From assembly GCF_003259185.1 (NCBI RefSeq), contig NZ_QGMP01000001.1, forward strand, positions 2,356,001 through 2,420,000: DNA of 64,000 nt, written 5' to 3'. Positions 1-64,000 of the stretch are shown here, piece by piece (position 1 is the stretch's first letter; every line of letters begins with the position of its first letter). Both the position numbers and the translations under genes were made by a program. The notes below the pieces were generated by a model. That model searched no databases. It saw only the letters and a program-made list of their open reading frames with translations, and had not been told where the DNA came from. Origin of the DNA: Isoalcanivorax indicus (GTDB taxonomy: Bacteria > Pseudomonadota > Gammaproteobacteria > Pseudomonadales > Alcanivoracaceae).

Positions 1-12
1 CTTGCCACCTAC

Positions 13-1344
13 ATGAACCGGCGCATGCTGACGCTGCTGGCGCTGGGCTTTGCCAGTGGCCTGCCCGCGCCCATGGTGTTCAGCAACCTGTCCATCTGGC
101 TGCGCGACAACGACGTCAGCCGCACCGATATCGGCCTGTTTGCACTGGCGGCCACCCCGTATGCGATCAACTTTCTCTGGGCACCGCTGATTGATCGCTT
201 GCGCCTGCCGCTGCTGGGCGGCCTGGGCCAGCGCCGCAGCTGGGCACTGCTGACGCAGATCCTGTTGATGGCGGCCATTCTGTGGATGTCGCTATCCGAC
301 CCGTCACAGCAACTGATGGCCATGGCCATGGCCACCCTGCTGGTGACCACGGCCAGCGCCACCCAGGACATCGTGATTGATGCCTACCGCATCGACGTGC
401 TGGAACCACACGAGTACGGCAGCGGCGCGGCCGTGGCAATCTGGGGCTGGCATATCGGCGGCACCCTGGTGGGCGGCGCGGGCGGGCTGTATCTGGCCCA
501 CAGCTTCGGCTGGTCCGTGGCGTATCAGGTGCTCGCCTTCGGCGTGCTGGTGGGCATGATCGCGATCCTCGCCAGCCCCGAGCCGGTGCGCCGGATCAGC
601 CGCGAGGTCAACGCACGCGAAGCCCGCGCCAGCGCGGCCCTGTCGGCCCGTTTTGCTGCCCGCCCCGCTGCGATACTGGCCTGGTTGCACAATGCCGTGG
701 TGGCGCCGTTTGCCGAATTCATGCGCCGCGACGGCTGGTGGCTGATCCTCGCCTTCGTGTTCATCTTCAAACTCGGTGACGCCATGCTCGGCCGCATGTC
801 CGGCGTGTTCTACCGGGAACTGGGCTTTGGCCTGGATGACATTGCCGAGGTGTCGAAGATCTACGGCTTCGCCGCCAACATGTTCGGCGTCTTCCTGGGC
901 GGGGTGCTGGCCGCCCGCATCGGCATCCTGCGCGCCCTGTTCCTGGCCGGGCTGCTGACCGCCGCCACCAACCTGACCTACGCCGCCCTGGCCCTGGTGG
1001 GCCAGGAAAAATGGATGCTGGCCGTCGCCGTGGTGTCGGATAACTTCACCACCGGGCTGGTGACGGTGGCGTTTGTCGCCTACCTGTCGAGCCTGTGCAA
1101 TGTGGCCTACACGGCCACCCAGTACGCCCTGCTTGCCTCGCTGGGCAATCTGGCGCGCATCTGGCTGTCCGCCAGCAGTGGTTATATGGTGGATAAACTG
1201 GACGGGGACTGGGCGGTGTTCTTCGCGCTAACCGCCGTGATCGCCCTGCTCGGGCTGCCGTTACTCTGGCTGCTGATGAAGCGTTTCCCCCGGCATACTG
1301 AAGACGCCCGCCCGGGCGCGCCACCAGGTCAGGAGAGCCGGTAA
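13..1344 (+). CDS. AmpG-family (PAT) MFS transporter
   Basis: A 443-aa polytopic inner-membrane protein with about twelve hydrophobic segments. The N-terminal FASGLP motif, the segment FLWAPLIDR, and ATQDIVIDAYRIDVL near residue 120 match the AmpG family, which imports anhydro-muropeptides for peptidoglycan recycling. It is shorter than E. coli AmpG (491 aa) and nearer the size of the second pseudomonad homologue AmpP, so the exact substrate is uncertain. The reading frame is open back to base 1 (four more codons), so the true start may lie upstream of the window. The next gene starts 29 bp downstream on the same strand. AmpD and AmpE, which act in the same recycling route, lie about 13 kb away. 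Confidence 0.8.
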   Translation: MNRRMLTLLALGFASGLPAPMVFSNLSIWLRDNDVSRTDIGLFALAATPYAINFLWAPLIDRLRLPLLGGLGQRRSWALLTQILLMAAILWMSLSDPSQQLMAMAMATLLVTTASATQDIVIDAYRIDVLEPHEYGSGAAVAIWGWHIGGTLVGGAGGLYLAHSFGWSVAYQVLAFGVLVGMIAILASPEPVRRISREVNAREARASAALSARFAARPAAILAWLHNAVVAPFAEFMRRDGWWLILAFVFIFKLGDAMLGRMSGVFYRELGFGLDDIAEVSKIYGFAANMFGVFLGGVLAARIGILRALFLAGLLTAATNLTYAALALVGQEKWMLAVAVVSDNFTTGLVTVAFVAYLSSLCNVAYTATQYALLASLGNLARIWLSASSGYMVDKLDGDWAVFFALTAVIALLGLPLLWLLMKRFPRHTEDARPGAPPGQESR

Positions 1345-1373
1345 CACAGGGCCGGTAACAAGGAGTACAGAAG

Positions 1374-2333
1374 ATGCCCCACAAGGAAACGCCGATTCTG
1401 GTGGTCGATGACACCCGGTTTTCCGCCACCATCGTGCTGCGCACACTGAACCAGGCCGGTTACCTGGATGTGCGCCATGCGCTCTCTGCCGAGGAGGCGT
1501 TGACGATGCTCGCGCGACGCCCGGCGCAGATCGTCATTGCCGACTGGATGATGCCGGAGATGGACGGCCTGGAGCTGACCCGCCACATTCGCCGCCACGA
1601 CGAAGCCGACAACCATTACACCTATATCCTGCTGCTCACCGCACGCGAGGAAGAAGACGCCCTGCGCCAGGCGTTCGATGAGGGCGTGGACGACTATGTC
1701 ACCAAGGCCAGCATGAACGTGCAATTGCTGCCCCGGGTACTGGCTGCCGATCGCCTGGTCACCGTGCATAACCGGGCACTGGCTGACAATGAGCGGTTGC
1801 TCGGCACCCTGCGCCGCTTGCGCCAGCGGCCCTTGCTGGACCCGTTGACCGGCTTCGGCAACCACAGCTATGCCCACCGCCGTATGGAAGATGCGCTGCG
1901 CCAGGCCGATGCACGCGGCGGTGCGGCCTGCCTGCTGCTGATGCGGGTGGAGGGCTTCGCCGGGCTGCGCGACAGGCTGGGCCGGGCCAGCAGCCGCCAG
2001 TTGCTGCTCAACCTGAGCCGGCGCCTGCAACAACTGGTGCGTCCGATGGACATTCTGGCGCGCACCGGCGTCAGCACCTTTGCCCTGATCACCCATCAAC
2101 CCGATGACACCGGCTGCACACCGGACAGCTTTGCCCGACTGCATGAAGGCCTGAATCAGCGCCCCTTCGAGGTCGCGGGCGAACTGCTGATGCTGCGCGT
2201 CAGCATGGCCCTGCATGTCAGCCGTCCCGGCGAAATCACCGACAGCGCCACCCTGTTCCGGCAGACTGCTAACCGGCTCTCCAGTTCACCCTCACAGACC
2301 GGCATCGCCACCACCGAGACGCTGCCCGCATGA
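1374..2333 (+). CDS. Response regulator with degenerate GGDEF domain
   Basis: A 319-aa protein. Residues 5-125 are a receiver domain with the full acidic pocket (D12, D13), phospho-acceptor D57 in ADWMMPEMDG, T89 and K111. Residues about 150-300 align with a GGDEF fold: the DPLTGFGN start is present, but the active-site loop reads RTGVSTFALI where RxGGDEFxxL is expected. Diguanylate cyclase activity is therefore unlikely; the domain may bind GTP or a protein partner, or be vestigial. An AGGAG sequence sits 9 bases before the ATG. The stop overlaps the panE start (ATGA), so the two are probably cotranscribed. No cognate histidine kinase is adjacent. Confidence 0.85.
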   Translation: MPHKETPILVVDDTRFSATIVLRTLNQAGYLDVRHALSAEEALTMLARRPAQIVIADWMMPEMDGLELTRHIRRHDEADNHYTYILLLTAREEEDALRQAFDEGVDDYVTKASMNVQLLPRVLAADRLVTVHNRALADNERLLGTLRRLRQRPLLDPLTGFGNHSYAHRRMEDALRQADARGGAACLLLMRVEGFAGLRDRLGRASSRQLLLNLSRRLQQLVRPMDILARTGVSTFALITHQPDDTGCTPDSFARLHEGLNQRPFEVAGELLMLRVSMALHVSRPGEITDSATLFRQTANRLSSSPSQTGIATTETLPA

Positions 2334-3187
2334 CCTGGCATCTGCTCGGCGCCGGGAATATAGGCACTCTGGTGGCCAGCTACCTGATCCAGGCGCAGCA
2401 GCCGCTGCGCCTGGCAGGGCGTGGCGGCCCACCGGTGCTGCGCACGCTGATCTGGCCCCAGGGCGCCCAGCGCACCCTGACCCTGCCGGGTGACGATGAC
2501 GCGCCCATCAGCCAGTTACTGATCACCACCAAGGCGCAGGACACCGCCGCCGCGCTGCGCCCACTGCTGCCCCGCCTGACAGATACGGTCCTGCTGGTGC
2601 GCCTGCAGAATGGCCTCGGCAGTCTCGACGGCCTGCCCCTGCCCGACGGCAGCCGCATCATCGAAGGCATCACCACCAGCGGCGCCTGGCGCGACGGCCC
2701 CCGCATACAGGTGGTGGCGGAAAACGACACCCTGCTCGGCGACGCCGACGCCAGCCCGGAGCCCCCGGCGGCCATTGCCGCGCTGCTGCCACACTGGCCC
2801 GGCGCCCGCTGGTGCACGGACATACGTCGCCAGCAATGGCTCAAGCTGTCGGTGAATGCAGTGATCAACCCCATTACCGCCCTCAATGACTGCCCCAACG
2901 GCGCCCTGTGTGATGACCCTGCCCGCCAACAGCAGGCCCGGGCGCTGGCCGAAGAAGCCGATGCCCTGCTCCGCCGCCTGGACCCGGACTGGCCCGGCGA
3001 CACCTACGGCCGCGCCCTGGCCGTGGCCCAGGCCACCGCCGCCAACATGTCGTCCATGCGGGCCGATCTGCGCGCGGGCCAGCGCACCGAAATTGCCTTC
3101 ATCAATGGCTGGCTGTTGCGCCAGGCCGACCGGCTCGGCATGAGCCTGCCCTCGCACCGTTTGATGGTGGCGGCACTGCCCGCCTGA
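2330..3187 (+). CDS. panE: 2-dehydropantoate 2-reductase (PanE/ApbA family)
   Basis: A 285-aa cytoplasmic enzyme expected to reduce ketopantoate to pantoate with NADPH, in pantothenate and CoA synthesis. The N-terminal Rossmann motif GAGNIG is at residues 7-12. The segment QWLKLSVNAVINPITAL holds the family lysine (K172) and asparagines N176 and N180, and E254 lies in the C-terminal substrate-binding helix. The length is normal for the family. It overlaps the preceding response regulator by four bases. coaE, a later step of the same pathway, is elsewhere in the window at 46.7 kb. Family membership is clear; some ApbA-family members act on other keto acids. Confidence 0.85.
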   Translation: MTWHLLGAGNIGTLVASYLIQAQQPLRLAGRGGPPVLRTLIWPQGAQRTLTLPGDDDAPISQLLITTKAQDTAAALRPLLPRLTDTVLLVRLQNGLGSLDGLPLPDGSRIIEGITTSGAWRDGPRIQVVAENDTLLGDADASPEPPAAIAALLPHWPGARWCTDIRRQQWLKLSVNAVINPITALNDCPNGALCDDPARQQQARALAEEADALLRRLDPDWPGDTYGRALAVAQATAANMSSMRADLRAGQRTEIAFINGWLLRQADRLGMSLPSHRLMVAALPA

Positions 3188-3264
3188 TGTTCACGTTCTG
3201 CGTGTGGTGGCCGGGTGTCCAACACGGTATCCTCAGCGCTCGAAACACGCCTGATGGAGGAAGC

Positions 3265-5253
3265 ATGCGCCGAGCGCACCTGTTCCCGGCGGCCATGCTG
3301 CTGACGCTGGCCGTAGCCCCCCTTGCCAGCACAGCCAGCGATCTCGATACCGTTCATGTCACTGCCTCGCGCACCAGTCACCTGACTGACGCCCTGCCCG
3401 TGGGCGCCGTGGTGCTGACCGCCGAGGACATCCGGCGCATGCCGGTGCGCAGTCTGGCGGACGTGCTGGACACGGTCGGCGGCGTGCGCGCAAGCCGGCT
3501 GTACGGTCTGGGCGACAGCGCCAGCACCATCGACCTGATGGGATTCGGCGCCAGCGCCACCCAGAACACCCTGGTGTTGCTCAATGGCCGTCGGCTGAAT
3601 GACATCGACATGGCCAGCGTGGACTTCTCGGCCATTCCGCTGGCCGCCATCGAACGGATCGAAATCCTGCCTGGCAGTGGCGGTGTGCTGTATGGCAGTG
3701 GTGCCTCCGGCGGCGCCATCAATATCGTCACCCGTGAACGCTATGACGACAGCCTCGGGGTTGAACTCGGTGGCGGCAGTTTCAATACCCGCAGTGGCAA
3801 CCTCTGGGGCACCCTGGGTGATGATCAGACCAGCGCCCTGCTGTCCCTGCGCGCGCTCAACAGCGACGGCTACCGGGACAACAACGCCCTGCGCCAGCGC
3901 AATGCCTTTGCCGACCTGCGCCACCGCGAAGCGCGCAGCACCTGGTACCTGAGCGTGCAGGCAGACCGCGAGGAACTGGGCCTGCCCGGCGCGCGGCTGA
4001 TCAACCCGGGCACCGGCCTGAATGAATTCCGCGACGACCCGCGCGGCGCCCAGACCCCGAACGACTATGCCGAGCGCGAAGGCGTCACGGTAATGCCCGG
4101 CGCGGCCATCGCGCTGGGCCAGCAGGTCACCTTGCACCTGGACACCGGCGTGCGGCGCAAATGGCAGACCTTCTTCCAGGATGGCTTCGGCAGCCTGTCT
4201 TACGGTGAAACGGAGATCCGGGGCTACAGCCTCAATCCGCGCCTGCAGGGCCACCTGGATCTGGGGTCCGTGCAGACCCACTGGACGCTCGGCGCTGACT
4301 ACCAGGACAGCGACTATCAGGCCGACCGCGCCGTATCACAGGCGGCGTTCCCCGACCCGAACGAACGCGTGACCGCCGGGCAACGGCAAAGCGGCTATTA
4401 CCTGTTCCTGTCCAGCGCCCTGACCGAACGCCTCACCGCCACCGCCGGCGCTCGCCAGGAACGTGTACGGCAGCGTTTCGATACCAGCGCCGCGCCCACC
4501 GAGCGGCGCGAGGATGATCTGGAAATGTACGAAGGCGGCCTGGTGTTCAGCCCGCTGGACCATTTCAGTCTGTTCGCCAACGCAGCGCGTACCGCCCGGG
4601 TGGCCACCCTGGATGAAGTGGTTTCCGTTTTTGCCGGCAGCATTGACCCGCTGAGCCCACAGACCGGCGAGGTCTACACCAGCGGCATGCGCTGGCATGA
4701 CGGCCGTCAGCGCTCGATGCTGACCTACTGGTATGCGCGCTTCGACGACGAAATCATTTATGACCCGGTCACCTTCAGCAACACCAACCTGGACGACCGC
4801 ACCCGCCGACGCGGTGTGACCCTGAACAGTCGCTGGCGCCTGGAAGAAGGCCTCTGGATGACCTTCAACGCCACCCTGCAGAACGCCCAGTTTGCCGACG
4901 GCCCGTTCAGCAATAACCAGATTCCGGATGTGCCACGCCGCAGCGGCTACCTGCAGGTCGACTGGGAAGCCCTCCCCTGGCTGACATTCTCTGGCGCGCA
5001 GCGCTATACCGGCTCACGCTTCTACAGCGAAGACAACGCCAACAGCAGCCAGCGCCAACCGAGTTATCGCTGGACCGATCTCAGTGCCACGGCCCGCTAC
5101 CGCCACGCCTATCTGCGCGCCACGGTGCATAACCTGCAGGATCGTCGCGTCAGCGATCGCGGCTTCTTCTTCAACGACGGCACCAACGATGTGTTCGGCA
5201 CCTACCCGCTGCCGGGCCGCTATTACCTGGTCAGCCTCGGCGCGGAGTTCTGA
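3265..5253 (+). CDS. TonB-dependent outer-membrane receptor
   Basis: A 662-aa precursor when started at the ATG at 3265, which follows a GGAGG Shine-Dalgarno; the frame is open further back to 3187 but that extension does not look like a leader. A Sec signal (MRRAHLFPAAMLLTLAVAPL...) is followed by a TonB-box-like DTVHVTAS, a plug domain with LVLLNGRRLND and YGSGASGGAINIVT, and a C-terminal beta-barrel ending in aromatic F (LVSLGAEF), as expected for BAM insertion. The plug and barrel arrangement is that of BtuB/CirA-type receptors for siderophores, cobalamin or similar ligands; the ligand cannot be named. The 77-bp upstream gap is too small for a cobalamin riboswitch. The next gene begins two bases after its stop. 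Confidence 0.88.
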   Translation: MRRAHLFPAAMLLTLAVAPLASTASDLDTVHVTASRTSHLTDALPVGAVVLTAEDIRRMPVRSLADVLDTVGGVRASRLYGLGDSASTIDLMGFGASATQNTLVLLNGRRLNDIDMASVDFSAIPLAAIERIEILPGSGGVLYGSGASGGAINIVTRERYDDSLGVELGGGSFNTRSGNLWGTLGDDQTSALLSLRALNSDGYRDNNALRQRNAFADLRHREARSTWYLSVQADREELGLPGARLINPGTGLNEFRDDPRGAQTPNDYAEREGVTVMPGAAIALGQQVTLHLDTGVRRKWQTFFQDGFGSLSYGETEIRGYSLNPRLQGHLDLGSVQTHWTLGADYQDSDYQADRAVSQAAFPDPNERVTAGQRQSGYYLFLSSALTERLTATAGARQERVRQRFDTSAAPTERREDDLEMYEGGLVFSPLDHFSLFANAARTARVATLDEVVSVFAGSIDPLSPQTGEVYTSGMRWHDGRQRSMLTYWYARFDDEIIYDPVTFSNTNLDDRTRRRGVTLNSRWRLEEGLWMTFNATLQNAQFADGPFSNNQIPDVPRRSGYLQVDWEALPWLTFSGAQRYTGSRFYSEDNANSSQRQPSYRWTDLSATARYRHAYLRATVHNLQDRRVSDRGFFFNDGTNDVFGTYPLPGRYYLVSLGAEF

Positions 5254-5255
5254 CG

Positions 5256-5651
5256 ATGGCAAGTAAAGGGGGCTTCCTGCGCAACCGCTTCCTGCGTTTC
5301 CGTCGCGAAGCGGTGGTGCTGTTCTATGCGTTTCGCCATCCGCTGACACCAACACACCTGAAAGTCGCCAGCGTCTTGCTCGCGCTGTACCTGATCAGCC
5401 CGTTCGACCTGATTCCGATCATGATTCCGTTCTTCGGGTTACTGGATGACCTGATCATCGTGCCCCTGGGCGTATCCATGGTGGCCAAACGGCTACCGCC
5501 CGAGGTGTATCAACAGGCAGACCAGCAAGCCGGGCGCTTTATCGGCCGCTATATCAAACGCCCGCTGCTGTTCGCCCTGGTGGTGCTGCTGGCCCTGCTG
5601 CTGATCTGGGCCGGGCTCCTGTGGCTGTTCTGGTGGCTCATCTGGGGCTGA
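5256..5651 (+). CDS. DUF1232 (YkvA-like) membrane protein
   Basis: A 131-aa protein. The central segment from about residue 30 to 75 (HLKVASVLLALYLISPFDLI then LLDDLIIVPLGVSMVAKRLP) is the DUF1232 signature, and residues 105-130 form a strongly hydrophobic Trp-rich C-terminal membrane segment. It starts two bases after the TonB receptor stop, so the two are likely cotranscribed. The molecular function of the family is unknown. The 87 bp before the next gene contain a short hairpin (5669-5683) and a TATGAT hexamer at 5703-5708 that could be the -10 of the kinase gene. Confidence 0.8.
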   Translation: MASKGGFLRNRFLRFRREAVVLFYAFRHPLTPTHLKVASVLLALYLISPFDLIPIMIPFFGLLDDLIIVPLGVSMVAKRLPPEVYQQADQQAGRFIGRYIKRPLLFALVVLLALLLIWAGLLWLFWWLIWG

Positions 5652-5738
5652 AGGGGATCGTGAAAATTCTGTGCAGCGCACAGCAGATGCCCGACGCTGC
5701 GCTATGATGTCCTGACACTGCCAGACTCAGGATGTCCC

Positions 5739-7082
5739 GTGCACAGTATCCAGACCCGCCTGTTCCTGATGTTGACCGCCACCGGCATTGCGCTGGTGCT
5801 GGTCGCGACAGTGCTGTACCAACTCAGCCTTGAGCGCAGCATGCAGGATTACCTGTCGGAACGTGAGCGCCATCGCGTGCAGGAGGTCAGCGAACGGCTG
5901 GCCGAATACCGTGCCGGAGGCGGCCGCTGGCCCCGCGCCGAGCACGAATGGCACCGGCGCGGGCCGGGGACGCCGCCGCGTGTTCCCCGTTACCTGCTGG
6001 TGCTCGACAACCAGCGCACACCGATTTATGGCGATTTCGAGCTCAACCCCGACGACCTGACACTGGTGCCGATACAGCACGGCGAGCAGGTGTACGGCTG
6101 GGTCGGCTACCCGCAACGCACCGCGCCGATCCAGGACGCCATAGATCGGCAGTTCCGCGCCCAGCAGTTGCGCACGCTGGCCCTGACCACCGGCATTACC
6201 CTGTTACTCGCCCTGCTCGGCTCCTGGCTGCTGTCGCGCTATCTGGTGCGGCCCATTACGGCGATTGCCTCCATGTCGCGACAAATGGCACGCGGCGATT
6301 TCGCCTCGCGCCTGCCGACCGAGCGCCGCGATGAACTGGGCGCACTCAGCCGCGACATCAACCACCTCGCCAGCAGTCTGGGCCAGGCCGCCCGCGCCCG
6401 GGACCGCTGGCTGGCGGATATTTCCCACGAACTGCGCACCCCGCTGGCCATTCTGCAGGGCGAAATCGAAGCCCTGGTGGACGGCATTCGCCCCGCCGAC
6501 CCGAAACGCCTGGCCTCACTGCATCATGAAATCCTGCACCTGCGGCGGCTGATCGACGACCTGCACGATCTGGCCCTGGCGGATGCCGGCACACTGCGTT
6601 ACCAGATGGCCCCGCTGGATCTGGCCGAACTGGTGGACGAGCAGGTCGACCTGTTCGAACCCCGCTTCCGCGAGCGCCGTATCGCCGTGCAGCGGGATAT
6701 CGCCGCACCACTGCCCATGGACGGCGACGCCACCCGGCTACGCCAGCTGCTCGCCAACCTGCTGGCCAACAGCGCCAAGTACACGGATGAAGGCGGTCAG
6801 GCACGGCTGCGGCTGCGCGCCCACGTCGGCGCCGGTAACCAGCGCTGGCTGGAACTGATCCTGGACGATTCAGCACCGGGCGTCCCGGACGAGGCCCTGC
6901 CACGTCTGTTCGATCACCTGTTCCGGGCCGAAACCGCCTCACGCAACCGCGCCCTGGGCGGCTCCGGCCTCGGCCTGTCGCTGGCACGGCGAATCGTCGA
7001 AGCCCACGGCGGCACCATCGATGCCAGCGCCTCGCCGCTGGGCGGCGTGCGCATTACCGTATCCCTGCCTGCTTCGGCCTGA
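5739..7082 (+). CDS. BaeS-like sensor histidine kinase
   Basis: A 447-aa inner-membrane kinase starting at GTG. Membrane segments lie near residues 8-30 and 148-170 around a periplasmic loop of about 115 aa. A HAMP linker follows (RPITAIASMSRQMARGDF), then the H-box DISHELRTPLAIL with phospho-acceptor H230, the N-box with N344 in LLANLLANSAKY, a degenerate G1 region (DDSAPGVPDEAL) and the G2 box GGSGLGL at 407-413. The architecture and partner regulator resemble BaeS, the envelope-stress sensor. The response regulator starts 12 bp downstream and a Spy-like gene follows, which supports an envelope-stress role. The signal sensed is inferred from homology only. Confidence 0.83.
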   Translation: MHSIQTRLFLMLTATGIALVLVATVLYQLSLERSMQDYLSERERHRVQEVSERLAEYRAGGGRWPRAEHEWHRRGPGTPPRVPRYLLVLDNQRTPIYGDFELNPDDLTLVPIQHGEQVYGWVGYPQRTAPIQDAIDRQFRAQQLRTLALTTGITLLLALLGSWLLSRYLVRPITAIASMSRQMARGDFASRLPTERRDELGALSRDINHLASSLGQAARARDRWLADISHELRTPLAILQGEIEALVDGIRPADPKRLASLHHEILHLRRLIDDLHDLALADAGTLRYQMAPLDLAELVDEQVDLFEPRFRERRIAVQRDIAAPLPMDGDATRLRQLLANLLANSAKYTDEGGQARLRLRAHVGAGNQRWLELILDDSAPGVPDEALPRLFDHLFRAETASRNRALGGSGLGLSLARRIVEAHGGTIDASASPLGGVRITVSLPASA

Positions 7083-7094
7083 GAGGAGACCTCC

Positions 7095-7796
7095 ATGGCA
7101 CGCATACTGATCATCGAAGACGAACCGAAAATCGCCAGCCTGCTGTCGGACTATCTGAGCCATGCCGGGCACGACACCGCCATTGCCGGGACCGGCGAAG
7201 CGGGCCTGGCGGCACTGCGCGAGCAGCGCACCGACGTTGTGCTGCTGGACCTGATGTTGCCGGACATGGACGGCCTGGAGGTCTGCAAACGCCTGCGCAC
7301 CTTCACCGATACGCCGGTGATCATGGTCACTGCCCGGGTGGAGGAAGTGGATCGCCTGCTGGGCCTGGAACTGGGCGCCGACGATTACATCTGCAAGCCC
7401 TTCAGCCCGCGCGAAGTGGTGGCACGGGTCAAAGCCCTGCTGCGCCGCATCGACACTCTGGGCCAGGACAAGGCCGGCGACGCAGCGGCCTCCGGCCTGG
7501 AGCTGGACGACAACCGTATCGAAGTCCGCTACCAGGGCAAGGCGGTGACCCTGACGGTGGTGGAATTTGCGCTGCTGAAGACACTGGCGTCTCACCCCGG
7601 CCACATCCGCTCACGCCAGCAATTGATCGACCGCATCTACAATGACAACCGCGTGGTCAGCGACCGCACCGTAGACAGTCACATCAAGAAGCTGCGCCGC
7701 AAACTGGCGGACGCCTTCCCCGAGGTGGAGTTCATTCATTCGATTTATGGCGCGGGTTACCGTTTCGAACTGGCACCGCGCGACGAGGCCGATTGA
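7095..7796 (+). CDS. BaeR-like OmpR-family response regulator
   Basis: A 233-aa DNA-binding regulator. The receiver domain (1-120) has E8/D9, phospho-acceptor D52 in LLDLMLPDMDG, T79 and K101. The linker PFSPREVVARVKALLRR is very BaeR-like. A winged-helix domain (about 130-230) ends with SDRTVDSHIKKLRRKL and FIHSIYGAGYRF, typical of the OmpR/PhoB class. GAGGAG precedes the ATG. It is cotranscribed with the kinase gene and probably controls the spy-like gene that begins 82 bp after its stop, as BaeR does in E. coli; no target site was identified with confidence. Confidence 0.87.
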   Translation: MARILIIEDEPKIASLLSDYLSHAGHDTAIAGTGEAGLAALREQRTDVVLLDLMLPDMDGLEVCKRLRTFTDTPVIMVTARVEEVDRLLGLELGADDYICKPFSPREVVARVKALLRRIDTLGQDKAGDAAASGLELDDNRIEVRYQGKAVTLTVVEFALLKTLASHPGHIRSRQQLIDRIYNDNRVVSDRTVDSHIKKLRRKLADAFPEVEFIHSIYGAGYRFELAPRDEAD

Positions 7797-7878
7797 GGTT
7801 CCGCAATTGCTGCATACTGCTTGCACACTGGCTGGCGAGACTGACCCTCACCTCACAGTATCCGCAAGGAGAAACACG

Positions 7879-8298
7879 ATGAAACATGCACTGATTGCTG
7901 GTCTGTCCCTGTTTGCACTCTCTACTGTTACCTTCTCGGGTGCGGCCCTGGCGGATCGCCCTGTGGATCGTCAGGCCATGATGGAGCAGCGCTTCAGCCA
8001 TATGGCTGAACGACTCGAACTCACCGACAACCAGCGCGAAGCGCTGCGCGATATCTTTACCGAACAGCGTCAGGCCATGCAGCAGGTACGCGCTGAAACC
8101 GACAGCAAGGTGAGCAGTGTGCTGACCGCCGAGCAGAAAGACACCATGACGGCGATGCGCGAAGAGCGCCGCGAGCGTTGGGCCGAGCGCGGTGAACGCC
8201 GGGGCGACCGCGAAGCCCGAGGTGAGCGTCGCGGGCGAGATGGCGCCTATCGAGGAGAGAAACGCGGCAAGCGTGGCGAGCGTCGCAGTAACGGTTGA
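7879..8298 (+). CDS. Spy/CpxP-like periplasmic LTXXQ protein
   Basis: A 139-aa precursor. The ATG at 7879 follows an AAGGAG site and opens a clear Sec signal peptide (cleavage probably after GAALA). The mature part carries two LTxxQ motifs, LTDNQ and LTAEQ, about 50 residues apart, which define the CpxP/Spy family of periplasmic chaperones and stress sensors. The last 45 residues are almost entirely Arg, Glu, Gly and Asp (RREERRERWAERGERRGDRE-like), a highly charged and probably disordered tail absent from E. coli Spy. Its place directly after a BaeSR-like pair mirrors the known BaeR-spy regulatory link. An in-frame extension upstream to 7747 exists but lacks a leader. Confidence 0.82.
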   Translation: MKHALIAGLSLFALSTVTFSGAALADRPVDRQAMMEQRFSHMAERLELTDNQREALRDIFTEQRQAMQQVRAETDSKVSSVLTAEQKDTMTAMREERRERWAERGERRGDREARGERRGRDGAYRGEKRGKRGERRSNG

Positions 8299-8338
8299 GG
8301 TGCCAGGAGCGAACCATCCTTTGATGCGCAGTGGTCAT

Positions 8339-8455
8339 GGCCCGCGGGGGCGGGTACCCCCTTTCAGGACACGCTGCAAGTACGTCCCTGTAAGCTCGCG
8401 TTCGGCATCCATGCCTCTCGACGGTCCTGAAAGGGGGTACCCGCCCCCGCGGGCC
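8339..8455. repeat. Perfect 32-bp inverted repeat with 53-bp spacer
   Basis: The left arm at 8339-8370 starts GGCCCGCGGGGGCGGGTACC and is matched without error by its reverse complement at 8424-8455. The 53-base centre (8371-8423) carries GTACGTCCCTGTAAGCTCGC. The element lies between two convergent genes (the spy-like gene and aceF) and would form a very stable hairpin in either transcript, so it may end transcription in both directions. It has the look of the long palindromic intergenic elements repeated in some marine gammaproteobacteria, but no second copy is present in this window. Confidence 0.85.
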
Positions 8456-8482
8456 GTCACCTTCAGTGGTATTCGACCTGCT

Positions 8483-10159
8483 TTAAAGCAAAGCCCTCCG
8501 CAAGTCTGTCAGCGTCGCCGCCAGGAACTGGGTAAAGCGCGCTGCATCCGCCCCATCAATCACACGATGATCGTAAGACAGTGACAACGGCAGCATGTCG
8601 CGCGGGATGAATTGCTTGCCGTCCCACACCGGCTTCGTCTGCGTACGGCTCACGCCCAGGATCGCCACTTCGGGCCAGTTGACGATCGGCGTAAAGGCCG
8701 TGCCACCGATACCGCCCAGCGAGGAAATACTGAAGCTGCCGCCCTGCATATCCCCGGGCGTCAACTTGCGGTTGCGCGCCTTTTCCGCCAGTTCGCCCAT
8801 CTCGCTGGCGATGGCCAGGATACCCTTGGTATCGGCATCGCGAATCACCGGCACCACCAGCCCGTTGGGCGTATCCACCGCCACGCCGATATGAATATAG
8901 CGTTTCAGGATCAGGGTTTCGCCCGAGGCCGACAGTGAACTGTTGAAGGTAGGGAATTCGCGCAAGGCCACCGCGCAGGCTTTCACCAGAAAGGCCAGCA
9001 TGGTCAGCTTGACGGGTTTGGCATCGCCGCGCGCCGACTTGGCGAGACGCTGGTTCTCGCTTTGCCGGAACGCTTCAAGATCGGTGATATCCGCTTCATC
9101 GAACTGCGTGACATGCGGCACCGTGATCCAGCTGCGGTGCAGATTGGCCGCCGCCACGCGGCGCAATTTACTCTGCTCGCGTTCCTCGATCTCGCCAAAC
9201 TTGCTGAAGTCGATCTCCGGCAAGGGGGCGCCGGGCACACCCGCAGCGGGCGCCGGCTTTTCGGTCAGCAGCGCCTTGACGTGGGCATGAACGTCTTCCT
9301 TGAGGATGCGCCCTTTCGGGCCGGTGCCGGAGACCTTGGCCAGATCAGCGCCGAGTTCCCGCGCCAGTTTGCGCACGGCAGGCCCCGCATGCACGGGACC
9401 GGAGGGCGCACCCGCTTCGGCACCCCGCATGCGCGTATCCGCCGCATCCCGGGGCTCGGGCTTGCCTTGTTCCCGGGTGTCGCGGCTGGCGGTCTTCGCC
9501 TCCGGGGCGGGTTCGCTGGCTGCCGGTGTGTCGTCACTGGCTTCGTCACTGGCGTCATCACTGGACGAAACAGACAGCGTCATGAGGGCATCGCCGGTGC
9601 TCAGGCGATCACCGACTTTCACCGCCAGCGCACTGATGCGGCCGGCGGCCGGGGACGGAATTTCCAGCGAGGCCTTGTCGGATTCCAGCACGCCGATAAT
9701 CTGTTCGGCTTCGACCTCATCGCCTTCCTTGACCAGCAACTCGATCAGTTCGGCGGCGTCGATATCGCCGAGATCCGGCACGGTGATGTCGCGGCTGCCG
9801 CCTGATGTTTTCGCGGCCGTTTTTTTCGTGGATGAGGCCGCCTTGGGGGCCGGCTCCGGTTTGCTCTCGTCCTGTTTATCGGGCTTGCTGGTTTCGGCCT
9901 TGCTGTCTTCGGCGGTGTCAGCGGCGGCTTCCACTTCCAGCAACGGGTCGCCTTCGCGCACGCGATCGCCCACGCTGACCAGCAGCTTGCTGACCTTGCC
10001 CCCCTTCGGGGCAGGCACTTCCACGGTGGCCTTGTCGGATTCCAGCACCACAATGGTATCTTCCGGCGCAATGGTATCGCCGACCTTGACGGAGACCTCG
10101 ATCACATCAACAGGATCACTGCTGCCTGTGTCGGGTACCTTGATGACTTCACTGCTCAC
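8483..10159 (-). CDS. aceF: Pyruvate dehydrogenase E2 (dihydrolipoyl acetyltransferase)
   Basis: A 558-aa core subunit of the pyruvate dehydrogenase complex; it transfers acetyl from lipoamide to CoA. Two lipoyl domains carry the modified lysines in ESDKA (K43 and K162), separated by Ala/Lys/Pro/Glu-rich linkers. The peripheral subunit-binding domain is at about 256-292 (AVRKLARELG...GRILKEDV). The catalytic domain (about 330-558) ends with DHRVIDGADAARF, giving catalytic H531 and D535. The E. coli protein has three lipoyl domains, so this is the two-domain form. The start is GTG with AAGGAG upstream. It begins 11 bp after the aceE stop in the same operon. No lpd gene follows; E3 must be encoded elsewhere. 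Confidence 0.95.
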   Translation of the reverse strand: MSSEVIKVPDTGSSDPVDVIEVSVKVGDTIAPEDTIVVLESDKATVEVPAPKGGKVSKLLVSVGDRVREGDPLLEVEAAADTAEDSKAETSKPDKQDESKPEPAPKAASSTKKTAAKTSGGSRDITVPDLGDIDAAELIELLVKEGDEVEAEQIIGVLESDKASLEIPSPAAGRISALAVKVGDRLSTGDALMTLSVSSSDDASDEASDDTPAASEPAPEAKTASRDTREQGKPEPRDAADTRMRGAEAGAPSGPVHAGPAVRKLARELGADLAKVSGTGPKGRILKEDVHAHVKALLTEKPAPAAGVPGAPLPEIDFSKFGEIEEREQSKLRRVAAANLHRSWITVPHVTQFDEADITDLEAFRQSENQRLAKSARGDAKPVKLTMLAFLVKACAVALREFPTFNSSLSASGETLILKRYIHIGVAVDTPNGLVVPVIRDADTKGILAIASEMGELAEKARNRKLTPGDMQGGSFSISSLGGIGGTAFTPIVNWPEVAILGVSRTQTKPVWDGKQFIPRDMLPLSLSYDHRVIDGADAARFTQFLAATLTDLRRALL

Positions 10160-10170
10160 GCATCAGCTCC

Positions 10171-12849
10171 TTATACGCTCGGCGGGTACGGTTTTTCCGC
10201 GTTGATACCGAAACGCTTGATGGCGTCGGCGACCTTGCTGCGGCCAATGACACCCTTGTCCGCCAGCCCGTTCAGGGCGGCCAGCACAATGAAGTAGCGA
10301 TCCACCTCGAAGAACTCGCGCAGCCTGGCGCGCGAGTCACTGCGACCAAAGCCATCGGTGCCCAGCACGATATAAGGCGCCTCGACCCAGGGGCGGATCT
10401 GGTCGGCGAAGATTTTCATGTAATCGGTGGCCGCAATGATCGGGCCCTGGCGCTGCGCCAGGCAGGTCTGCACCCAGCAACGGCGCGCCTCTTCCTGCGG
10501 GTGCAGCATGTTCCAGCGCTGCACCTGCAACCCTTCGCGGCGCAGTTCGTTGAAGCTGGTGACGCTCCAGATATCGGCTTCGACGCCATAGACATCCTGC
10601 AGGATCTCCGCCGCCGCCTCGACTTCGCGCAAGATGGTCCCGGAACCCAGCAACTGCACGGTCTTCTTGCTCTTGCGCTCGGCTTCCTGCAACAGATACA
10701 TGCCTTTGCGAATGCCTTCTTCCGCGCCCTTGGGCATGGCCCGGTGCACGTAGTTTTCGTTCATCAGGGTGATGTAGTAGAAAACGTTTTCCTGTTCGGC
10801 ATACATGCGCCGCAGGCCGTCCTGCAGGATCACCGCCAGCTCGAAGGCGTAGGTCGGGTCGTAGCTGATGCAGTTCGGCACCGTGCTGGAGAGCAGATGG
10901 CTGTGGCCATCCTGATGCTGCAAACCTTCACCGTTGAGCGTGGTCCGCCCGGCGGTGGCGCCCAGCAGAAAGCCGCGCGCCTGCATGTCACCGGCCGCCC
11001 AGGCCAGATCACCAACGCGCTGGAAGCCGAACATCGAGTAATAGATGTAGAACGGCACCAGCGGGAAATTGTGATGGCTGTAGCTGGTGGCCGCCGCCAT
11101 CCAGCCGGACATGGCACCGGCTTCGTTGATGCCTTCCTCAAGAATCCGGCCTTGCCGGTCCTCGCGGTAATACATGACCTGCCCGGCGTCCTCCGGCTCG
11201 TACTTCTGCCCGCCTGCGGAATAGATGCCCAACTGCCGGAACATACCCTCCATACCGAAAGTGCGCGCCTCATCCGGCACGATGGGCACCACCCGGTCGC
11301 CGATGCCTTTCTGCTTGATCAGCGAGGACAACATGCGCACGAAGGCCATGGTGGTGGAAATGGCCCGGTCGCCACTGCCCTCCAGGAAGTTGCCGAACAG
11401 GCCGACATCAGGCACTTCGAGTTTTTCCGAGTTGCGCCGCCGTACCGGCACGCTGCCGCCCAGCGCGCCTCGACGCTCACGCAGATAGCGCAGTTCCGGG
11501 CTGTCTTCGTCCGGCCGGTAGTAAGGCAGCTTCTCCAGTTCCTTGTCGGAGAACGGCATGTTGAAGCGGTCGCGAAAATCCTTGAGGCTGTCCAGATCCA
11601 GCTTTTTCATCTGGTGGGTCTTGTTGGTCGCCTCGCCCGCGCCGGTGGCATAACCCTTCACCGTCTTGGCCAGAATCACGGTGGGCTGGCCAGTGTGATT
11701 GACCGCCTGATGGTAGGCCGCATACACCTTGAAGGGGTCGTGGCCGCCGCGATTGAGCTGGTAGATCTCCTCGTCGGACAGGTGCTCCACCAGCTTGGCA
11801 AGCTCCGGATACTTGCCGAAGAAATGCTCACGCGTATAGGCGCCGCCGTTCTTCTTGTAGGCCTGATATTCGCCGTCCACGCACTCTTCCATGCGGCGCC
11901 GCAGTACACCTTCGGTATCACGCTCCAGCAGCGGATCCCACAGACGCCCCCAGACCACCTTGATGACGTTCCAGCCGGCCCCCCGGAACAAACCCTCCAG
12001 TTCCTGGATGATCTTGCCGTTGCCGCGCACCGGGCCATCGAGCCGCTGCAGGTTGCAGTTGACCACAAAGATCAGGTTGTCCAGATGCTCGCGCCCGGCC
12101 AGCGACAGGGCGCCGAGGGATTCCGGCTCGTCCATCTCGCCGTCGCCGAGAAACGCCCACACCTTGCGCCGCTGCGACGGAATCATCTCGCGGTTTTCCA
12201 GGTACTTCATGATGTGGGCCTGGTAGATCGCCTGGATCGGACCCAACCCCATGGACACCGTGGGGAATTGCCAGAAATCCGGCATCAGCCACGGGTGTGG
12301 ATAGGAGGACAGGCCCTTGCCATCGACCTCGCGGCGGAAGTTATCCAGCTGTTCTTCGCTCAGACGCCCTTCCAGGAAGGCGCGGGCGTAAATGCCTGGC
12401 GCCGAGTGGCCCTGGTAATACACCAGGTCGCCGCCGTGCCCGTCGGTGGGGGCACGGAAGAAATGATTCATGCCGACATCGTAGAGCGTGGCCGACGACG
12501 CGAACGAGGCGATATGGCCGCCCAGCTCATCATCGTTCAGGTTGGCGCGCATCACGGTGGCCAACGCATTCCAGCGCACCAGCGAACGAATACGGCGCTC
12601 CATGAACATGTCACCGGGGAACGGCGCTTCTTCACGGGTGCTGATGGTATTCAGATAGGGGGTGTGCAAGTGAGCCCGATACAAGCCCTGGGACTGGGCC
12701 ACATCGGTCAGGCGATTGAGCAGCCAGGTGGCGCGCTCGGGGCCTTCGTTCTCAACGATCGAGGACAGGGCCTCGAACCATTCCCGGGTTTCGGCCGGGT
12801 CGTTGTCATCAAAAAAATGGCCGGGAATAAACGGTGTTGCCATGGGCAT
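10171..12849 (-). CDS. aceE: Pyruvate dehydrogenase E1 component
   Basis: A homodimeric-type E1 of about 892 aa that decarboxylates pyruvate with thiamine diphosphate and acetylates E2. The N-terminus FFDDNDPAETREWFEALSS and the TPP-binding motif GDGEMDEPE followed by NCNLQRLDGPVRGN are diagnostic. The length fits the 887 aa of E. coli AceE. The start chosen is the ATG at 12849 after AAGGA; the ATG at 12843 (MATPFIPG) is equally possible. The frame is open upstream to 12987, but that stretch is leader DNA with hairpins rather than protein. aceF follows after 11 bp. Confidence 0.95.
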   Translation of the reverse strand: MPMATPFIPGHFFDDNDPAETREWFEALSSIVENEGPERATWLLNRLTDVAQSQGLYRAHLHTPYLNTISTREEAPFPGDMFMERRIRSLVRWNALATVMRANLNDDELGGHIASFASSATLYDVGMNHFFRAPTDGHGGDLVYYQGHSAPGIYARAFLEGRLSEEQLDNFRREVDGKGLSSYPHPWLMPDFWQFPTVSMGLGPIQAIYQAHIMKYLENREMIPSQRRKVWAFLGDGEMDEPESLGALSLAGREHLDNLIFVVNCNLQRLDGPVRGNGKIIQELEGLFRGAGWNVIKVVWGRLWDPLLERDTEGVLRRRMEECVDGEYQAYKKNGGAYTREHFFGKYPELAKLVEHLSDEEIYQLNRGGHDPFKVYAAYHQAVNHTGQPTVILAKTVKGYATGAGEATNKTHQMKKLDLDSLKDFRDRFNMPFSDKELEKLPYYRPDEDSPELRYLRERRGALGGSVPVRRRNSEKLEVPDVGLFGNFLEGSGDRAISTTMAFVRMLSSLIKQKGIGDRVVPIVPDEARTFGMEGMFRQLGIYSAGGQKYEPEDAGQVMYYREDRQGRILEEGINEAGAMSGWMAAATSYSHHNFPLVPFYIYYSMFGFQRVGDLAWAAGDMQARGFLLGATAGRTTLNGEGLQHQDGHSHLLSSTVPNCISYDPTYAFELAVILQDGLRRMYAEQENVFYYITLMNENYVHRAMPKGAEEGIRKGMYLLQEAERKSKKTVQLLGSGTILREVEAAAEILQDVYGVEADIWSVTSFNELRREGLQVQRWNMLHPQEEARRCWVQTCLAQRQGPIIAATDYMKIFADQIRPWVEAPYIVLGTDGFGRSDSRARLREFFEVDRYFIVLAALNGLADKGVIGRSKVADAIKRFGINAEKPYPPSV

Positions 12850-13057
12850 TGCGTCCTTTTTCGCTGCACCGACGTAGCCGGTCGGGGTTCTTCCCGACCG
12901 GCAACCAGAGTCGGACCCTCGCTGATACAGTGCGAACAGCGTGATCCTGCAACGCGGTCTGCCGGGTAGGCAGACCGCGTAAAACATTACGATAACGACC
13001 CGGGCGACTCAATGCGACTTCAGGCGAACACCGGGGTGATACTTCGGGTCATTGCGC
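12850..13057. other. aceE upstream region with two stable hairpins
   Basis: This 208-bp gap between ampE (ends at 13058) and aceE holds two perfect inverted repeats. One has an 11-bp stem (12953-12963 with 12969-12979, CGCGGTCTGCC) and a 5-base loop. The other has a 10-bp stem (12877-12886 with 12893-12902, GCCGGTCGGG) and a 6-base loop, and ends about 28 bp before the aceE start. Neither is followed by a T-run in the aceE direction. They may be leader structures or operators for aceE expression. I saw no PdhR-type palindrome. Confidence 0.6.
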
Positions 13058-13945
13058 TTATCCGGTGATCACGATCCAGATAGCGGCCAGAATCAGCCAG
13101 ATCGCCAGACAACGCAGCAAGACGCCCTGCAATTCTTCAAGCCGGTCGACACCGGCCTGCAAGCGATCTTGTGCCTGCGCCGAGGGGTCCGGTTTTTCCA
13201 GCGCGCCTTCCAGGGCATCGTCCAGCAGCGCCTCGCCGTCATCCAGTTTCCAGACCCGGCCGGAGACGGCATCGGCCACCCGACCAAAATTGCCCGCCAG
13301 GGCCAGGCACAGCACCAGCAGACGCGACGGCAACCAGAACAGGGCGGTATGCATCAGCCGCGCCGGGCTCGGCTCCGGCGCCGTCTCATCCAGGGCTTCC
13401 TCACGCACGAGTGTCAGGTTGAGCACATAAAGCAGCGCCGCCCAATAGCCCAGCGCGATCAGCCAGAACACCGTGGCGAACAATTGCCGCGCGTCCTGAC
13501 GCAGGATGCGCCGGTAGAGACGAGTGAAATAATCAGGCTGCTCGGCGTCACCGATGTCGTCCACGTCACCGGCCAGTCCGAAATGCCGCTCGGCGGCCTC
13601 GGAAAAGGCATCCGGGTCGTTCATCCGGCCACGCTCCAGCAGGCTCTCCTGCTGACGGAATTCGCTTTCCGCTCCGAGCAGCCAGAGCAGCAGCACGCCA
13701 CCCGCGATAAAGCCCGGCAAGCCCCAGAGAAAGCCGTGCAGCAGACACAGCAGCAGTGCCACCACCGCCACCGGCACCAGCACCAGTAGCGCCCAGCGCA
13801 CCACTGCAGGCAGGCCAATGCCATCGACCCGGTCGCGCAGCGGCGCCAGCGCCTCGCTGAAACGCTCGCGCCGCAGGAACATGCCCGGCCAGGCAAAATC
13901 AAGGCGCCGCAGCGCCAGTACCACCAGCAATACCACCAGTTTCAT
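13058..13945 (-). CDS. ampE: AmpE-like inner-membrane protein
   Basis: A 295-aa membrane protein resembling AmpE. The N-terminal helix MKLVVLLVVLALRRLD is the family start, followed by hydrophobic helices near residues 50-90, 150-175 and at the C-terminus (CLAIWLILAAIWIVITG). In E. coli AmpE is cotranscribed with AmpD; its role in beta-lactamase signalling remains unclear. Its ATG overlaps the ampD stop by four bases (ATGA), so translation is probably coupled. The frame extends upstream to 13987 inside ampD, but the ATG at 13945 gives the normal family N-terminus. Confidence 0.8.
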   Translation of the reverse strand: MKLVVLLVVLALRRLDFAWPGMFLRRERFSEALAPLRDRVDGIGLPAVVRWALLVLVPVAVVALLLCLLHGFLWGLPGFIAGGVLLLWLLGAESEFRQQESLLERGRMNDPDAFSEAAERHFGLAGDVDDIGDAEQPDYFTRLYRRILRQDARQLFATVFWLIALGYWAALLYVLNLTLVREEALDETAPEPSPARLMHTALFWLPSRLLVLCLALAGNFGRVADAVSGRVWKLDDGEALLDDALEGALEKPDPSAQAQDRLQAGVDRLEELQGVLLRCLAIWLILAAIWIVITG

Positions 13946-14547
13946 GACGTCCTGTTCTCCCCCGGGCTGGCGGCCAGACGTTGCCACAGCCCGTCCCAGT
14001 CAAATGCCGGGCCGGGGTCGGTCTTGCGCCCCGGCGCGATGTGTTCATGCCCCACTATCGCATCTGCTGCGATACCTGGGTAGGCCCTGCGCAACAGCTG
14101 GACCAGCGGCACCAGCACATCATACTGCGCCGCCGTAAAGGGCACAGTATCGGCGCCTTCCAGCTCGATACCAATGGCGAAATCGTTGCAATTCTTGCGC
14201 CCGCGCCAGGCGGACTCGCCAGCATGCCAGGCGCGCCGGTCGCAGGCGACATACTGGTTCAGCTGGCCATCGCGGCGAATCAGGAAATGCGCCGACACCT
14301 TCAGGTGGGCTATTTCGGCAAAGTACGGATGGGCATCGGGCGACAGGTCATTGCTGAACAGCGCGTCGATATGCGGCCCGCCGAATTCGCCCGGCGGCAA
14401 ACTGATGTTATGCACCACAATCAGGGAAATATCCGCCGGGTCCGGACGCTCGCCGGCATTGGGTGAGGGAATGTGACGGGCCTGATCGACCCAGTGCTTG
14501 CTGAGAGTGAACACACGCCATCCTGGTCCGGGCAGGGCACCCGGCAC
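13942..14547 (-). CDS. ampD: 1,6-anhydro-N-acetylmuramyl-L-alanine amidase AmpD
   Basis: A cytoplasmic zinc amidase of up to 201 aa that cleaves anhydro-muropeptides brought in by AmpG, in peptidoglycan recycling; its loss derepresses ampC in species with AmpR. The zinc ligands are visible: H46 in VVHNISLPP, H167 in the GHEHIAPGRKTDPGP motif, and D177 in KTDPGP. The segment PSPNAGERPD near residue 28 is the usual AmpD entry. The start is uncertain because no ATG is in frame; GTG at 14547 is used and GTG at 14514 is an alternative. It lies 9 bp after the DUF1631 gene and overlaps ampE. Confidence 0.9.
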   Translation of the reverse strand: MPGALPGPGWRVFTLSKHWVDQARHIPSPNAGERPDPADISLIVVHNISLPPGEFGGPHIDALFSNDLSPDAHPYFAEIAHLKVSAHFLIRRDGQLNQYVACDRRAWHAGESAWRGRKNCNDFAIGIELEGADTVPFTAAQYDVLVPLVQLLRRAYPGIAADAIVGHEHIAPGRKTDPGPAFDWDGLWQRLAASPGENRTS

Positions 14548-14556
14548 GGGCGTGCT

Positions 14557-16893
14557 TCAGGTGCGCTGCTGCAACTTGCGAAGATCGCCGATTACGGCTT
14601 CCAGCGCCCGGTCGAACAGGGCGCTGTCCTCAATCAGTTTAGCGGCCCCCTGCTGCAACGCAACGGCCAGACTCATGGCGCTGTGTTCGCACACCTTGAT
14701 GCCCCGGCGATTGATGAACACCAGCTTGTCACCGCCGCGCAGATTGGCCGCCAGCTTGCAGCGCTGCCCGCTGTGCGGCTGGTCGCCTTCGGCAAATTCC
14801 ACCCACTGCCCCGGACGCAGGCCACGCAGGGCACGCACCTGGGGGTGATCCGAGGGCAAGCGCAGCTCCTCTTCCACCGGCGCAACGGCCACCTCGGCCT
14901 CCACCACCGGCTGCTCGGCCGCCACGGCCACACGTTCGGTTTCCAGGCCACGCAGCAAGGAATCGTGCACGGTCTGCAACCCGATCAGCAGGCTGTTGGC
15001 TTCCAGCACGTCGTAGCTGATGCGCTCCAGGCCGGCCTTGATGCTGTTCAGCAGCTTCGGGCTGAGGGCGCGCAAACGCTCCAGCGCGGCCTGCTCCCGG
15101 TGGGGCAGCACGCTCCACACCACGGCATCCACCACCTTGCCATCACGGGCCCAGGCCTCGCTGTCTTCGCCTTCGCGCAGATGCGTCAGGTAAAGCACCT
15201 GCTGCCAGGCCTGACGCAGCAGGCGCACCGCCACGTCCGGCAGTTGCCGCCCCGCCATGCGCTGATCCAGCGCCGCCGTCACCGCCAGTCGCGCGACATC
15301 GGCCCGGGCGCGCCCTTCCTCGACTTCGCGAATGCGTGCCTCGACCCTTTCCGTGCGAGCGCTCTGCTGGCTGAAAAAAGCCTCGAAGTCACGCAGCAGC
15401 GTGCCGAACAGGGCCACGTCCTCATCGTAATCATTGAGAATGCTGAACACGGACTGCTCGATCTGCTGATACAGCGCATCCTCGGTGCCCTGATCCGGGC
15501 TCCACTGGGCGCCGGCCCGCGCCAGGGTATTGAGCAGCTGCCGTGCAGGATGATCGTCATTGCTGAAGAAGGTCTTGTCCGCAATCGCCACCTTCAACAG
15601 CGGAATCTGCAAGCGGCCCAGCAGGGCCTTGATGTCGGTGGACAACCCCTGGTCGTCCAGAATGAAATCGAACAGCATCGACACCAGGTTGATGACATCG
15701 TCATCCGCCTGGTCCAGCGCATGCACGGCATCCGCCCCGATCTCGCTCTCCAGCAGGCCGGACAGCTCGGCGCGCACATCCACTTCGTCCAGCGCGCCCG
15801 GGGTGGCGGCGCTCTCCAGCGAGCGCTCCACCCGCTGCAGACGATTCAGCATCTGCAGCAGGTCTTCGGAATTCACCGCATTGACCTGGGTGCCCGTGGC
15901 CAGCGGCGCACCGTTTACGAACGGCACCCCGTTGTGCATGACCGCCATGTTGGTCGGCCCCGAGACCGCTGGCGCGAAGCCGCCTGTGGGCATACCTGCG
16001 GGCAATGCACCAGACGCCCCGGCAGCTCCGGCTGACGGCGCCCCGCCGCCCATACTGCGCATGGCCGACAACAACTCCTGCAGCACGCCGAACACCTGGC
16101 CGTTATCCACCACCGCATCGCCCGCCCCGCCTGACGAGCCTGCGGCGGCTCCCCCGCCCCCCGTGCGCGCCTGACCGGGCTGCCGGGCCGGGCGGATCGG
16201 CGGCGCCTTCATGTCCGGCAGCACGCCAGCATCGATGAGCAATTGATTGGCCTCGCTCACCGCAAAGCCGATTTCCGACAGCACCATGCGCTCGAACAGC
16301 TTGAAGACAATCAGCTTGCTGCGAATGTCCAGATCCAGCTTCTCGACACAGGTATGGAAGCACTCCGCCACCTGGCGTGGCTCCAGCGGGTTACCGCGCT
16401 CCCCGAATTCCCGCCGCCCCTCGAACAGGTATTCCAGGCGGTGATTGAAGGCGCGCAGGTGTTGCTCACAGGGACCACGCACCCGGCGCGCCATGTTGTC
16501 GATCGCCACGCCCGTTTCCAGCTGGTCTTCGTTGACCAGCGTCAGGCTGTCGATATCAATATCCTGATCATCCAGCACGCGCTGCTCGGCCGGGTTGTCG
16601 AGCAAGGTGCGGAAGCTGTTATGCAGGGCCTGGCGGAAGCCGGTTTCCATGCCCGCCCGCTTCACGCGCAGCTCGCGCATGGCGTCGAAGTAGCGGTCAC
16701 GGTCGGTATCGGTGGCGGATTCCGCCAGATCAAAGAGGGTGTCATCGGCGCCATCGAGCATGCCCGCGAGGTATTTACCCAGCAGTTCGCCAGTACGCTG
16801 CTGGACCTGTTCCAGCGGGCGCGGCAACTGACGCAGGGCGTCGGGAGCGGATGCCGCAGCCTTGACCGGCTTGAGTTGGGCAACCTTCTTCAT
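14557..16893 (-). CDS. DUF1631 family protein
   Basis: A 778-aa cytoplasmic protein matching the DUF1631 proteins found between nadC and ampD in pseudomonads. The N-terminal third is helical and charged. A low-complexity Gly/Ala/Ser-rich linker spans about 230-310 (AGSSGGAGDA, GGGAPSAGAAGASGALPAG). The last 120 residues (WVEFAEGDQPHSG...RCKLAANLRGGDKLVFINRR) have a PilZ-like beta-barrel pattern, so a link to cyclic di-GMP is possible but is an inference. No catalytic motif was recognised and the function is unknown. It lies just upstream of ampD, probably as the first gene of DUF1631-ampD-ampE. Confidence 0.75.
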   Translation of the reverse strand: MKKVAQLKPVKAAASAPDALRQLPRPLEQVQQRTGELLGKYLAGMLDGADDTLFDLAESATDTDRDRYFDAMRELRVKRAGMETGFRQALHNSFRTLLDNPAEQRVLDDQDIDIDSLTLVNEDQLETGVAIDNMARRVRGPCEQHLRAFNHRLEYLFEGRREFGERGNPLEPRQVAECFHTCVEKLDLDIRSKLIVFKLFERMVLSEIGFAVSEANQLLIDAGVLPDMKAPPIRPARQPGQARTGGGGAAAGSSGGAGDAVVDNGQVFGVLQELLSAMRSMGGGAPSAGAAGASGALPAGMPTGGFAPAVSGPTNMAVMHNGVPFVNGAPLATGTQVNAVNSEDLLQMLNRLQRVERSLESAATPGALDEVDVRAELSGLLESEIGADAVHALDQADDDVINLVSMLFDFILDDQGLSTDIKALLGRLQIPLLKVAIADKTFFSNDDHPARQLLNTLARAGAQWSPDQGTEDALYQQIEQSVFSILNDYDEDVALFGTLLRDFEAFFSQQSARTERVEARIREVEEGRARADVARLAVTAALDQRMAGRQLPDVAVRLLRQAWQQVLYLTHLREGEDSEAWARDGKVVDAVVWSVLPHREQAALERLRALSPKLLNSIKAGLERISYDVLEANSLLIGLQTVHDSLLRGLETERVAVAAEQPVVEAEVAVAPVEEELRLPSDHPQVRALRGLRPGQWVEFAEGDQPHSGQRCKLAANLRGGDKLVFINRRGIKVCEHSAMSLAVALQQGAAKLIEDSALFDRALEAVIGDLRKLQQRT

Positions 16894-17221
16894 GAGTGCT
16901 CTCCGGGGTTAGCGGGCGCAAACTTTGCACAGCGTTTGTAGAGAGAGTGCGGGTTTGCGTCGCTTTCTGCCGATTTTGGGAAACTGACAACCAGCCTAGC
17001 ACGCCGACCAGGCCAGAATTATGAACGAGTTATCAACCTACGCATATTTCAGTAGTTATCTGCTCTGTAACCAGACGAACGTGCAAACAGACATCCTTGA
17101 GGCCCAGCTTCCCCCGTTCGGCAATTTCCAATAGGCTCAGGCCTTTGCGCCTGCCGTGGCCCGCCCCACGGCGAGCAGGGGGGCCGCCCGGGGCGGCAGC
17201 GACATCTGAGGGACCACACCC
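16894..17221. other. Divergent intergenic region, DUF1631 / agcS
   Basis: This 328-bp gap between two divergent genes should hold promoters for both. I see an AT-richer patch around 17020-17060 and a short hairpin at 17153-17172 (GCCGTGG/CCACGGC) about 50 bp before the symporter start. No riboswitch, RNA gene or convincing promoter hexamer pair could be assigned. Confidence 0.4.
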
Positions 17222-18577
17222 ATGGAACAACCCACTACACTGGAGCAGTTCACCGCTGTGCTGGAGACCCTGTCCGGCTGGGCCTGGGGCCCGCCGATGC
17301 TGTTGTTGATCGGCGGCACCGGGCTCTACCTGACCCTGCGCCTGGCCTTTCTGCCCCTGCGGCGCCTGGGTTTTGGCCTGCGGCAGCTGATTCGCGGCAG
17401 CGAGGGCGAGGGTACCATCGGCTCGCGCTCGGCCCTGGCCGCCACTCTGGCCGCCACCGTGGGTACCGGCAATATCGCGGGCGTGGCCACCGCGATTCAC
17501 TGGGGCGGCCCCGGCGCGCTGGTGTGGATGTGGCTGATTGCCCTGGTGGGCATGGCCACCAAGTATTCCGAGGCCGTGCTGGCCGTGAAATTCCGCCGCC
17601 AGGACAGCCGTGGCCAGTATATCGGCGGCCCCATGTACTACATCCGCGACGGCCTGGGGCCGCGCTTCGCCTGGCTGGCCGTGCTGTTCGCGGTGTTCGG
17701 TACCATTGCCGGCTTCGGCATCGGCAATACCGTGCAGGCCAATTCCGTGGCCGACGGCTTTCAGGACAGCTTCGGCATTGCCCCCGCCCTGACCGGCAGC
17801 GTGCTCGCCGTGCTGGTGGGGCTGGTCATCCTGGGCGGCATCCGCCGCATCGCCAATATCGCGGCCGCCCTGGTGCCCCTGATGGCCGCCATTTACCTGG
17901 CGTTGGGCGCATTCGTACTGCTCATGCACGCCCCGCAATTGCCCGCCGCCGTCATGCTGTGCCTGCAAAGCGCCTTTACCGGCACCGCCGCTACGGGCGG
18001 CTTTGCCGGCGCCACCGTGTGGGCGGCGATCAGCTACGGCGTTGCCCGGGGCATCTTCTCCAACGAAGCCGGGCTCGGCAGTTCCCCCATCGCCCACGCC
18101 TCGGCCACCACCGACCACCCGGTGCGCCAGGGCAGCGTGGCCATGCTCGGCACCTTTATTGACACCCTGATTATTTGCTCCATCACCGGCCTGGCGATTG
18201 TCGTCACCGGCGCCTGGGAAAGCGGCGCCACCGGGGCCCCGCTGTCGGCCCTGGCGTTCTCCGCCAGCTTCGGCGAGCTCGGCCAGATGGTGGTCGCCCT
18301 GTCCCTGGGCGTGTTCGCCTTTACCACCCTGCTCGGCTGGAGCCTGTACGGCGAACGCTGCGCCCAGTATCTGTTTGGCGACCGCGCCGTGGTACCCTTT
18401 CGCGTGCTCTGGGTGGCTGCCGTTCCGGCCGGTGCCCTGCTGAGCCTGGATATCGTCTGGGGCATTGCCGACATCCTCAATGCCCTGATGGCCATCCCGA
18501 ACCTGATCGCCCTGCTCCTGCTGAGCCCGGTGATCCTCAAACTGACACACGAGTTCTTCCGCAATGAGCCACATTGA
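17222..18577 (+). CDS. Sodium:alanine/glycine symporter (AgcS family)
   Basis: A 451-aa inner-membrane amino-acid carrier with about ten hydrophobic segments. The stretch [20 protein letters not shown] near residue 100 is the sodium:alanine symporter family signature, and [15 protein letters not shown] just before it and [17 protein letters not shown] near residue 280 are further conserved blocks. Members import alanine or glycine with sodium. The nadC start lies inside its last codons (14-bp overlap), so the two genes are cotranscribed. A GAGG site is about 10 bases before the ATG. Confidence 0.9.
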
Positions 18578-19412
18578 GATGCCCGAATGGGTGCGCGCCG
18601 ACATTCCCGAACAGGTGCGCCGCGCCCTGCATGAAGACGTGGGCAGCGGTGATATCACCGCCGAACTGATTCCGCTGGAGGCCGAAGCCAGCGCCCGCGT
18701 GATTACCCGCGAACCCATGACCCTGGCGGGCACCGCCTGGGTGGATGAAGTCTTCGCCCAGCTCGGCGGCCGCATCGCCATCGACTGGCAGCATCAGGAT
18801 GGCGACCGCGTGGCCGCCGACAGCCTGCTGTTCACCCTGCAGGGCCGCACCCGCACCCTCCTCACCGGTGAACGCACCGCGCTGAACTTCCTGCAAACGC
18901 TGTCCGCCACCGCCACCAGCGCCCAACGCTATGCCGACATGGTCGCCGGCACCGGCGTGACCCTGCTGGATACCCGCAAGACCCTGCCCGGCCTGCGCAC
19001 CGCACAGAAATACGCCGTGACCTGCGGCGGCTGCGCCAACCACCGCATCGGTCTGTATGACGCCTTCCTGCTGAAGGAGAACCACATCGCCGCCTGCGGC
19101 TCCATCACCGGCGCCGTGCAGCGCGCCCGCGAGCTGTATCCGCACCGTTGGGTGGAAGTGGAAGTGGAGAATTTCCGCGAACTGGACGAAGCCCTGGCCA
19201 GCGGCTGCGACGTGATCATGCTGGACAATTTCAGCCTGGAGGATTTGCGCCGCGCGGTGACGCAGGTGGCGGGCAAGGTAAAACTGGAAGCCTCCGGCGG
19301 CATCGACGACAACACCCTGCGCAGCGTGGCAGAAACCGGCGTGGATTATATTTCCATCGGCGGACTGACCAAGCATGTGCGGGCGATTGATTTGTCGTTG
19401 CGGCTGGTGTGA
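18564..19412 (+). CDS. nadC: Nicotinate-nucleotide pyrophosphorylase (quinolinate PRTase)
   Basis: A 282-aa cytoplasmic enzyme that converts quinolinate and PRPP to nicotinate mononucleotide in de novo NAD synthesis. The conserved segments [50 protein letters not shown] and IMLDNF, and the terminal EASGGI...[11 protein letters not shown] are all present. The length is normal. It overlaps the symporter gene by 14 bp. In P. aeruginosa nadC is the neighbour of pilA; here the two are 22 kb apart. Confidence 0.95.
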
Positions 19413-19418
19413 CCCGAT

Positions 19419-19458
19419 GGGGCACCCGGTATCAGCCCGAGTGCCCCGCTACTTTTTT
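19419..19458 (+). terminator. Terminator-like hairpin after nadC
   Basis: GGGGCAC (19419-19425) pairs with GTGCCCC (19441-19447), and a run of six T follows at 19453-19458. The loop is long (15 bases) and partly self-complementary. It sits between the convergent nadC and ompW stops. Confidence 0.6.
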
Positions 19459-19459
19459 C

Positions 19460-20071
19460 TCAGAAGCGATAGCCCACGTAGAGCCCATAGGCCCACGGGT
19501 CGATATTCGCCTTGCCTACCTTGGCACCATCCAGCTTCACATCGCTGTCGATATCCATATGGCGCACATCCGCGCCGACCAGCCAGCGCTCACTCAGCGG
19601 GACATCCACCCCCACCTGACCCGCCAGCCCCCAGGAGTCCTCAAGTTTCAGTCGGCTGCCGGACAAGGCCCCCGTGGTGCGCGTGTGGAAAAAGCGGGTG
19701 TAGTTCAGACCCACCGACGCATACGGCTGGATCATCGCCCCCGGCAGGAAGTGATACTGCACCGACACCGTGGGCGGCAGATGCCGCGTGGAACCCACAT
19801 TACCCACTCCTTCCAGATCAATCTTGTGGCGGAACGGCACCGCACCCAGCACCTCCACCCCCACACGATCGCTGGCCATCCAGGTGAGGCTGACGCTGGG
19901 GCGCGTATTACTGCCGATATCCAGATCCATCCCCGCCGCCTGACCGTTGTCCGACGACGGCTCGATATGGTGCACCCCGCCCCGCACAATCCAGTCCCCG
20001 GCCATAGCCGCGCCAGAAAAAAGCACTGCCGTGCTGACCAGCGTGAGTTGCAGATACTTGCCCATCTTCAT
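19460..20071 (-). CDS. ompW: OmpW-family outer-membrane protein
   Basis: A 203-aa precursor. The ATG at 20071 follows an AGGAG site and opens the signal peptide MKMGKYLQLTLVSTAVLFSG ending in AAMA. The mature protein (WIVRGGVHHIEP, SVSLTWMASDRVGVEVLGA, PPTVSVQYHF, QPYASVGLNYTRFF, DPWAYGLYVGYRF) follows the OmpW eight-stranded barrel pattern and ends in aromatic F. OmpW proteins form narrow hydrophobic channels, and in related bacteria their genes respond to oxygen. An FNR/ANR-like site with a properly spaced -10 lies upstream. Confidence 0.88.
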   Translation of the reverse strand: MKMGKYLQLTLVSTAVLFSGAAMAGDWIVRGGVHHIEPSSDNGQAAGMDLDIGSNTRPSVSLTWMASDRVGVEVLGAVPFRHKIDLEGVGNVGSTRHLPPTVSVQYHFLPGAMIQPYASVGLNYTRFFHTRTTGALSGSRLKLEDSWGLAGQVGVDVPLSERWLVGADVRHMDIDSDVKLDGAKVGKANIDPWAYGLYVGYRF

Positions 20072-20112
20072 GCTGTTTCTCCTTTTCCTGATACCCGACA
20101 GCGGGCGGAGAC

Positions 20113-20154
20113 AGCATGGGCGGGCACCCCGCGTGCAACGTTGACCCGGATCAA
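20113..20154 (-). promoter_or_regulatory. ANR/FNR-like box and -10 for ompW
   Basis: TTGACCCGGATCAA at 20141-20154 differs from the FNR/ANR consensus TTGAT-N4-ATCAA at one position. In the ompW direction a CATGCT hexamer (20113-20118) begins 29 bases after the box centre, which puts the box at about -41.5, the class II activator position. A second, weaker half-matching site (ATGAC-N4-ATCAG) is at 20192-20205. Confidence 0.55.
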
Positions 20155-20272
20155 GGCGAGCGTCGCGGGACCGCTGAATCATGGAAAAACCATGACACAG
20201 ATCAGGAAACCTTCGGCCTGTAACACCAGTCCATATATGATGAATCCAGATACCCGGAACCGGAGCCGCGCC

Positions 20273-20629
20273 ATGCGCTACCTGCTTGTGATTGCTGCCG
20301 CCCTCAGCCTGGCAGCCTGCGCTTCATCCAAACGCATCATTGTTGATGACCAGGGCGTTGATCAGGCCGCCTACCAGCGCGACCTGGCGGATTGCGAGCG
20401 CATCGCTGCTCAAGTCTCTACCGGCGGTGACGCCGCCGAAGGGGCTGTGGGCGGTGCTATTGTTGGCGGCGCTCTGGGCGCGATCTTCGGAAATCGCAGC
20501 TCCGCCGCACGCGGCGCAGGCGGTGGCGCCGTGATTGGCGGCGCAAGCCGGGCCGGGGATGCGGAGCAGGAGAAGCGGCGGGTGATGCGGAATTGTATGA
20601 CGGGGAGGGGGTATCGGGTTTTGAATTAG
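20273..20629 (+). CDS. Small glycine-zipper lipoprotein
   Basis: A 118-aa precursor. The start MRYLLVIAAALSLAAC gives a lipobox with lipidated C16, so it is predicted to be an outer- or inner-membrane lipoprotein. Residues about 60-95 form a glycine-zipper segment (GAVGGAIVGGALGAIFG, GAGGGAVIGG) like those of the OmpA-like/glycine-zipper 2TM family. The mature part begins with SSKRIIVDDQGVD and the C-terminus holds a second cysteine in RNCMTGRGY. It is divergent from ompW with a 201-bp gap. The function is unknown. Confidence 0.78.
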   Translation: MRYLLVIAAALSLAACASSKRIIVDDQGVDQAAYQRDLADCERIAAQVSTGGDAAEGAVGGAIVGGALGAIFGNRSSAARGAGGGAVIGGASRAGDAEQEKRRVMRNCMTGRGYRVLN

Positions 20630-20827
20630 GTGGTGACTAAGCTGGAGTCAAACGCCGGTTCAGGCACTCGGCTTTTCAGCTTTGCTATGTGTGTTTGCCC
20701 ACCTGGGGCAATGGACTTGCGGCATGCCAGTGCCGACAACGGCAGCCGGTTATCATTACTGCCTGCAGCTAGCAGCCGATGAGCGATAGGGTAATCCCCC
20801 CCTTTTTAACGGCACCCAGAAGTAGAA

Positions 20828-21655
20828 TCAGGCCACCATGGCCAACTTCTGTTTGGGGGTAATGCCTCCCAAGGCCATATTCGGCCGTTCGTTGTTATAA
20901 GTCCAAAGCCATCGCGTGGCAAATTCCTGAACCTGTTCAATGGATCCGAACAGATACTGCGCCAGCCAGTCGTAGCGTACGGTCCGGTTGTAGCGCTCGA
21001 TATAGGCGTTCTGCTGAGGCTTTCCCGGCTGGATGTATTCAAGCCGGATGCCGCGCTGCAGCGCCCAGGCCGACAAGGCGCCACTGATGTACTCCGGGCC
21101 GTTGTCGCAGCGCAGCGCCCGGGGCTGGCCCCGCCACTCGATGATCTGATCCAGTGCGCGGATCACCCGCTCCGAGGGCAAGGACAGGTCCACCTCAATG
21201 GCCAGGCCTTCGCGGTTGAAGTCATCCAGCACATTGAATAGGCGATAGCTGCGACCATCCTCAAGCTGGTCGTGCATGAAGTCCATCGACCAGCATTCGT
21301 TGATGGCCCTAGGCTCTGTCAGCGGCTCTGGCTTCTCCCGTACGATGCGCTTCTTCGGCTTGATACGCAGGTTCAGCTCCAGCTCCCGGTAGATGCGGTA
21401 GACCCGCTTGTGATTCCAGCCGTAACCCTTGACGTTGCGCAGGAACAGGAAGCACAGGCCGAATCCCCAGTTACGCTGATTAGCGGTCAGCCGAACCAGC
21501 CAGTCAGCGATCTCGGCGTTCTCGTCGCTCCGCAGTGGCTGGTATCGGTAGCAGGTCTCACTGATGCCGTAGGTTTCGCAGGCCAGCCGAATGCTAACGC
21601 CACGTTCGGTGACAGCCTCCCTCGCCAGCGTGCGTCGCAGGGAAGGCTTCACCAC
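20828..21655 (-). CDS. IS3-family transposase OrfB (DDE integrase)
   Basis: A 275-aa catalytic half of the IS3 transposase. An HTH_21-like region ([18 protein letters not shown]) precedes the rve integrase core. The DDE residues are visible: D in [10 protein letters not shown] in RCDNGPEY, and E in [10 protein letters not shown]. The frame overlaps orfA by seven bases; an AAAAAG run at the overlap (GAGAAAAAGTGG) is a likely -1 frameshift site producing OrfAB. Both frames are intact, so the element may still be active. Confidence 0.9.
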
Positions 21656-21915
21656 TTTTTCTCGAGGGCTTCCTTGCGCAGCTCGGACTTCAGCCTTTCC
21701 TCGGCATACATCTTCTTCAGGCGCCGGTTCTCATCCTCCAGCTCCTTCAGGCGTGCCATCAGGGAGGCGTCCATACCGCCGTACTTGGCGCGCCATTTGT
21801 AGAAGCTGGCGCTGCTCATGCCGTGCTCACGGCACAGCTCCGGCACCGGCACCCCGGACTCGGCTTGCTTGAGGATCGCCAGTATCTGGCTGTCCGAAAA
21901 ACGTGACTTCTTCAT
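21649..21915 (-). CDS. IS3-family transposase OrfA
   Basis: An 88-aa helix-turn-helix protein starting [19 protein letters not shown], with [20 protein letters not shown] as the recognition helix region and a leucine-zipper-like C-terminus ([20 protein letters not shown]). This is the usual first frame of IS3 elements (HTH_Tnp_1). It ends in the region that overlaps orfB. Confidence 0.9.
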
Positions 21916-21987
21916 GCAGAATCTCCTTCGTCATAGGTTACGAGAAAATTCTACTTTTGAGCACCCTTACTTTTCGGGGGGATTACC

Positions 21988-22197
21988 ATTCGACATCACG
22001 GTATAGGCGAAGACATCCACGGCAAACACCTCCCCAAGCTCCGCCACGCGCTCCACCACCAACGCCTTGCGATGCGCCTAGGAATGGCCGCTGAAGTGGT
22101 CTTCACCACAGAGAAAGGCGCGCCGCACACAGCGGCTGATACAGTGATAGTACGGCGTCGCATCCAGCAACACCTGCTGGCTTCGTGCTCTGGGCAT
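21988..22197 (-). pseudogene. Truncated REP-associated tyrosine transposase (RAYT)
   Basis: Read from the ATG at 22197 the frame gives [20 protein letters not shown], then [19 protein letters not shown], an in-frame TAG at 22078-22080, then AHRKALVVERVAELGEVFAV and AYTVMSN. This is the N-terminus of a Y1/TnpA_REP transposase, and it stops exactly where MSNHYH should read on into the HUH motif; the IS3 end begins there. The remainder is not found on the other side of the IS. The gene is thus broken by a nonsense codon and by the insertion. A GGAGG site precedes the start. Confidence 0.8.
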
Positions 22198-22218
22198 GAC
22201 GGCCTCCTTGCTGTCATA

Positions 22219-22312
22219 ACCAAGCCTAAACACCTTCCAGGGCGAGGTGCATCAGCCTAATGCCAGAAAGAATGTCAACCATTGGCTAAATGGTGGGTGT
22301 CTAGGCTTGTTG
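22219..22312. repeat. REP-like inverted pair upstream of the RAYT remnant
   Basis: AACCAAGCCTAAACACC at 22219-22235 and GGTGTCTAGGCTTGTT at about 22297-22312 are inverted copies with two mismatches. A small palindrome, ACCATT-N5-AATGGT, lies between them. RAYT genes are normally flanked by REP sequences they mobilise, so this is probably their substrate. The DNA from here to 22376 holds no gene I can support. Confidence 0.5.
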
Positions 22313-22376
22313 AAAGCATCAACCCCTTATTATATAGCTGCCCTCGGTGCTGCTGGTAGAATAACACTCTACACCT

Positions 22377-22823
22377 TCATTTTTTTACAGGTGACGTGCC
22401 AGAAAATAAAACAAAAAAAGAAGGAATGAAAGATATAAACAAAATACTGGAAAATGAATCAAGGTGCATTAGAGACCTAATAAAAAGTATGCCATAGTCA
22501 CCTGGTATTACAAAGTACAAATAAACCAAAGATGAGAAAGAGCAAAAAAACGAGAAAAACAAGGAGTACCCAGAACGAGACAATTCCATGAGAAAATAGA
22601 ATAATGCAGAGCATACCATCACGCACAGCATCACCCCCAACGGAGGCCACCCAAAAAGGTTCGGACTAAATGAATAATATGCAGACATCAACCTCTCAAA
22701 GACAAAGGCATACAAAAATGAAGCCGCAACATAAAAAACATTCCTAAGCACATGGCATTTCATATAAACAACACCAAAAAAATCAATTAATCTGGATAAG
22801 GACTGTCGCCACAGGGAGGGCAT
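22377..22823 (-). CDS. Small AT-rich membrane protein, candidate Rhs immunity protein
   Basis: Up to 148 aa; starting at the second methionine (22763) gives 128 aa (MKCHVLRNVFYVAASFLYAF...). Four hydrophobic helices are visible, including VMLCVMVCSALFYFLMEL, YSLFFSFFCSFSSLVYLYFV and ILFISFIPSFFVLF. No family was recognised. It directly follows the Rhs gene: the first ATG overlaps the Rhs stop region by 37 bp and has AGGTG upstream; the second lies 23 bp after the stop. Base composition is much more AT-rich than the neighbours, as is the Rhs tail. Position, size and composition are those of an immunity gene, but that role is inferred only. Confidence 0.6.
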   Translation of the reverse strand: MPSLWRQSLSRLIDFFGVVYMKCHVLRNVFYVAASFLYAFVFERLMSAYYSFSPNLFGWPPLGVMLCVMVCSALFYFLMELSRSGYSLFFSFFCSFSSLVYLYFVIPGDYGILFIRSLMHLDSFSSILFISFIPSFFVLFSGTSPVKK

Positions 22824-25800
22824 TCACACCTGCAAAAATCAGAGCATTCCATATCACATTTTATGCCTTTGCTGGCCACCTGACATGCGCGCTTTGCAGG
22901 ATTGATCTGGATTGGTATCCCGAAAGGTTTTACTTCCTTTCCGGGGATGAGATTGCAAAGAGCACTACCACTCGACTCTGACTTCATGCAATTCTCCATA
23001 CATGAACAATTATGAGTGGGTGGATAAACGGCATGATCCCAAGGCTTTGCTCTCATTCCATCATCATCGAACCTACTAATAGGATTACTCTCCGCGTATA
23101 TGTAATAATTCACTCCGCCGCCAATACCAATTGGATCACTTTGCATATAACGCCCTAGACTACCGCTATACTCACGATGAAAATTATAAAGAAGCCCTTT
23201 CTCTTCGTCATAATATTGCCCCGGGAACCTGATAGGGTTGCTGACTTTCTCTATATAAATCTCCACCGATCCAAAAGCTTGCCAATATGCGCCCCAGATC
23301 ACCTCTCCCCCTCTGCCGAAAAGCTTCAGTGGCTGGCCGATATGGCCTGCATAGTAATAACCGATACTATAATCCTCACCGTCCCGCCTGAACAAGGGAT
23401 CTGTCATCCACATACTATTAGGCCAATATTGATATTCGGCAATCAGCGATCCATTATCATCGTATTCCGCCAATAGGCCGCTATCATCGTAGTGGAAGTA
23501 AATTGTTCCTTCTTGAGTAGTCTTACTTACTCGCCGACCGAACGGATCATAGCGGTAGCTTCCCAGTATCGCACCGCCCTCAATCCGAACCTGCCGCAGA
23601 CGCTCGGCAAGATCATATTCGTATAGCGTAACCGTGCCATCCTGCTCGACTTTGCGCACGGTATGTCCGTTTGCATCGTACTCGAAGGTGGCTCCGGGCT
23701 TGCTGATCAATTGATGATTTTCATTATATTCCCAAGGCTCACCACCACCTTCTGTCAAGCGATTGGCCACACCATCATAGGTGTACGACTCGTTCTGCAA
23801 CCCCATATCTTCTGCGAACCGGGCTTCAATCAAACGATATAGCTCGTCATAGGTGTACAGATGCTCCCCTGTTTCGGAATCGATACGGACAATGTGATTT
23901 TCACTATTGTACTGGTAGCTTCTGTAGGCACGCGGTGTGTCCGCTGCGTCCAGTAGTTCTGTTGTACCGGGACGCAGCAGGCCATCTACATCATGACGGA
24001 TTCGCGTGCCGCCGGGATATACCGTTTCAATGGGAGTGCGCCATTGGTACTCCGTTACCGCTATAGTGCCTTCGCCGGGAATAGTCAGGCTCTGGAAGTC
24101 ACCATCCGGAGTCCACGTGTAGGTATAGGTCACACCCTCCGGGTTCGTATAGGTGGCTTTACGGCCATCCTGATCATACGTATAGCTGTGCGTTTTGCTG
24201 AATGGACCGTAGTTGACGGTTACTTCCGTGACACGCCCCAGAAGATCATATGCATAGCTACCACTACTTACTGTACTGCCATCCTGCTGGTCGCTATAAG
24301 CCGTCAGTAGGCCCAGGGCGTTGTACTCGAAGGACGAGGTGCGCCCTGGTGTGTTCTGGTCTTTTGCTTGCGGGCTGGCGTAATAGTTGACTGCGATCAG
24401 TTGGCCAGCATCGTCATAGCTATAATGAGTGATCTGGCCCATGCCATTTATTTCACTCTTGCGCAAACCACCGGGGTAATAAGTATAGTCACGCGTTTCG
24501 CCTCCGGGGCGAGTTTCTCTTGATAAACGTCCATGAGCATCATAAGTAAAGGTGGTAGTGCTTCCTTCCGGATCAGTGACCGCGATCAGATTATCGCGCG
24601 CATCGAATTCAAGCCGTGTCATACCACCGATGGCATCGACCATACGTATCGGGCGCTGCAAGGCGTCGTAGGAGGTCACTGTCTCCAGGCCTTCAGCGTC
24701 CAGCTCCGTGACGGGGTTGCCCGCAGTATCGTAACCCACACGCCGAGTCTGGCTGATCTGCCCTATCTCGCTGGTGGTATCTATCCGTGTGATCCGGCCC
24801 ATTTCGTCCAGCGTGAATGCTTCACTATAGGTTGGATAGTCGACGGCCGTCAGGCGCTCTCCGTCATAGTGATAACGAATACTGTTTCCCGAGGCATCCG
24901 TTTCCTGGGCCAGGCGCCCTTCTGCGTCATACTGCTGCTGTGTCATGGCGCCACTGGGAAGCCTCACGCCAAGCATGCGTCCGTTCTCGTCATACTCGAA
25001 TACTGTCTTGTGACCCAACGCATCCGTAATGCTCAGTGGCCGCCCGGCGCCGTCGACCTCCCACTGGCTTGTTGCGCCATTGGGAAGAGTCATACCGGTC
25101 TTGTCACCCGCTGTGTTGTAGTGGTGTTCGGTGATACGGTCCAGTGGGTCTGTTTCACCCAATAATTTGCCTGCAGCATCATACTCATACCGGGATATCG
25201 GCCCGCGCGCGTCCACATACACCGACGGGTTACCCAACGCATCAAACCCACCGTGCTCGGGATGCACAAACGCAGTCACTTCATTATCCGGCGCCGTAAT
25301 GCGAATGCGATTTCCGTGGTCGTCGTACTCATAGACGTACAGAGCATCCGGGGTGTCGCCGCTGCTGCGGTATAGCACAGACAACAATTGCCCATGACTG
25401 TCGCGGGTGTAGGTGGTCACTTGCTCATCCGAGGTGTCGGCAGCCAGCACCTGGCGCGTCAGGGCGCCATGCTCGTCGTATTCCCAGGTGCTGACGGTGC
25501 CATCCCAATCGGTATGGCGGGTGCGCTGGTGGTGTACCGGGTGCCATTGCGTATGTTGCTCTGCACCATCGCTGCTGCGGTGGCGGCGAATCACGTTGCG
25601 GCGTTCGTCAAACCAGGTAGTCAGGGTTTCACCATAACGATCTGTGCGTTCGGTGCGGGCCAGGTAGGCAGCCGGTTTGCCAGCGTCGCTGTTGCGAATA
25701 TTGGCGGGGCGTTCGGCGCGGGTGGATTCATCGCCGTATAGCCCGGCCGGGGCGCCGCCTACGGCTACTTCTTCCCCGTCACTGAGAAAGCTGCGCACGG

Positions 25801-26899
25801 AGAATTCGGTTTCGCCGTTAACGATGCGTGCGGCGACCGCGCCCAGGGCGTTGTAGCGGGTTTCCACGGTGCGGCCATCCGGTTCGCGACGAATCTGAAT
25901 AAAGGTATCGGCCTCGCCGGAGTTGCTGAAACGTGTGGCGTGGCCATCCGGGTTGACCAGGCGGGTCATCAGGCCCGCATCGTTTACTTCAATCGTGCTG
26001 GCGCGGCCTTCCGGGTCGGTCACGCTGGTGATATGTCCCTGGCTGTTATACGCGTAAAGCCAGTCGTGACCCAGCACGTCGTTCACGCGCACCAGGCGAT
26101 GGTCTGAATCGTAGTGATAACTGACGCGTCGGCCGGTGTAATCCTCTACTGCCACGGGACGGTGATATACGTCGCTCACGCCTTCGCCCTGCTGGAAGGT
26201 CACGCTTTCGTATTCGAAGGTCAGGATCACTTTATCGAAGGTATCGCGTACCGCCACAAGGTTGCCGGCGCTGTCGTAATGCAGAGTGTTGCGGTTGCCA
26301 TAACGGTCTGCAAACGCCTGGGTTTGACCATTCAGGTCGTAGTCCATGGTGTCGTGGTTGGGGCCGCGCCAACGCAGAAGGTCGCCCTCGCGGCGCAGGC
26401 TGTCGGCGTAGTTCACGCCGCTGCTGCCGGTGCCGGGGTTCTGGGTGCGGTAGAGCACCGGGTTGTCCTCGGTCACTGATCCGGGCAAGGGGTAATAACC
26501 GAAGCCTGCGCGGAACACGCCGTTGCGCAAGGTTGTAGCCAGGTCATCCACGATGCCCGGGCGGTGGAGCAATACGCTGCCGATCTGCACCTGGGCCTCA
26601 TGGCTCTGGTCGGTGACCGGCGCCCAGCGGCGGTTGAATTCCCAGCGGCCACCAATCCAGGTGCGGCTGCTGTGGAGATAACCGCCCATCACCTTGACGC
26701 GAATATCCTGCGCTTCCATGCGCAGCAGGCCGTTGCGGGTCTCGCTGGCGACATCAAAGTCGTGCTCGATACCGGGCGCGGCGTAAAGCGGTGCCGCCAC
26801 CAGCAGGCAGATGCTGCCGAGCCAGCCTTTCCATGATCCCTTCAATGTCATCCTGCGCATGATCCCTTCCCGTTTTTCTGTATTCGTTGTAATGCTCAT
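22787..26899 (-). CDS. Exported Rhs/YD-repeat protein with Cys-rich variable tail
   Basis: A 1370-aa protein with a Sec signal (MRRMTLKGSWKGWLGSICLL... ending LYAA) rather than a PAAR/VgrG-type N-terminus. Residues about 190-1250 are YD repeats (YDSAGNLVAV, YDAEGRLAQE, YDALQRPIRM, YDPFGRRVSK), expected to fold as an Rhs beta-cocoon. The core ends with the Rhs boundary region YSGSLGRYMQSDPIGIGGG and YIYAESNP. An 89-aa tail follows (nt 22790-23056) with eleven cysteines and no recognised toxin motif. The start may be ATG 26899 or ATG 26860, which has a better ribosome site (GGGAAGGGATC). It begins 15 bp after the 3685-aa gene. The core is GC-rich and the tail AT-rich. Confidence 0.88.
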   Translation of the reverse strand: MSITTNTEKREGIMRRMTLKGSWKGWLGSICLLVAAPLYAAPGIEHDFDVASETRNGLLRMEAQDIRVKVMGGYLHSSRTWIGGRWEFNRRWAPVTDQSHEAQVQIGSVLLHRPGIVDDLATTLRNGVFRAGFGYYPLPGSVTEDNPVLYRTQNPGTGSSGVNYADSLRREGDLLRWRGPNHDTMDYDLNGQTQAFADRYGNRNTLHYDSAGNLVAVRDTFDKVILTFEYESVTFQQGEGVSDVYHRPVAVEDYTGRRVSYHYDSDHRLVRVNDVLGHDWLYAYNSQGHITSVTDPEGRASTIEVNDAGLMTRLVNPDGHATRFSNSGEADTFIQIRREPDGRTVETRYNALGAVAARIVNGETEFSVRSFLSDGEEVAVGGAPAGLYGDESTRAERPANIRNSDAGKPAAYLARTERTDRYGETLTTWFDERRNVIRRHRSSDGAEQHTQWHPVHHQRTRHTDWDGTVSTWEYDEHGALTRQVLAADTSDEQVTTYTRDSHGQLLSVLYRSSGDTPDALYVYEYDDHGNRIRITAPDNEVTAFVHPEHGGFDALGNPSVYVDARGPISRYEYDAAGKLLGETDPLDRITEHHYNTAGDKTGMTLPNGATSQWEVDGAGRPLSITDALGHKTVFEYDENGRMLGVRLPSGAMTQQQYDAEGRLAQETDASGNSIRYHYDGERLTAVDYPTYSEAFTLDEMGRITRIDTTSEIGQISQTRRVGYDTAGNPVTELDAEGLETVTSYDALQRPIRMVDAIGGMTRLEFDARDNLIAVTDPEGSTTTFTYDAHGRLSRETRPGGETRDYTYYPGGLRKSEINGMGQITHYSYDDAGQLIAVNYYASPQAKDQNTPGRTSSFEYNALGLLTAYSDQQDGSTVSSGSYAYDLLGRVTEVTVNYGPFSKTHSYTYDQDGRKATYTNPEGVTYTYTWTPDGDFQSLTIPGEGTIAVTEYQWRTPIETVYPGGTRIRHDVDGLLRPGTTELLDAADTPRAYRSYQYNSENHIVRIDSETGEHLYTYDELYRLIEARFAEDMGLQNESYTYDGVANRLTEGGGEPWEYNENHQLISKPGATFEYDANGHTVRKVEQDGTVTLYEYDLAERLRQVRIEGGAILGSYRYDPFGRRVSKTTQEGTIYFHYDDSGLLAEYDDNGSLIAEYQYWPNSMWMTDPLFRRDGEDYSIGYYYAGHIGQPLKLFGRGGEVIWGAYWQAFGSVEIYIEKVSNPIRFPGQYYDEEKGLLYNFHREYSGSLGRYMQSDPIGIGGGVNYYIYAESNPISRFDDDGMRAKPWDHAVYPPTHNCSCMENCMKSESSGSALCNLIPGKEVKPFGIPIQINPAKRACQVASKGIKCDMECSDFCRCECPPCGDSPYPD

Positions 26900-26914
26900 C
26901 GTCTTGCCTCGCCC

Positions 26915-29900
26915 TCAGCAGCCATCAGGCGGGCCGCAGCCATCGCAACCGCAACCACCCGGGTTGGGCGGGGCACTGGGCGCCGGACGGCTGCCGACAC
27001 CGCCCCCGCCGCTACCACCACCCCAACCGCCACCGGCACCCCCACCGATGCTGCCGCCAGAACAGCTGTTACGCTGCCGCCCGCTGATGCTGCTGGAAGC
27101 GCTCGTAGACACCCGCTCACCATTGGCGCACTCGTATTCACACGTCACCCGGGGGCGCAGCGGAGTGGGGTTACGGCAATTGCTGCCTGATGTGGAGACC
27201 TGCTGCGACATGAGTCCGTACAGTGCCATCTGACGACTGGCAGCCAGGCTGCGATCCTCCAGCAGCACCGAGGCGATCTCGTTGCTGGTCTGGCCAACAT
27301 CCTGCAATGCGGTCACGCGATAGGGCATCACCACCACCTGCCCGGCTTCCAACTCGGCCGGGGGCGTCGTCATAAACTCCAGGCGATACCACTCGTTGCT
27401 CAGGTTCAGATCCGCCTGCACGTTCTCCGCGCGGATCAGGCCGTAGTTGGTCAAGCGGAGTTCGCCCTGGAACACATCGCCTTCCCGCATGGGCGGCAGC
27501 TGCACGCTGGCCGGTTCCATCACCACCACGGCGGCGGGCACATTGGTTTCAAACACGGCGCGCAGCACGATGTCGTACTGGTCCTGAAGGGTAATTTCCT
27601 CAACCGACCACTCGATGGTCACCAGCTGATTCAGCAGGAAGACGTCCTGATTGCCGGTGACGCCGGGGCGCACCCAGATATGCCCCGATCGAGCCTCACG
27701 ATTTGGTGCGCTGGCGCGGTAGTAGTACTGCCCCACCGGCAGGTCATCGAATTCCGCCAGGCCGAAGCTGTCTGTGGTGGCCTGGTAGGTCTCGCTGAGC
27801 ACATTGACGTTCTGCAAGCTGATGCGCGCGCCTTCCAGTCCGGGAATCGGATTGCCGTATTCATCCAGTGTGGCGGTGTAGATATCCGAGGCATGGAAAA
27901 TAAAGCCGCCGGTATCCGCGTTGGTGACTACCACATAGACAGGAATATCGAACGGCGCCAGATTATCGCCGGTGATCCGCAGGCGGTATTCGTACTCGCC
28001 TTCACCCACCAGTTCGCCAGGGTTGGCCGACACGGTAATGCCCAGGCTGCTGCCCGCTTCCAGTGCGGCCGGCAAATGGGCCACTGCACTGATCCAGGCG
28101 GGCGCACTGCCGCTGCCAGAGGTGTTAACCAGGCTCACACGTGGATTGGCCAGCGCGCCGTGCCCCATGTTGGTCACCAGCATCTGTTCGCTGGTGTATT
28201 CCCCGGCGCGGGTGCCCAACTGCAAATAGGGCCGGCCTGCCCGCAGCGCCGGGGCCGAGGCGACAATCTGGTAACTCAGGTTGATGGACGACAAACGCTG
28301 GCCTGTATGGTCACGCAACACCAGCGGAATCTGGCCCTGAGCCCCCGGGCTGTCGCTCGCGGTAGCGTACAGGGTCCAGCGATGCCGCTCGCCCGGCGCC
28401 AGCGTGATCGGTTCACCCAGTTCCAGGCTGACGCCATCGGGAATGCCACTGCCGATCTGCCAGTGCAGGCCTTCCACGGTTTCGGTGCCGACGTTGCGCA
28501 ACTCCACCGGAATGGCCTGCCGGTAGTCACGCGGCAGATTGCCTTGCAGGCGCGTGGGCTGCACGGCGATACCGCCCACCGTGAAGGTGTGCTCGCTGCT
28601 GCGCAGTGCGCTGCCGGGATAAATGGCCGATACCGTATAAACACCGGCATCCTGAAGCGTGGGCCGGAAACGATAGCTGAAGCGGCCCTGCGCATCCGTG
28701 GTGACGGTGCGCACACGTTCGAAGCCATTGTTGTCCAGCACCAGTTGCACGGGCACATCGGCCAGGGCCGCGCCTGAGTTTTCTGACCAGGCATCACCCT
28801 GAATCAGTACCTCGTTGTCTTCACCTTCCACCCAGGTCAGTGCGGTCGGGGTCAGGGTATCGATACGCGGCTGATACGGCAGATCCCGCGTCGACACCTG
28901 ACGGGAGGCGCGCATGCCCGGTGCCATGACACTGACCAGGCCCTGATGACGATGCTCGGTGGCCGTAATATCCAGCACCACACGCACATCGTCCTGAGTA
29001 ATAGCGGCGGTGCTGATTTCCAGCGCGGAGGACACGAACTCCTCACCGGGATAGACCCTCGCCACCGTCACGCCGTCGGTGCGTGTCACAACATTACCCG
29101 TGGCCAGATGCACAGGCTGGCGCATCAGCAGGCTGTCATCGTCTACGTCGCGCAGCTCGATAAAGGCGGTTTGCGAGGGGCGGCTGCCGTTGTGGCGTGC
29201 CGTTTCCACTTCCACCGGCAACGCGCCCGGGTTGCGCAGCACCAGCCGCAGTGTGCCCTGCGAGACCTTCTGCAGGCCCGCCACTTCGACATCCGCCTGG
29301 TAGCGGCGCGCCTCCACCGGCACATCGGCGGCAAACGGCATATGCAACCGGGTGCCGTCAGCCAGTGTTGCGGTGATCATCGCCTGCACAGTGGTGGTGC
29401 CCGGGGTCAGACCTTCGGCAGCGGCCAGTGGCAGGGCCAACTCTGCTGTATCGCCCGGCACCAGGGTGCTGACACGGTCTGTGGCCTCGGTGGCATCGTG
29501 CAGCCAGGCGGTCACCGCCGTCACCGGAGCAGGCCCACGATGGCTGACACGCAACGGCACACGGTTGTGAATGCGATCCCCCAGCGGCCCGGACATCTCG
29601 CCCAGGGTGATACGCAGATCCGGCACTTGCCACTCACGCGCGCGCAACACCTCTCCGTCTTGCGTACGCGCTTCGATACGGTAACGACGCCCCTGCGGAT
29701 CAGGCTGATAGTCTTCGTCGGTTACGGTGTACTGGCCCTGCCCGGCCACCAGGCCTCCCGGCGGGGTCAGCGGCCGATCACTCGCGCCGGTCAACACATG
29801 GTAGCTGTGCACCGCTTCGCTATCGTGGCGCCAGTGCAACGTCAGACGATCACCGTCGCGATGTGCCTCCACGTCGGCCAGCGGCAATACGGCGTCGCTC

Positions 29901-32900
29901 ACATGCACGGGCTCACTGAGCGGGGAGATATTGCCGGCCGCATCTTCCGCCGCCACCTGGTAGTAGCGGGTCAGTTCGCTGGGCTGCGGGTCCTGCCAGG
30001 TGGTGTCGGCCGGGGTGGCCACCAGCGCGTCTTCATCCGGCAGCGCCTCGCCTTGCAACGGCGTCGCCAGACGGTAGACGCGATAGGTCGCGACCGAAGC
30101 AGGCTCGGCATGCGTCCAGGTCAGTTCCACGCCGGTGTCCTGCACCGTAGCGTCCAGGCCTTCCGGCGCCTGCGGTGGTGTCGCATCGGCGTCCACCGAC
30201 ACTTCGTTACTGCGGCCACTTTCGGCTTCGTCATCCCCCACCTGACGCAAGGTCGCCACGGCGTAGATGTAAGTGCCTTCCTGCAAGCCGTCGCGGTCTG
30301 CGGCGGCAAAGCCATGCGCGCCGGTATCGCGCCAGGCCGCCGTGTCGGCGGGTAGATCCAGCACCGCCACCGCTGCCGACTCACCGGGCCCGCGCCGGAA
30401 CACGCGCACGCCATGGTTTTCCCCATCCAGCGTCCAGGACAGGGCAATCTCGCCACCTGCCCGAGCATGGCCCACCAGATCGCGGGGGGCCTCGAAGGGC
30501 GGCAGATCACCCTGATAGACCTGGAAGGCATTGTGGGCCGTTATACGCTCGGAGCTGTTACCCAGCGCGTCTTCCGCCTGCCAGGTGAACGACAAGCGCT
30601 GCACCGCAGGATCGCCTGCACTGTCCAGCCCGGCCTCAGCGGGCAGGTCAAAGGTGCCGGACCAGTGGCGGCGGCCGGTGTGCGGATCAATTTCCGAGAG
30701 CAGCGACAGGCCCGACGCGTAACCGCTAACGGGCACATCATCAATATGCGGCACCAGCACCGGCTCACCCACCAGTTCAGCGTCCGCCGCTGCGGTGACC
30801 AGCACCCGATTCAGACCGCCGCTGTCGGACGGATTGTTGTCAATCGGGGAGCCCGGCATGACCTGCAAGGTATCCAGTGCCGGGCCATCCGTGTCGATCC
30901 ACGGCGCGTTGTCGCTGTAGGTGAGCGCTGCACGGTTACCGATGACATCCACCGCCGTGCTGGACACCGTGACGCGACCGGATGGCGTATGCGGGTGCAC
31001 GGTGATATGGCCGTGGTACCGTCGATCGTTTTGCGCATCACGTTGCAGCGTAACGGGAATGGGCACCAGACCTTCGATCAGCAGCGCGGTGTACGGCACC
31101 GCTCGCAACGGTTCGGAGAACAGCAAACTCACATCCAGTCGGCCAACACCAATGCGCTGTGTCTCCGGATCGTGCGCGCCTTGCGGCGTGTAGGTGACCG
31201 CCTCCAGCGTGGGCGGGGTGCCATCAGCCACCGCCTGAACCGGCGACGTGGGCGCGCTTTCAAGCCCGGTAATGCCGACCGCCGTCACCCGGTAGAAGTA
31301 GGTGTCATCAAACGGCGGGATATCGGCCAGCTCGTTGCGCGTAATGGGCTGCGCATTCACTTTTGTGGCCGCCTGCAAGGGCATGTCCGCCGTCATGGCG
31401 CGGTAGACATTGAAACCGGCAATGCTGTCGGTCTGGCCGATCCAGGCCAGATCCACCTGGCGGCCGGGGCGCGAGCGCGCGGTGAGACCGGAGGGTCGAT
31501 CCGGCACCACGGAATCCAGCGTCACCACCACTACTTCCGAAGGCTCACCAAATTGCGTGCGGTTGGCATAACGCGAACGCACACTGATCTGGTTTTCGCC
31601 CTCCTGCAACAGGATCTCGCCCCGGTATTCACCGCGGCTGTCGAGCGGTTGCGCCGTAATCTGGTCAGCACCGTTCACCTGCACGGTGACGACCGTACCG
31701 GCCTCACCCGCCAACCGCAGTGCAATCTGCTCGTCTGCGGTCATCAGGCCATTGCTGGGCGCAGTAATCATGGCGGGCTCTGCCGGGTCCAGCAGAATAC
31801 TCACTGGCCAGGTGTGCTCGCTCACATTGCCCAGCGTGTCCGTGGCACTGACACGCAGAAGCTGTTCGCCATCCTCGAAGTTCGGGGTCGACACACTGAT
31901 ACGGTACTCCGGCCCGCTGCGCGCGGTGCCCAGCGCCGTCTCCCCGAACCAGGCGGCGATACTCGCCACACCGGATTCATCTTGCGCGGTAAAGCGCAGC
32001 GTGCCGCGACGGGTGATGACCAACCCCGGCTGCAATGCCTCCGCATCAAAGAAGGCACTGGTGATTTCCGGCCCGTCTGTATCTTCTTCCGGCGTGACGG
32101 CGATGGAATTCACGACCGGATTGATGCCGCCCGACAGGTTCTCAGCCGCCACGGCCAGGTAGTAGGTGCGGTCATTCTGCAAACCCGTCACGGTGGCCTG
32201 AACGCGGTTTGCCGCCACCGTCAGCACCGGCGTGGCTTCGGCTATATCGGTGAAGGCCGCATCCGCCACATAAATGCGCTGGCGCGCCACCAGGTCACCG
32301 GGTTCAGTGGGCTGCCATTGCAGGATGGCCCGCGACATGCCCGGTACACCCTCGGTCAGCACGGGGTTGGCCAATAGCGTGACGCCCGGATTGGTGCGCG
32401 ACGGTGAAGCGTTGCCATCATGATCCACAGCCGTGACCGCCACATCATGCCGTGTTGCCGCCGCAAGCCCGTCGATCAGCAGGGACGTTTCTGACGTTTC
32501 GGCATGCAGTTCGCCGCCCAGGTAAACCCGATAGTGTTTCAGGTCGCCATCTGTGTCTGCAGAGGGGGCCCAGCTGACCAGCAACGCGTCATGCCGACTT
32601 TCCACCTGCAACACGCCCGGCCGCTCCGGCGGACGAATATCCACCGGTGTGGCGCCCACCGACTGCACCTGCGAATCCAGGAAACCGTGGGTGTCCACCG
32701 CAACCACCGCGACAAATACCGGCAGGTTGCGCGGCAAACCGGTCAGGCGATACTCACGCGCGCCTGCTGGCAAGCTGGTCACATACTCAGCTTGTGCAAT
32801 GTCCGTAAAACCTGCTGCGGCGCGATAGATACGGTACTGCACCACCGTGCTGCTCTGCCCGGCTTCGTCATAACCCGCCCAGGACAGCCCCACATCTGTG

Positions 32901-35900
32901 CCCCGCCCCTCGGGCTCAACACTGACCGCAACCGGCGCGGGAGGCTCATTGTCATAACGCACGGTGACCGTGACCGGTTCGCTGAGGTTGCCCGCCCGGT
33001 CCATGGCCCGGAATACCAGCTCGTTCGGGCCCGGCTCCAGATGCACAGTGTAAGACCACTGCTCCGACTCACCGTGGCCCACCACCGTTTCGGCGCCCGC
33101 GCCCATCACGATAGCGGCGTAGGCTTCGCGCGTTCCGGTAAGTTGCAGCGCTTCGTCCGTTACGGACACCGGCACCGGATCGATCACCGGCGGCGGTGGC
33201 GGTGTAGTGTCCAGCGTAAAGGCTGCGGACTGCACGGCACTCTGATTACCCGCAAGATCCTGCAACATCACCGAGATCGAGTATTCGCCCTGTGGCAGGG
33301 AAATGCCTGGCACAAACACCACACCGGCATCCGACACCGCAAGCTGGCCCTGCAACTGCACACCGTCGCGCATCAGACGCACCCAGGACTGACTCAGGCT
33401 CAGGCCGGCCCCGTCCTCGATCGCCAACACTTCGATATAGTCCGGCGCGATATTGATAAAGCCATCCGGCTGCACACCGATAATCTGCGGCGCGGTCGTG
33501 TCACGCAGGAACGCCAGCACCGTTGCAGGCGAAACATTGCCCGCCTGATCCACCGCCGTCAGGCTGAAAGAGTTCATGCCTTCGGTAAGCGGCAATTCCG
33601 TCTGCCAGCTACCGGAGGGCGATGTCGACACAGCCACCTCCCCCAGGAATACGGTGCTGTGCGCCTCCGCAGTGCCTTGCAGCGTCACGGCGGTTTGCGA
33701 TGTGATATTGACCTGACCATCCACCTGCCATTGCGCTACCTGCGGCGCAGGCGGGGGTGTCGTCTTGATCTGCACGGTGGTCTGGAACACATCATCCGGC
33801 TGGCCAGGCTGACCATCACCGGACTGATCCATGCCGTGGCCGGATTCCGACAGCAAGCCGGGGCCTACGCTGAGCAGGTACTCGCCTTCGGCTGTCAAGG
33901 ACGAGATCAAATGGAAGCGGTACCGCAGGGTGGACAACCGCTCTGCATGAGATAACGAGGCAACCCCATCAATACGAAGCTGACCCTGAGAAGCCGAGGT
34001 CAAATCCAGTGGCTTGTTGAAACGCACATCCAGATATGTCACGGGGCCCGCTGTTACCGGCGAACCTGCCACTCCAGTGACGTGAAGCAGCGATTGAGGG
34101 TCCTCAACATGGATAATTGCCTCCTCGATCTGCGAGGCCAACCAACCGGATCGGTACACACGAGCGCGCACCTGAAGCAGCTCATCCATGCCTATTTCGA
34201 ACGGCTGTTGATATATCGATGATTCAGATGTGGGGTCACTGCCATCCAGGGTATAGCGGATAACCCCTTCACCCGAGGGTTCAGAAATCGAGAGCTGTTG
34301 CGGCGTGAAGTAGCGATCCGACGGCAGAGAAAAGACCGGGGATTCAGCAGTGCCCCAGGAAAAAAGCACATGGTCACTGATTCGGTTAGCCTGACCATCC
34401 GGGTTCTGAACGGGATGATAGGGGCCACTGGGGTGACCCCAATCAACGGTGCGGGCGTCAACCTGAGCGCTGGCTGATTCTGCATAGACACCACCACCAT
34501 TGTTAGCTATCAAGCATTGATCAAGAGTTACCGGCGCCCCTGCATTATAAACGGCCCAAGTCTGAGCATGAGTTATCTCGCAGCCTTTAACCAGTGGCGA
34601 GGAGGAGCCTGACAACCACAAGCCATACCCCTGAGCAGTCGTATTGTTCGAGCCCTGCCCCGCATATCGAATACGCACATGCTCCAGCTCCGGGGACGCC
34701 GTTCTGATCCGCACCGCTCCCCGATGAGCAGTACTACCTGTTGAGGTTGCCTGCCCCCCCCCATACTCTACCGTCACATAACGTAACAACCCGGAGCTTC
34801 CATTATGGAAATCAATATGGCCCCAATCTCCTTGTTCCGGGACCTCTGAAGAAGAAGTAAAAACAACACGCCCTTCCTCATTTCCACCATCAGCAATCAG
34901 GCTGCCGTATACATCCAGATAGGTCCAGCGGTCATTTCCATAAACGGTGACGCCTGGACGAATCGACAATACTGCGGTTGCACGAATCACCATTCTTCCG
35001 GTCAGACTAACGTCTGAGTCCCAGGTAACCTCAGCGTCAATAGTGCCTTGTATTTCAAGTGCATCTCGCCGACCGTTGCCTGTGTAGGTATTCCCCAGGA
35101 TCACCGGCGCATGGCTGGAAGAATAATTAACCCATCCAACGCTGGCCGAGTTGACAACCTCATTATCCCTGAACGTAAAACTGCCAGTGGATTCTGAATA
35201 CAGCCCATAGGTTTGGGCGCCCTCGATAACACTATGCTGGATAATCGGCGCGCCGCTTCCTGACAACCACAATCCATACCCCTGAGCAGCGGTATTATTC
35301 GGACCCTGCCCCGCATATCGAATATGCACATGCTCCAGCTCCGGGGACGCTGTTCTGATCCGCACCGCCCCCCGATGAGCAGTGCTACCTGTTGAGGTTG
35401 CCTGCCCACCGCCATACTCTACCGTCACATAACGTAACAACCCAGAGCTGCCATTACGGAAATCAATGTACCCCCAATCTCCTCGTGAGGGAACTTCAAA
35501 AGAAGAGGTAAAAATAATACGCCCTTCCTCATCTTCCCCATCAGCAGTCAGGCTGCCGTATACATCCAGATAGGTCCAGTGGTCATTCCCGTATACGGTG
35601 ACGCCTGGACGAATCGACAATGCTCCGGATGCACCAACGATAACCCTGCCGACGAGCCGGACATCCGAGTCCCAAACAACCTCCGCATCAATAGCGCCTT
35701 GCACCTCAAGCGCATCACGCCGACCGTTTCCAGCATAGGCATTACCCAGGATCATCGGCGCATGGCCGGAAGAATAATTAACCAACCCAACGCTGGCCGA
35801 GCTGATAACCTCATTATCCCTGAACGTAAAACTGCCAGTGGATTCTGAATACAGCCCATAGGTTTGGGCGCTCTCGATAACGCTATGCTGGATGATCGGC

Positions 35901-37972
35901 GCGCCGCTTCCTGACAACCACAATCCATACCCCTGAGCAGCTGTATTGTTCGAACCCTGCCCCGCATATCGAATATGCACATGCTCCAGCTCCGGGGAGG
36001 CCGTTCTGATACGCACCGCTCCCCGATGAGCAGTGCTACCGGTTGTGAGTGCCTGCCCACCGCCATACTCCACCGTCACATAACGCAACAACCCAGAGCT
36101 GCCATTATGGAAATCAATGTACCCCCAATCCCCTCGTGATGGCACCTCAGAAGAAGAGGTAAAAACGATACGCCCATCCTCATTTTCACCATCAGCAATG
36201 AGGCTGCCATATACATCCAGATAGGCCGAACGGTTATTCCCGTATACGGTGACGCCTGGACGAATCGACAACACTCCGGATGCACCAACAATAACCCTGC
36301 CGACGAGCCGGACATCCGAATTCCAGACAACCTCCGCATCAATAGTGCCTTGCACCTCAAGCGCATCACGCCGACCGTTGCCAGCGTAGGCATTTCCCAG
36401 AATCACCGGCGCATGGCTGGAAGAATAATTAACCAACCCAACGCTGGCCGAGTAGATAACCTCATTATCCCTGAACGTAAAACTGCCAGTGGATTCTGAA
36501 TACAGCCCATAGGTTTGGGCGCTCTCGATAACGCTATGCTGGATGATCGGCGCGCCGCTTCCTGACAACCACAATCCATACCCCTGAGCAGCTGTATTGT
36601 TCGAACCCTGCCCCGCATATCGAATATGCACATGCTCCAGCTCCGGGGAGGCCGTTCTGATACGCACCGCTCCCTGATGAGCTGAGCTGCCTGTTGTGAG
36701 TGCCTGCCCGCCGCCATACTCCACCATCACATAACGTAACAGCCCGGAGCTACCATTCTGGAAATCAATATGCCCCCAATCTCCTCGTAACGGAATTTCG
36801 GAATCTGACGTAAAAACGATGCGACCAACGTCACTTTGTGCACTCGCCGTCAAGTTTCCACTTACACTCAAGTTCACGCTTCGTGCTGTCGACTGAATAA
36901 TGCTACCCGCAGCAATATCCAGTGTGCTTTCGGCAGATACCGAAGCAGCAGAGACAAGCCGATACGGCAGAATATGCCCTATGCCCGACCTATCCCATTG
37001 AAGCGTATGGTCCGAAAGATTGCCGCCAAGGCCAGCCCTTGCCTGATAACCCAGCGCTTCACCCCAGATTCGCTGCCCGGATTCCTCACGATAAGGCTCA
37101 ATCAGAAAATCTACGATCTCACCCTGCGTCGTGCTGAGAGTGGACTGGCCTGACCAGGTTCCGTCGATCCAGGTTTGGTAACTACCACCTTCTGCGCGAT
37201 GCATCACTCGAACCCGGCTGTATCCGCTAGGCAGGGAGAAGCGCAGGGATATGCCCCCTGCCGTGGCGACGGTGTGCAGACCGGAGACCACAGCAGACGA
37301 CGGAGAGACAGGAACGGCCAGGGTTTCCGTATGCTGATAACCATTGTCCCCGACAATACTCACAGAGATATCGTGAGCTTGCTCTTCGGCGACCAGCTCC
37401 ATCCTGACGCGGCCATTGATAAGCCTGCCGCGCTGCTGGCCGTCCACGAAAACAGTGCCGTCGAATACCGGCATACCGTTTGCATCCACAATATCGCCAT
37501 ACAGGCGATAGGTGCCGCCCGGGCTGATATCGCTCTCCAGAATCGTCAACGGTAGTGCCTGCACATCACCCAGTACTCGGTGTTGCAATGGCAGCCCTTT
37601 TTCCGATTCCGCGCAGGCGTATTGCACCCCCAGCCGGTAACGCACGGCTTGAGGATCTTCCGCAAAAAGATGAAAGCCCCCGGCTAAACCTGTCTCCAAC
37701 AGCGTCTCGTGCTGCTGTGGCGGCTCCTCAGGATCTGCTGCCGGAGTTTCATAAACAGCGTAAAGGGAGTACTGCGCACCGGGGTTGCGATCTTGCCAGA
37801 CCACACGGGCGCCACCGGGCTGGTCGGTGTAGAGGACGCCGCCAGCAATCGGTCGGTAATCCGGGTCTTCCGCGCAATTGTCTGTCGCCCAGGCCTGCGG
37901 GCTCAGGCCGACCATCAGCGCGCACGCCGCACCCCACAAAACGTTATTGATCTTCTTCATCTTGTCTTTCAT
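26915..37972 (-). CDS. Giant secreted protein: beta-helix repeats, FN3/Ig-like modules
   Basis: A 3685-aa protein with a Sec signal (NVLWGAACALMVGLSPQAWA). Residues about 330-1150 are parallel beta-helix repeats built on a 217-aa unit containing GDWGHIDF, NGSSGLLRYV and YGLWLSGSGAPIIQHSVIE. About 1195-1275 resembles a chitobiase/Fn3-associated module (IRYTLDGSDPT). From there to about 2700 come serial Ig-like and FN3 domains, then CARDB-like and carboxypeptidase-regulatory-like modules near 3400 (DSFGLAEFDDLPVGQYYYRA). The C-terminus is Ser/Gly-rich and ends in the cysteine cluster GGCGCDGCGPPDGC. No catalytic motif was recognised; it looks like an adhesin or scaffold. It sits between the 1010-aa gene (14-bp gap) and the Rhs gene (15-bp gap). 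Confidence 0.85.
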   Translation of the reverse strand: MKDKMKKINNVLWGAACALMVGLSPQAWATDNCAEDPDYRPIAGGVLYTDQPGGARVVWQDRNPGAQYSLYAVYETPAADPEEPPQQHETLLETGLAGGFHLFAEDPQAVRYRLGVQYACAESEKGLPLQHRVLGDVQALPLTILESDISPGGTYRLYGDIVDANGMPVFDGTVFVDGQQRGRLINGRVRMELVAEEQAHDISVSIVGDNGYQHTETLAVPVSPSSAVVSGLHTVATAGGISLRFSLPSGYSRVRVMHRAEGGSYQTWIDGTWSGQSTLSTTQGEIVDFLIEPYREESGQRIWGEALGYQARAGLGGNLSDHTLQWDRSGIGHILPYRLVSAASVSAESTLDIAAGSIIQSTARSVNLSVSGNLTASAQSDVGRIVFTSDSEIPLRGDWGHIDFQNGSSGLLRYVMVEYGGGQALTTGSSAHQGAVRIRTASPELEHVHIRYAGQGSNNTAAQGYGLWLSGSGAPIIQHSVIESAQTYGLYSESTGSFTFRDNEVIYSASVGLVNYSSSHAPVILGNAYAGNGRRDALEVQGTIDAEVVWNSDVRLVGRVIVGASGVLSIRPGVTVYGNNRSAYLDVYGSLIADGENEDGRIVFTSSSEVPSRGDWGYIDFHNGSSGLLRYVTVEYGGGQALTTGSTAHRGAVRIRTASPELEHVHIRYAGQGSNNTAAQGYGLWLSGSGAPIIQHSVIESAQTYGLYSESTGSFTFRDNEVISSASVGLVNYSSGHAPMILGNAYAGNGRRDALEVQGAIDAEVVWDSDVRLVGRVIVGASGALSIRPGVTVYGNDHWTYLDVYGSLTADGEDEEGRIIFTSSFEVPSRGDWGYIDFRNGSSGLLRYVTVEYGGGQATSTGSTAHRGAVRIRTASPELEHVHIRYAGQGPNNTAAQGYGLWLSGSGAPIIQHSVIEGAQTYGLYSESTGSFTFRDNEVVNSASVGWVNYSSSHAPVILGNTYTGNGRRDALEIQGTIDAEVTWDSDVSLTGRMVIRATAVLSIRPGVTVYGNDRWTYLDVYGSLIADGGNEEGRVVFTSSSEVPEQGDWGHIDFHNGSSGLLRYVTVEYGGGQATSTGSTAHRGAVRIRTASPELEHVRIRYAGQGSNNTTAQGYGLWLSGSSSPLVKGCEITHAQTWAVYNAGAPVTLDQCLIANNGGGVYAESASAQVDARTVDWGHPSGPYHPVQNPDGQANRISDHVLFSWGTAESPVFSLPSDRYFTPQQLSISEPSGEGVIRYTLDGSDPTSESSIYQQPFEIGMDELLQVRARVYRSGWLASQIEEAIIHVEDPQSLLHVTGVAGSPVTAGPVTYLDVRFNKPLDLTSASQGQLRIDGVASLSHAERLSTLRYRFHLISSLTAEGEYLLSVGPGLLSESGHGMDQSGDGQPGQPDDVFQTTVQIKTTPPPAPQVAQWQVDGQVNITSQTAVTLQGTAEAHSTVFLGEVAVSTSPSGSWQTELPLTEGMNSFSLTAVDQAGNVSPATVLAFLRDTTAPQIIGVQPDGFINIAPDYIEVLAIEDGAGLSLSQSWVRLMRDGVQLQGQLAVSDAGVVFVPGISLPQGEYSISVMLQDLAGNQSAVQSAAFTLDTTPPPPPVIDPVPVSVTDEALQLTGTREAYAAIVMGAGAETVVGHGESEQWSYTVHLEPGPNELVFRAMDRAGNLSEPVTVTVRYDNEPPAPVAVSVEPEGRGTDVGLSWAGYDEAGQSSTVVQYRIYRAAAGFTDIAQAEYVTSLPAGAREYRLTGLPRNLPVFVAVVAVDTHGFLDSQVQSVGATPVDIRPPERPGVLQVESRHDALLVSWAPSADTDGDLKHYRVYLGGELHAETSETSLLIDGLAAATRHDVAVTAVDHDGNASPSRTNPGVTLLANPVLTEGVPGMSRAILQWQPTEPGDLVARQRIYVADAAFTDIAEATPVLTVAANRVQATVTGLQNDRTYYLAVAAENLSGGINPVVNSIAVTPEEDTDGPEITSAFFDAEALQPGLVITRRGTLRFTAQDESGVASIAAWFGETALGTARSGPEYRISVSTPNFEDGEQLLRVSATDTLGNVSEHTWPVSILLDPAEPAMITAPSNGLMTADEQIALRLAGEAGTVVTVQVNGADQITAQPLDSRGEYRGEILLQEGENQISVRSRYANRTQFGEPSEVVVVTLDSVVPDRPSGLTARSRPGRQVDLAWIGQTDSIAGFNVYRAMTADMPLQAATKVNAQPITRNELADIPPFDDTYFYRVTAVGITGLESAPTSPVQAVADGTPPTLEAVTYTPQGAHDPETQRIGVGRLDVSLLFSEPLRAVPYTALLIEGLVPIPVTLQRDAQNDRRYHGHITVHPHTPSGRVTVSSTAVDVIGNRAALTYSDNAPWIDTDGPALDTLQVMPGSPIDNNPSDSGGLNRVLVTAAADAELVGEPVLVPHIDDVPVSGYASGLSLLSEIDPHTGRRHWSGTFDLPAEAGLDSAGDPAVQRLSFTWQAEDALGNSSERITAHNAFQVYQGDLPPFEAPRDLVGHARAGGEIALSWTLDGENHGVRVFRRGPGESAAVAVLDLPADTAAWRDTGAHGFAAADRDGLQEGTYIYAVATLRQVGDDEAESGRSNEVSVDADATPPQAPEGLDATVQDTGVELTWTHAEPASVATYRVYRLATPLQGEALPDEDALVATPADTTWQDPQPSELTRYYQVAAEDAAGNISPLSEPVHVSDAVLPLADVEAHRDGDRLTLHWRHDSEAVHSYHVLTGASDRPLTPPGGLVAGQGQYTVTDEDYQPDPQGRRYRIEARTQDGEVLRAREWQVPDLRITLGEMSGPLGDRIHNRVPLRVSHRGPAPVTAVTAWLHDATEATDRVSTLVPGDTAELALPLAAAEGLTPGTTTVQAMITATLADGTRLHMPFAADVPVEARRYQADVEVAGLQKVSQGTLRLVLRNPGALPVEVETARHNGSRPSQTAFIELRDVDDDSLLMRQPVHLATGNVVTRTDGVTVARVYPGEEFVSSALEISTAAITQDDVRVVLDITATEHRHQGLVSVMAPGMRASRQVSTRDLPYQPRIDTLTPTALTWVEGEDNEVLIQGDAWSENSGAALADVPVQLVLDNNGFERVRTVTTDAQGRFSYRFRPTLQDAGVYTVSAIYPGSALRSSEHTFTVGGIAVQPTRLQGNLPRDYRQAIPVELRNVGTETVEGLHWQIGSGIPDGVSLELGEPITLAPGERHRWTLYATASDSPGAQGQIPLVLRDHTGQRLSSINLSYQIVASAPALRAGRPYLQLGTRAGEYTSEQMLVTNMGHGALANPRVSLVNTSGSGSAPAWISAVAHLPAALEAGSSLGITVSANPGELVGEGEYEYRLRITGDNLAPFDIPVYVVVTNADTGGFIFHASDIYTATLDEYGNPIPGLEGARISLQNVNVLSETYQATTDSFGLAEFDDLPVGQYYYRASAPNREARSGHIWVRPGVTGNQDVFLLNQLVTIEWSVEEITLQDQYDIVLRAVFETNVPAAVVVMEPASVQLPPMREGDVFQGELRLTNYGLIRAENVQADLNLSNEWYRLEFMTTPPAELEAGQVVVMPYRVTALQDVGQTSNEIASVLLEDRSLAASRQMALYGLMSQQVSTSGSNCRNPTPLRPRVTCEYECANGERVSTSASSSISGRQRNSCSGGSIGGGAGGGWGGGSGGGGVGSRPAPSAPPNPGGCGCDGCGPPDGC
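34540..36930 (-). repeat. 651-bp tandem repeats inside the giant gene
   Basis: About three and a half copies of a 651-bp (217-codon) unit. The same segment, GDWG(H/Y)IDF-NGSSGLLRYV, starts near 36793, 36142, 35491 and 34840. Long stretches, for example the parts encoding GLWLSGSGAPIIQHSVIE, are nearly identical between copies at the DNA level. The last copy diverges after GLWLSGSSSP, and a degenerate half copy precedes the first. The repeats are less GC-rich than the FN3-coding part of the gene. Confidence 0.85.
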
Positions 37973-37986
37973 CCCCGATATCCCTC

Positions 37987-40900
37987 TCAGGAGAACCAGC
38001 GGCGGAAAAAGCCGCCGATGGCCTCAATGATTCCACCAATCACACCGATGATGCGGTCGATCAGCCCCGGCGGGTCTTCCGGTTCGGCGGGATCATCCGG
38101 GTCATCAGGATCGCCCGGCTCTTCGGGTTCACCTGGTTCCTCTGGATCCGTCGGCTCTTCATACCAATCACGCTCATGGCGGAAACGCACCAGTGCAGGA
38201 GCATGGATACCATCGTGGGAATACACGTAGAGATGTCGCCCGTCATTGGACGGTGCCATCAGACTGGCGTGGTGCATGCTGGTCAGCACTTCGCCTGCCG
38301 GATCGGCATCACCTTGTGCCAGGGAGTGGATGGCGTCCGCTATGCCGCGCCCGAGGTCGTACCCGTACACGGCCACTCCATTCACTCCGCAGGCGCCGTA
38401 GAACAGGCGTTGCCCCAACCCCAGAGCGAGGGCGGTTTCGCCACATTGTTCGTGGGATACTTTTTCTTCCAGCGACTGAAAACGCAGTGCCGAGGTATCC
38501 AGCACACGCATTCCCGCACTGGCCCGGTTCGCCGCAAGGGCGTAGTCGCCGCCCTCGTGGCCCACCAGAGCCGACGCTGCGGGCCATTCCTCTGCAGGCA
38601 GCACAAATTCAGCGTAATCCGCCAAGGTGCCGTCGTTGGCGTTGAAGGGCACAGCCCCGGTGCCCGATGCGCCTGACACCAGAAGCAGATCCGTCCCTGC
38701 AACCGGCAACACTGCGTTGATGCCAGACAACAGGGCCAGCCCGGTGTTCTGCTGGCTGCGTGTCTGGGCAAGGCGCAGATCGCCGTCGCTCAGGTCCAGA
38801 AGATAAATGGCTGATCTGTCACTGACCGGCAACCAGGCCCACTCGCCGGAGGCTGAGAGCGCCGGGCGCCCCAATGCACTGTCACCCGGTGCGTCGTGGA
38901 GGGTCAGCAACCGAATCAGTGTCACCGCCTCCAGCGCGGGATCGGCATCCAGCAACGCCACTTGGTAACCCGACTCGCTTCGACCGTTCACCAGCAAGCG
39001 ATCATCTGGCAATGGGGTGATCCGGCCTTCCACAAACGGCAATGCGAGAGTGCCGATATCGGCGAGCTCGCCCGATGGCAGCGTTCGCGCCAGCACCGTC
39101 AGCACACCGTCGCCGGTAAGCCGAAACATACGCTCGCCCATGTCGTCCAGCACCATGTCTGTCCAGACTGGCGCTTCAAGGTCGAGTGGTTGCTGATCAT
39201 CAACAAACAGGCGCGCCACTGTCAGCGGCGTGCTGTCCGGATCGTTCGGGTCACTGCCTGCCAGGTATTCTTCCAGCAGGGTAAAGCCGTCGCCGTCCAG
39301 GTCCTGCGCGCCCTCCACGGGATCGTAGGGGTCGCCACCGAGTTGTTCCTTCAACCAGTCCGGGATGCTCTCGCCGTCACCGTCTTCATCCACAGGCACC
39401 ACTGACACCGACACCAGCATCTGGCTCTGGCCGTAAGCGTTGCTTGCGGTAAAGCTGAGTTGATAGTGCCCAGCCGCCGACAGTGGAACCGGCCAGTAGG
39501 CAATGCCCTGGGTGGCGTCGGTCATGTCCAGATAGGCCCCCTGTGGGCCAGCCTCCAGGGCCAGCGTGACCGGGGTGCCCGCCGGACCCTCGGCACGCAC
39601 CAGAAACGCCAGCGTATCGCCCGCGTTCACCTGCCTGGCAGGCACCGGCTGGAACACCGGGGCATAGCCTTGCTGCTCGGCCTGGCCGACTGTCACTTGA
39701 TAAAGCTCAGCGGGTTGCTGGGTGAAGATGTTGAGGAAGTAGTTGAAGCTGATCTTGTCGTCGTCGCGCTCCTGCGAAACCCAGACATTGGCGCGCGACA
39801 GGGCGCGCGCCTCACCGCCATGCAGCGCGTGGGCAGACAACACCTGCTGCCCCTGCAATGCGGGCATGTCGAGCTTGATATAGGTGGTTTCTCCTTGATT
39901 GACCGCGGCGGGCTCAACGGTGATCAGCGCGCCGCCTCCAGGTCGTGCTGCCGACGTATGGGTGGCTGACCGCCGCACCACGGGCTGGCAATGCTGGCAC
40001 ACGGGTAACGACTGCCCTGTTGCCTCGGACTCGAACAGCAGGAAGTCCTGCCCCTGCACTACCAGGAAATCGCGCACCTGATCGCGGCCCGGCAGGTCTG
40101 CCAGCACGTCCTTGACCAGAAAATGGGTGTTGATGCCGGAGATCAGGGAGGTCAGCGCGCCGCCAAGGTCCTCCGCATGGGTATAGGTCGCGCTGAAATC
40201 GGTGAATTGGCCCGACAGCGTGCTCTGCATGATCCAGCGGGCGACACGTGCCACCCCGGGCTCAAGATCACCCAGGTGGACGTTCAGCGAGGGCTCGGCC
40301 ATCTGGTTGCCGACATAACTCCCGAGTATCTCGAAGGCCACCGCCAGCCCCTGCTCGTTCTCCACGATGCGCGGCTGCGACGAGGCAATACGGAAATCGC
40401 GGGCCGTGCCCTCACCATTGTTGATGGCGCGCAGGCCCAGGGTGTATGGCACCGGCGGCTCGATTTCAGGGGTAAAGGGGTCGTTGGCGATCACTTCGCG
40501 GGTCAGGAAGTAATCCAGCGCGATCTCGGGCATGGGCCGCACGATGATGGTGTCAGGCGCCACGCGCACGGTTTCCTGGTCGTTACCGAACCGATAGGCG
40601 ACTTCTGCGCCCACGTAATACAGGGTGCCACTGGGCGACTCGGCAGCGCCCGGCGCCGGCACAATCAGCCACTCCAGCCGTGCGGTGCTGGCGGGTGCGA
40701 TACTGCCGGTGCCGTCGGTAGCGGTGATACCGCTCGACTGATCCAGGGTGATGAAGAACAGGGCATCGGTGCTGCTGGTATTGGAGGTGGCCACCACCGG
40801 ATTGCCGTCGGCGTCGGCAAAGTGCACGTCGATACGCACATCATCCAGCGAGAACTGGTCCAGCCCGTTATTGATGGCCATCCTGGCCATGAAGCCCTGG

Positions 40901-41019
40901 CGCTCGAAGGTGACTTCCTGCTCGATTTCGATCACCACGACGGCGCACAGCGGTTCCGAGGCGCGCGCAGCGGCCATCAACAGCAGTATCAGGCCTGCTG
41001 CCAGTAGTTTTGTTTTCAA
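37987..41019 (-). CDS. Secreted multidomain protein with Ca-binding repeat and propeller-like region
   Basis: A 1010-aa protein starting at TTG after a GGGGAAGGGA site; no in-frame ATG would keep the signal peptide MKTKLLAAGLILLLMAAARA. Residues 20-330 are beta-rich CARDB-like modules. A CQHC pair lies near 345. About 536-605 holds calcium-binding DxDGDG repeats (VDEDGDGESIPDW, DLDGDGFTLLEEYLAGSDP), thrombospondin type 3-like. About 610-945 has a repetitive WD/propeller-like pattern. Then comes an acidic Pro linker (PTDPEEPGEPEEPGDPDDPD) and a hydrophobic C-terminal helix ending GGFFRRWFS. The function is unknown. It precedes the giant gene by 14 bp. Confidence 0.8.
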   Translation of the reverse strand: MKTKLLAAGLILLLMAAARASEPLCAVVVIEIEQEVTFERQGFMARMAINNGLDQFSLDDVRIDVHFADADGNPVVATSNTSSTDALFFITLDQSSGITATDGTGSIAPASTARLEWLIVPAPGAAESPSGTLYYVGAEVAYRFGNDQETVRVAPDTIIVRPMPEIALDYFLTREVIANDPFTPEIEPPVPYTLGLRAINNGEGTARDFRIASSQPRIVENEQGLAVAFEILGSYVGNQMAEPSLNVHLGDLEPGVARVARWIMQSTLSGQFTDFSATYTHAEDLGGALTSLISGINTHFLVKDVLADLPGRDQVRDFLVVQGQDFLLFESEATGQSLPVCQHCQPVVRRSATHTSAARPGGGALITVEPAAVNQGETTYIKLDMPALQGQQVLSAHALHGGEARALSRANVWVSQERDDDKISFNYFLNIFTQQPAELYQVTVGQAEQQGYAPVFQPVPARQVNAGDTLAFLVRAEGPAGTPVTLALEAGPQGAYLDMTDATQGIAYWPVPLSAAGHYQLSFTASNAYGQSQMLVSVSVVPVDEDGDGESIPDWLKEQLGGDPYDPVEGAQDLDGDGFTLLEEYLAGSDPNDPDSTPLTVARLFVDDQQPLDLEAPVWTDMVLDDMGERMFRLTGDGVLTVLARTLPSGELADIGTLALPFVEGRITPLPDDRLLVNGRSESGYQVALLDADPALEAVTLIRLLTLHDAPGDSALGRPALSASGEWAWLPVSDRSAIYLLDLSDGDLRLAQTRSQQNTGLALLSGINAVLPVAGTDLLLVSGASGTGAVPFNANDGTLADYAEFVLPAEEWPAASALVGHEGGDYALAANRASAGMRVLDTSALRFQSLEEKVSHEQCGETALALGLGQRLFYGACGVNGVAVYGYDLGRGIADAIHSLAQGDADPAGEVLTSMHHASLMAPSNDGRHLYVYSHDGIHAPALVRFRHERDWYEEPTDPEEPGEPEEPGDPDDPDDPAEPEDPPGLIDRIIGVIGGIIEAIGGFFRRWFS

Positions 41020-41055
41020 TGTCCCTTCCCCTGATTTTCCCCGATCGTTCCTGTT

Positions 41056-41727
41056 TTACCGGCGGCAGTAAGCCGTCCGACCCACCAGATCCCTCCTGAC
41101 GGAATACCCCGCGTAATCCACCAGTTCGCTTATTGATCCATCCAGCACCACTATCCGGGCCTGAATATCCGTGCGCTCAACCAGCGCGATATCTTCCACC
41201 ACCAGCATGCCGGGTAAGCCAGAAGGCAGCTGATCCATGTTTGAGTAAACGCTCCAGCCGTCCCGCAAGCGGCCAGGATCCAGGTGATCACCGGTAATGA
41301 GCGACACCAGACCAGCGTCTCGTAACAGCAGGCGTGCAGCCTCCGGTACGCCTAGCGTTGAGGTCACGGATGGCTCAGAAGATGATTCATCGATCTGCAG
41401 GTAAGTAGCGGTGAATCCGCTACGATAGAAGCGCTCGCACAATGCCCGGGCATGGCGAGCATCGCCGCCGTGAATAATCAGGAGAGGCTCTGTTGCCCAA
41501 TGACGCTGTGAGAGGACTGCATGAAGAGGGAGTTGCTCGCCTGGCGCCATGGACTCACCACTGACGCCTTCCAGATAGACCTTGCGATACAACTGATAGT
41601 CGGCAGGAACGGCCTGCTCCAGCGAACCACAATCTGCAACCGACATGAAGCGTGGCTCGCTCCAGACCGCCTCCATTCCGGCAAGCAGGCCAATCGCCCA
41701 AAAAAGAAAAAACAATGACTTACGCAC
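41056..41727 (-). CDS. Exported protein, possibly degenerate rhodanese-like
   Basis: A 223-aa precursor starting at GTG with AAGGA just upstream, with signal peptide RKSLFFLFWAIGLLAGMEAV. The segment EPLLIIHGGDARHARALCER followed by FYRSGFTATYLQ resembles the second half of a rhodanese domain, but the active-site cysteine position carries His/Gly, so sulfur-transfer activity is not expected. A second alpha/beta stretch (ARIVVLDGSISELVDYAGYS) follows. The relationship is a pattern judgement and weak. It is the first gene of the accessory operon, 36 bp before the 1010-aa gene. Confidence 0.65.
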   Translation of the reverse strand: MRKSLFFLFWAIGLLAGMEAVWSEPRFMSVADCGSLEQAVPADYQLYRKVYLEGVSGESMAPGEQLPLHAVLSQRHWATEPLLIIHGGDARHARALCERFYRSGFTATYLQIDESSSEPSVTSTLGVPEAARLLLRDAGLVSLITGDHLDPGRLRDGWSVYSNMDQLPSGLPGMLVVEDIALVERTDIQARIVVLDGSISELVDYAGYSVRRDLVGRTAYCRR

Positions 41728-41884
41728 AATCCTTATGCCCTGATTCTTACAACTGGATTCTTATGGGGTTCCATCCTAGCGCATGATCATGGATAGCTCC
41801 ATGATGTCATATTGATATCAATCCCGATTTCGGCGCAAATATACTGGAGCCAAATCCTGATATACCCATTTCTCAAAATCATAA

Positions 41885-41912
41885 AAAAGGCGCGCTAACA
41901 AGCGCGCCTTTT
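41885..41912 (-). terminator. Rho-independent terminator after pilA
   Basis: A 12-bp perfect stem (AAAAGGCGCGCT with AGCGCGCCTTTT) and an ACAA-type 4-base loop, flanked by T/A runs on both sides. It lies 22 bp past the pilA stop and can act in both directions, which also shields the accessory operon from pilA transcription. The remaining DNA to 41727 (about 157 bp) should hold the accessory operon promoter; I could not pick one out. Confidence 0.85.
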
Positions 41913-41934
41913 ACTCTAGCAGATACCCGCGTGA

Positions 41935-42369
41935 TTACGGACGGCAAGCAGCTGGCAGATATTTCGGATCGAGGCCATCACATTCCCAACGAGCAATCTG
42001 ATTGTTCGCGGCGTTAGGAATAGCTTCCAGAGTCATGGTCTCACCAGCATGAACACCGGACTGAAACGCAACCGAAATTGTTCCAGGGCCAGTCAGGCTC
42101 GCGTTACCAGCGCCGAAATACTTACCTTCGAGGTCGGCCAATGCCTGATCAAGCGAAGCACTATCGCCAGCGTCCGGCAGCGCTGCTTCCTCAGCAATAT
42201 ACACACCAATATCAGCGCGAATGCCTGCCGTGGCGCTCAGAGCTTCGGAAGCCTGGGCACGACCAGTGTAATCCTGGTAAGCAGGCAGCGCGACGGCAGC
42301 CAGAATACCGATAATCGCCACCACGATCATCAGTTCGATAAGGGTAAAGCCCTTCTGTACCTGTTTCAT
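41935..42369 (-). CDS. pilA: Type IV major pilin
   Basis: A 144-aa prepilin. The ATG at 42369 follows GGAGAGG. The leader MKQVQKG is cut by PilD before F8, giving a mature N-terminus [20 protein letters not shown] with the conserved Glu at +5. The mature helix [16 protein letters not shown] is typical of type IVa pilins. Two C-terminal cysteines (WEC and AAC, 14 residues apart) would close the D-region disulfide loop. It is divergent from pilBCD, as in P. aeruginosa. It probably depends on sigma-54 and PilR. Confidence 0.95.
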
Positions 42370-42455
42370 AACAGCCTCTCCACAGTCTTTAAGATAAATT
42401 CTTATGCTCGTCCCCCGGATGGCACCCCCAGGTTGCGACGACCTGAACGTTGTAA

Positions 42456-42471
42456 TGCATTTACCGGGCCA
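42456..42471 (-). promoter_or_regulatory. Sigma-54 promoter of pilA
   Basis: In the pilA direction the sequence TGGCCCGGTAAATGCA matches TGGCAC-N5-TTGCA with the invariant GG and GC at the right spacing and two mismatches elsewhere. It places the start of transcription near 42445, giving a leader of about 75 bases. Upstream, around 42570-42610, the other strand carries TTTGTC, ATGTC and CGTC repeats next to a T-run, similar to the TGTC motifs bound by PilR. Confidence 0.65.
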
Positions 42472-42678
42472 ATTGCAACGAGGATCAGAAGGATTGCGTA
42501 GTAGTTGTGTTTCAAGCGCATCGCAAGCGGAGCTGCGCACTGGCTTTTCGACGCAGAGCGTCATTTGGTGCCTTTTTTTGTCACTCTGGCATGTCATTTA
42601 TCGTCGCTCTTTTCTAACGAGAACGATCCGCACTTCAGAGTGATTGGTACTGCCAGCCCAGGCACACCCTCCAAACAT

Positions 42679-42694
42679 TGTGACCCGCATCACA
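42679..42694. promoter_or_regulatory. CRP/Vfr-like operator between pilA and pilB
   Basis: TGTGACCCGCATCACA is a perfect TGTGA-N6-TCACA palindrome core, the consensus bound by CRP and by pseudomonad Vfr. It is 158 bp before the pilB start and about 310 bp before pilA. Vfr controls type IV pilus functions in P. aeruginosa, so a regulatory role here is plausible. Confidence 0.6.
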
Positions 42695-42755
42695 CTGGAC
42701 CCGACTACCTGGGGCGGGACGACGACTCAGCCTGATGCACGACCACCTCTAATAC

Positions 42756-42785
42756 TTTATGTGTAGCCCGCTAATAGTGTATAAA
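42756..42785 (+). promoter_or_regulatory. Possible sigma-70 promoter of pilBCD
   Basis: TTTATG (42756-42761) and TATAAA (42780-42785) are separated by 18 bases and lie 67 bp before the pilB ATG. The -10 matches five of six positions, the -35 only three. The CRP-like site is centred about 105 bp upstream of the expected start. The rest of the 483-bp pilA-pilB gap shows no other gene. Confidence 0.35.
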
Positions 42786-42852
42786 CAGAGAACCAAGGCT
42801 CTGCTGGCGCATGCGAGCCATTTAAAATCAATAAGATAGGCTGCACTCACCC

Positions 42853-44559
42853 ATGTCCACTCCCCTTTCAGGGCTTGCGCGACGTCTGGTCCAGAATTCC
42901 ATCCTGACCGAGGACAAGGCCAGGGAGGCCCTGTCAGGCGCCCGTCAGGAAAAAACCAGCCTCGTCAGCTACATCTCCCAGAAGGGGGTCGCGAAGGGCC
43001 ATGACGTAGCCCTGTCGGTGGCTGAGGAATTTGGTGATCCGGTGCTGGATCTGTCGGCGTTCTCACCAGACCAGATGGCCCAAGGCCTTGTGGACCATCG
43101 CCTGATCTCCAAACATCGTGTCTTGCCGCTGTTCAAACGGGGCAGTCGGCTGTTCGTAGCCGCTTCTGACCCGACCAACCTCCAGGCCCTGGAGGATATC
43201 CGCTTCAACACCGGCATGAATATCGAGACCATCATTGTCGAAGACGACAAGCTGGGCCAATGGATTGATGCCGTGGTCAGCGAAGCGGAAGGCGGCGCCT
43301 TCAAGGATCTGGACGAAGACCTGGATGATATCGATATCTCGGGCGGCGAAGCGGTTGACGCCAGAAAGGAAGAAGAGAGCTCTGGCGCCGACGACGCTCC
43401 TATCGTGCGCTTCGTCAACAAGCTGTTGCTCGACGCGATCAAGATCGGCGCCTCGGATCTGCATTTCGAGCCTTATGAGAAGACCTACCGGGTGCGCTTT
43501 CGTCAGGACGGCATCCTGCGCGAGGTCTCAAAACCCCCGCCGGGCAGCGCTGGCAAGATCGCAGCCCGCCTCAAGGTGATGTCGCAGCTGGACATCTCGG
43601 AGCGGCGGGTGCCGCAAGACGGTCGCATGAAGCTCAAGGTCTCCAAGACCCGGGCCATCGATTTCCGGGTGAACACCTGCCCCACGCTTTTCGGTGAAAA
43701 GATCGTGCTGCGGATTCTCGATCCCGAAAGCGCCAAAATGGGTATCGACGCACTGGGTTACGAGGACTTCCAGAAGAAACTGTATATGGACGCCCTGGAG
43801 AAGCCGCAGGGCATGATTCTGGTGACCGGCCCCACGGGGTCAGGCAAGACGGTGTCCCTGTACACAGGGGTAAATATCCTGAACACACCTGAGCGGAACA
43901 TTTCCACGGCAGAGGATCCGGTGGAGATCAACCTGGAAGGGGTCAATCAGGTCAACGTGAACACTAAGACCGGGATGGACTTCTCCGCCGCGCTGAAGGC
44001 CTTTCTGCGCCAGGACCCTGATGTCATCCTGGTCGGGGAGATCCGTGATCTGGAAACCGCCAGCATCGCGGTCAAGGCGGCGCAAACGGGGCACCTTGTG
44101 CTCTCGACCCTGCACACCAACAGTGCGCCGGAGACACTCACGCGTCTGCGCAATATGGGCATCCCTTCCTTTAACATTGCCACTTCTGTCATCCTGATCA
44201 TTGCGCAACGTCTGGCCAGGCGACTGTGTGAGCACTGCAAGGAGGTGGTGGACGTACCCAGGCAGTCCCTGCTTGAGATGGGCTTCACGGAAGAGGACAT
44301 CGCTTCCGGGTTTACTGTATACGGCCCTAAAGGGTGCGAAAAGTGCACCAATGGCTACAAGGGGCGCGTGGGGGTCTACGAAGTCGTCAAAATTACGGAC
44401 GGCATCGCCAGAATCATCATGGAAGAAGGCAACTCCATCCAGATTGCCGATCAGTGTCGCAAGGAAGGCTTCAACGACCTCACCCGCTCTGGCCTGGTAA
44501 AGGTGATGCAGGGCCTTACCAGCCTTGAAGAAATCAACCGCGTCACATCCGGACACTGA
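42853..44559 (+). CDS. pilB: Type IV pilus extension ATPase
   Basis: A 568-aa hexameric cytoplasmic ATPase that drives pilus assembly. Residues about 1-145 form the GspE/MshEN N-terminal domain, the type reported to bind cyclic di-GMP. The segment SDLHFEPYEK and RLKVMSQLDISERRVPQDGR lead into the ATPase core with Walker A GPTGSGKT at 326-333, the Asp box and Walker B region (DPDVILVGEIRDLETA) and the His box (TGHLVLSTLHTNSAPET). A four-cysteine zinc site (CEHC ... CEKC) lies near 460-500. pilC starts two bases after the stop. Confidence 0.95.
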   Translation: MSTPLSGLARRLVQNSILTEDKAREALSGARQEKTSLVSYISQKGVAKGHDVALSVAEEFGDPVLDLSAFSPDQMAQGLVDHRLISKHRVLPLFKRGSRLFVAASDPTNLQALEDIRFNTGMNIETIIVEDDKLGQWIDAVVSEAEGGAFKDLDEDLDDIDISGGEAVDARKEEESSGADDAPIVRFVNKLLLDAIKIGASDLHFEPYEKTYRVRFRQDGILREVSKPPPGSAGKIAARLKVMSQLDISERRVPQDGRMKLKVSKTRAIDFRVNTCPTLFGEKIVLRILDPESAKMGIDALGYEDFQKKLYMDALEKPQGMILVTGPTGSGKTVSLYTGVNILNTPERNISTAEDPVEINLEGVNQVNVNTKTGMDFSAALKAFLRQDPDVILVGEIRDLETASIAVKAAQTGHLVLSTLHTNSAPETLTRLRNMGIPSFNIATSVILIIAQRLARRLCEHCKEVVDVPRQSLLEMGFTEEDIASGFTVYGPKGCEKCTNGYKGRVGVYEVVKITDGIARIIMEEGNSIQIADQCRKEGFNDLTRSGLVKVMQGLTSLEEINRVTSGH

Positions 44560-44561
44560 TT

Positions 44562-45794
44562 ATGGCGAATGCAGCAGCAGTCAAGCAGCAGAAGAAAGTC
44601 CCTTTCACCTACGAGGGAGTGGATCGGCGCGGCGCCAAGATCAAGGGCGAGATGCTCTCACCCAACGCCGCATTGGCCCGGGCAGAGCTGCGCAAGCAGG
44701 GCATCAATGCATCCAAGATCCGCAAGAAAGCACAGATGTCGCTTTTCAGCGGCAAGAAGAAGATCAAGCCCGGAGATATCGCCATCTTTACGCGCCAGAT
44801 GGCAACCATGATGAGAGCCGGGGTCCCTCTGGTTCAGTCCTTTGAAATCGTTGCCGACGGTCTGGACAACCCCACCATGAAAGAGCTGGTGCTGCAAATC
44901 AAGAATGATGTCGAAGGCGGTAACAACTTCGCCGGCGCACTCAGGCGGCACCCGAAGTATTTCGATGATCTTTACTGCAGTCTGGTAGAGGCCGGTGAAC
45001 AATCTGGCGCGCTTGAAACGATGCTGGATCGCGTGGCGTTGTACAAGGAGAAGAGCGAGGCACTGAAGTCAAAGATCAAGAAGGCGATGAAGTATCCGGC
45101 AACCGTTCTGGTCGTGGCCGCCGTAGTGACTGCCATCCTGTTGATCAAGGTGGTACCCACCTTTCAGGAGCTTTTCGACAGTTTTGGCGCGGAACTGCCT
45201 GCCATGACTATGTTCGTTATCGGGCTGTCCGAGTCGTTGCAGGCTAATGGCTTCTTTATCCTGGTTGGCATCGCCGCTATCGTGGCAGCGTTTACTCAAG
45301 CGCGCCGGAGATCCAGGGCCTTTGCTGATGCGGTAGACAAGTACCTGCTCAAGCTGCCGATCGTGGGTGACATTATTTTCAAGGCTACCATTGCGCGCTT
45401 TTCACGCACCCTGTCCACCACCTTTGCTGCGGGCGTGCCTTTGATTGATGCACTTGAGGCCTGCGCTGGCGCCACCGGCAATGCGGTCTACCGCAAGGCC
45501 GTTTACGACATCAGGGACGACGTCTCCACCGGCCAGCAGCTGCAGTTTGCCATGCGATCGACCGGCGTTTTCCCCAGTATGGCATTGCAGATGACTGCCA
45601 TCGGGGAAGAATCCGGTGCGCTGGACTCCATGCTGGCAAAAGTTGCCCAGTATTATGAAGATGAAGTCGATAACGCCGTGGACGGTCTGACCAGCATGAT
45701 GGAGCCTTTGATCATGAGCTTCCTCGGCATCGTGGTCGGCGGCATGGTGGTGGCCATGTACCTGCCCATCTTCCAGATCGGTGCGGTGGTCTGA
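44562..45794 (+). CDS. pilC: Type IV pilus inner-membrane platform protein
   Basis: A 410-aa GspF/PilC-family protein. Two repeated T2SSF domains are visible, the first opening with IAIFTRQMATMMRAGVPLVQ and the second with IARFSRTLSTTFAAGVPLID. Three membrane helices are evident (VLVVAAVVTAILLIKVVPTF, GFFILVGIAAIVAAFTQ, and the C-terminal MSFLGIVVGGMVVAMYLPIF). It couples the PilB motor to pilin assembly. It lies between pilB (2-bp gap) and pilD (6-bp gap). Confidence 0.95.
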   Translation: MANAAAVKQQKKVPFTYEGVDRRGAKIKGEMLSPNAALARAELRKQGINASKIRKKAQMSLFSGKKKIKPGDIAIFTRQMATMMRAGVPLVQSFEIVADGLDNPTMKELVLQIKNDVEGGNNFAGALRRHPKYFDDLYCSLVEAGEQSGALETMLDRVALYKEKSEALKSKIKKAMKYPATVLVVAAVVTAILLIKVVPTFQELFDSFGAELPAMTMFVIGLSESLQANGFFILVGIAAIVAAFTQARRRSRAFADAVDKYLLKLPIVGDIIFKATIARFSRTLSTTFAAGVPLIDALEACAGATGNAVYRKAVYDIRDDVSTGQQLQFAMRSTGVFPSMALQMTAIGEESGALDSMLAKVAQYYEDEVDNAVDGLTSMMEPLIMSFLGIVVGGMVVAMYLPIFQIGAVV

Positions 45795-45800
45795 TTTGTC

Positions 45801-46673
45801 ATGACACTAACTCAACTGCTCCAATCCAGCCCGGCCGCTCTGGCCGGGTTTGTTTTTATCCTCGGCCTGCTGGTCGGCAGCTTCCTCAACGTGGTGATCT
45901 ACCGCCTCCCGAAGATGATGGAGCGCGCCTGGCAAGCCGAGGCACGCTCCCTTCTGGAGCTGCCTGAGCAGCCTGAGCCGGCCCCCTTCAATCTGGTTCT
46001 GCCGCGCTCGGCCTGCCCGCACTGTGGCCACCAGATCCGCTGGTATGAAAATATCCCGCTGGTCAGTTGGCTGGTCTTGCGCGGCAAGTGCAGCCAGTGC
46101 GGCAAGGGCATCTCCGTGCGCTATCCGCTGGTGGAACTGGCCGCAGGCCTGCTGGGGCTGATGGCGGCGCTGCATTTTGGCTACGGCGCCTGGCTGGTGG
46201 CCGTACTGCTGGCCAGCTGGGTGCTGCTGGCGCTGGCGATGATCGATTTTGACACCACGCTGCTGCCAGACAGCCTGACCTATCCGCTGCTGTGGGGCGG
46301 GTTACTGGCCGCCTGGGCGGGTATTTCGCCGGTGTCACTGCATGATGCCGTGATTGGCGCTGCCGCCGGTTATCTGGCGCTGTGGAGCGTCTACTGGGCC
46401 TTCAAGCTGCTCACCGGCAAGGAAGGCATGGGTTATGGCGACTTCAAGCTGCTGGCAGCACTGGGGGCCTGGCTGGGCTGGCAGATGCTGCCGCTGGTGA
46501 TCCTGCTGTCGTCCGTGGTCGGCGCGGTGGTCGGCGGCTTGCTGATGGCCACCGGGCTGGTGAAGCGGGATCAGGGCATTCCGTTTGGTCCTTATCTGGC
46601 GGGCGCGGGGCTGATTGCGCTGCTGTGGGGGCAGGCCATCGTGGATGGCTATCTCGGCATGATGCAGTTCTGA
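45801..46673 (+). CDS. pilD: Prepilin peptidase / N-methyltransferase
   Basis: A 290-aa aspartic protease of the inner membrane that removes the leader from PilA and methylates the new N-terminus. The cytoplasmic loop carries the CPHC and CSQC pairs for zinc. The catalytic aspartates are in AMIDFDTTLLPD and in the GxGD motif GYGDFKLLAALGAWLG. About eight membrane segments are visible. Gene order pilB-pilC-pilD-coaE is that of pseudomonads. Confidence 0.95.
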   Translation: MTLTQLLQSSPAALAGFVFILGLLVGSFLNVVIYRLPKMMERAWQAEARSLLELPEQPEPAPFNLVLPRSACPHCGHQIRWYENIPLVSWLVLRGKCSQCGKGISVRYPLVELAAGLLGLMAALHFGYGAWLVAVLLASWVLLALAMIDFDTTLLPDSLTYPLLWGGLLAAWAGISPVSLHDAVIGAAAGYLALWSVYWAFKLLTGKEGMGYGDFKLLAALGAWLGWQMLPLVILLSSVVGAVVGGLLMATGLVKRDQGIPFGPYLAGAGLIALLWGQAIVDGYLGMMQF

Positions 46674-46688
46674 GCGGTGGAGACTGGC

Positions 46689-47297
46689 ATGTTCGTAGTG
46701 GGGCTCACCGGTGGCATCGGCAGTGGCAAGACGGCGGCGTCGGATTATCTGGCGAGCCTGGGTATTACGGTGGTGGATGCCGACCTGGCGTCGCGGGTGA
46801 TTGTCGAGCCGGGCCAGCCAGCGCTGGCGGCCATCGAGGCGCATTTCGGTGCCGAGGTGATCGCGGCGGACGGCACCCTGGACCGGCGCGCGCTGCGTGA
46901 GCGGGTGTTTGCCGACCCGGCGGAGCGCAAGGCGCTGGAAGGCATTACCCACCCGGCCATCGCGGCAGAAATTATGCGCCAGCTCCAGGCATCACGCTCG
47001 CCCTACACGCTGCTGGTGTCACCGCTGCTGCTGGAAACCAGTCAGCACCGCATGGCGCAGCGCATTCTGCTGATCGACGTGCCGGAGGCGGTGCAGGTAG
47101 CGCGCACCACATCGCGCGACGAGGTCCCTGCGGCCCAGGTGGAGGCGATCATGGCGGCGCAGATGCCGCGTGATGAGAAGCGCGCCCGCGCCGATGACAT
47201 CGTGGTCAACGACGGCGACCTCTCGCACTTGCATGCGCAGCTGGATACACTGCACGCTCGATATCTGGAGATGGCCCGAACGCAGCGCAATGACTGA
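46689..47297 (+). CDS. coaE: Dephospho-CoA kinase
   Basis: A 202-aa enzyme that phosphorylates dephospho-CoA, the last step of CoA synthesis. The P-loop GGIGSGKT is at residues 8-15, followed by [15 protein letters not shown] and, further on, THPAI and VSPLLLET. The ATG at 46689 follows GGAGA at good spacing; a GTG at 46677 is a less likely start. Its end overlaps yacG by eight bases. Confidence 0.93.
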
Positions 47298-47526
47298 TTC
47301 TTCCGAGACTCCCGCCAGCAATACCACCCGCGTTTACCCTTGCCCGCAGTGCAAGAAGTTGATCCAGTGGCGCAATGACAATCCGTGGCGGCCGTTCTGT
47401 TCAGAGCGGTGCAAGTTGATTGATCTGGGGGACTGGGCGTCGGAGCGGCATGCCATTCCGGGGGAGCCGGATTTGCTGGGGGACGAGTTCGGGGATGAGT
47501 TCGGGGATGAGTTTCCGGAGCGGTAG
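47290..47526 (+). CDS. yacG: DNA gyrase inhibitor YacG (zinc protein)
   Basis: A 78-aa protein. The zinc site reads CPQC then CSERC, with spacing C-X2-C-X15-C-X3-C, followed by [11 protein letters not shown], the YacG signature. E. coli YacG binds GyrB and inhibits gyrase. The acidic tail is three copies of GDEF coded by a 12-bp tandem repeat (47479-47514), unrelated to GGDEF cyclases. The start is inside the coaE end. Confidence 0.9.
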
Positions 47527-47541
47527 GCGCAAAGCCCCGCA

Positions 47542-48507
47542 TTACCAGAAGGCGCGTGTACCGGCCACGCCCCGCGCGCCATGTTCGCGCGCCACGTCCA
47601 GATCCTGGGGCCCCACTCCACCCAGTGCATAGACGGCAAACGGCTGCCCCTCCGCCAGTGTTCTGAAGCGCTCCCAGCCCAGCCCGGCGGCGTCCGGATG
47701 TGTGGGCGTCGCTCGCACAGGCGACAGCATCACCAGATCCACCCCTGCCCGGCGTGCGCGCTCCAGCTCGGCCTCATCGTGGCAGGCCATGGAATACAGC
47801 AGGCTGTCCCCGCCCTCCTTGATCACTTGAGCAATCTGCGCGTCAGTCAGGCCGCTGCGCAGGTGTACGCCATCCGCCCCTGTCGCGCGTGCCAGGGCCG
47901 CATTGTCGGCCACCAGCACTCGGGCACCCGCCGCCTGCGCAACGCGCGCCAGAGACGCCAGCGTGGCTCTGTCGTGGTCGCCGCGCAGGTACACCAGCCT
48001 GCAACCCGCCGCGACAGCATCGGCCAGGCGCTTCTGCCAGTCGTCTGGCGGGGTGTAAGACATGGTTTCAGACAAGGTGTCGGGCAGTACGAGCAGTTGA
48101 TCGGGCAGCCCCAGCGCGGTGACCACGGGCTGATTCGCTTCCGGGAACGGCAAGTCCGCCAGGGCATCCGCGGTGAACCAGTCCACCGGCTGGCCTTCGC
48201 GGCCATGAGGCTCCCCCTCGAAAGCCGTGACTTCGCGGAAGCACAGGCGCACGGACAGTTCGGGATAGGTGTGATCAATGGTCATGAAGGGGCGGCACTC
48301 GCGCACCGTCAGGCCAAGCTCTTCGTGCAGTTCACGGGCCAGGGCGGCGTCCAGGGCTTCGTCGGGTTCCACCTTGCCACCGGGAAATTCCCAGCAGCCG
48401 CCCTTGTGCTTGTGGGCGGGCCGCTGGCTCAGCAGGATACGGCCGTTGTCGGGGTGGCGGATGATGGCCGCCACCACGAGCAGCACGGACTCATGTCCGG
48501 TGCTCAT
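47542..48507 (-). CDS. Nudix (MutT-like) hydrolase fused to ThiE/TenI-like domain
   Basis: A 321-aa two-domain protein. Residues 1-135 are a MutT-like Nudix hydrolase with the box GGKVEPDEALDAALARELHE followed by ELGL, expected to sanitise oxidised nucleotides such as 8-oxo-dGTP. Residues about 155-321 form a TIM-barrel resembling thiamine-phosphate synthase/TenI (LVYLRGD, GADGVHLRSGL, DLVMLSPVRATPTHP, VYALGGVGPQDL). This fusion is known in pseudomonads; the role of the second domain is unclear. Its ATG overlaps the argJ stop, and it converges with yacG 15 bp away. Confidence 0.9.
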   Translation of the reverse strand: MSTGHESVLLVVAAIIRHPDNGRILLSQRPAHKHKGGCWEFPGGKVEPDEALDAALARELHEELGLTVRECRPFMTIDHTYPELSVRLCFREVTAFEGEPHGREGQPVDWFTADALADLPFPEANQPVVTALGLPDQLLVLPDTLSETMSYTPPDDWQKRLADAVAAGCRLVYLRGDHDRATLASLARVAQAAGARVLVADNAALARATGADGVHLRSGLTDAQIAQVIKEGGDSLLYSMACHDEAELERARRAGVDLVMLSPVRATPTHPDAAGLGWERFRTLAEGQPFAVYALGGVGPQDLDVAREHGARGVAGTRAFW

Positions 48508-49709
48508 GTTCTATATTCAGCATTAATCTTCACATAATCGTAGCTGAAGTCGCAGGTCCAGACGGTGGCGCTGCCGGGGGCGTCGCCCAGGCGGATGCGG
48601 ATGCTGATATCGCTCTGCGCCATCACAGCGGCGCCGCGCGCTTCGGTGTAATCCGCCGCCACGCCGCCGCGGGACACGATTTGCACTTCGCCCAGCCAGA
48701 TGTCCACGGCGTCCACGTCCAGCGCCGCAATCGGGGCGCGACCGACGGCGGCCAGAATACGGCCCCAGTTGGGATCGGACGCAAACAGCGCGGTCTTCAC
48801 CAGCGGAGAATGCGCCACGGTTTCGGCCACCGCACGGGCATCGGCGTCCGAGGCGGCGCCGCTGACGTCGATTTCGACAAACTTGGTCGCCCCTTCGCCG
48901 TCACGCACGATGGCCTGGGCCAGTTCCACAAACACCTGTTCCAGGGCGTGGTACAGCGTGGCGGCCTCCGGGTGGTCGGCGTCCGCGATCTCGGCCATGT
49001 CCGCCTGGCCGGTGGATACCAGCATGCAGGCATCGTTGGTGGAGGTGTCGCCGTCCACGGTCACGCGATTGAACGATACGTCCGCCAGCGCTTTCACCCA
49101 ATGCGTCAGCAATGTCTGGGCTATGGGGGCATCGGTGGCCACAAAACCGAGCATGGTCGCCATATTCGGCTTGATCATGCCCGCGCCCTTGGCGATACCG
49201 GTCACAGTGACTTCGGTGCCCGCCAGCTGTACGCGGCGGCTGGCCACCTTGGGCCGGGTGTCGGTGGTCATGATGCCTTCGGCGGCCTGACCCCAGGCAT
49301 GTTCATCCAGGCTGTCCAGCGCCTGCGGTATGCCACGCTCGAACGGCGGCAAGGTGAACAGCTCGCCGATCACGCCGGTGGAAAACGGCAGCACTTCTTC
49401 GGCCTGGCAGCCCGCCTGCTGTGCCAGCAGATCACAGGTCGCCACAGCACGGCGATGGCCTTCGTCACCGGTGCCTGCGTTGGCATAACCCGTGTTGATC
49501 AGCAGGTAACGCGGTGACGCCTTGCCCAGATGGTCGCGCGCTATGCGCACCGGCGCCGCGCAAAAGCGGTTCAGGGTGAACACGCCTGCCGTGCGGCTGC
49601 CTTCCGCCAGTTCAAACACCACAATGTCACGACGGCCGGGCTTCTTGACGCCCGCCTGCACCGCCGCCAGGCGTACGCCCGGCACAGGAAACCACTGCTG
49701 CGTCTGCAT
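48504..49709 (-). CDS. argJ: Bifunctional ornithine acetyltransferase / NAGS
   Basis: A 401-aa enzyme that moves acetyl from N-acetylornithine to glutamate, the recycling step of arginine synthesis. The self-cleavage site is visible in KPNMATMLGFV, with catalytic nucleophile T185 after A184. INTGYANAGTG and FSTGVIGE are further signatures. The ATG at 49709 gives the normal family N-terminus; an extension to 49766 runs into the secA end. It starts 5 bp after secA and overlaps the Nudix gene by four bases. Confidence 0.95.
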   Translation of the reverse strand: MQTQQWFPVPGVRLAAVQAGVKKPGRRDIVVFELAEGSRTAGVFTLNRFCAAPVRIARDHLGKASPRYLLINTGYANAGTGDEGHRRAVATCDLLAQQAGCQAEEVLPFSTGVIGELFTLPPFERGIPQALDSLDEHAWGQAAEGIMTTDTRPKVASRRVQLAGTEVTVTGIAKGAGMIKPNMATMLGFVATDAPIAQTLLTHWVKALADVSFNRVTVDGDTSTNDACMLVSTGQADMAEIADADHPEAATLYHALEQVFVELAQAIVRDGEGATKFVEIDVSGAASDADARAVAETVAHSPLVKTALFASDPNWGRILAAVGRAPIAALDVDAVDIWLGEVQIVSRGGVAADYTEARGAAVMAQSDISIRIRLGDAPGSATVWTCDFSYDYVKINAEYRT

Positions 49710-49714
49710 GGGCG

Positions 49715-52459
<2,745 letters not shown>

Positions 52460-52578
52460 GAAACTTCCGGTGTCGAGTCCAGTGGTTGACGATACGCGAG
52501 CGCCATTCTACCCGTTCGCAGGCGCGAAGGGCCATCCGGAACAGATGGGGGCAACCCGGTCGGGATCAAGCCCCGGCA

Positions 52579-53511
52579 TCACTGCCGGGAGCGGGCCACA
52601 TAGGGGGTGGGATCAACCTGGCGGCCATTGCGCAGCACTTCATAGTGCACATGCGGGCCGGTGGAGCGGCCAGTGGTGCCCACCAGGGCGATCACGTCGC
52701 CAGCGCGGACAATATCGCCCGCCTCGACGAGGATTTCCTTCATGTGCGCGTAACGTGTGGCCAGACCGTTGCCATGATTGATCTCCACCAGGTTGCCATA
52801 ACCCCAGCGGGTACCGGCAAAGGTCACTACCCCGGCACCGGTGGCGATCACGTCAGACCCTTCCTTGGCGGCAAAATCTACACCACGGTGCATGCTCAGG
52901 CGACCGGAGAAGGGATCGGTGCGCTGACCGAAGCGTGATGACAGCCAGCCCCGGCGAATGGGACGGCCGGACAGCTCGGTCTTGGACGCCATGCGACGGT
53001 TGTCCATCAAACGCTCCAGAATCGAGAGCTGCTGCTCACGGCGATCCAGGGTCAGGGACAGGTCCGTCAGGGCGTCGGTAAAGGAGGGGGCGGTGTAGGC
53101 GATGGAGCGGTCATCCGGCAGTTCCGGCCCGCCGATCGCCATGGGCGCGCTGAAATCGAATTCGTCAGAAGGGATACCGGCCACGTCCACCAGCCGCTCG
53201 CCCAGCGCATCAAGGCGTACCAGGCGCGCCTGCATCTCGGCCAGACGGATAGTAAGCGCTCGCAATTCTTCGTCGGTGCGGGCATTCACCTGATCCAGGA
53301 CCTGGCGCTGTTCGTCCAGCTGCCCCTGCCAGCGGGCGGTCATGCGTTGATCCAGCACCGGATCGCCCCAGTGATACATGGCGTAGTAGGCGCCCGCACC
53401 CACCAGGGCAGGCAACAACACCAGACAACCCAGCAGCACCGCCGGCAGGAAGCGCGGCAGGCGCAGGGTGCGTGACTGGTGGCCACGACCATTGAGGACT
53501 ATGATATTCAT
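52579..53511 (-). CDS. M23 family metallopeptidase
   Basis: A 310-aa envelope protein with a membrane anchor at about 20-42, a coiled coil at about 55-105 and a C-terminal LytM/M23 domain. Zinc ligands H208 and D212 in MHRGVDF and H289 in GPHVHYEV are intact, so it is a likely peptidoglycan endopeptidase. The gene position next to secA and lpxC is conserved in pseudomonads. It is divergent from dciA, with 93 bp between. Confidence 0.9.
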   Translation of the reverse strand: MNIIVLNGRGHQSRTLRLPRFLPAVLLGCLVLLPALVGAGAYYAMYHWGDPVLDQRMTARWQGQLDEQRQVLDQVNARTDEELRALTIRLAEMQARLVRLDALGERLVDVAGIPSDEFDFSAPMAIGGPELPDDRSIAYTAPSFTDALTDLSLTLDRREQQLSILERLMDNRRMASKTELSGRPIRRGWLSSRFGQRTDPFSGRLSMHRGVDFAAKEGSDVIATGAGVVTFAGTRWGYGNLVEINHGNGLATRYAHMKEILVEAGDIVRAGDVIALVGTTGRSTGPHVHYEVLRNGRQVDPTPYVARSRQ

Positions 53512-53604
53512 GAATACGGCTTCCCAGTTTATTAATATTCAATGACTTACAAGCCGTTCTTGCCGCAAAGCCTTTGAAGCGAGTCGTTATACTAGGAAAA
53601 TATC

Positions 53605-54054
53605 ATGGCTAAGGCAATTGGCCCACAATCCATCAGCCTATTATTGCAGGGCCAGACCAATCTGAAGCCTCTGAGCCAGCGTGCACGCCAGTGGCAACAG
53701 GGTGATGAGGGGCCGCGCCCGGTCACCAGCCAGCGCCTGCCCCCCGCCATGGCCTCCAGAGTGCAGCTGCTGCGGGACGGCGATACCCTGCTGCTGCTGG
53801 CCGAGAACAACGCCGTGGCCCAGCTACTGCGCTTCCACGGCCCGTCACTGGCGGCGGAACAGGGCCTGAAGGACTGGAAGGTGCGGGTCAGCCGCTTGCC
53901 AGCGGCGATCAGCACTGGCCCCAGCGAAAGCCGCCTGACGCCCCCTGTGCTGGCCAGCAACGCCCCCGCCTGCCTGCATGAAGCCGCCGACGCCATTGAT
54001 GACCCGGACCTGAAGGCCGCCTTGCGCCGTCTGGCCGACGCCGGCCAGCTCTGA
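53605..54054 (+). CDS. dciA: DciA-family (DUF721) protein
   Basis: A 149-aa protein of the DUF721/DciA family, in which members help load the replicative helicase DnaB in bacteria that lack DnaC. The DUF721 part is residues about 10-95 (LLLQGQTNLKPLSQRARQWQ, ENNAVAQLLRFHGPSL); the C-terminal part is Ala/Pro-rich and ends in a short helix (DLKAALRRLADAG). A TATACT hexamer at 53588-53593 may be its -10. It is the only + strand gene among the 47.5-64 kb cluster. Confidence 0.8.
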   Translation: MAKAIGPQSISLLLQGQTNLKPLSQRARQWQQGDEGPRPVTSQRLPPAMASRVQLLRDGDTLLLLAENNAVAQLLRFHGPSLAAEQGLKDWKVRVSRLPAAISTGPSESRLTPPVLASNAPACLHEAADAIDDPDLKAALRRLADAGQL

Positions 54055-54069
54055 ATCCTCAGAAAAGCG

Positions 54070-54096
54070 AAAGGCCCGGCGGGAGACCGGGCCTTT
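54070..54096. terminator. Bidirectional terminator between dciA and lpxC
   Basis: A 10-bp perfect stem, AAAGGCCCGG with CCGGGCCTTT, and a 7-base loop, flanked by an A-rich run on one side and CTTTCTGTTC on the other. It serves both convergent genes. Confidence 0.85.
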
Positions 54097-54126
54097 CTGT
54101 TCGACAACGTACTGGTGCTTTTATTG

Positions 54127-55041
54127 CTACTCGGCAGCGAGCACCGGCTTCATATAGGAAATCGGCGCCGTCGCCTCATCCTCGAAGGTCACCACTTCCC
54201 AGGCATCCTCTTCCTGGAGCAGTTTGCGCAACAGCTGGTTATTCAGTGCATGGCCGGACTTGTGGCCGATGAACTCGCCGATCAGGCTGTGACCCAGCAT
54301 ATACAGGTCACCGATGGCATCGAGCATCTTGTGTTTGACGAACTCGTCTTCGTAGCGCAGCCCGTCCTCATTGAGGATACGGTGATCGTCCACCACAATG
54401 GCGTTGTCCACACTGCCACCCAGTGCCAGGTTCTGTGAGCGCAGATACTCGATATCGCGCATGAACCCGAAGGTGCGAGCCCGCGCCACTTCCTTCACAA
54501 ATGATGTGGAGGAAAAGTCGATGCTCGCCGTCTGGTTGCGATTGGCAAAGACCGGATGGTCAAACTCGATACTGAAGGTCACCTTGAAGCCGTTGAACGG
54601 TACGAAGACAGCAGACTTGTCGCCTTCTTCCAGCCGCACCTCGCGTTTGATGCGGATGAATTTCTTCGCTGCCGCCTGCTCCTCGATACCTGCTGATTGC
54701 AGCAGGAACACGAAGGGCCCGGCACTGCCGTCCATGATCGGCACTTCCGGCGCCGACAACTCCACATAGGCGTTATCGATGCCCAGCCCGGCCATCGCCG
54801 AAAGCAGGTGCTCCACGGTACCGACTTTCACACCGTCCTGAACCAGCGTGGAAGACAGCGTCGTTTCGCCCACCTTCTCCGCTTCGGCCCGGATTTCCAC
54901 CACCGGATCCAGGTCCACACGGCGGAACACGATACCGGTATCAACAGGGGCTGGCCGTACGGTCAGGTAGACCTTGTCGCCGGTGTGCAATCCGATGCCG
55001 GTGGCGCGGATTACATTCTTGAGCGTGCGCTGTCTGATCAT
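54127..55041 (-). CDS. lpxC: UDP-3-O-acyl-N-acetylglucosamine deacetylase
   Basis: A 304-aa zinc enzyme catalysing the committed step of lipid A synthesis. The equivalents of E. coli H79 (in [15 protein letters not shown]), H238 and D242 (in [11 protein letters not shown]) and H265 (in [10 protein letters not shown]) are all present. The ATG at 55041 gives MIRQRTLKN, matching the usual start; a TTG one codon earlier is ignored. It lies downstream of ftsZ with a 184-bp gap, as in E. coli and pseudomonads. Confidence 0.96.
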
Positions 55042-55225
55042 CAATCCTGTCGCTCATTTACTGAACACGTAAGCAGGGGGCGGATGCTAGCATGACCCGC
55101 AGTGCCTGCACCATTGGCCTTCGCGCCGCCTGTCGGCCCTCAGACCCCGCCCGGAGGGGCATCCCGGGGCATGACCCTGCCATGCCCGCCGGAAACCGAC
55201 CGGTAACGGTGTCCGCGTGGGCCGG

Positions 55226-56389
55226 TCAGTCGGCCTGGCGGCGCAGGAAGGTCGGGATATCAATGAAATCCAGATCTTCCGAGGCGTTCACGGCAGCCTG
55301 CGCATTGCGGCGCGTCTCGTTCTGCGGCCGTTTGCGACCAAAGGCAGGACGGTCCAGCTCGTCATAGTCCAGACGGCCGTCAGCCCGTACCGGAGTTTGA
55401 TTGCCCCGCACGACCTTAAGTTCCTGTGCCGCACCACCCAGGCCGGTCGCCACCACGGTCACGGTGAGTTCATCACCCATGTCCGGATCAATGGCGGTAC
55501 CGATGATCACGTTGGCATCGTCAGAGGCCAGTTCCTGAATCGTGTCACCGACTGCGGTGAATTCCTGCAGCGAGATGGATTCACTGGCGGTGATATTGAT
55601 CAGGATGCCGCGTGCACCGTGCAGATCCACGTCTTCCAGCAGCGGGCTGGAAATCGCCGCCGTGGCCGCCGCTTCTGCCCGGCCTTCGCCGATGGCGCTG
55701 CCGGTACCCATCATGGCCATGCCCATTTCGCTCATCACGGTACGCACGTCCGCAAAGTCGACGTTGATCATGCCCGGTTTGACGATCAGATCGGCAATCC
55801 CTTTCACCGCGCCCAGCAGTACATCGTTGGCCGCCTTGAAGGCATCCAGCAGGCTCGTGGAGCCGCCCAGGACCGATTGCAGTTTCTCGTTCGGAATGGT
55901 GATCAGGGAATCCACATGCTCACGCAATGCTTCGATACCCTGCTCCGCCACTTTCATGCGCTTGCGGCCTTCGAACGGGAACGGCTTGGTGACGACCGCC
56001 ACGGTCAGAATGCCCAGTTCGCGCGCCACTTCGGCCACGATCGGTGCCGCACCGGTGCCGGTACCGCCGCCCATGCCTGCGGTGACGAACACCATGTCAG
56101 CGCCTTCCAGCAACTCGGCCAGCCGCTCGCGATCTTCGATCGCGGACTGCCGCCCGACATCCGGGTTGGCGCCTGCACCCAGGCCCTTGGTGACCTGATT
56201 GCCCAGTTGAATCACCGTGCGTGCTGTCGCATTGCGCAGTGCCTGGGCGTCGGTGTTGGCGCAGATGAACTCCACACCATCAACATTCGAGCGCACCATG
56301 TGATCCACAGCGTTACCGCCGCCACCACCTACGCCCACCACTTTGATTACCGCGCCATGCGGTACGCTGTCTTCCAGTTTGAATTGCAT
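55226..56389 (-). CDS. ftsZ: Cell division GTPase FtsZ
   Basis: A 387-aa tubulin homologue that forms the division ring. The ATG at 56389 follows GGGAG and gives MQFKLEDSV. The nucleotide motif GGGTGTG is at 107-113, with NVDFADVRTVM and the T7 loop further on. The C-terminal peptide DFIDIPTFLRRQAD is the FtsA/ZipA-binding tail. The frame is open upstream to 56569, but that is the ftsA-ftsZ gap and ftsA end. Confidence 0.97.
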   Translation of the reverse strand: MQFKLEDSVPHGAVIKVVGVGGGGGNAVDHMVRSNVDGVEFICANTDAQALRNATARTVIQLGNQVTKGLGAGANPDVGRQSAIEDRERLAELLEGADMVFVTAGMGGGTGTGAAPIVAEVARELGILTVAVVTKPFPFEGRKRMKVAEQGIEALREHVDSLITIPNEKLQSVLGGSTSLLDAFKAANDVLLGAVKGIADLIVKPGMINVDFADVRTVMSEMGMAMMGTGSAIGEGRAEAAATAAISSPLLEDVDLHGARGILINITASESISLQEFTAVGDTIQELASDDANVIIGTAIDPDMGDELTVTVVATGLGGAAQELKVVRGNQTPVRADGRLDYDELDRPAFGRKRPQNETRRNAQAAVNASEDLDFIDIPTFLRRQAD

Positions 56390-56462
56390 GATCAATCTCC
56401 CGATTGTGCTTCCCTGTGTTGTCGAACGTTCCGGTGTCGTCGCCACGCCACCGTAAACCCTG

Positions 56463-57701
56463 TCAGAAATTGCCCTTGAACCAGCGCCGGAAGCGCTCGA
56501 TCCAGTCCACGCTGCCGCCACCGGCTTCGTGCCGGGCGGAGCGCCCTTCCTGTTCCATACGCTGCGCATACAGCAGCAGCCCCACGCCGGTGGAATAAAT
56601 CGGGTTGCGCACCACGTCGGTCAGCCCCGCCACGCCCTGGGGCAGGCCCAGCCGCACCGGCATATGGAAAATCTCTTCCGCCAGATCCACTGCGCCCTCG
56701 ATCTTCGATGAACCGCCGGTCAGCACGATGCCACCGGGAATCAGGTCCTCGAAGCCGCTGCGGCGCAGCTCGGCCTGAATCAGCGTGAACAGCTCGTCGT
56801 AGCGCGGCTCCACCACCTCGGCCAGATTCTGGCGGCTGAGGGTACGCGGCGGGCGATCACCCACCGACGGCACCTTGATGGTTTCGTCAGCCCCGGCCAG
56901 CTGGGTCAGCGCGCAGGCATACTTGATCTTGATTTCATCGGCATGTTGCTTCGGTGTGCGCAGCGCCATGGCGATGTCGTTGGTGACCTGATCGCCGGCA
57001 ATGGGAATGTTCGCCGTATGCCGGATGGCGCCTTCGGTGAAGATCGCGATATCGGTGGTGCCACCGCCGATGTCCACCATGCATACGCCCAGCTCGCGCT
57101 CGTCTTCGGTGAGCACGGCATAGCTGGAGGCCAGTTGCTCCAGAATGATGTCGTCCACTTCCAGGCCACAACGGCGCACGCACTTTTCGATGTTCTGCGC
57201 CGCATTGACGGCGCACGTCACCAGATGCACCTTGGCTTCCAGGCGCACGCCGCTCATGCCGACCGGCTCGCGCACGCCTTCCTGGTTGTCCACCACGTAT
57301 TCCTGTGGCAGCACGTGCAGGGTCTTCTGATCCGCCGGAATCGCCACCGCCTGGGCCGCGTCAATCACCCGGTCGATATCGGCATGCAACACTTCGCGGT
57401 CACGAATGGCGACAATGCCGTGGCTGTTCAGGCTGCGCACATGGCTGCCGGCAATGCCGACATATACCGAGTGAATCTGGCAACCGGCCATCAACTCCGC
57501 CTCTTCCACCGCGCGCTGGATGGAGCGCACCGTGGCCTCGATATCCACCACCACGCCTTTCTTCATGCCGCGCGATGGCTGCGAGCCGATGCCGATCACG
57601 TCCATGGTGCCGTCCACGTTTACCTGACCGACAATCGCCACCACTTTCGAGGTGCCGATATCGAGGCCAACGATCATCCGGTCCTGTGCTGAATTCGCCA
57701 T
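56463..57701 (-). CDS. ftsA: Cell division protein FtsA
   Basis: A 412-aa actin-like protein that tethers FtsZ to the membrane. The phosphate loops GLDIGTSKV and DIGGGTTDIAIF and the adenosine motif TGGSSKIEG are visible. The C-terminal amphipathic helix DWIERFRRWFKGNF is the membrane anchor. The ATG at 57701 is used, four bases after ftsQ. Confidence 0.97.
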   Translation of the reverse strand: MANSAQDRMIVGLDIGTSKVVAIVGQVNVDGTMDVIGIGSQPSRGMKKGVVVDIEATVRSIQRAVEEAELMAGCQIHSVYVGIAGSHVRSLNSHGIVAIRDREVLHADIDRVIDAAQAVAIPADQKTLHVLPQEYVVDNQEGVREPVGMSGVRLEAKVHLVTCAVNAAQNIEKCVRRCGLEVDDIILEQLASSYAVLTEDERELGVCMVDIGGGTTDIAIFTEGAIRHTANIPIAGDQVTNDIAMALRTPKQHADEIKIKYACALTQLAGADETIKVPSVGDRPPRTLSRQNLAEVVEPRYDELFTLIQAELRRSGFEDLIPGGIVLTGGSSKIEGAVDLAEEIFHMPVRLGLPQGVAGLTDVVRNPIYSTGVGLLLYAQRMEQEGRSARHEAGGGSVDWIERFRRWFKGNF

Positions 57702-57705
57702 GGCT

Positions 57706-60919
<3,214 letters not shown>

Positions 60920-60927
<8 letters not shown>

Positions 60928-62005
60928 GCAGCACCTCCTCACAAATATCGGCCACATGCGTGGCGCTGTCGGTATGGGCCAGGGCGCGCGCCTGCACGGC
61001 CATCGTCGCCAGGCGAGCCCGGTCAATGGCCCCTTCGGCCATGACGGGGCGCAGACGTTCCGCCAGGGCGGCGGCATTGAGCTGCTGTTGCTCCAGCACC
61101 AGCGCAGCGCCCTGCCCGGCCAGCCATTCGGCGTTATGCCGCTGGTGATCGTCCACAGCCGTCGGCAGAGGCACGAACAGGGCAGCCACCCCGGCAGCCG
61201 CGACTTCCGCCACCGTCAGGGCGCCAGCCCGGCAGATCACCAGATCCGCCCAGGCATAGGCCGCAGCCATGTCATCAATAAACTCGTCCACCGCGGCTTC
61301 CAGTGCGGCGGAGGCGTAAGCGCCAGCGGCTTCGTCGCGGCGACCGCGCCCGGCCTGATGGCGTATCACCGCCGGCTGCGCCTGCAGCAACCGCGCCAGC
61401 GCCGCTGGCAAGGCTCTGTTCAGGGCAAGCGCCCCCTGGCTGCCGCCCAGCACCAGGATGCGCAAGGCACCATCCCGTTCGGCGTAACGCTGTGCCGGAT
61501 CAGGCAAGCTCACGATCACGTTGCGTACCGGATTACCCACCGCCCGCGCGCGCCCGCCGAAGGCGCCGGAAAAACCTTCCAGTGTCTGGTTCGCCAACCG
61601 GGCCAGCACCCGGTTGGTCAGGCCCGGAATGGCATTCTGTTCGTGCACCACCAACGGCACGCCCGAGAGCCGCGCCGCCAGACCGCCCGGGCCGCTGGCA
61701 AAACCACCGAAGCCCACGGCCAGCACGGCCGACGTGCCGCGCAGGACACGCCGGGCCGCCAGCACCGCGCGCAACAGCAGGAAGGGCGCCTGCAGCTTCC
61801 GCCACACTCCGCCGCCACGTACGCCGCGCACCTTCAAGGCGTGCAACGGATAACCCGCTGCGGGGACAAGACGGTTCTCGATACCGCCCTGCGCACCCAG
61901 CCAGGCAATGTCATAGCCGCGTTCGCGCAGGACATCGGCCACGGCCAGCGCCGGAAATACATGTCCGCCGGTCCCGCCGGCCATCATCAGGACAGTGCCG
62001 CTCAT
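60920..62005 (-). CDS. murG: UDP-GlcNAc transferase MurG
   Basis: A 361-aa peripheral inner-membrane glycosyltransferase that converts lipid I to lipid II. The GT28 N-terminal loop [19 protein letters not shown], the second glycine loop [17 protein letters not shown], and the donor-binding segment [17 protein letters not shown] are present. Its ATG overlaps the ftsW stop. Confidence 0.96.
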
Positions 62006-63168
62006 GTGCGCACCCTCCCGCGTTCCCGCTCTTCGTATCCTTTCAACTCGGTACCAGCACGCAGCACCAGCGCAATCATCACTGCCGAAATCAGCAGGCT
62101 GCTGCCGCCATAGCTCACGAAAGGCAAGGTCAGCCCCTTGGTGGGCAACAGGCCCATGTTCACGCCCAGATTGATCAGCACCTGAGTGCTGAACACCAGC
62201 GCAATGCCGTACACCAGCTGCGCATGGAACTGCCAGCCACGGGCTTCCAGGCGACCACCGAGCAGGAAAATGCGCGCAATCAGCAGGGCGAAAGCGGCAA
62301 TCATCAACAGGTTACCCAGCAGGCCCAGCTCTTCGGCCAGCACGGCATAAACGAAATCGGTATGCGCTTCCGGCAGGTAGAACAGCTTCTGCACACTGTT
62401 GCCCAGGCCCACGCCCATCCAGTGGCCACGCCCGAACGCGATCAGGCTCTGGGTCAACTGATAGCCGCTACCAAACTGATCGGCCCAGGGGTCCATGAAG
62501 GACATCAACCGGGCCACACGGTACGGCTGGGCAAAGGCGACCAGCGCAGCAAGGCCGCTGAGCAACAGCGCCAGCAACAGGAAACGCCGGGTCGGCACGC
62601 CGCCGAGAAAGAGCATGCCCATCGCCGCCACACCCATCACCACCACGGCCCCGAAATCCGGTTGCATCAGCAGCAATACCGCCAGCATGCCGAGCACCCC
62701 CAGCGGAATCAGGAACGCCTGCCAGGTGGTTTCCAGTGCCTGCTTGCGCACCGCGATATACCCGGCCAGGTACATGACAAAACCGAGTTTGGCGATTTCC
62801 GAAGGCTGCACCGTGAAGCCCGCCAGGTTGAGCCAGCGCAGCGAGCCATTGACCTCACGGCCCAGACCGGGAATGAACAGCATCAGCAACACGGCGATGG
62901 ACGCCGGCAACGCCAGCACCCGCAGTTTTTCCAGCCAGGCCATCGACACCAGCATGTACACCGCAGCGCCCAGCGCCAGACCCATGCCCAGATAGACGCC
63001 GTGACGCAACGCGTAATAGAAAGGCTGGCCAAGCCGCAGCTCCGCGATCTGCAACGACGCTGACGCCACCATGACCAGACCGAGCAGCGACAGCCCCAGG
63101 GCGGCGCTCAGCAGTGGCAGGTCGATGCGTTGCAGCGACGGACGCAGCATGGTCAGGGCAGGCATCAT
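62002..63168 (-). CDS. ftsW: Septal peptidoglycan polymerase FtsW
   Basis: A 388-aa SEDS-family protein with about ten membrane helices, expected to polymerise lipid II at the septum with FtsI. The family segments GREVNGSLRWLNLAGFTVQP, KLGFVMYLAGY and the C-terminal GLLPTKGLTLPFVSYGGSSL are visible. It starts at the ATG at 63168, overlapping the murD stop. Confidence 0.96.
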   Translation of the reverse strand: MMPALTMLRPSLQRIDLPLLSAALGLSLLGLVMVASASLQIAELRLGQPFYYALRHGVYLGMGLALGAAVYMLVSMAWLEKLRVLALPASIAVLLMLFIPGLGREVNGSLRWLNLAGFTVQPSEIAKLGFVMYLAGYIAVRKQALETTWQAFLIPLGVLGMLAVLLLMQPDFGAVVVMGVAAMGMLFLGGVPTRRFLLLALLLSGLAALVAFAQPYRVARLMSFMDPWADQFGSGYQLTQSLIAFGRGHWMGVGLGNSVQKLFYLPEAHTDFVYAVLAEELGLLGNLLMIAAFALLIARIFLLGGRLEARGWQFHAQLVYGIALVFSTQVLINLGVNMGLLPTKGLTLPFVSYGGSSLLISAVMIALVLRAGTELKGYEERERGRVRT

Positions 63169-64000
63169 GATTCACCTCCCCGCTGATCCAGCGCCCGCAC
63201 CTGGTGCATGAATTCATCACCACGGGCCACGTAGCCGCTGAACATGTCGAAGCTGGCACAGGCAGGCGACAGCAATACGGCATCACCGGGCTGAGCCATC
63301 GCCGCAGCACGCTGCACTGCCGCCTGCATGTCCGTCACCCGCTCGCAGGGCACGCGACTCAGTGCCACCGCCAGCCGCTCGGCATCCTGGCCCAGCAACA
63401 GAGCGGCGCGCACATGCTGCTGCGCGGGCACGGCCAGAGGTGAGAAATCCTGGCCCTTGCCCTGGCCGCCCGCGATCAGAATGATCTTGCCGTCGATGGC
63501 CGGCCCGGTGCCCGCCAGAGCCGCCAGGGTGGCCCCCACGTTGGTGCCTTTCGAATCGTTGAACCACTGCACCCCGTGGCGCTCCGCCACCAGTTGGCAA
63601 CGATGCGGCAAACCGGGGAAACGCGCCGCAGCGGCCAGCGCCTGTTCACGCGGCAAGCCCAACGCTTCCGCCATGGCCAGCGCCGCCAGCACATTGAGCA
63701 CGTTATGGTGGCCACGCATGGCCAGTTGCGATGTGGGCAACAGGTCCTCGCCACGGCATTGCAGTACCTGCCGCGCGCTGTCCAGCCGGTAGTCCGCCTG
63801 GGCATGCTGACCGAAAGTAATTTCACGCGGCACCTGGCGCTGCGGCCGGGTCACCTCGTCGTCACGGTTCCACACTGCGACTTCACAACCGTCATAGATG
63901 CGCTGCTTGGCGGCGATGTAATCGGCCAGGCTGTGATAACGGTCCATATGATCTTCGGACACATTGAGAATGACAGCGGCCTGGGCATCGAGGCTGTACG
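63165..64000 (-). CDS. murD: UDP-MurNAc-Ala--D-Glu ligase, 3' part
   Basis: The C-terminal 278 or so residues of MurD, which adds D-glutamate to UDP-MurNAc-L-Ala. The frame runs off the end of the window (AAVILNVSEDHMDRYHSL at the edge). The middle-domain segment NVSEDHMDRY, the motif HNVLNVLAALAMAEALG, NDSKGTNVGAT and the C-terminal LLSPACASFDMF are all present. The start and P-loop lie outside the window. Confidence 0.95.
   Translation of the reverse strand, partial: YSLDAQAAVILNVSEDHMDRYHSLADYIAAKQRIYDGCEVAVWNRDDEVTRPQRQVPREITFGQHAQADYRLDSARQVLQCRGEDLLPTSQLAMRGHHNVLNVLAALAMAEALGLPREQALAAAARFPGLPHRCQLVAERHGVQWFNDSKGTNVGATLAALAGTGPAIDGKIILIAGGQGKGQDFSPLAVPAQQHVRAALLLGQDAERLAVALSRVPCERVTDMQAAVQRAAAMAQPGDAVLLSPACASFDMFSGYVARGDEFMHQVRALDQRGGES

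Follow-up and report, generated by a model that had tools for sequence, protein, structure and literature searches.

The locus described here raises the question of whether five closely packed genes belong to one exported system and, if so, what it would do and how its products would leave the cell. The window, i.e., the whole 64,000-nucleotide stretch of Isoalcanivorax indicus DNA that was analysed, contains at positions 22377–41727 a run of five minus-strand ORFs with products of 223, 1010, 3685, 1370 and 148 amino acids in gene order. Gene 1 (P0005, 41056–41727, GTG start), gene 2 (P0004, 37987–41019, TTG start), gene 3 (P0003, 26915–37972, a giant) and gene 4 (P0002, 22787–26899, an Rhs/YD protein) are separated by 36, 14 and 15 bp according to the ORF coordinates. 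The ORF of gene 5 (22377–22823), a candidate immunity gene, shares 37 bp with the Rhs gene, and from an alternative in-frame ATG at 22763 it would begin 23 bp past the Rhs stop codon. These coordinates are in agreement with an earlier note on this DNA, which described same-strand genes with tight gaps and a last gene overlapping or nearly abutting its neighbour. The same note had assigned Sec signal peptides to the first four genes; Sec-type N-termini were found on genes 1–4, but by a crude rule that was also positive for the 148-aa protein and for 143 of 436 unlabelled ORFs. The 1010-, 223- and 148-aa proteins matched no Pfam family at E ≤ 0.1, and the roles given to them in that note thus had no support from annotation.

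In the interval from pilA to the run, a consensus scan placed a 12-pair terminator-like hairpin at 41912–41885 and a weak promoter-like site at 41810–41783 (together 41783–41912, minus strand), and found no minus-strand terminator-like site in the four gene junctions; its counts were near chance (19 terminator-like sites against 13.6 expected, 11 promoter-like sites against 9.0). Immediately downstream, the run is followed by an element of IS3 type, together with a transposase gene that is split. A defence system was rejected as a candidate, PADLOC giving no match for P0001, P0002, P0004 or P0005. A functional tie to the adjoining type IV pilus genes was judged to be positional, because the site beside the pilin gene is occupied by different genes in the relatives compared (six same-genus stretches and one same-family stretch), and because pilA gave no GspG match at E ≤ 1e-15.

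The conserved N-terminal region of gene 2 (39415–40962, minus strand, residues 20–535) served as family marker and was used to query GTDB genomes. From 138 related stretches the best 80 were studied; their flanks extended to 10 kb at the most, and many of the contigs were short. By this comparison the run belongs to a gene set that is widespread among bacteria, of which it is a divergent copy. The C-terminal region of the giant was present in 32 of the 33 loci that had an Rhs gene and at least 8 kb upstream (the exception being L077) and in none of 20 control Rhs loci; the controls were hand-picked from 41 places in 18 genomes, five of them being shorter than 20 kb, and had Rhs at their centre, unlike the 80 loci, which were centred on the 1010-like gene. 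Among 390 genomes of the order this region was found in eight, all within the ten that carry a relative of the 1010-aa protein (p = 3.6e-15); this and the other p-values are guides only, since related loci are not independent events. These counts and the repeated gene order bear out the proposal that the 1010-aa, 3685-aa and Rhs genes form one conserved set, and homologues that never co-occur, which the earlier note had named as grounds for abandoning it, were not what was found. In 25 of the 80 loci, rhodanese or transglutaminase genes occurred with no Rhs, giant or Gsp gene in the examined stretch, so Rhs is not a constant part of the set; six of the 80 had no partner gene at all there. The rhodanese-like nature of gene 1, the transglutaminase-like and GspG-type neighbours, and the giant–Rhs fusions in relatives had been overlooked in the earlier note.

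The giant consists of a beta-helix part, Ig/fn3 modules, a conserved C-terminal region and a Gly-rich, Cys-bearing end. Its beta-helix part includes four direct repeats (34608–36860, minus strand) at 651-bp spacing, 300-nt stretches of which are 82–89% identical to the reference copy. The conserved C-terminal region (27293–30625, minus strand, residues 2450–3560) was aligned with 26 relatives, and over its approximately 1110 residues existing models give only general Ig/fn3-like modules. The giant and the Rhs protein are fused in two loci, L114 and L128; a presumed Rhs–1010 fusion in L108 was rejected on account of a run of N between the parts. P0004 has an N-terminal family domain (about 515 residues, covered by no existing family model), an Ig-like stretch, a calcium/TSP3-like repeat, and an acidic proline-rich stretch and amphipathic C-terminus, the last two being assigned by eye.

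The Rhs core of P0002 (RHS_repeat, E = 7e-84) ends in a TIGR03696 match at residues 1207–1282 (E = 1e-20). PAAR, VgrG, SpvB and TcaC were absent from its Pfam matches at E ≤ 0.1, in accordance with the earlier description of an Rhs effector that lacks PAAR or VgrG parts. The core motif DPIG...DDDGM, in which the second motif is DDDG in the window protein and DPxG in most relatives, is followed by a Cys-rich tail of 87 residues (22787–23050, minus strand). Across 38 proteins, the window's included, the cores were similar in 703 of 703 pairs and the tails in only 24 of 703, with 21 of these 24 falling among seven HINT-type tails; the genes next after Rhs were similar in one of 630 pairs, and their distance from the Rhs gene was at most 30 bp or an overlap in 35 of 36 cases. 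A constant core with a varying tail and a varying next gene is the pattern of toxin–immunity pairs, in line with the background given in the earlier note, that Rhs/YD proteins often carry swappable C-terminal toxins with an adjacent immunity gene. Nine of ten tails, chosen by eye as promising, matched Pfam families (PT-HINT in six, HNH, GH-E, Tae4, phospholipase A2, and others below the cut-off). Neither the window tail nor P0001 had a convincing relative among loci L001–L140. The 148-aa protein shows three hydrophobic stretches.

The 223-aa protein matched a profile of the rhodanese-like proteins of the set with E = 2.6e-6, the next non-member scoring 0.44, and is on this profile evidence a divergent rhodanese-like member of it. 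Two of its relatives matched PF00581 below the cut-off, and two plasmid relatives carry the annotation rhodanese-like. No active-site Cys was seen in the presumed loop, placed by eye, of P0005 and 12 other displayed rows (of 33). P0005 ends in ...YCRR. Terminal Cys pairs (CxC or CxxC in the last 20 residues) occurred in 18 of 30 rhodanese-like proteins, 6 of 28 giants and 11 of 46 Rhs proteins, some of the latter belonging to HNH-type tails (L115, L129), as compared with 3 of 302 other ORFs of at least 150 aa (spurious ORFs included) and none of 36 transglutaminase-like, 65 1010-like or 39 Gsp proteins. The pattern is clear in the rhodanese-like proteins and weaker elsewhere. A stand-alone transglutaminase-like gene is present in the loci of many relatives, with the Cys-His-Asp residues kept in at least 90% of 33 proteins; no such gene is linked to the run within the window.

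Linkage to type II secretion (T2SS) was assessed with GspG models, as loose GspE/F similarity would score the window positive via pilB and pilC. The GspG pseudopilin equivalog was found above cut-off in 20 of the 80 loci (L130 and 19 others), and the window pilA gave no GspG match at E ≤ 1e-15. GspE, F or G genes were present in 17 of 43 Rhs loci versus 1 of 20 controls (p = 0.006). In the Rhs loci the Gsp genes were found downstream and co-directional, and they abut or overlap the 1010-like gene in L109, L121, L130 and Eleftheria. The genes gspG/H/J/K/L/M lie beside the set in one genome (G187), and J and L in another (G357), where K was below the cut-off. Eleftheria terrae has in one co-directional run the giant, Rhs, the 1010-like gene, gspG/F/E, a secretin-like gene, pseudopilins, rhodanese and transglutaminase. 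Marinobacter oulmenensis is another cultured relative with a linked gsp cluster. The machine next to the set in L130 and L116 has a TPR-bearing secretin, and the genes at the expected GspL/M place had no Pfam or NCBIfam identity. Against a T2SS route, a control Rhs locus (L184) adjoins gsp genes without having the gene set. Within the window no T2SS gene is linked to the run, where only type IV pilus genes adjoin; elsewhere the genome has GspE/F/G/K/M-like genes and T2SSL together, and three secretins at other places. T2SSL was present in 15 of 15 genomes tested, including all five non-carriers, and its mere presence therefore lends no support to a T2SS route.

The explanation that we consider probable, with some reserve, is a polymorphic Rhs toxin–immunity locus whose effector would leave the cell together with two large partner proteins, by Sec and then by T2SS. 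Genes 1–4 would be read as one transcript, and Sec would carry their products across the inner membrane. At the cell surface the Rhs shell may be joined by the giant and the 1010-aa protein in one assembly. Release of the folded proteins would be by T2SS, for which some relatives have a linked machine, while this genome would use its chromosomal one. The Rhs core would enclose the variable tail and free it into competitors, and the 148-aa membrane protein would keep that tail from harming the producer. Once the partners have passed Sec, they may be acted on by the rhodanese-like protein (in relatives also by the transglutaminase-like enzyme), perhaps at C-termini that bear Cys. Points against this explanation are the lack of linked T2SS or transglutaminase genes in the window, the loci that have set genes but no Rhs or Gsp gene, the unmatched window tail with its preceding DDDG motif, and the long branch of P0004.

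A rather unlikely alternative is an adhesin or surface-matrix complex, with the giant and the 1010-aa protein at its centre, Rhs as an optional surface module and toxicity secondary or absent. It would account for the many loci, chiefly of Desulfobacterota, that have 1010-like, rhodanese-like and transglutaminase-like genes without Rhs in the examined stretch, some including a giant-sized ORF, and would suit both the beta-helix, Ig and fn3 modules of the giant and the laminin-G, CBM6, F5/8C, dockerin, TSP3 or RTX modules found in the C-terminal parts when three 1010-like relatives were scanned; however, Rhs tails and next genes vary like toxin–immunity cassettes, and nuclease and amidase-type domains are among the tails. 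Export of Rhs by another route (T6SS, lysis or vesicles), the T2SS linkage reflecting hitch-hiking surface genes, appears improbable. Several of the solved structures nearest to the Rhs core are T6SS-associated Rhs proteins (8qja, 8qjc, Tse5), and 26 of the 43 Rhs loci had no GspE/F/G gene in the examined stretch, which counts against T2SS, but the lack of a PAAR or VgrG match, the Sec-type start and the position of the co-directional Gsp genes against the 1010-like gene argue in the other direction.

The set may also be real and its window copy decaying, being divergent, with no linked transglutaminase or machine, a short rhodanese-like gene and a possibly inactive tail; we regard this as unlikely. 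P0004 is the longest branch of its tree (end branch 1.66 versus a median of 0.4), and it also deviates most often among the aligned proteins, at 18 of the 120 columns that the remaining 45 rows conserve. The giant likewise shows the largest number of deviations in its own alignment (32 of 157 columns). In both cases the choice of columns is biased against the window copy. The IS3-type element and split transposase gene downstream would fit decay, as would a same-genus genome (G003) in which only a P0005-like fragment is left beside the pilin gene. The five ORFs are nevertheless intact across 19 kb, one being stop-free over 11 kb, and the tight junctions are retained. The variable occupancy of the pilin-flanking site is what a chance neighbourhood of five unrelated surface genes might also produce, but the co-occurrence counts, fusions and repeated gene order contradict it and make it extremely improbable.

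An extension of the toxin–immunity reading, offered tentatively and a little doubtful as it stands, is a distinct interbacterial weapon in which a dedicated T2SS-like machine that has pseudopilins and a TPR-secretin of its own would assemble a surface complex of the giant, the 1010-type protein and the toxin-loaded Rhs protein; the transglutaminase-like enzyme and the inactive rhodanese-like protein would mature the Cys-tipped C-termini of the partners, and the window would hold a cargo module served by the general T2SS.

In the parts of Zhang et al. (2012; PMC3482391) that deal with Sec/T2SS-class Rhs polymorphic toxins, these have a signal peptide, Rhs repeats, a variable C-terminal toxin, HINT and nuclease types, and immunity genes, all of which have counterparts in the present set, the signal peptide by the crude rule and the immunity genes as candidates. 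Table 1 of that work gives the signal-peptide Rhs toxins of Gram-negative bacteria a default Sec/T2SS route with no signature neighbouring genes, whereas the set has a recurring giant, the 1010-aa family, rhodanese-like and stand-alone transglutaminase-like genes, and T2SS genes. The transglutaminase domains described there are inactive and fused to the toxin, in contrast to the separate gene with conserved Cys-His-Asp residues found here. T6SS Rhs effectors share the Rhs core with its conserved end and variable tail, but the Rhs protein of the set has no PAAR or VgrG match, a Sec-type start and a giant encoded as partner. With type II secretion systems the set has in common the GspG equivalogs and the gsp genes of G187 beside it; the differences lie in the TPR-bearing secretin and the unmatched genes at the GspL/M place of L130 and L116. 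Tc-type toxin complexes have an Rhs shell around a variable tail and large partner proteins; the sequence match to them is limited to the Rhs core, while P0002 lacks the SpvB/TcaC family and its partners are of other families.

No description of the gene set was found in the open-licence PMC literature, which is weak evidence of absence. Two long conserved regions, of about 515 and 1110 residues and little covered by family models, have been brought out. The T2SS hypothesis is now directly testable in cultured strains of Marinobacter, Microbulbifer, Cellvibrio and Eleftheria, and the gene set supplies marker genes for the Sec/T2SS class of signal-peptide Rhs toxins.

The combination of an Rhs gene with a giant and a 1010-aa protein, proposed by the earlier note as a triad to be sought elsewhere, does recur in other genomes, and the C-terminal region of the giant was found in 32 of 33 Rhs loci with at least 8 kb of upstream sequence. 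In the window, the five minus-strand open reading frames lie at 22377–41727, as that note had placed them; the first three junctions are gaps of 36, 14 and 15 bp, the last two frames overlap by 37 bp, and a crude rule likewise found Sec-type N-termini on the first four proteins. The run is bounded on one side by pilA (41935–42597), followed by a terminator-like hairpin (41912–41885), and on the other by a split transposase gene and an IS3-type element with an integrase core domain; nadC lies further along. The transposase gene (20828–22200), which we take to be REP-associated (RAYT) from its appearance, is interrupted by the IS3-type element; an uninterrupted relative lies near a pilin gene of a same-genus genome (G006, locus L153, 4406–5428).

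In the Rhs/YD protein P0002 the core end is complete and PAAR is not matched. The giant P0003 consists of a beta-helix part, Ig and fn3 modules and a Gly-rich, Cys-bearing end. Its gene contains four similar beta-helix units (34608–36860) spaced by exactly 651 bp and 82–89% identical to the reference copy; recombination among these repeats may change the length of the giant. No Pfam match at E ≤ 0.1 was obtained for P0004 (1010 aa), P0005 (the first gene product) or P0001 (the last).

When the whole P0004 was used as query, 18 of 94 relatives matched, the own genome included and mostly through a short calcium/TSP3-like repeat, with none among the six other same-genus genomes. Among 390 genomes of the order, residues 1–535 of P0004 matched ten at E ≤ 1e-5, again including the own, and residues 2450–3560 of the giant matched eight at E ≤ 1e-10, all within those ten (p = 3.6e-15). 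Scanning GTDB species genomes yielded 138 stretches related to P0004, and the neighbourhoods of the best 80 of them, from Gamma- and Betaproteobacteria, Desulfobacterota, Elusimicrobia, a Verrucomicrobium and others, were studied. In a tree of 46 sequences the window grouped with gammaproteobacterial ones (98/92) on a very long branch, whose placement is unsure. In G187 (contig C17), G357 (C11) and G115 (C71) the 1010-like gene is present a second time in incomplete form, in some cases next to Rhs; these copies look like cassette debris.

Six-frame searches of the 80 loci detected Rhs in 43, transglutaminase-like proteins in 38, the giant in 35 (34 of them by its C-terminal region), rhodanese-like proteins in 29, GspG in 20, GspF in 18 and GspE in 16; six loci had none of these partners. 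The 39 loci flanked by at least 8 kb on the upstream side and 3 kb on the downstream side contained the giant's C-terminal region in 31, Rhs in 30 and GspG in 13. Twenty control regions around other Rhs genes, chosen by hand from 41 places, contained no 1010-like domain, giant or rhodanese-like protein, one transglutaminase-like protein and one Gsp match. The common gamma- and betaproteobacterial order is giant, Rhs, small gene(s) and 1010-like, in some followed by gspG/F/E; in many Desulfobacterota it is transglutaminase-like, 1010-like, rhodanese-like and a giant-sized open reading frame. Giant and Rhs are combined in a single frame in L114 and L128, and in G079 an Rhs gene lies about 2 kb past the giant's matched region. 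The Methylomonas plasmid pFW12EY carries giant, rhodanese-like, transglutaminase and 1010-like genes with no Rhs within the 37.5 kb viewed, and on a Nostoc plasmid the match sits within a Calx-beta giant.

The fullest form is a co-directional run in Eleftheria terrae (NZ_CP106952.1): IPT/TIG, hypothetical, Ig-like giant, Rhs, ankyrin, 1010-like, gspG, gspF, gspE, three hypothetical, one cohesin-annotated secretin-like, three pilin-like, rhodanese-like and transglutaminase genes. Its 1010-like, giant and secretin-like genes were identified separately. From the 1010-like gene on, gaps are at most 34 bp with many overlaps, and 273 bp separate it from the ankyrin gene.

Against the profile made from the rhodanese-like proteins of the set, P0005 scored E = 2.6e-6 and the next non-member 0.44; neither P0005 nor the 12 other rows displayed had Cys in the presumed rhodanese loop. 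A C-terminal CxC/CxxC pair was seen in 18 of 30 rhodanese-like proteins (loci L061–L140) and more rarely in giants and Rhs. Directly after a pilin gene of the same-genus genome G003 (L152, 5884–6030) lies a fragment resembling P0005 (45% across 49 residues), likely a remnant of the same locus; the set was therefore probably once present there and then lost. The stand-alone transglutaminase-like proteins conserve Cys-His-Asp residues, and the window's genome has three such matches, all outside the window.

Since GspE and GspF resemble pilus proteins, the pseudopilin GspG was used as the test for type II secretion (T2SS). The best candidate exceeded the GspG equivalog cut-off in each of the 20 GspG loci, and the window's pilA did not match this equivalog at E ≤ 1e-15. 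Sixteen of these loci also had Rhs, three (L103, L113, L127) were of the transglutaminase type and L135 had neither in the DNA covered. In G187 the set is adjoined by gspG, H, J, K, L and M; in G357 gspJ and L were above the cut-off and K below. Gsp linkage was found in 17 of 43 Rhs loci versus 1 of 20 controls (p = 0.006). Because every one of the 15 tested genomes had T2SSL, the five non-carriers of the set as well as the 10 carriers, the T2SS step is based on linkage, not presence. In the window's own genome, gspE/F/G/K/M-like genes and T2SSL lie at about 1.588–1.596 Mb of contig C1, and three secretins are on other contigs. The control Rhs locus L184 (G095), with neither 1010-like gene nor giant, adjoins gspE/F/J/K/L-like genes and is another Rhs–T2SS neighbourhood. 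Proteins between gspE and a TPR-secretin, at the expected GspL/M position (L130, 11752–14449; L116, 18139–19382), had no Pfam or NCBIfam identity, with one match below cut-off.

For the toxin–immunity pattern, 38 Rhs proteins were compared at E ≤ 1e-3: the window's own and, from the 80 loci, those that had a complete tail and the core anchor. Cores were alike in 703 of 703 pairs, tails in 24 (21 among seven HINT-type tails) and following genes in 1 of 630; the following gene overlapped the Rhs gene or started within 30 bp of it in 35 of 36 cases. Among ten tails picked by eye, nine had Pfam matches: PT-HINT in six, HNH in two (one just below cut-off), GH-E, phospholipase A2 and Tae4 (38.3 bits, cut-off 27), with Tox-REase-9 and GIY-YIG below cut-off; the L064 tail had none. 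The window's tail, 87 Cys-rich residues, was unmatched among loci L001–L140. By eye, a Cx3C…Cx3C start precedes the HINT/toxin parts in tails of L064, L091, L109, L116, L125 and L129, loosely resembling the window's tail.

The components, Rhs polymorphic toxins, T2SS and Ig giants, are of known kinds; a limited search of open-licence papers found no description of their standing association, the 1010-type family or the rhodanese/transglutaminase pair. In the simplest account, the proteins would be exported by Sec, and the T2SS would then release a surface complex carrying the Rhs toxin.
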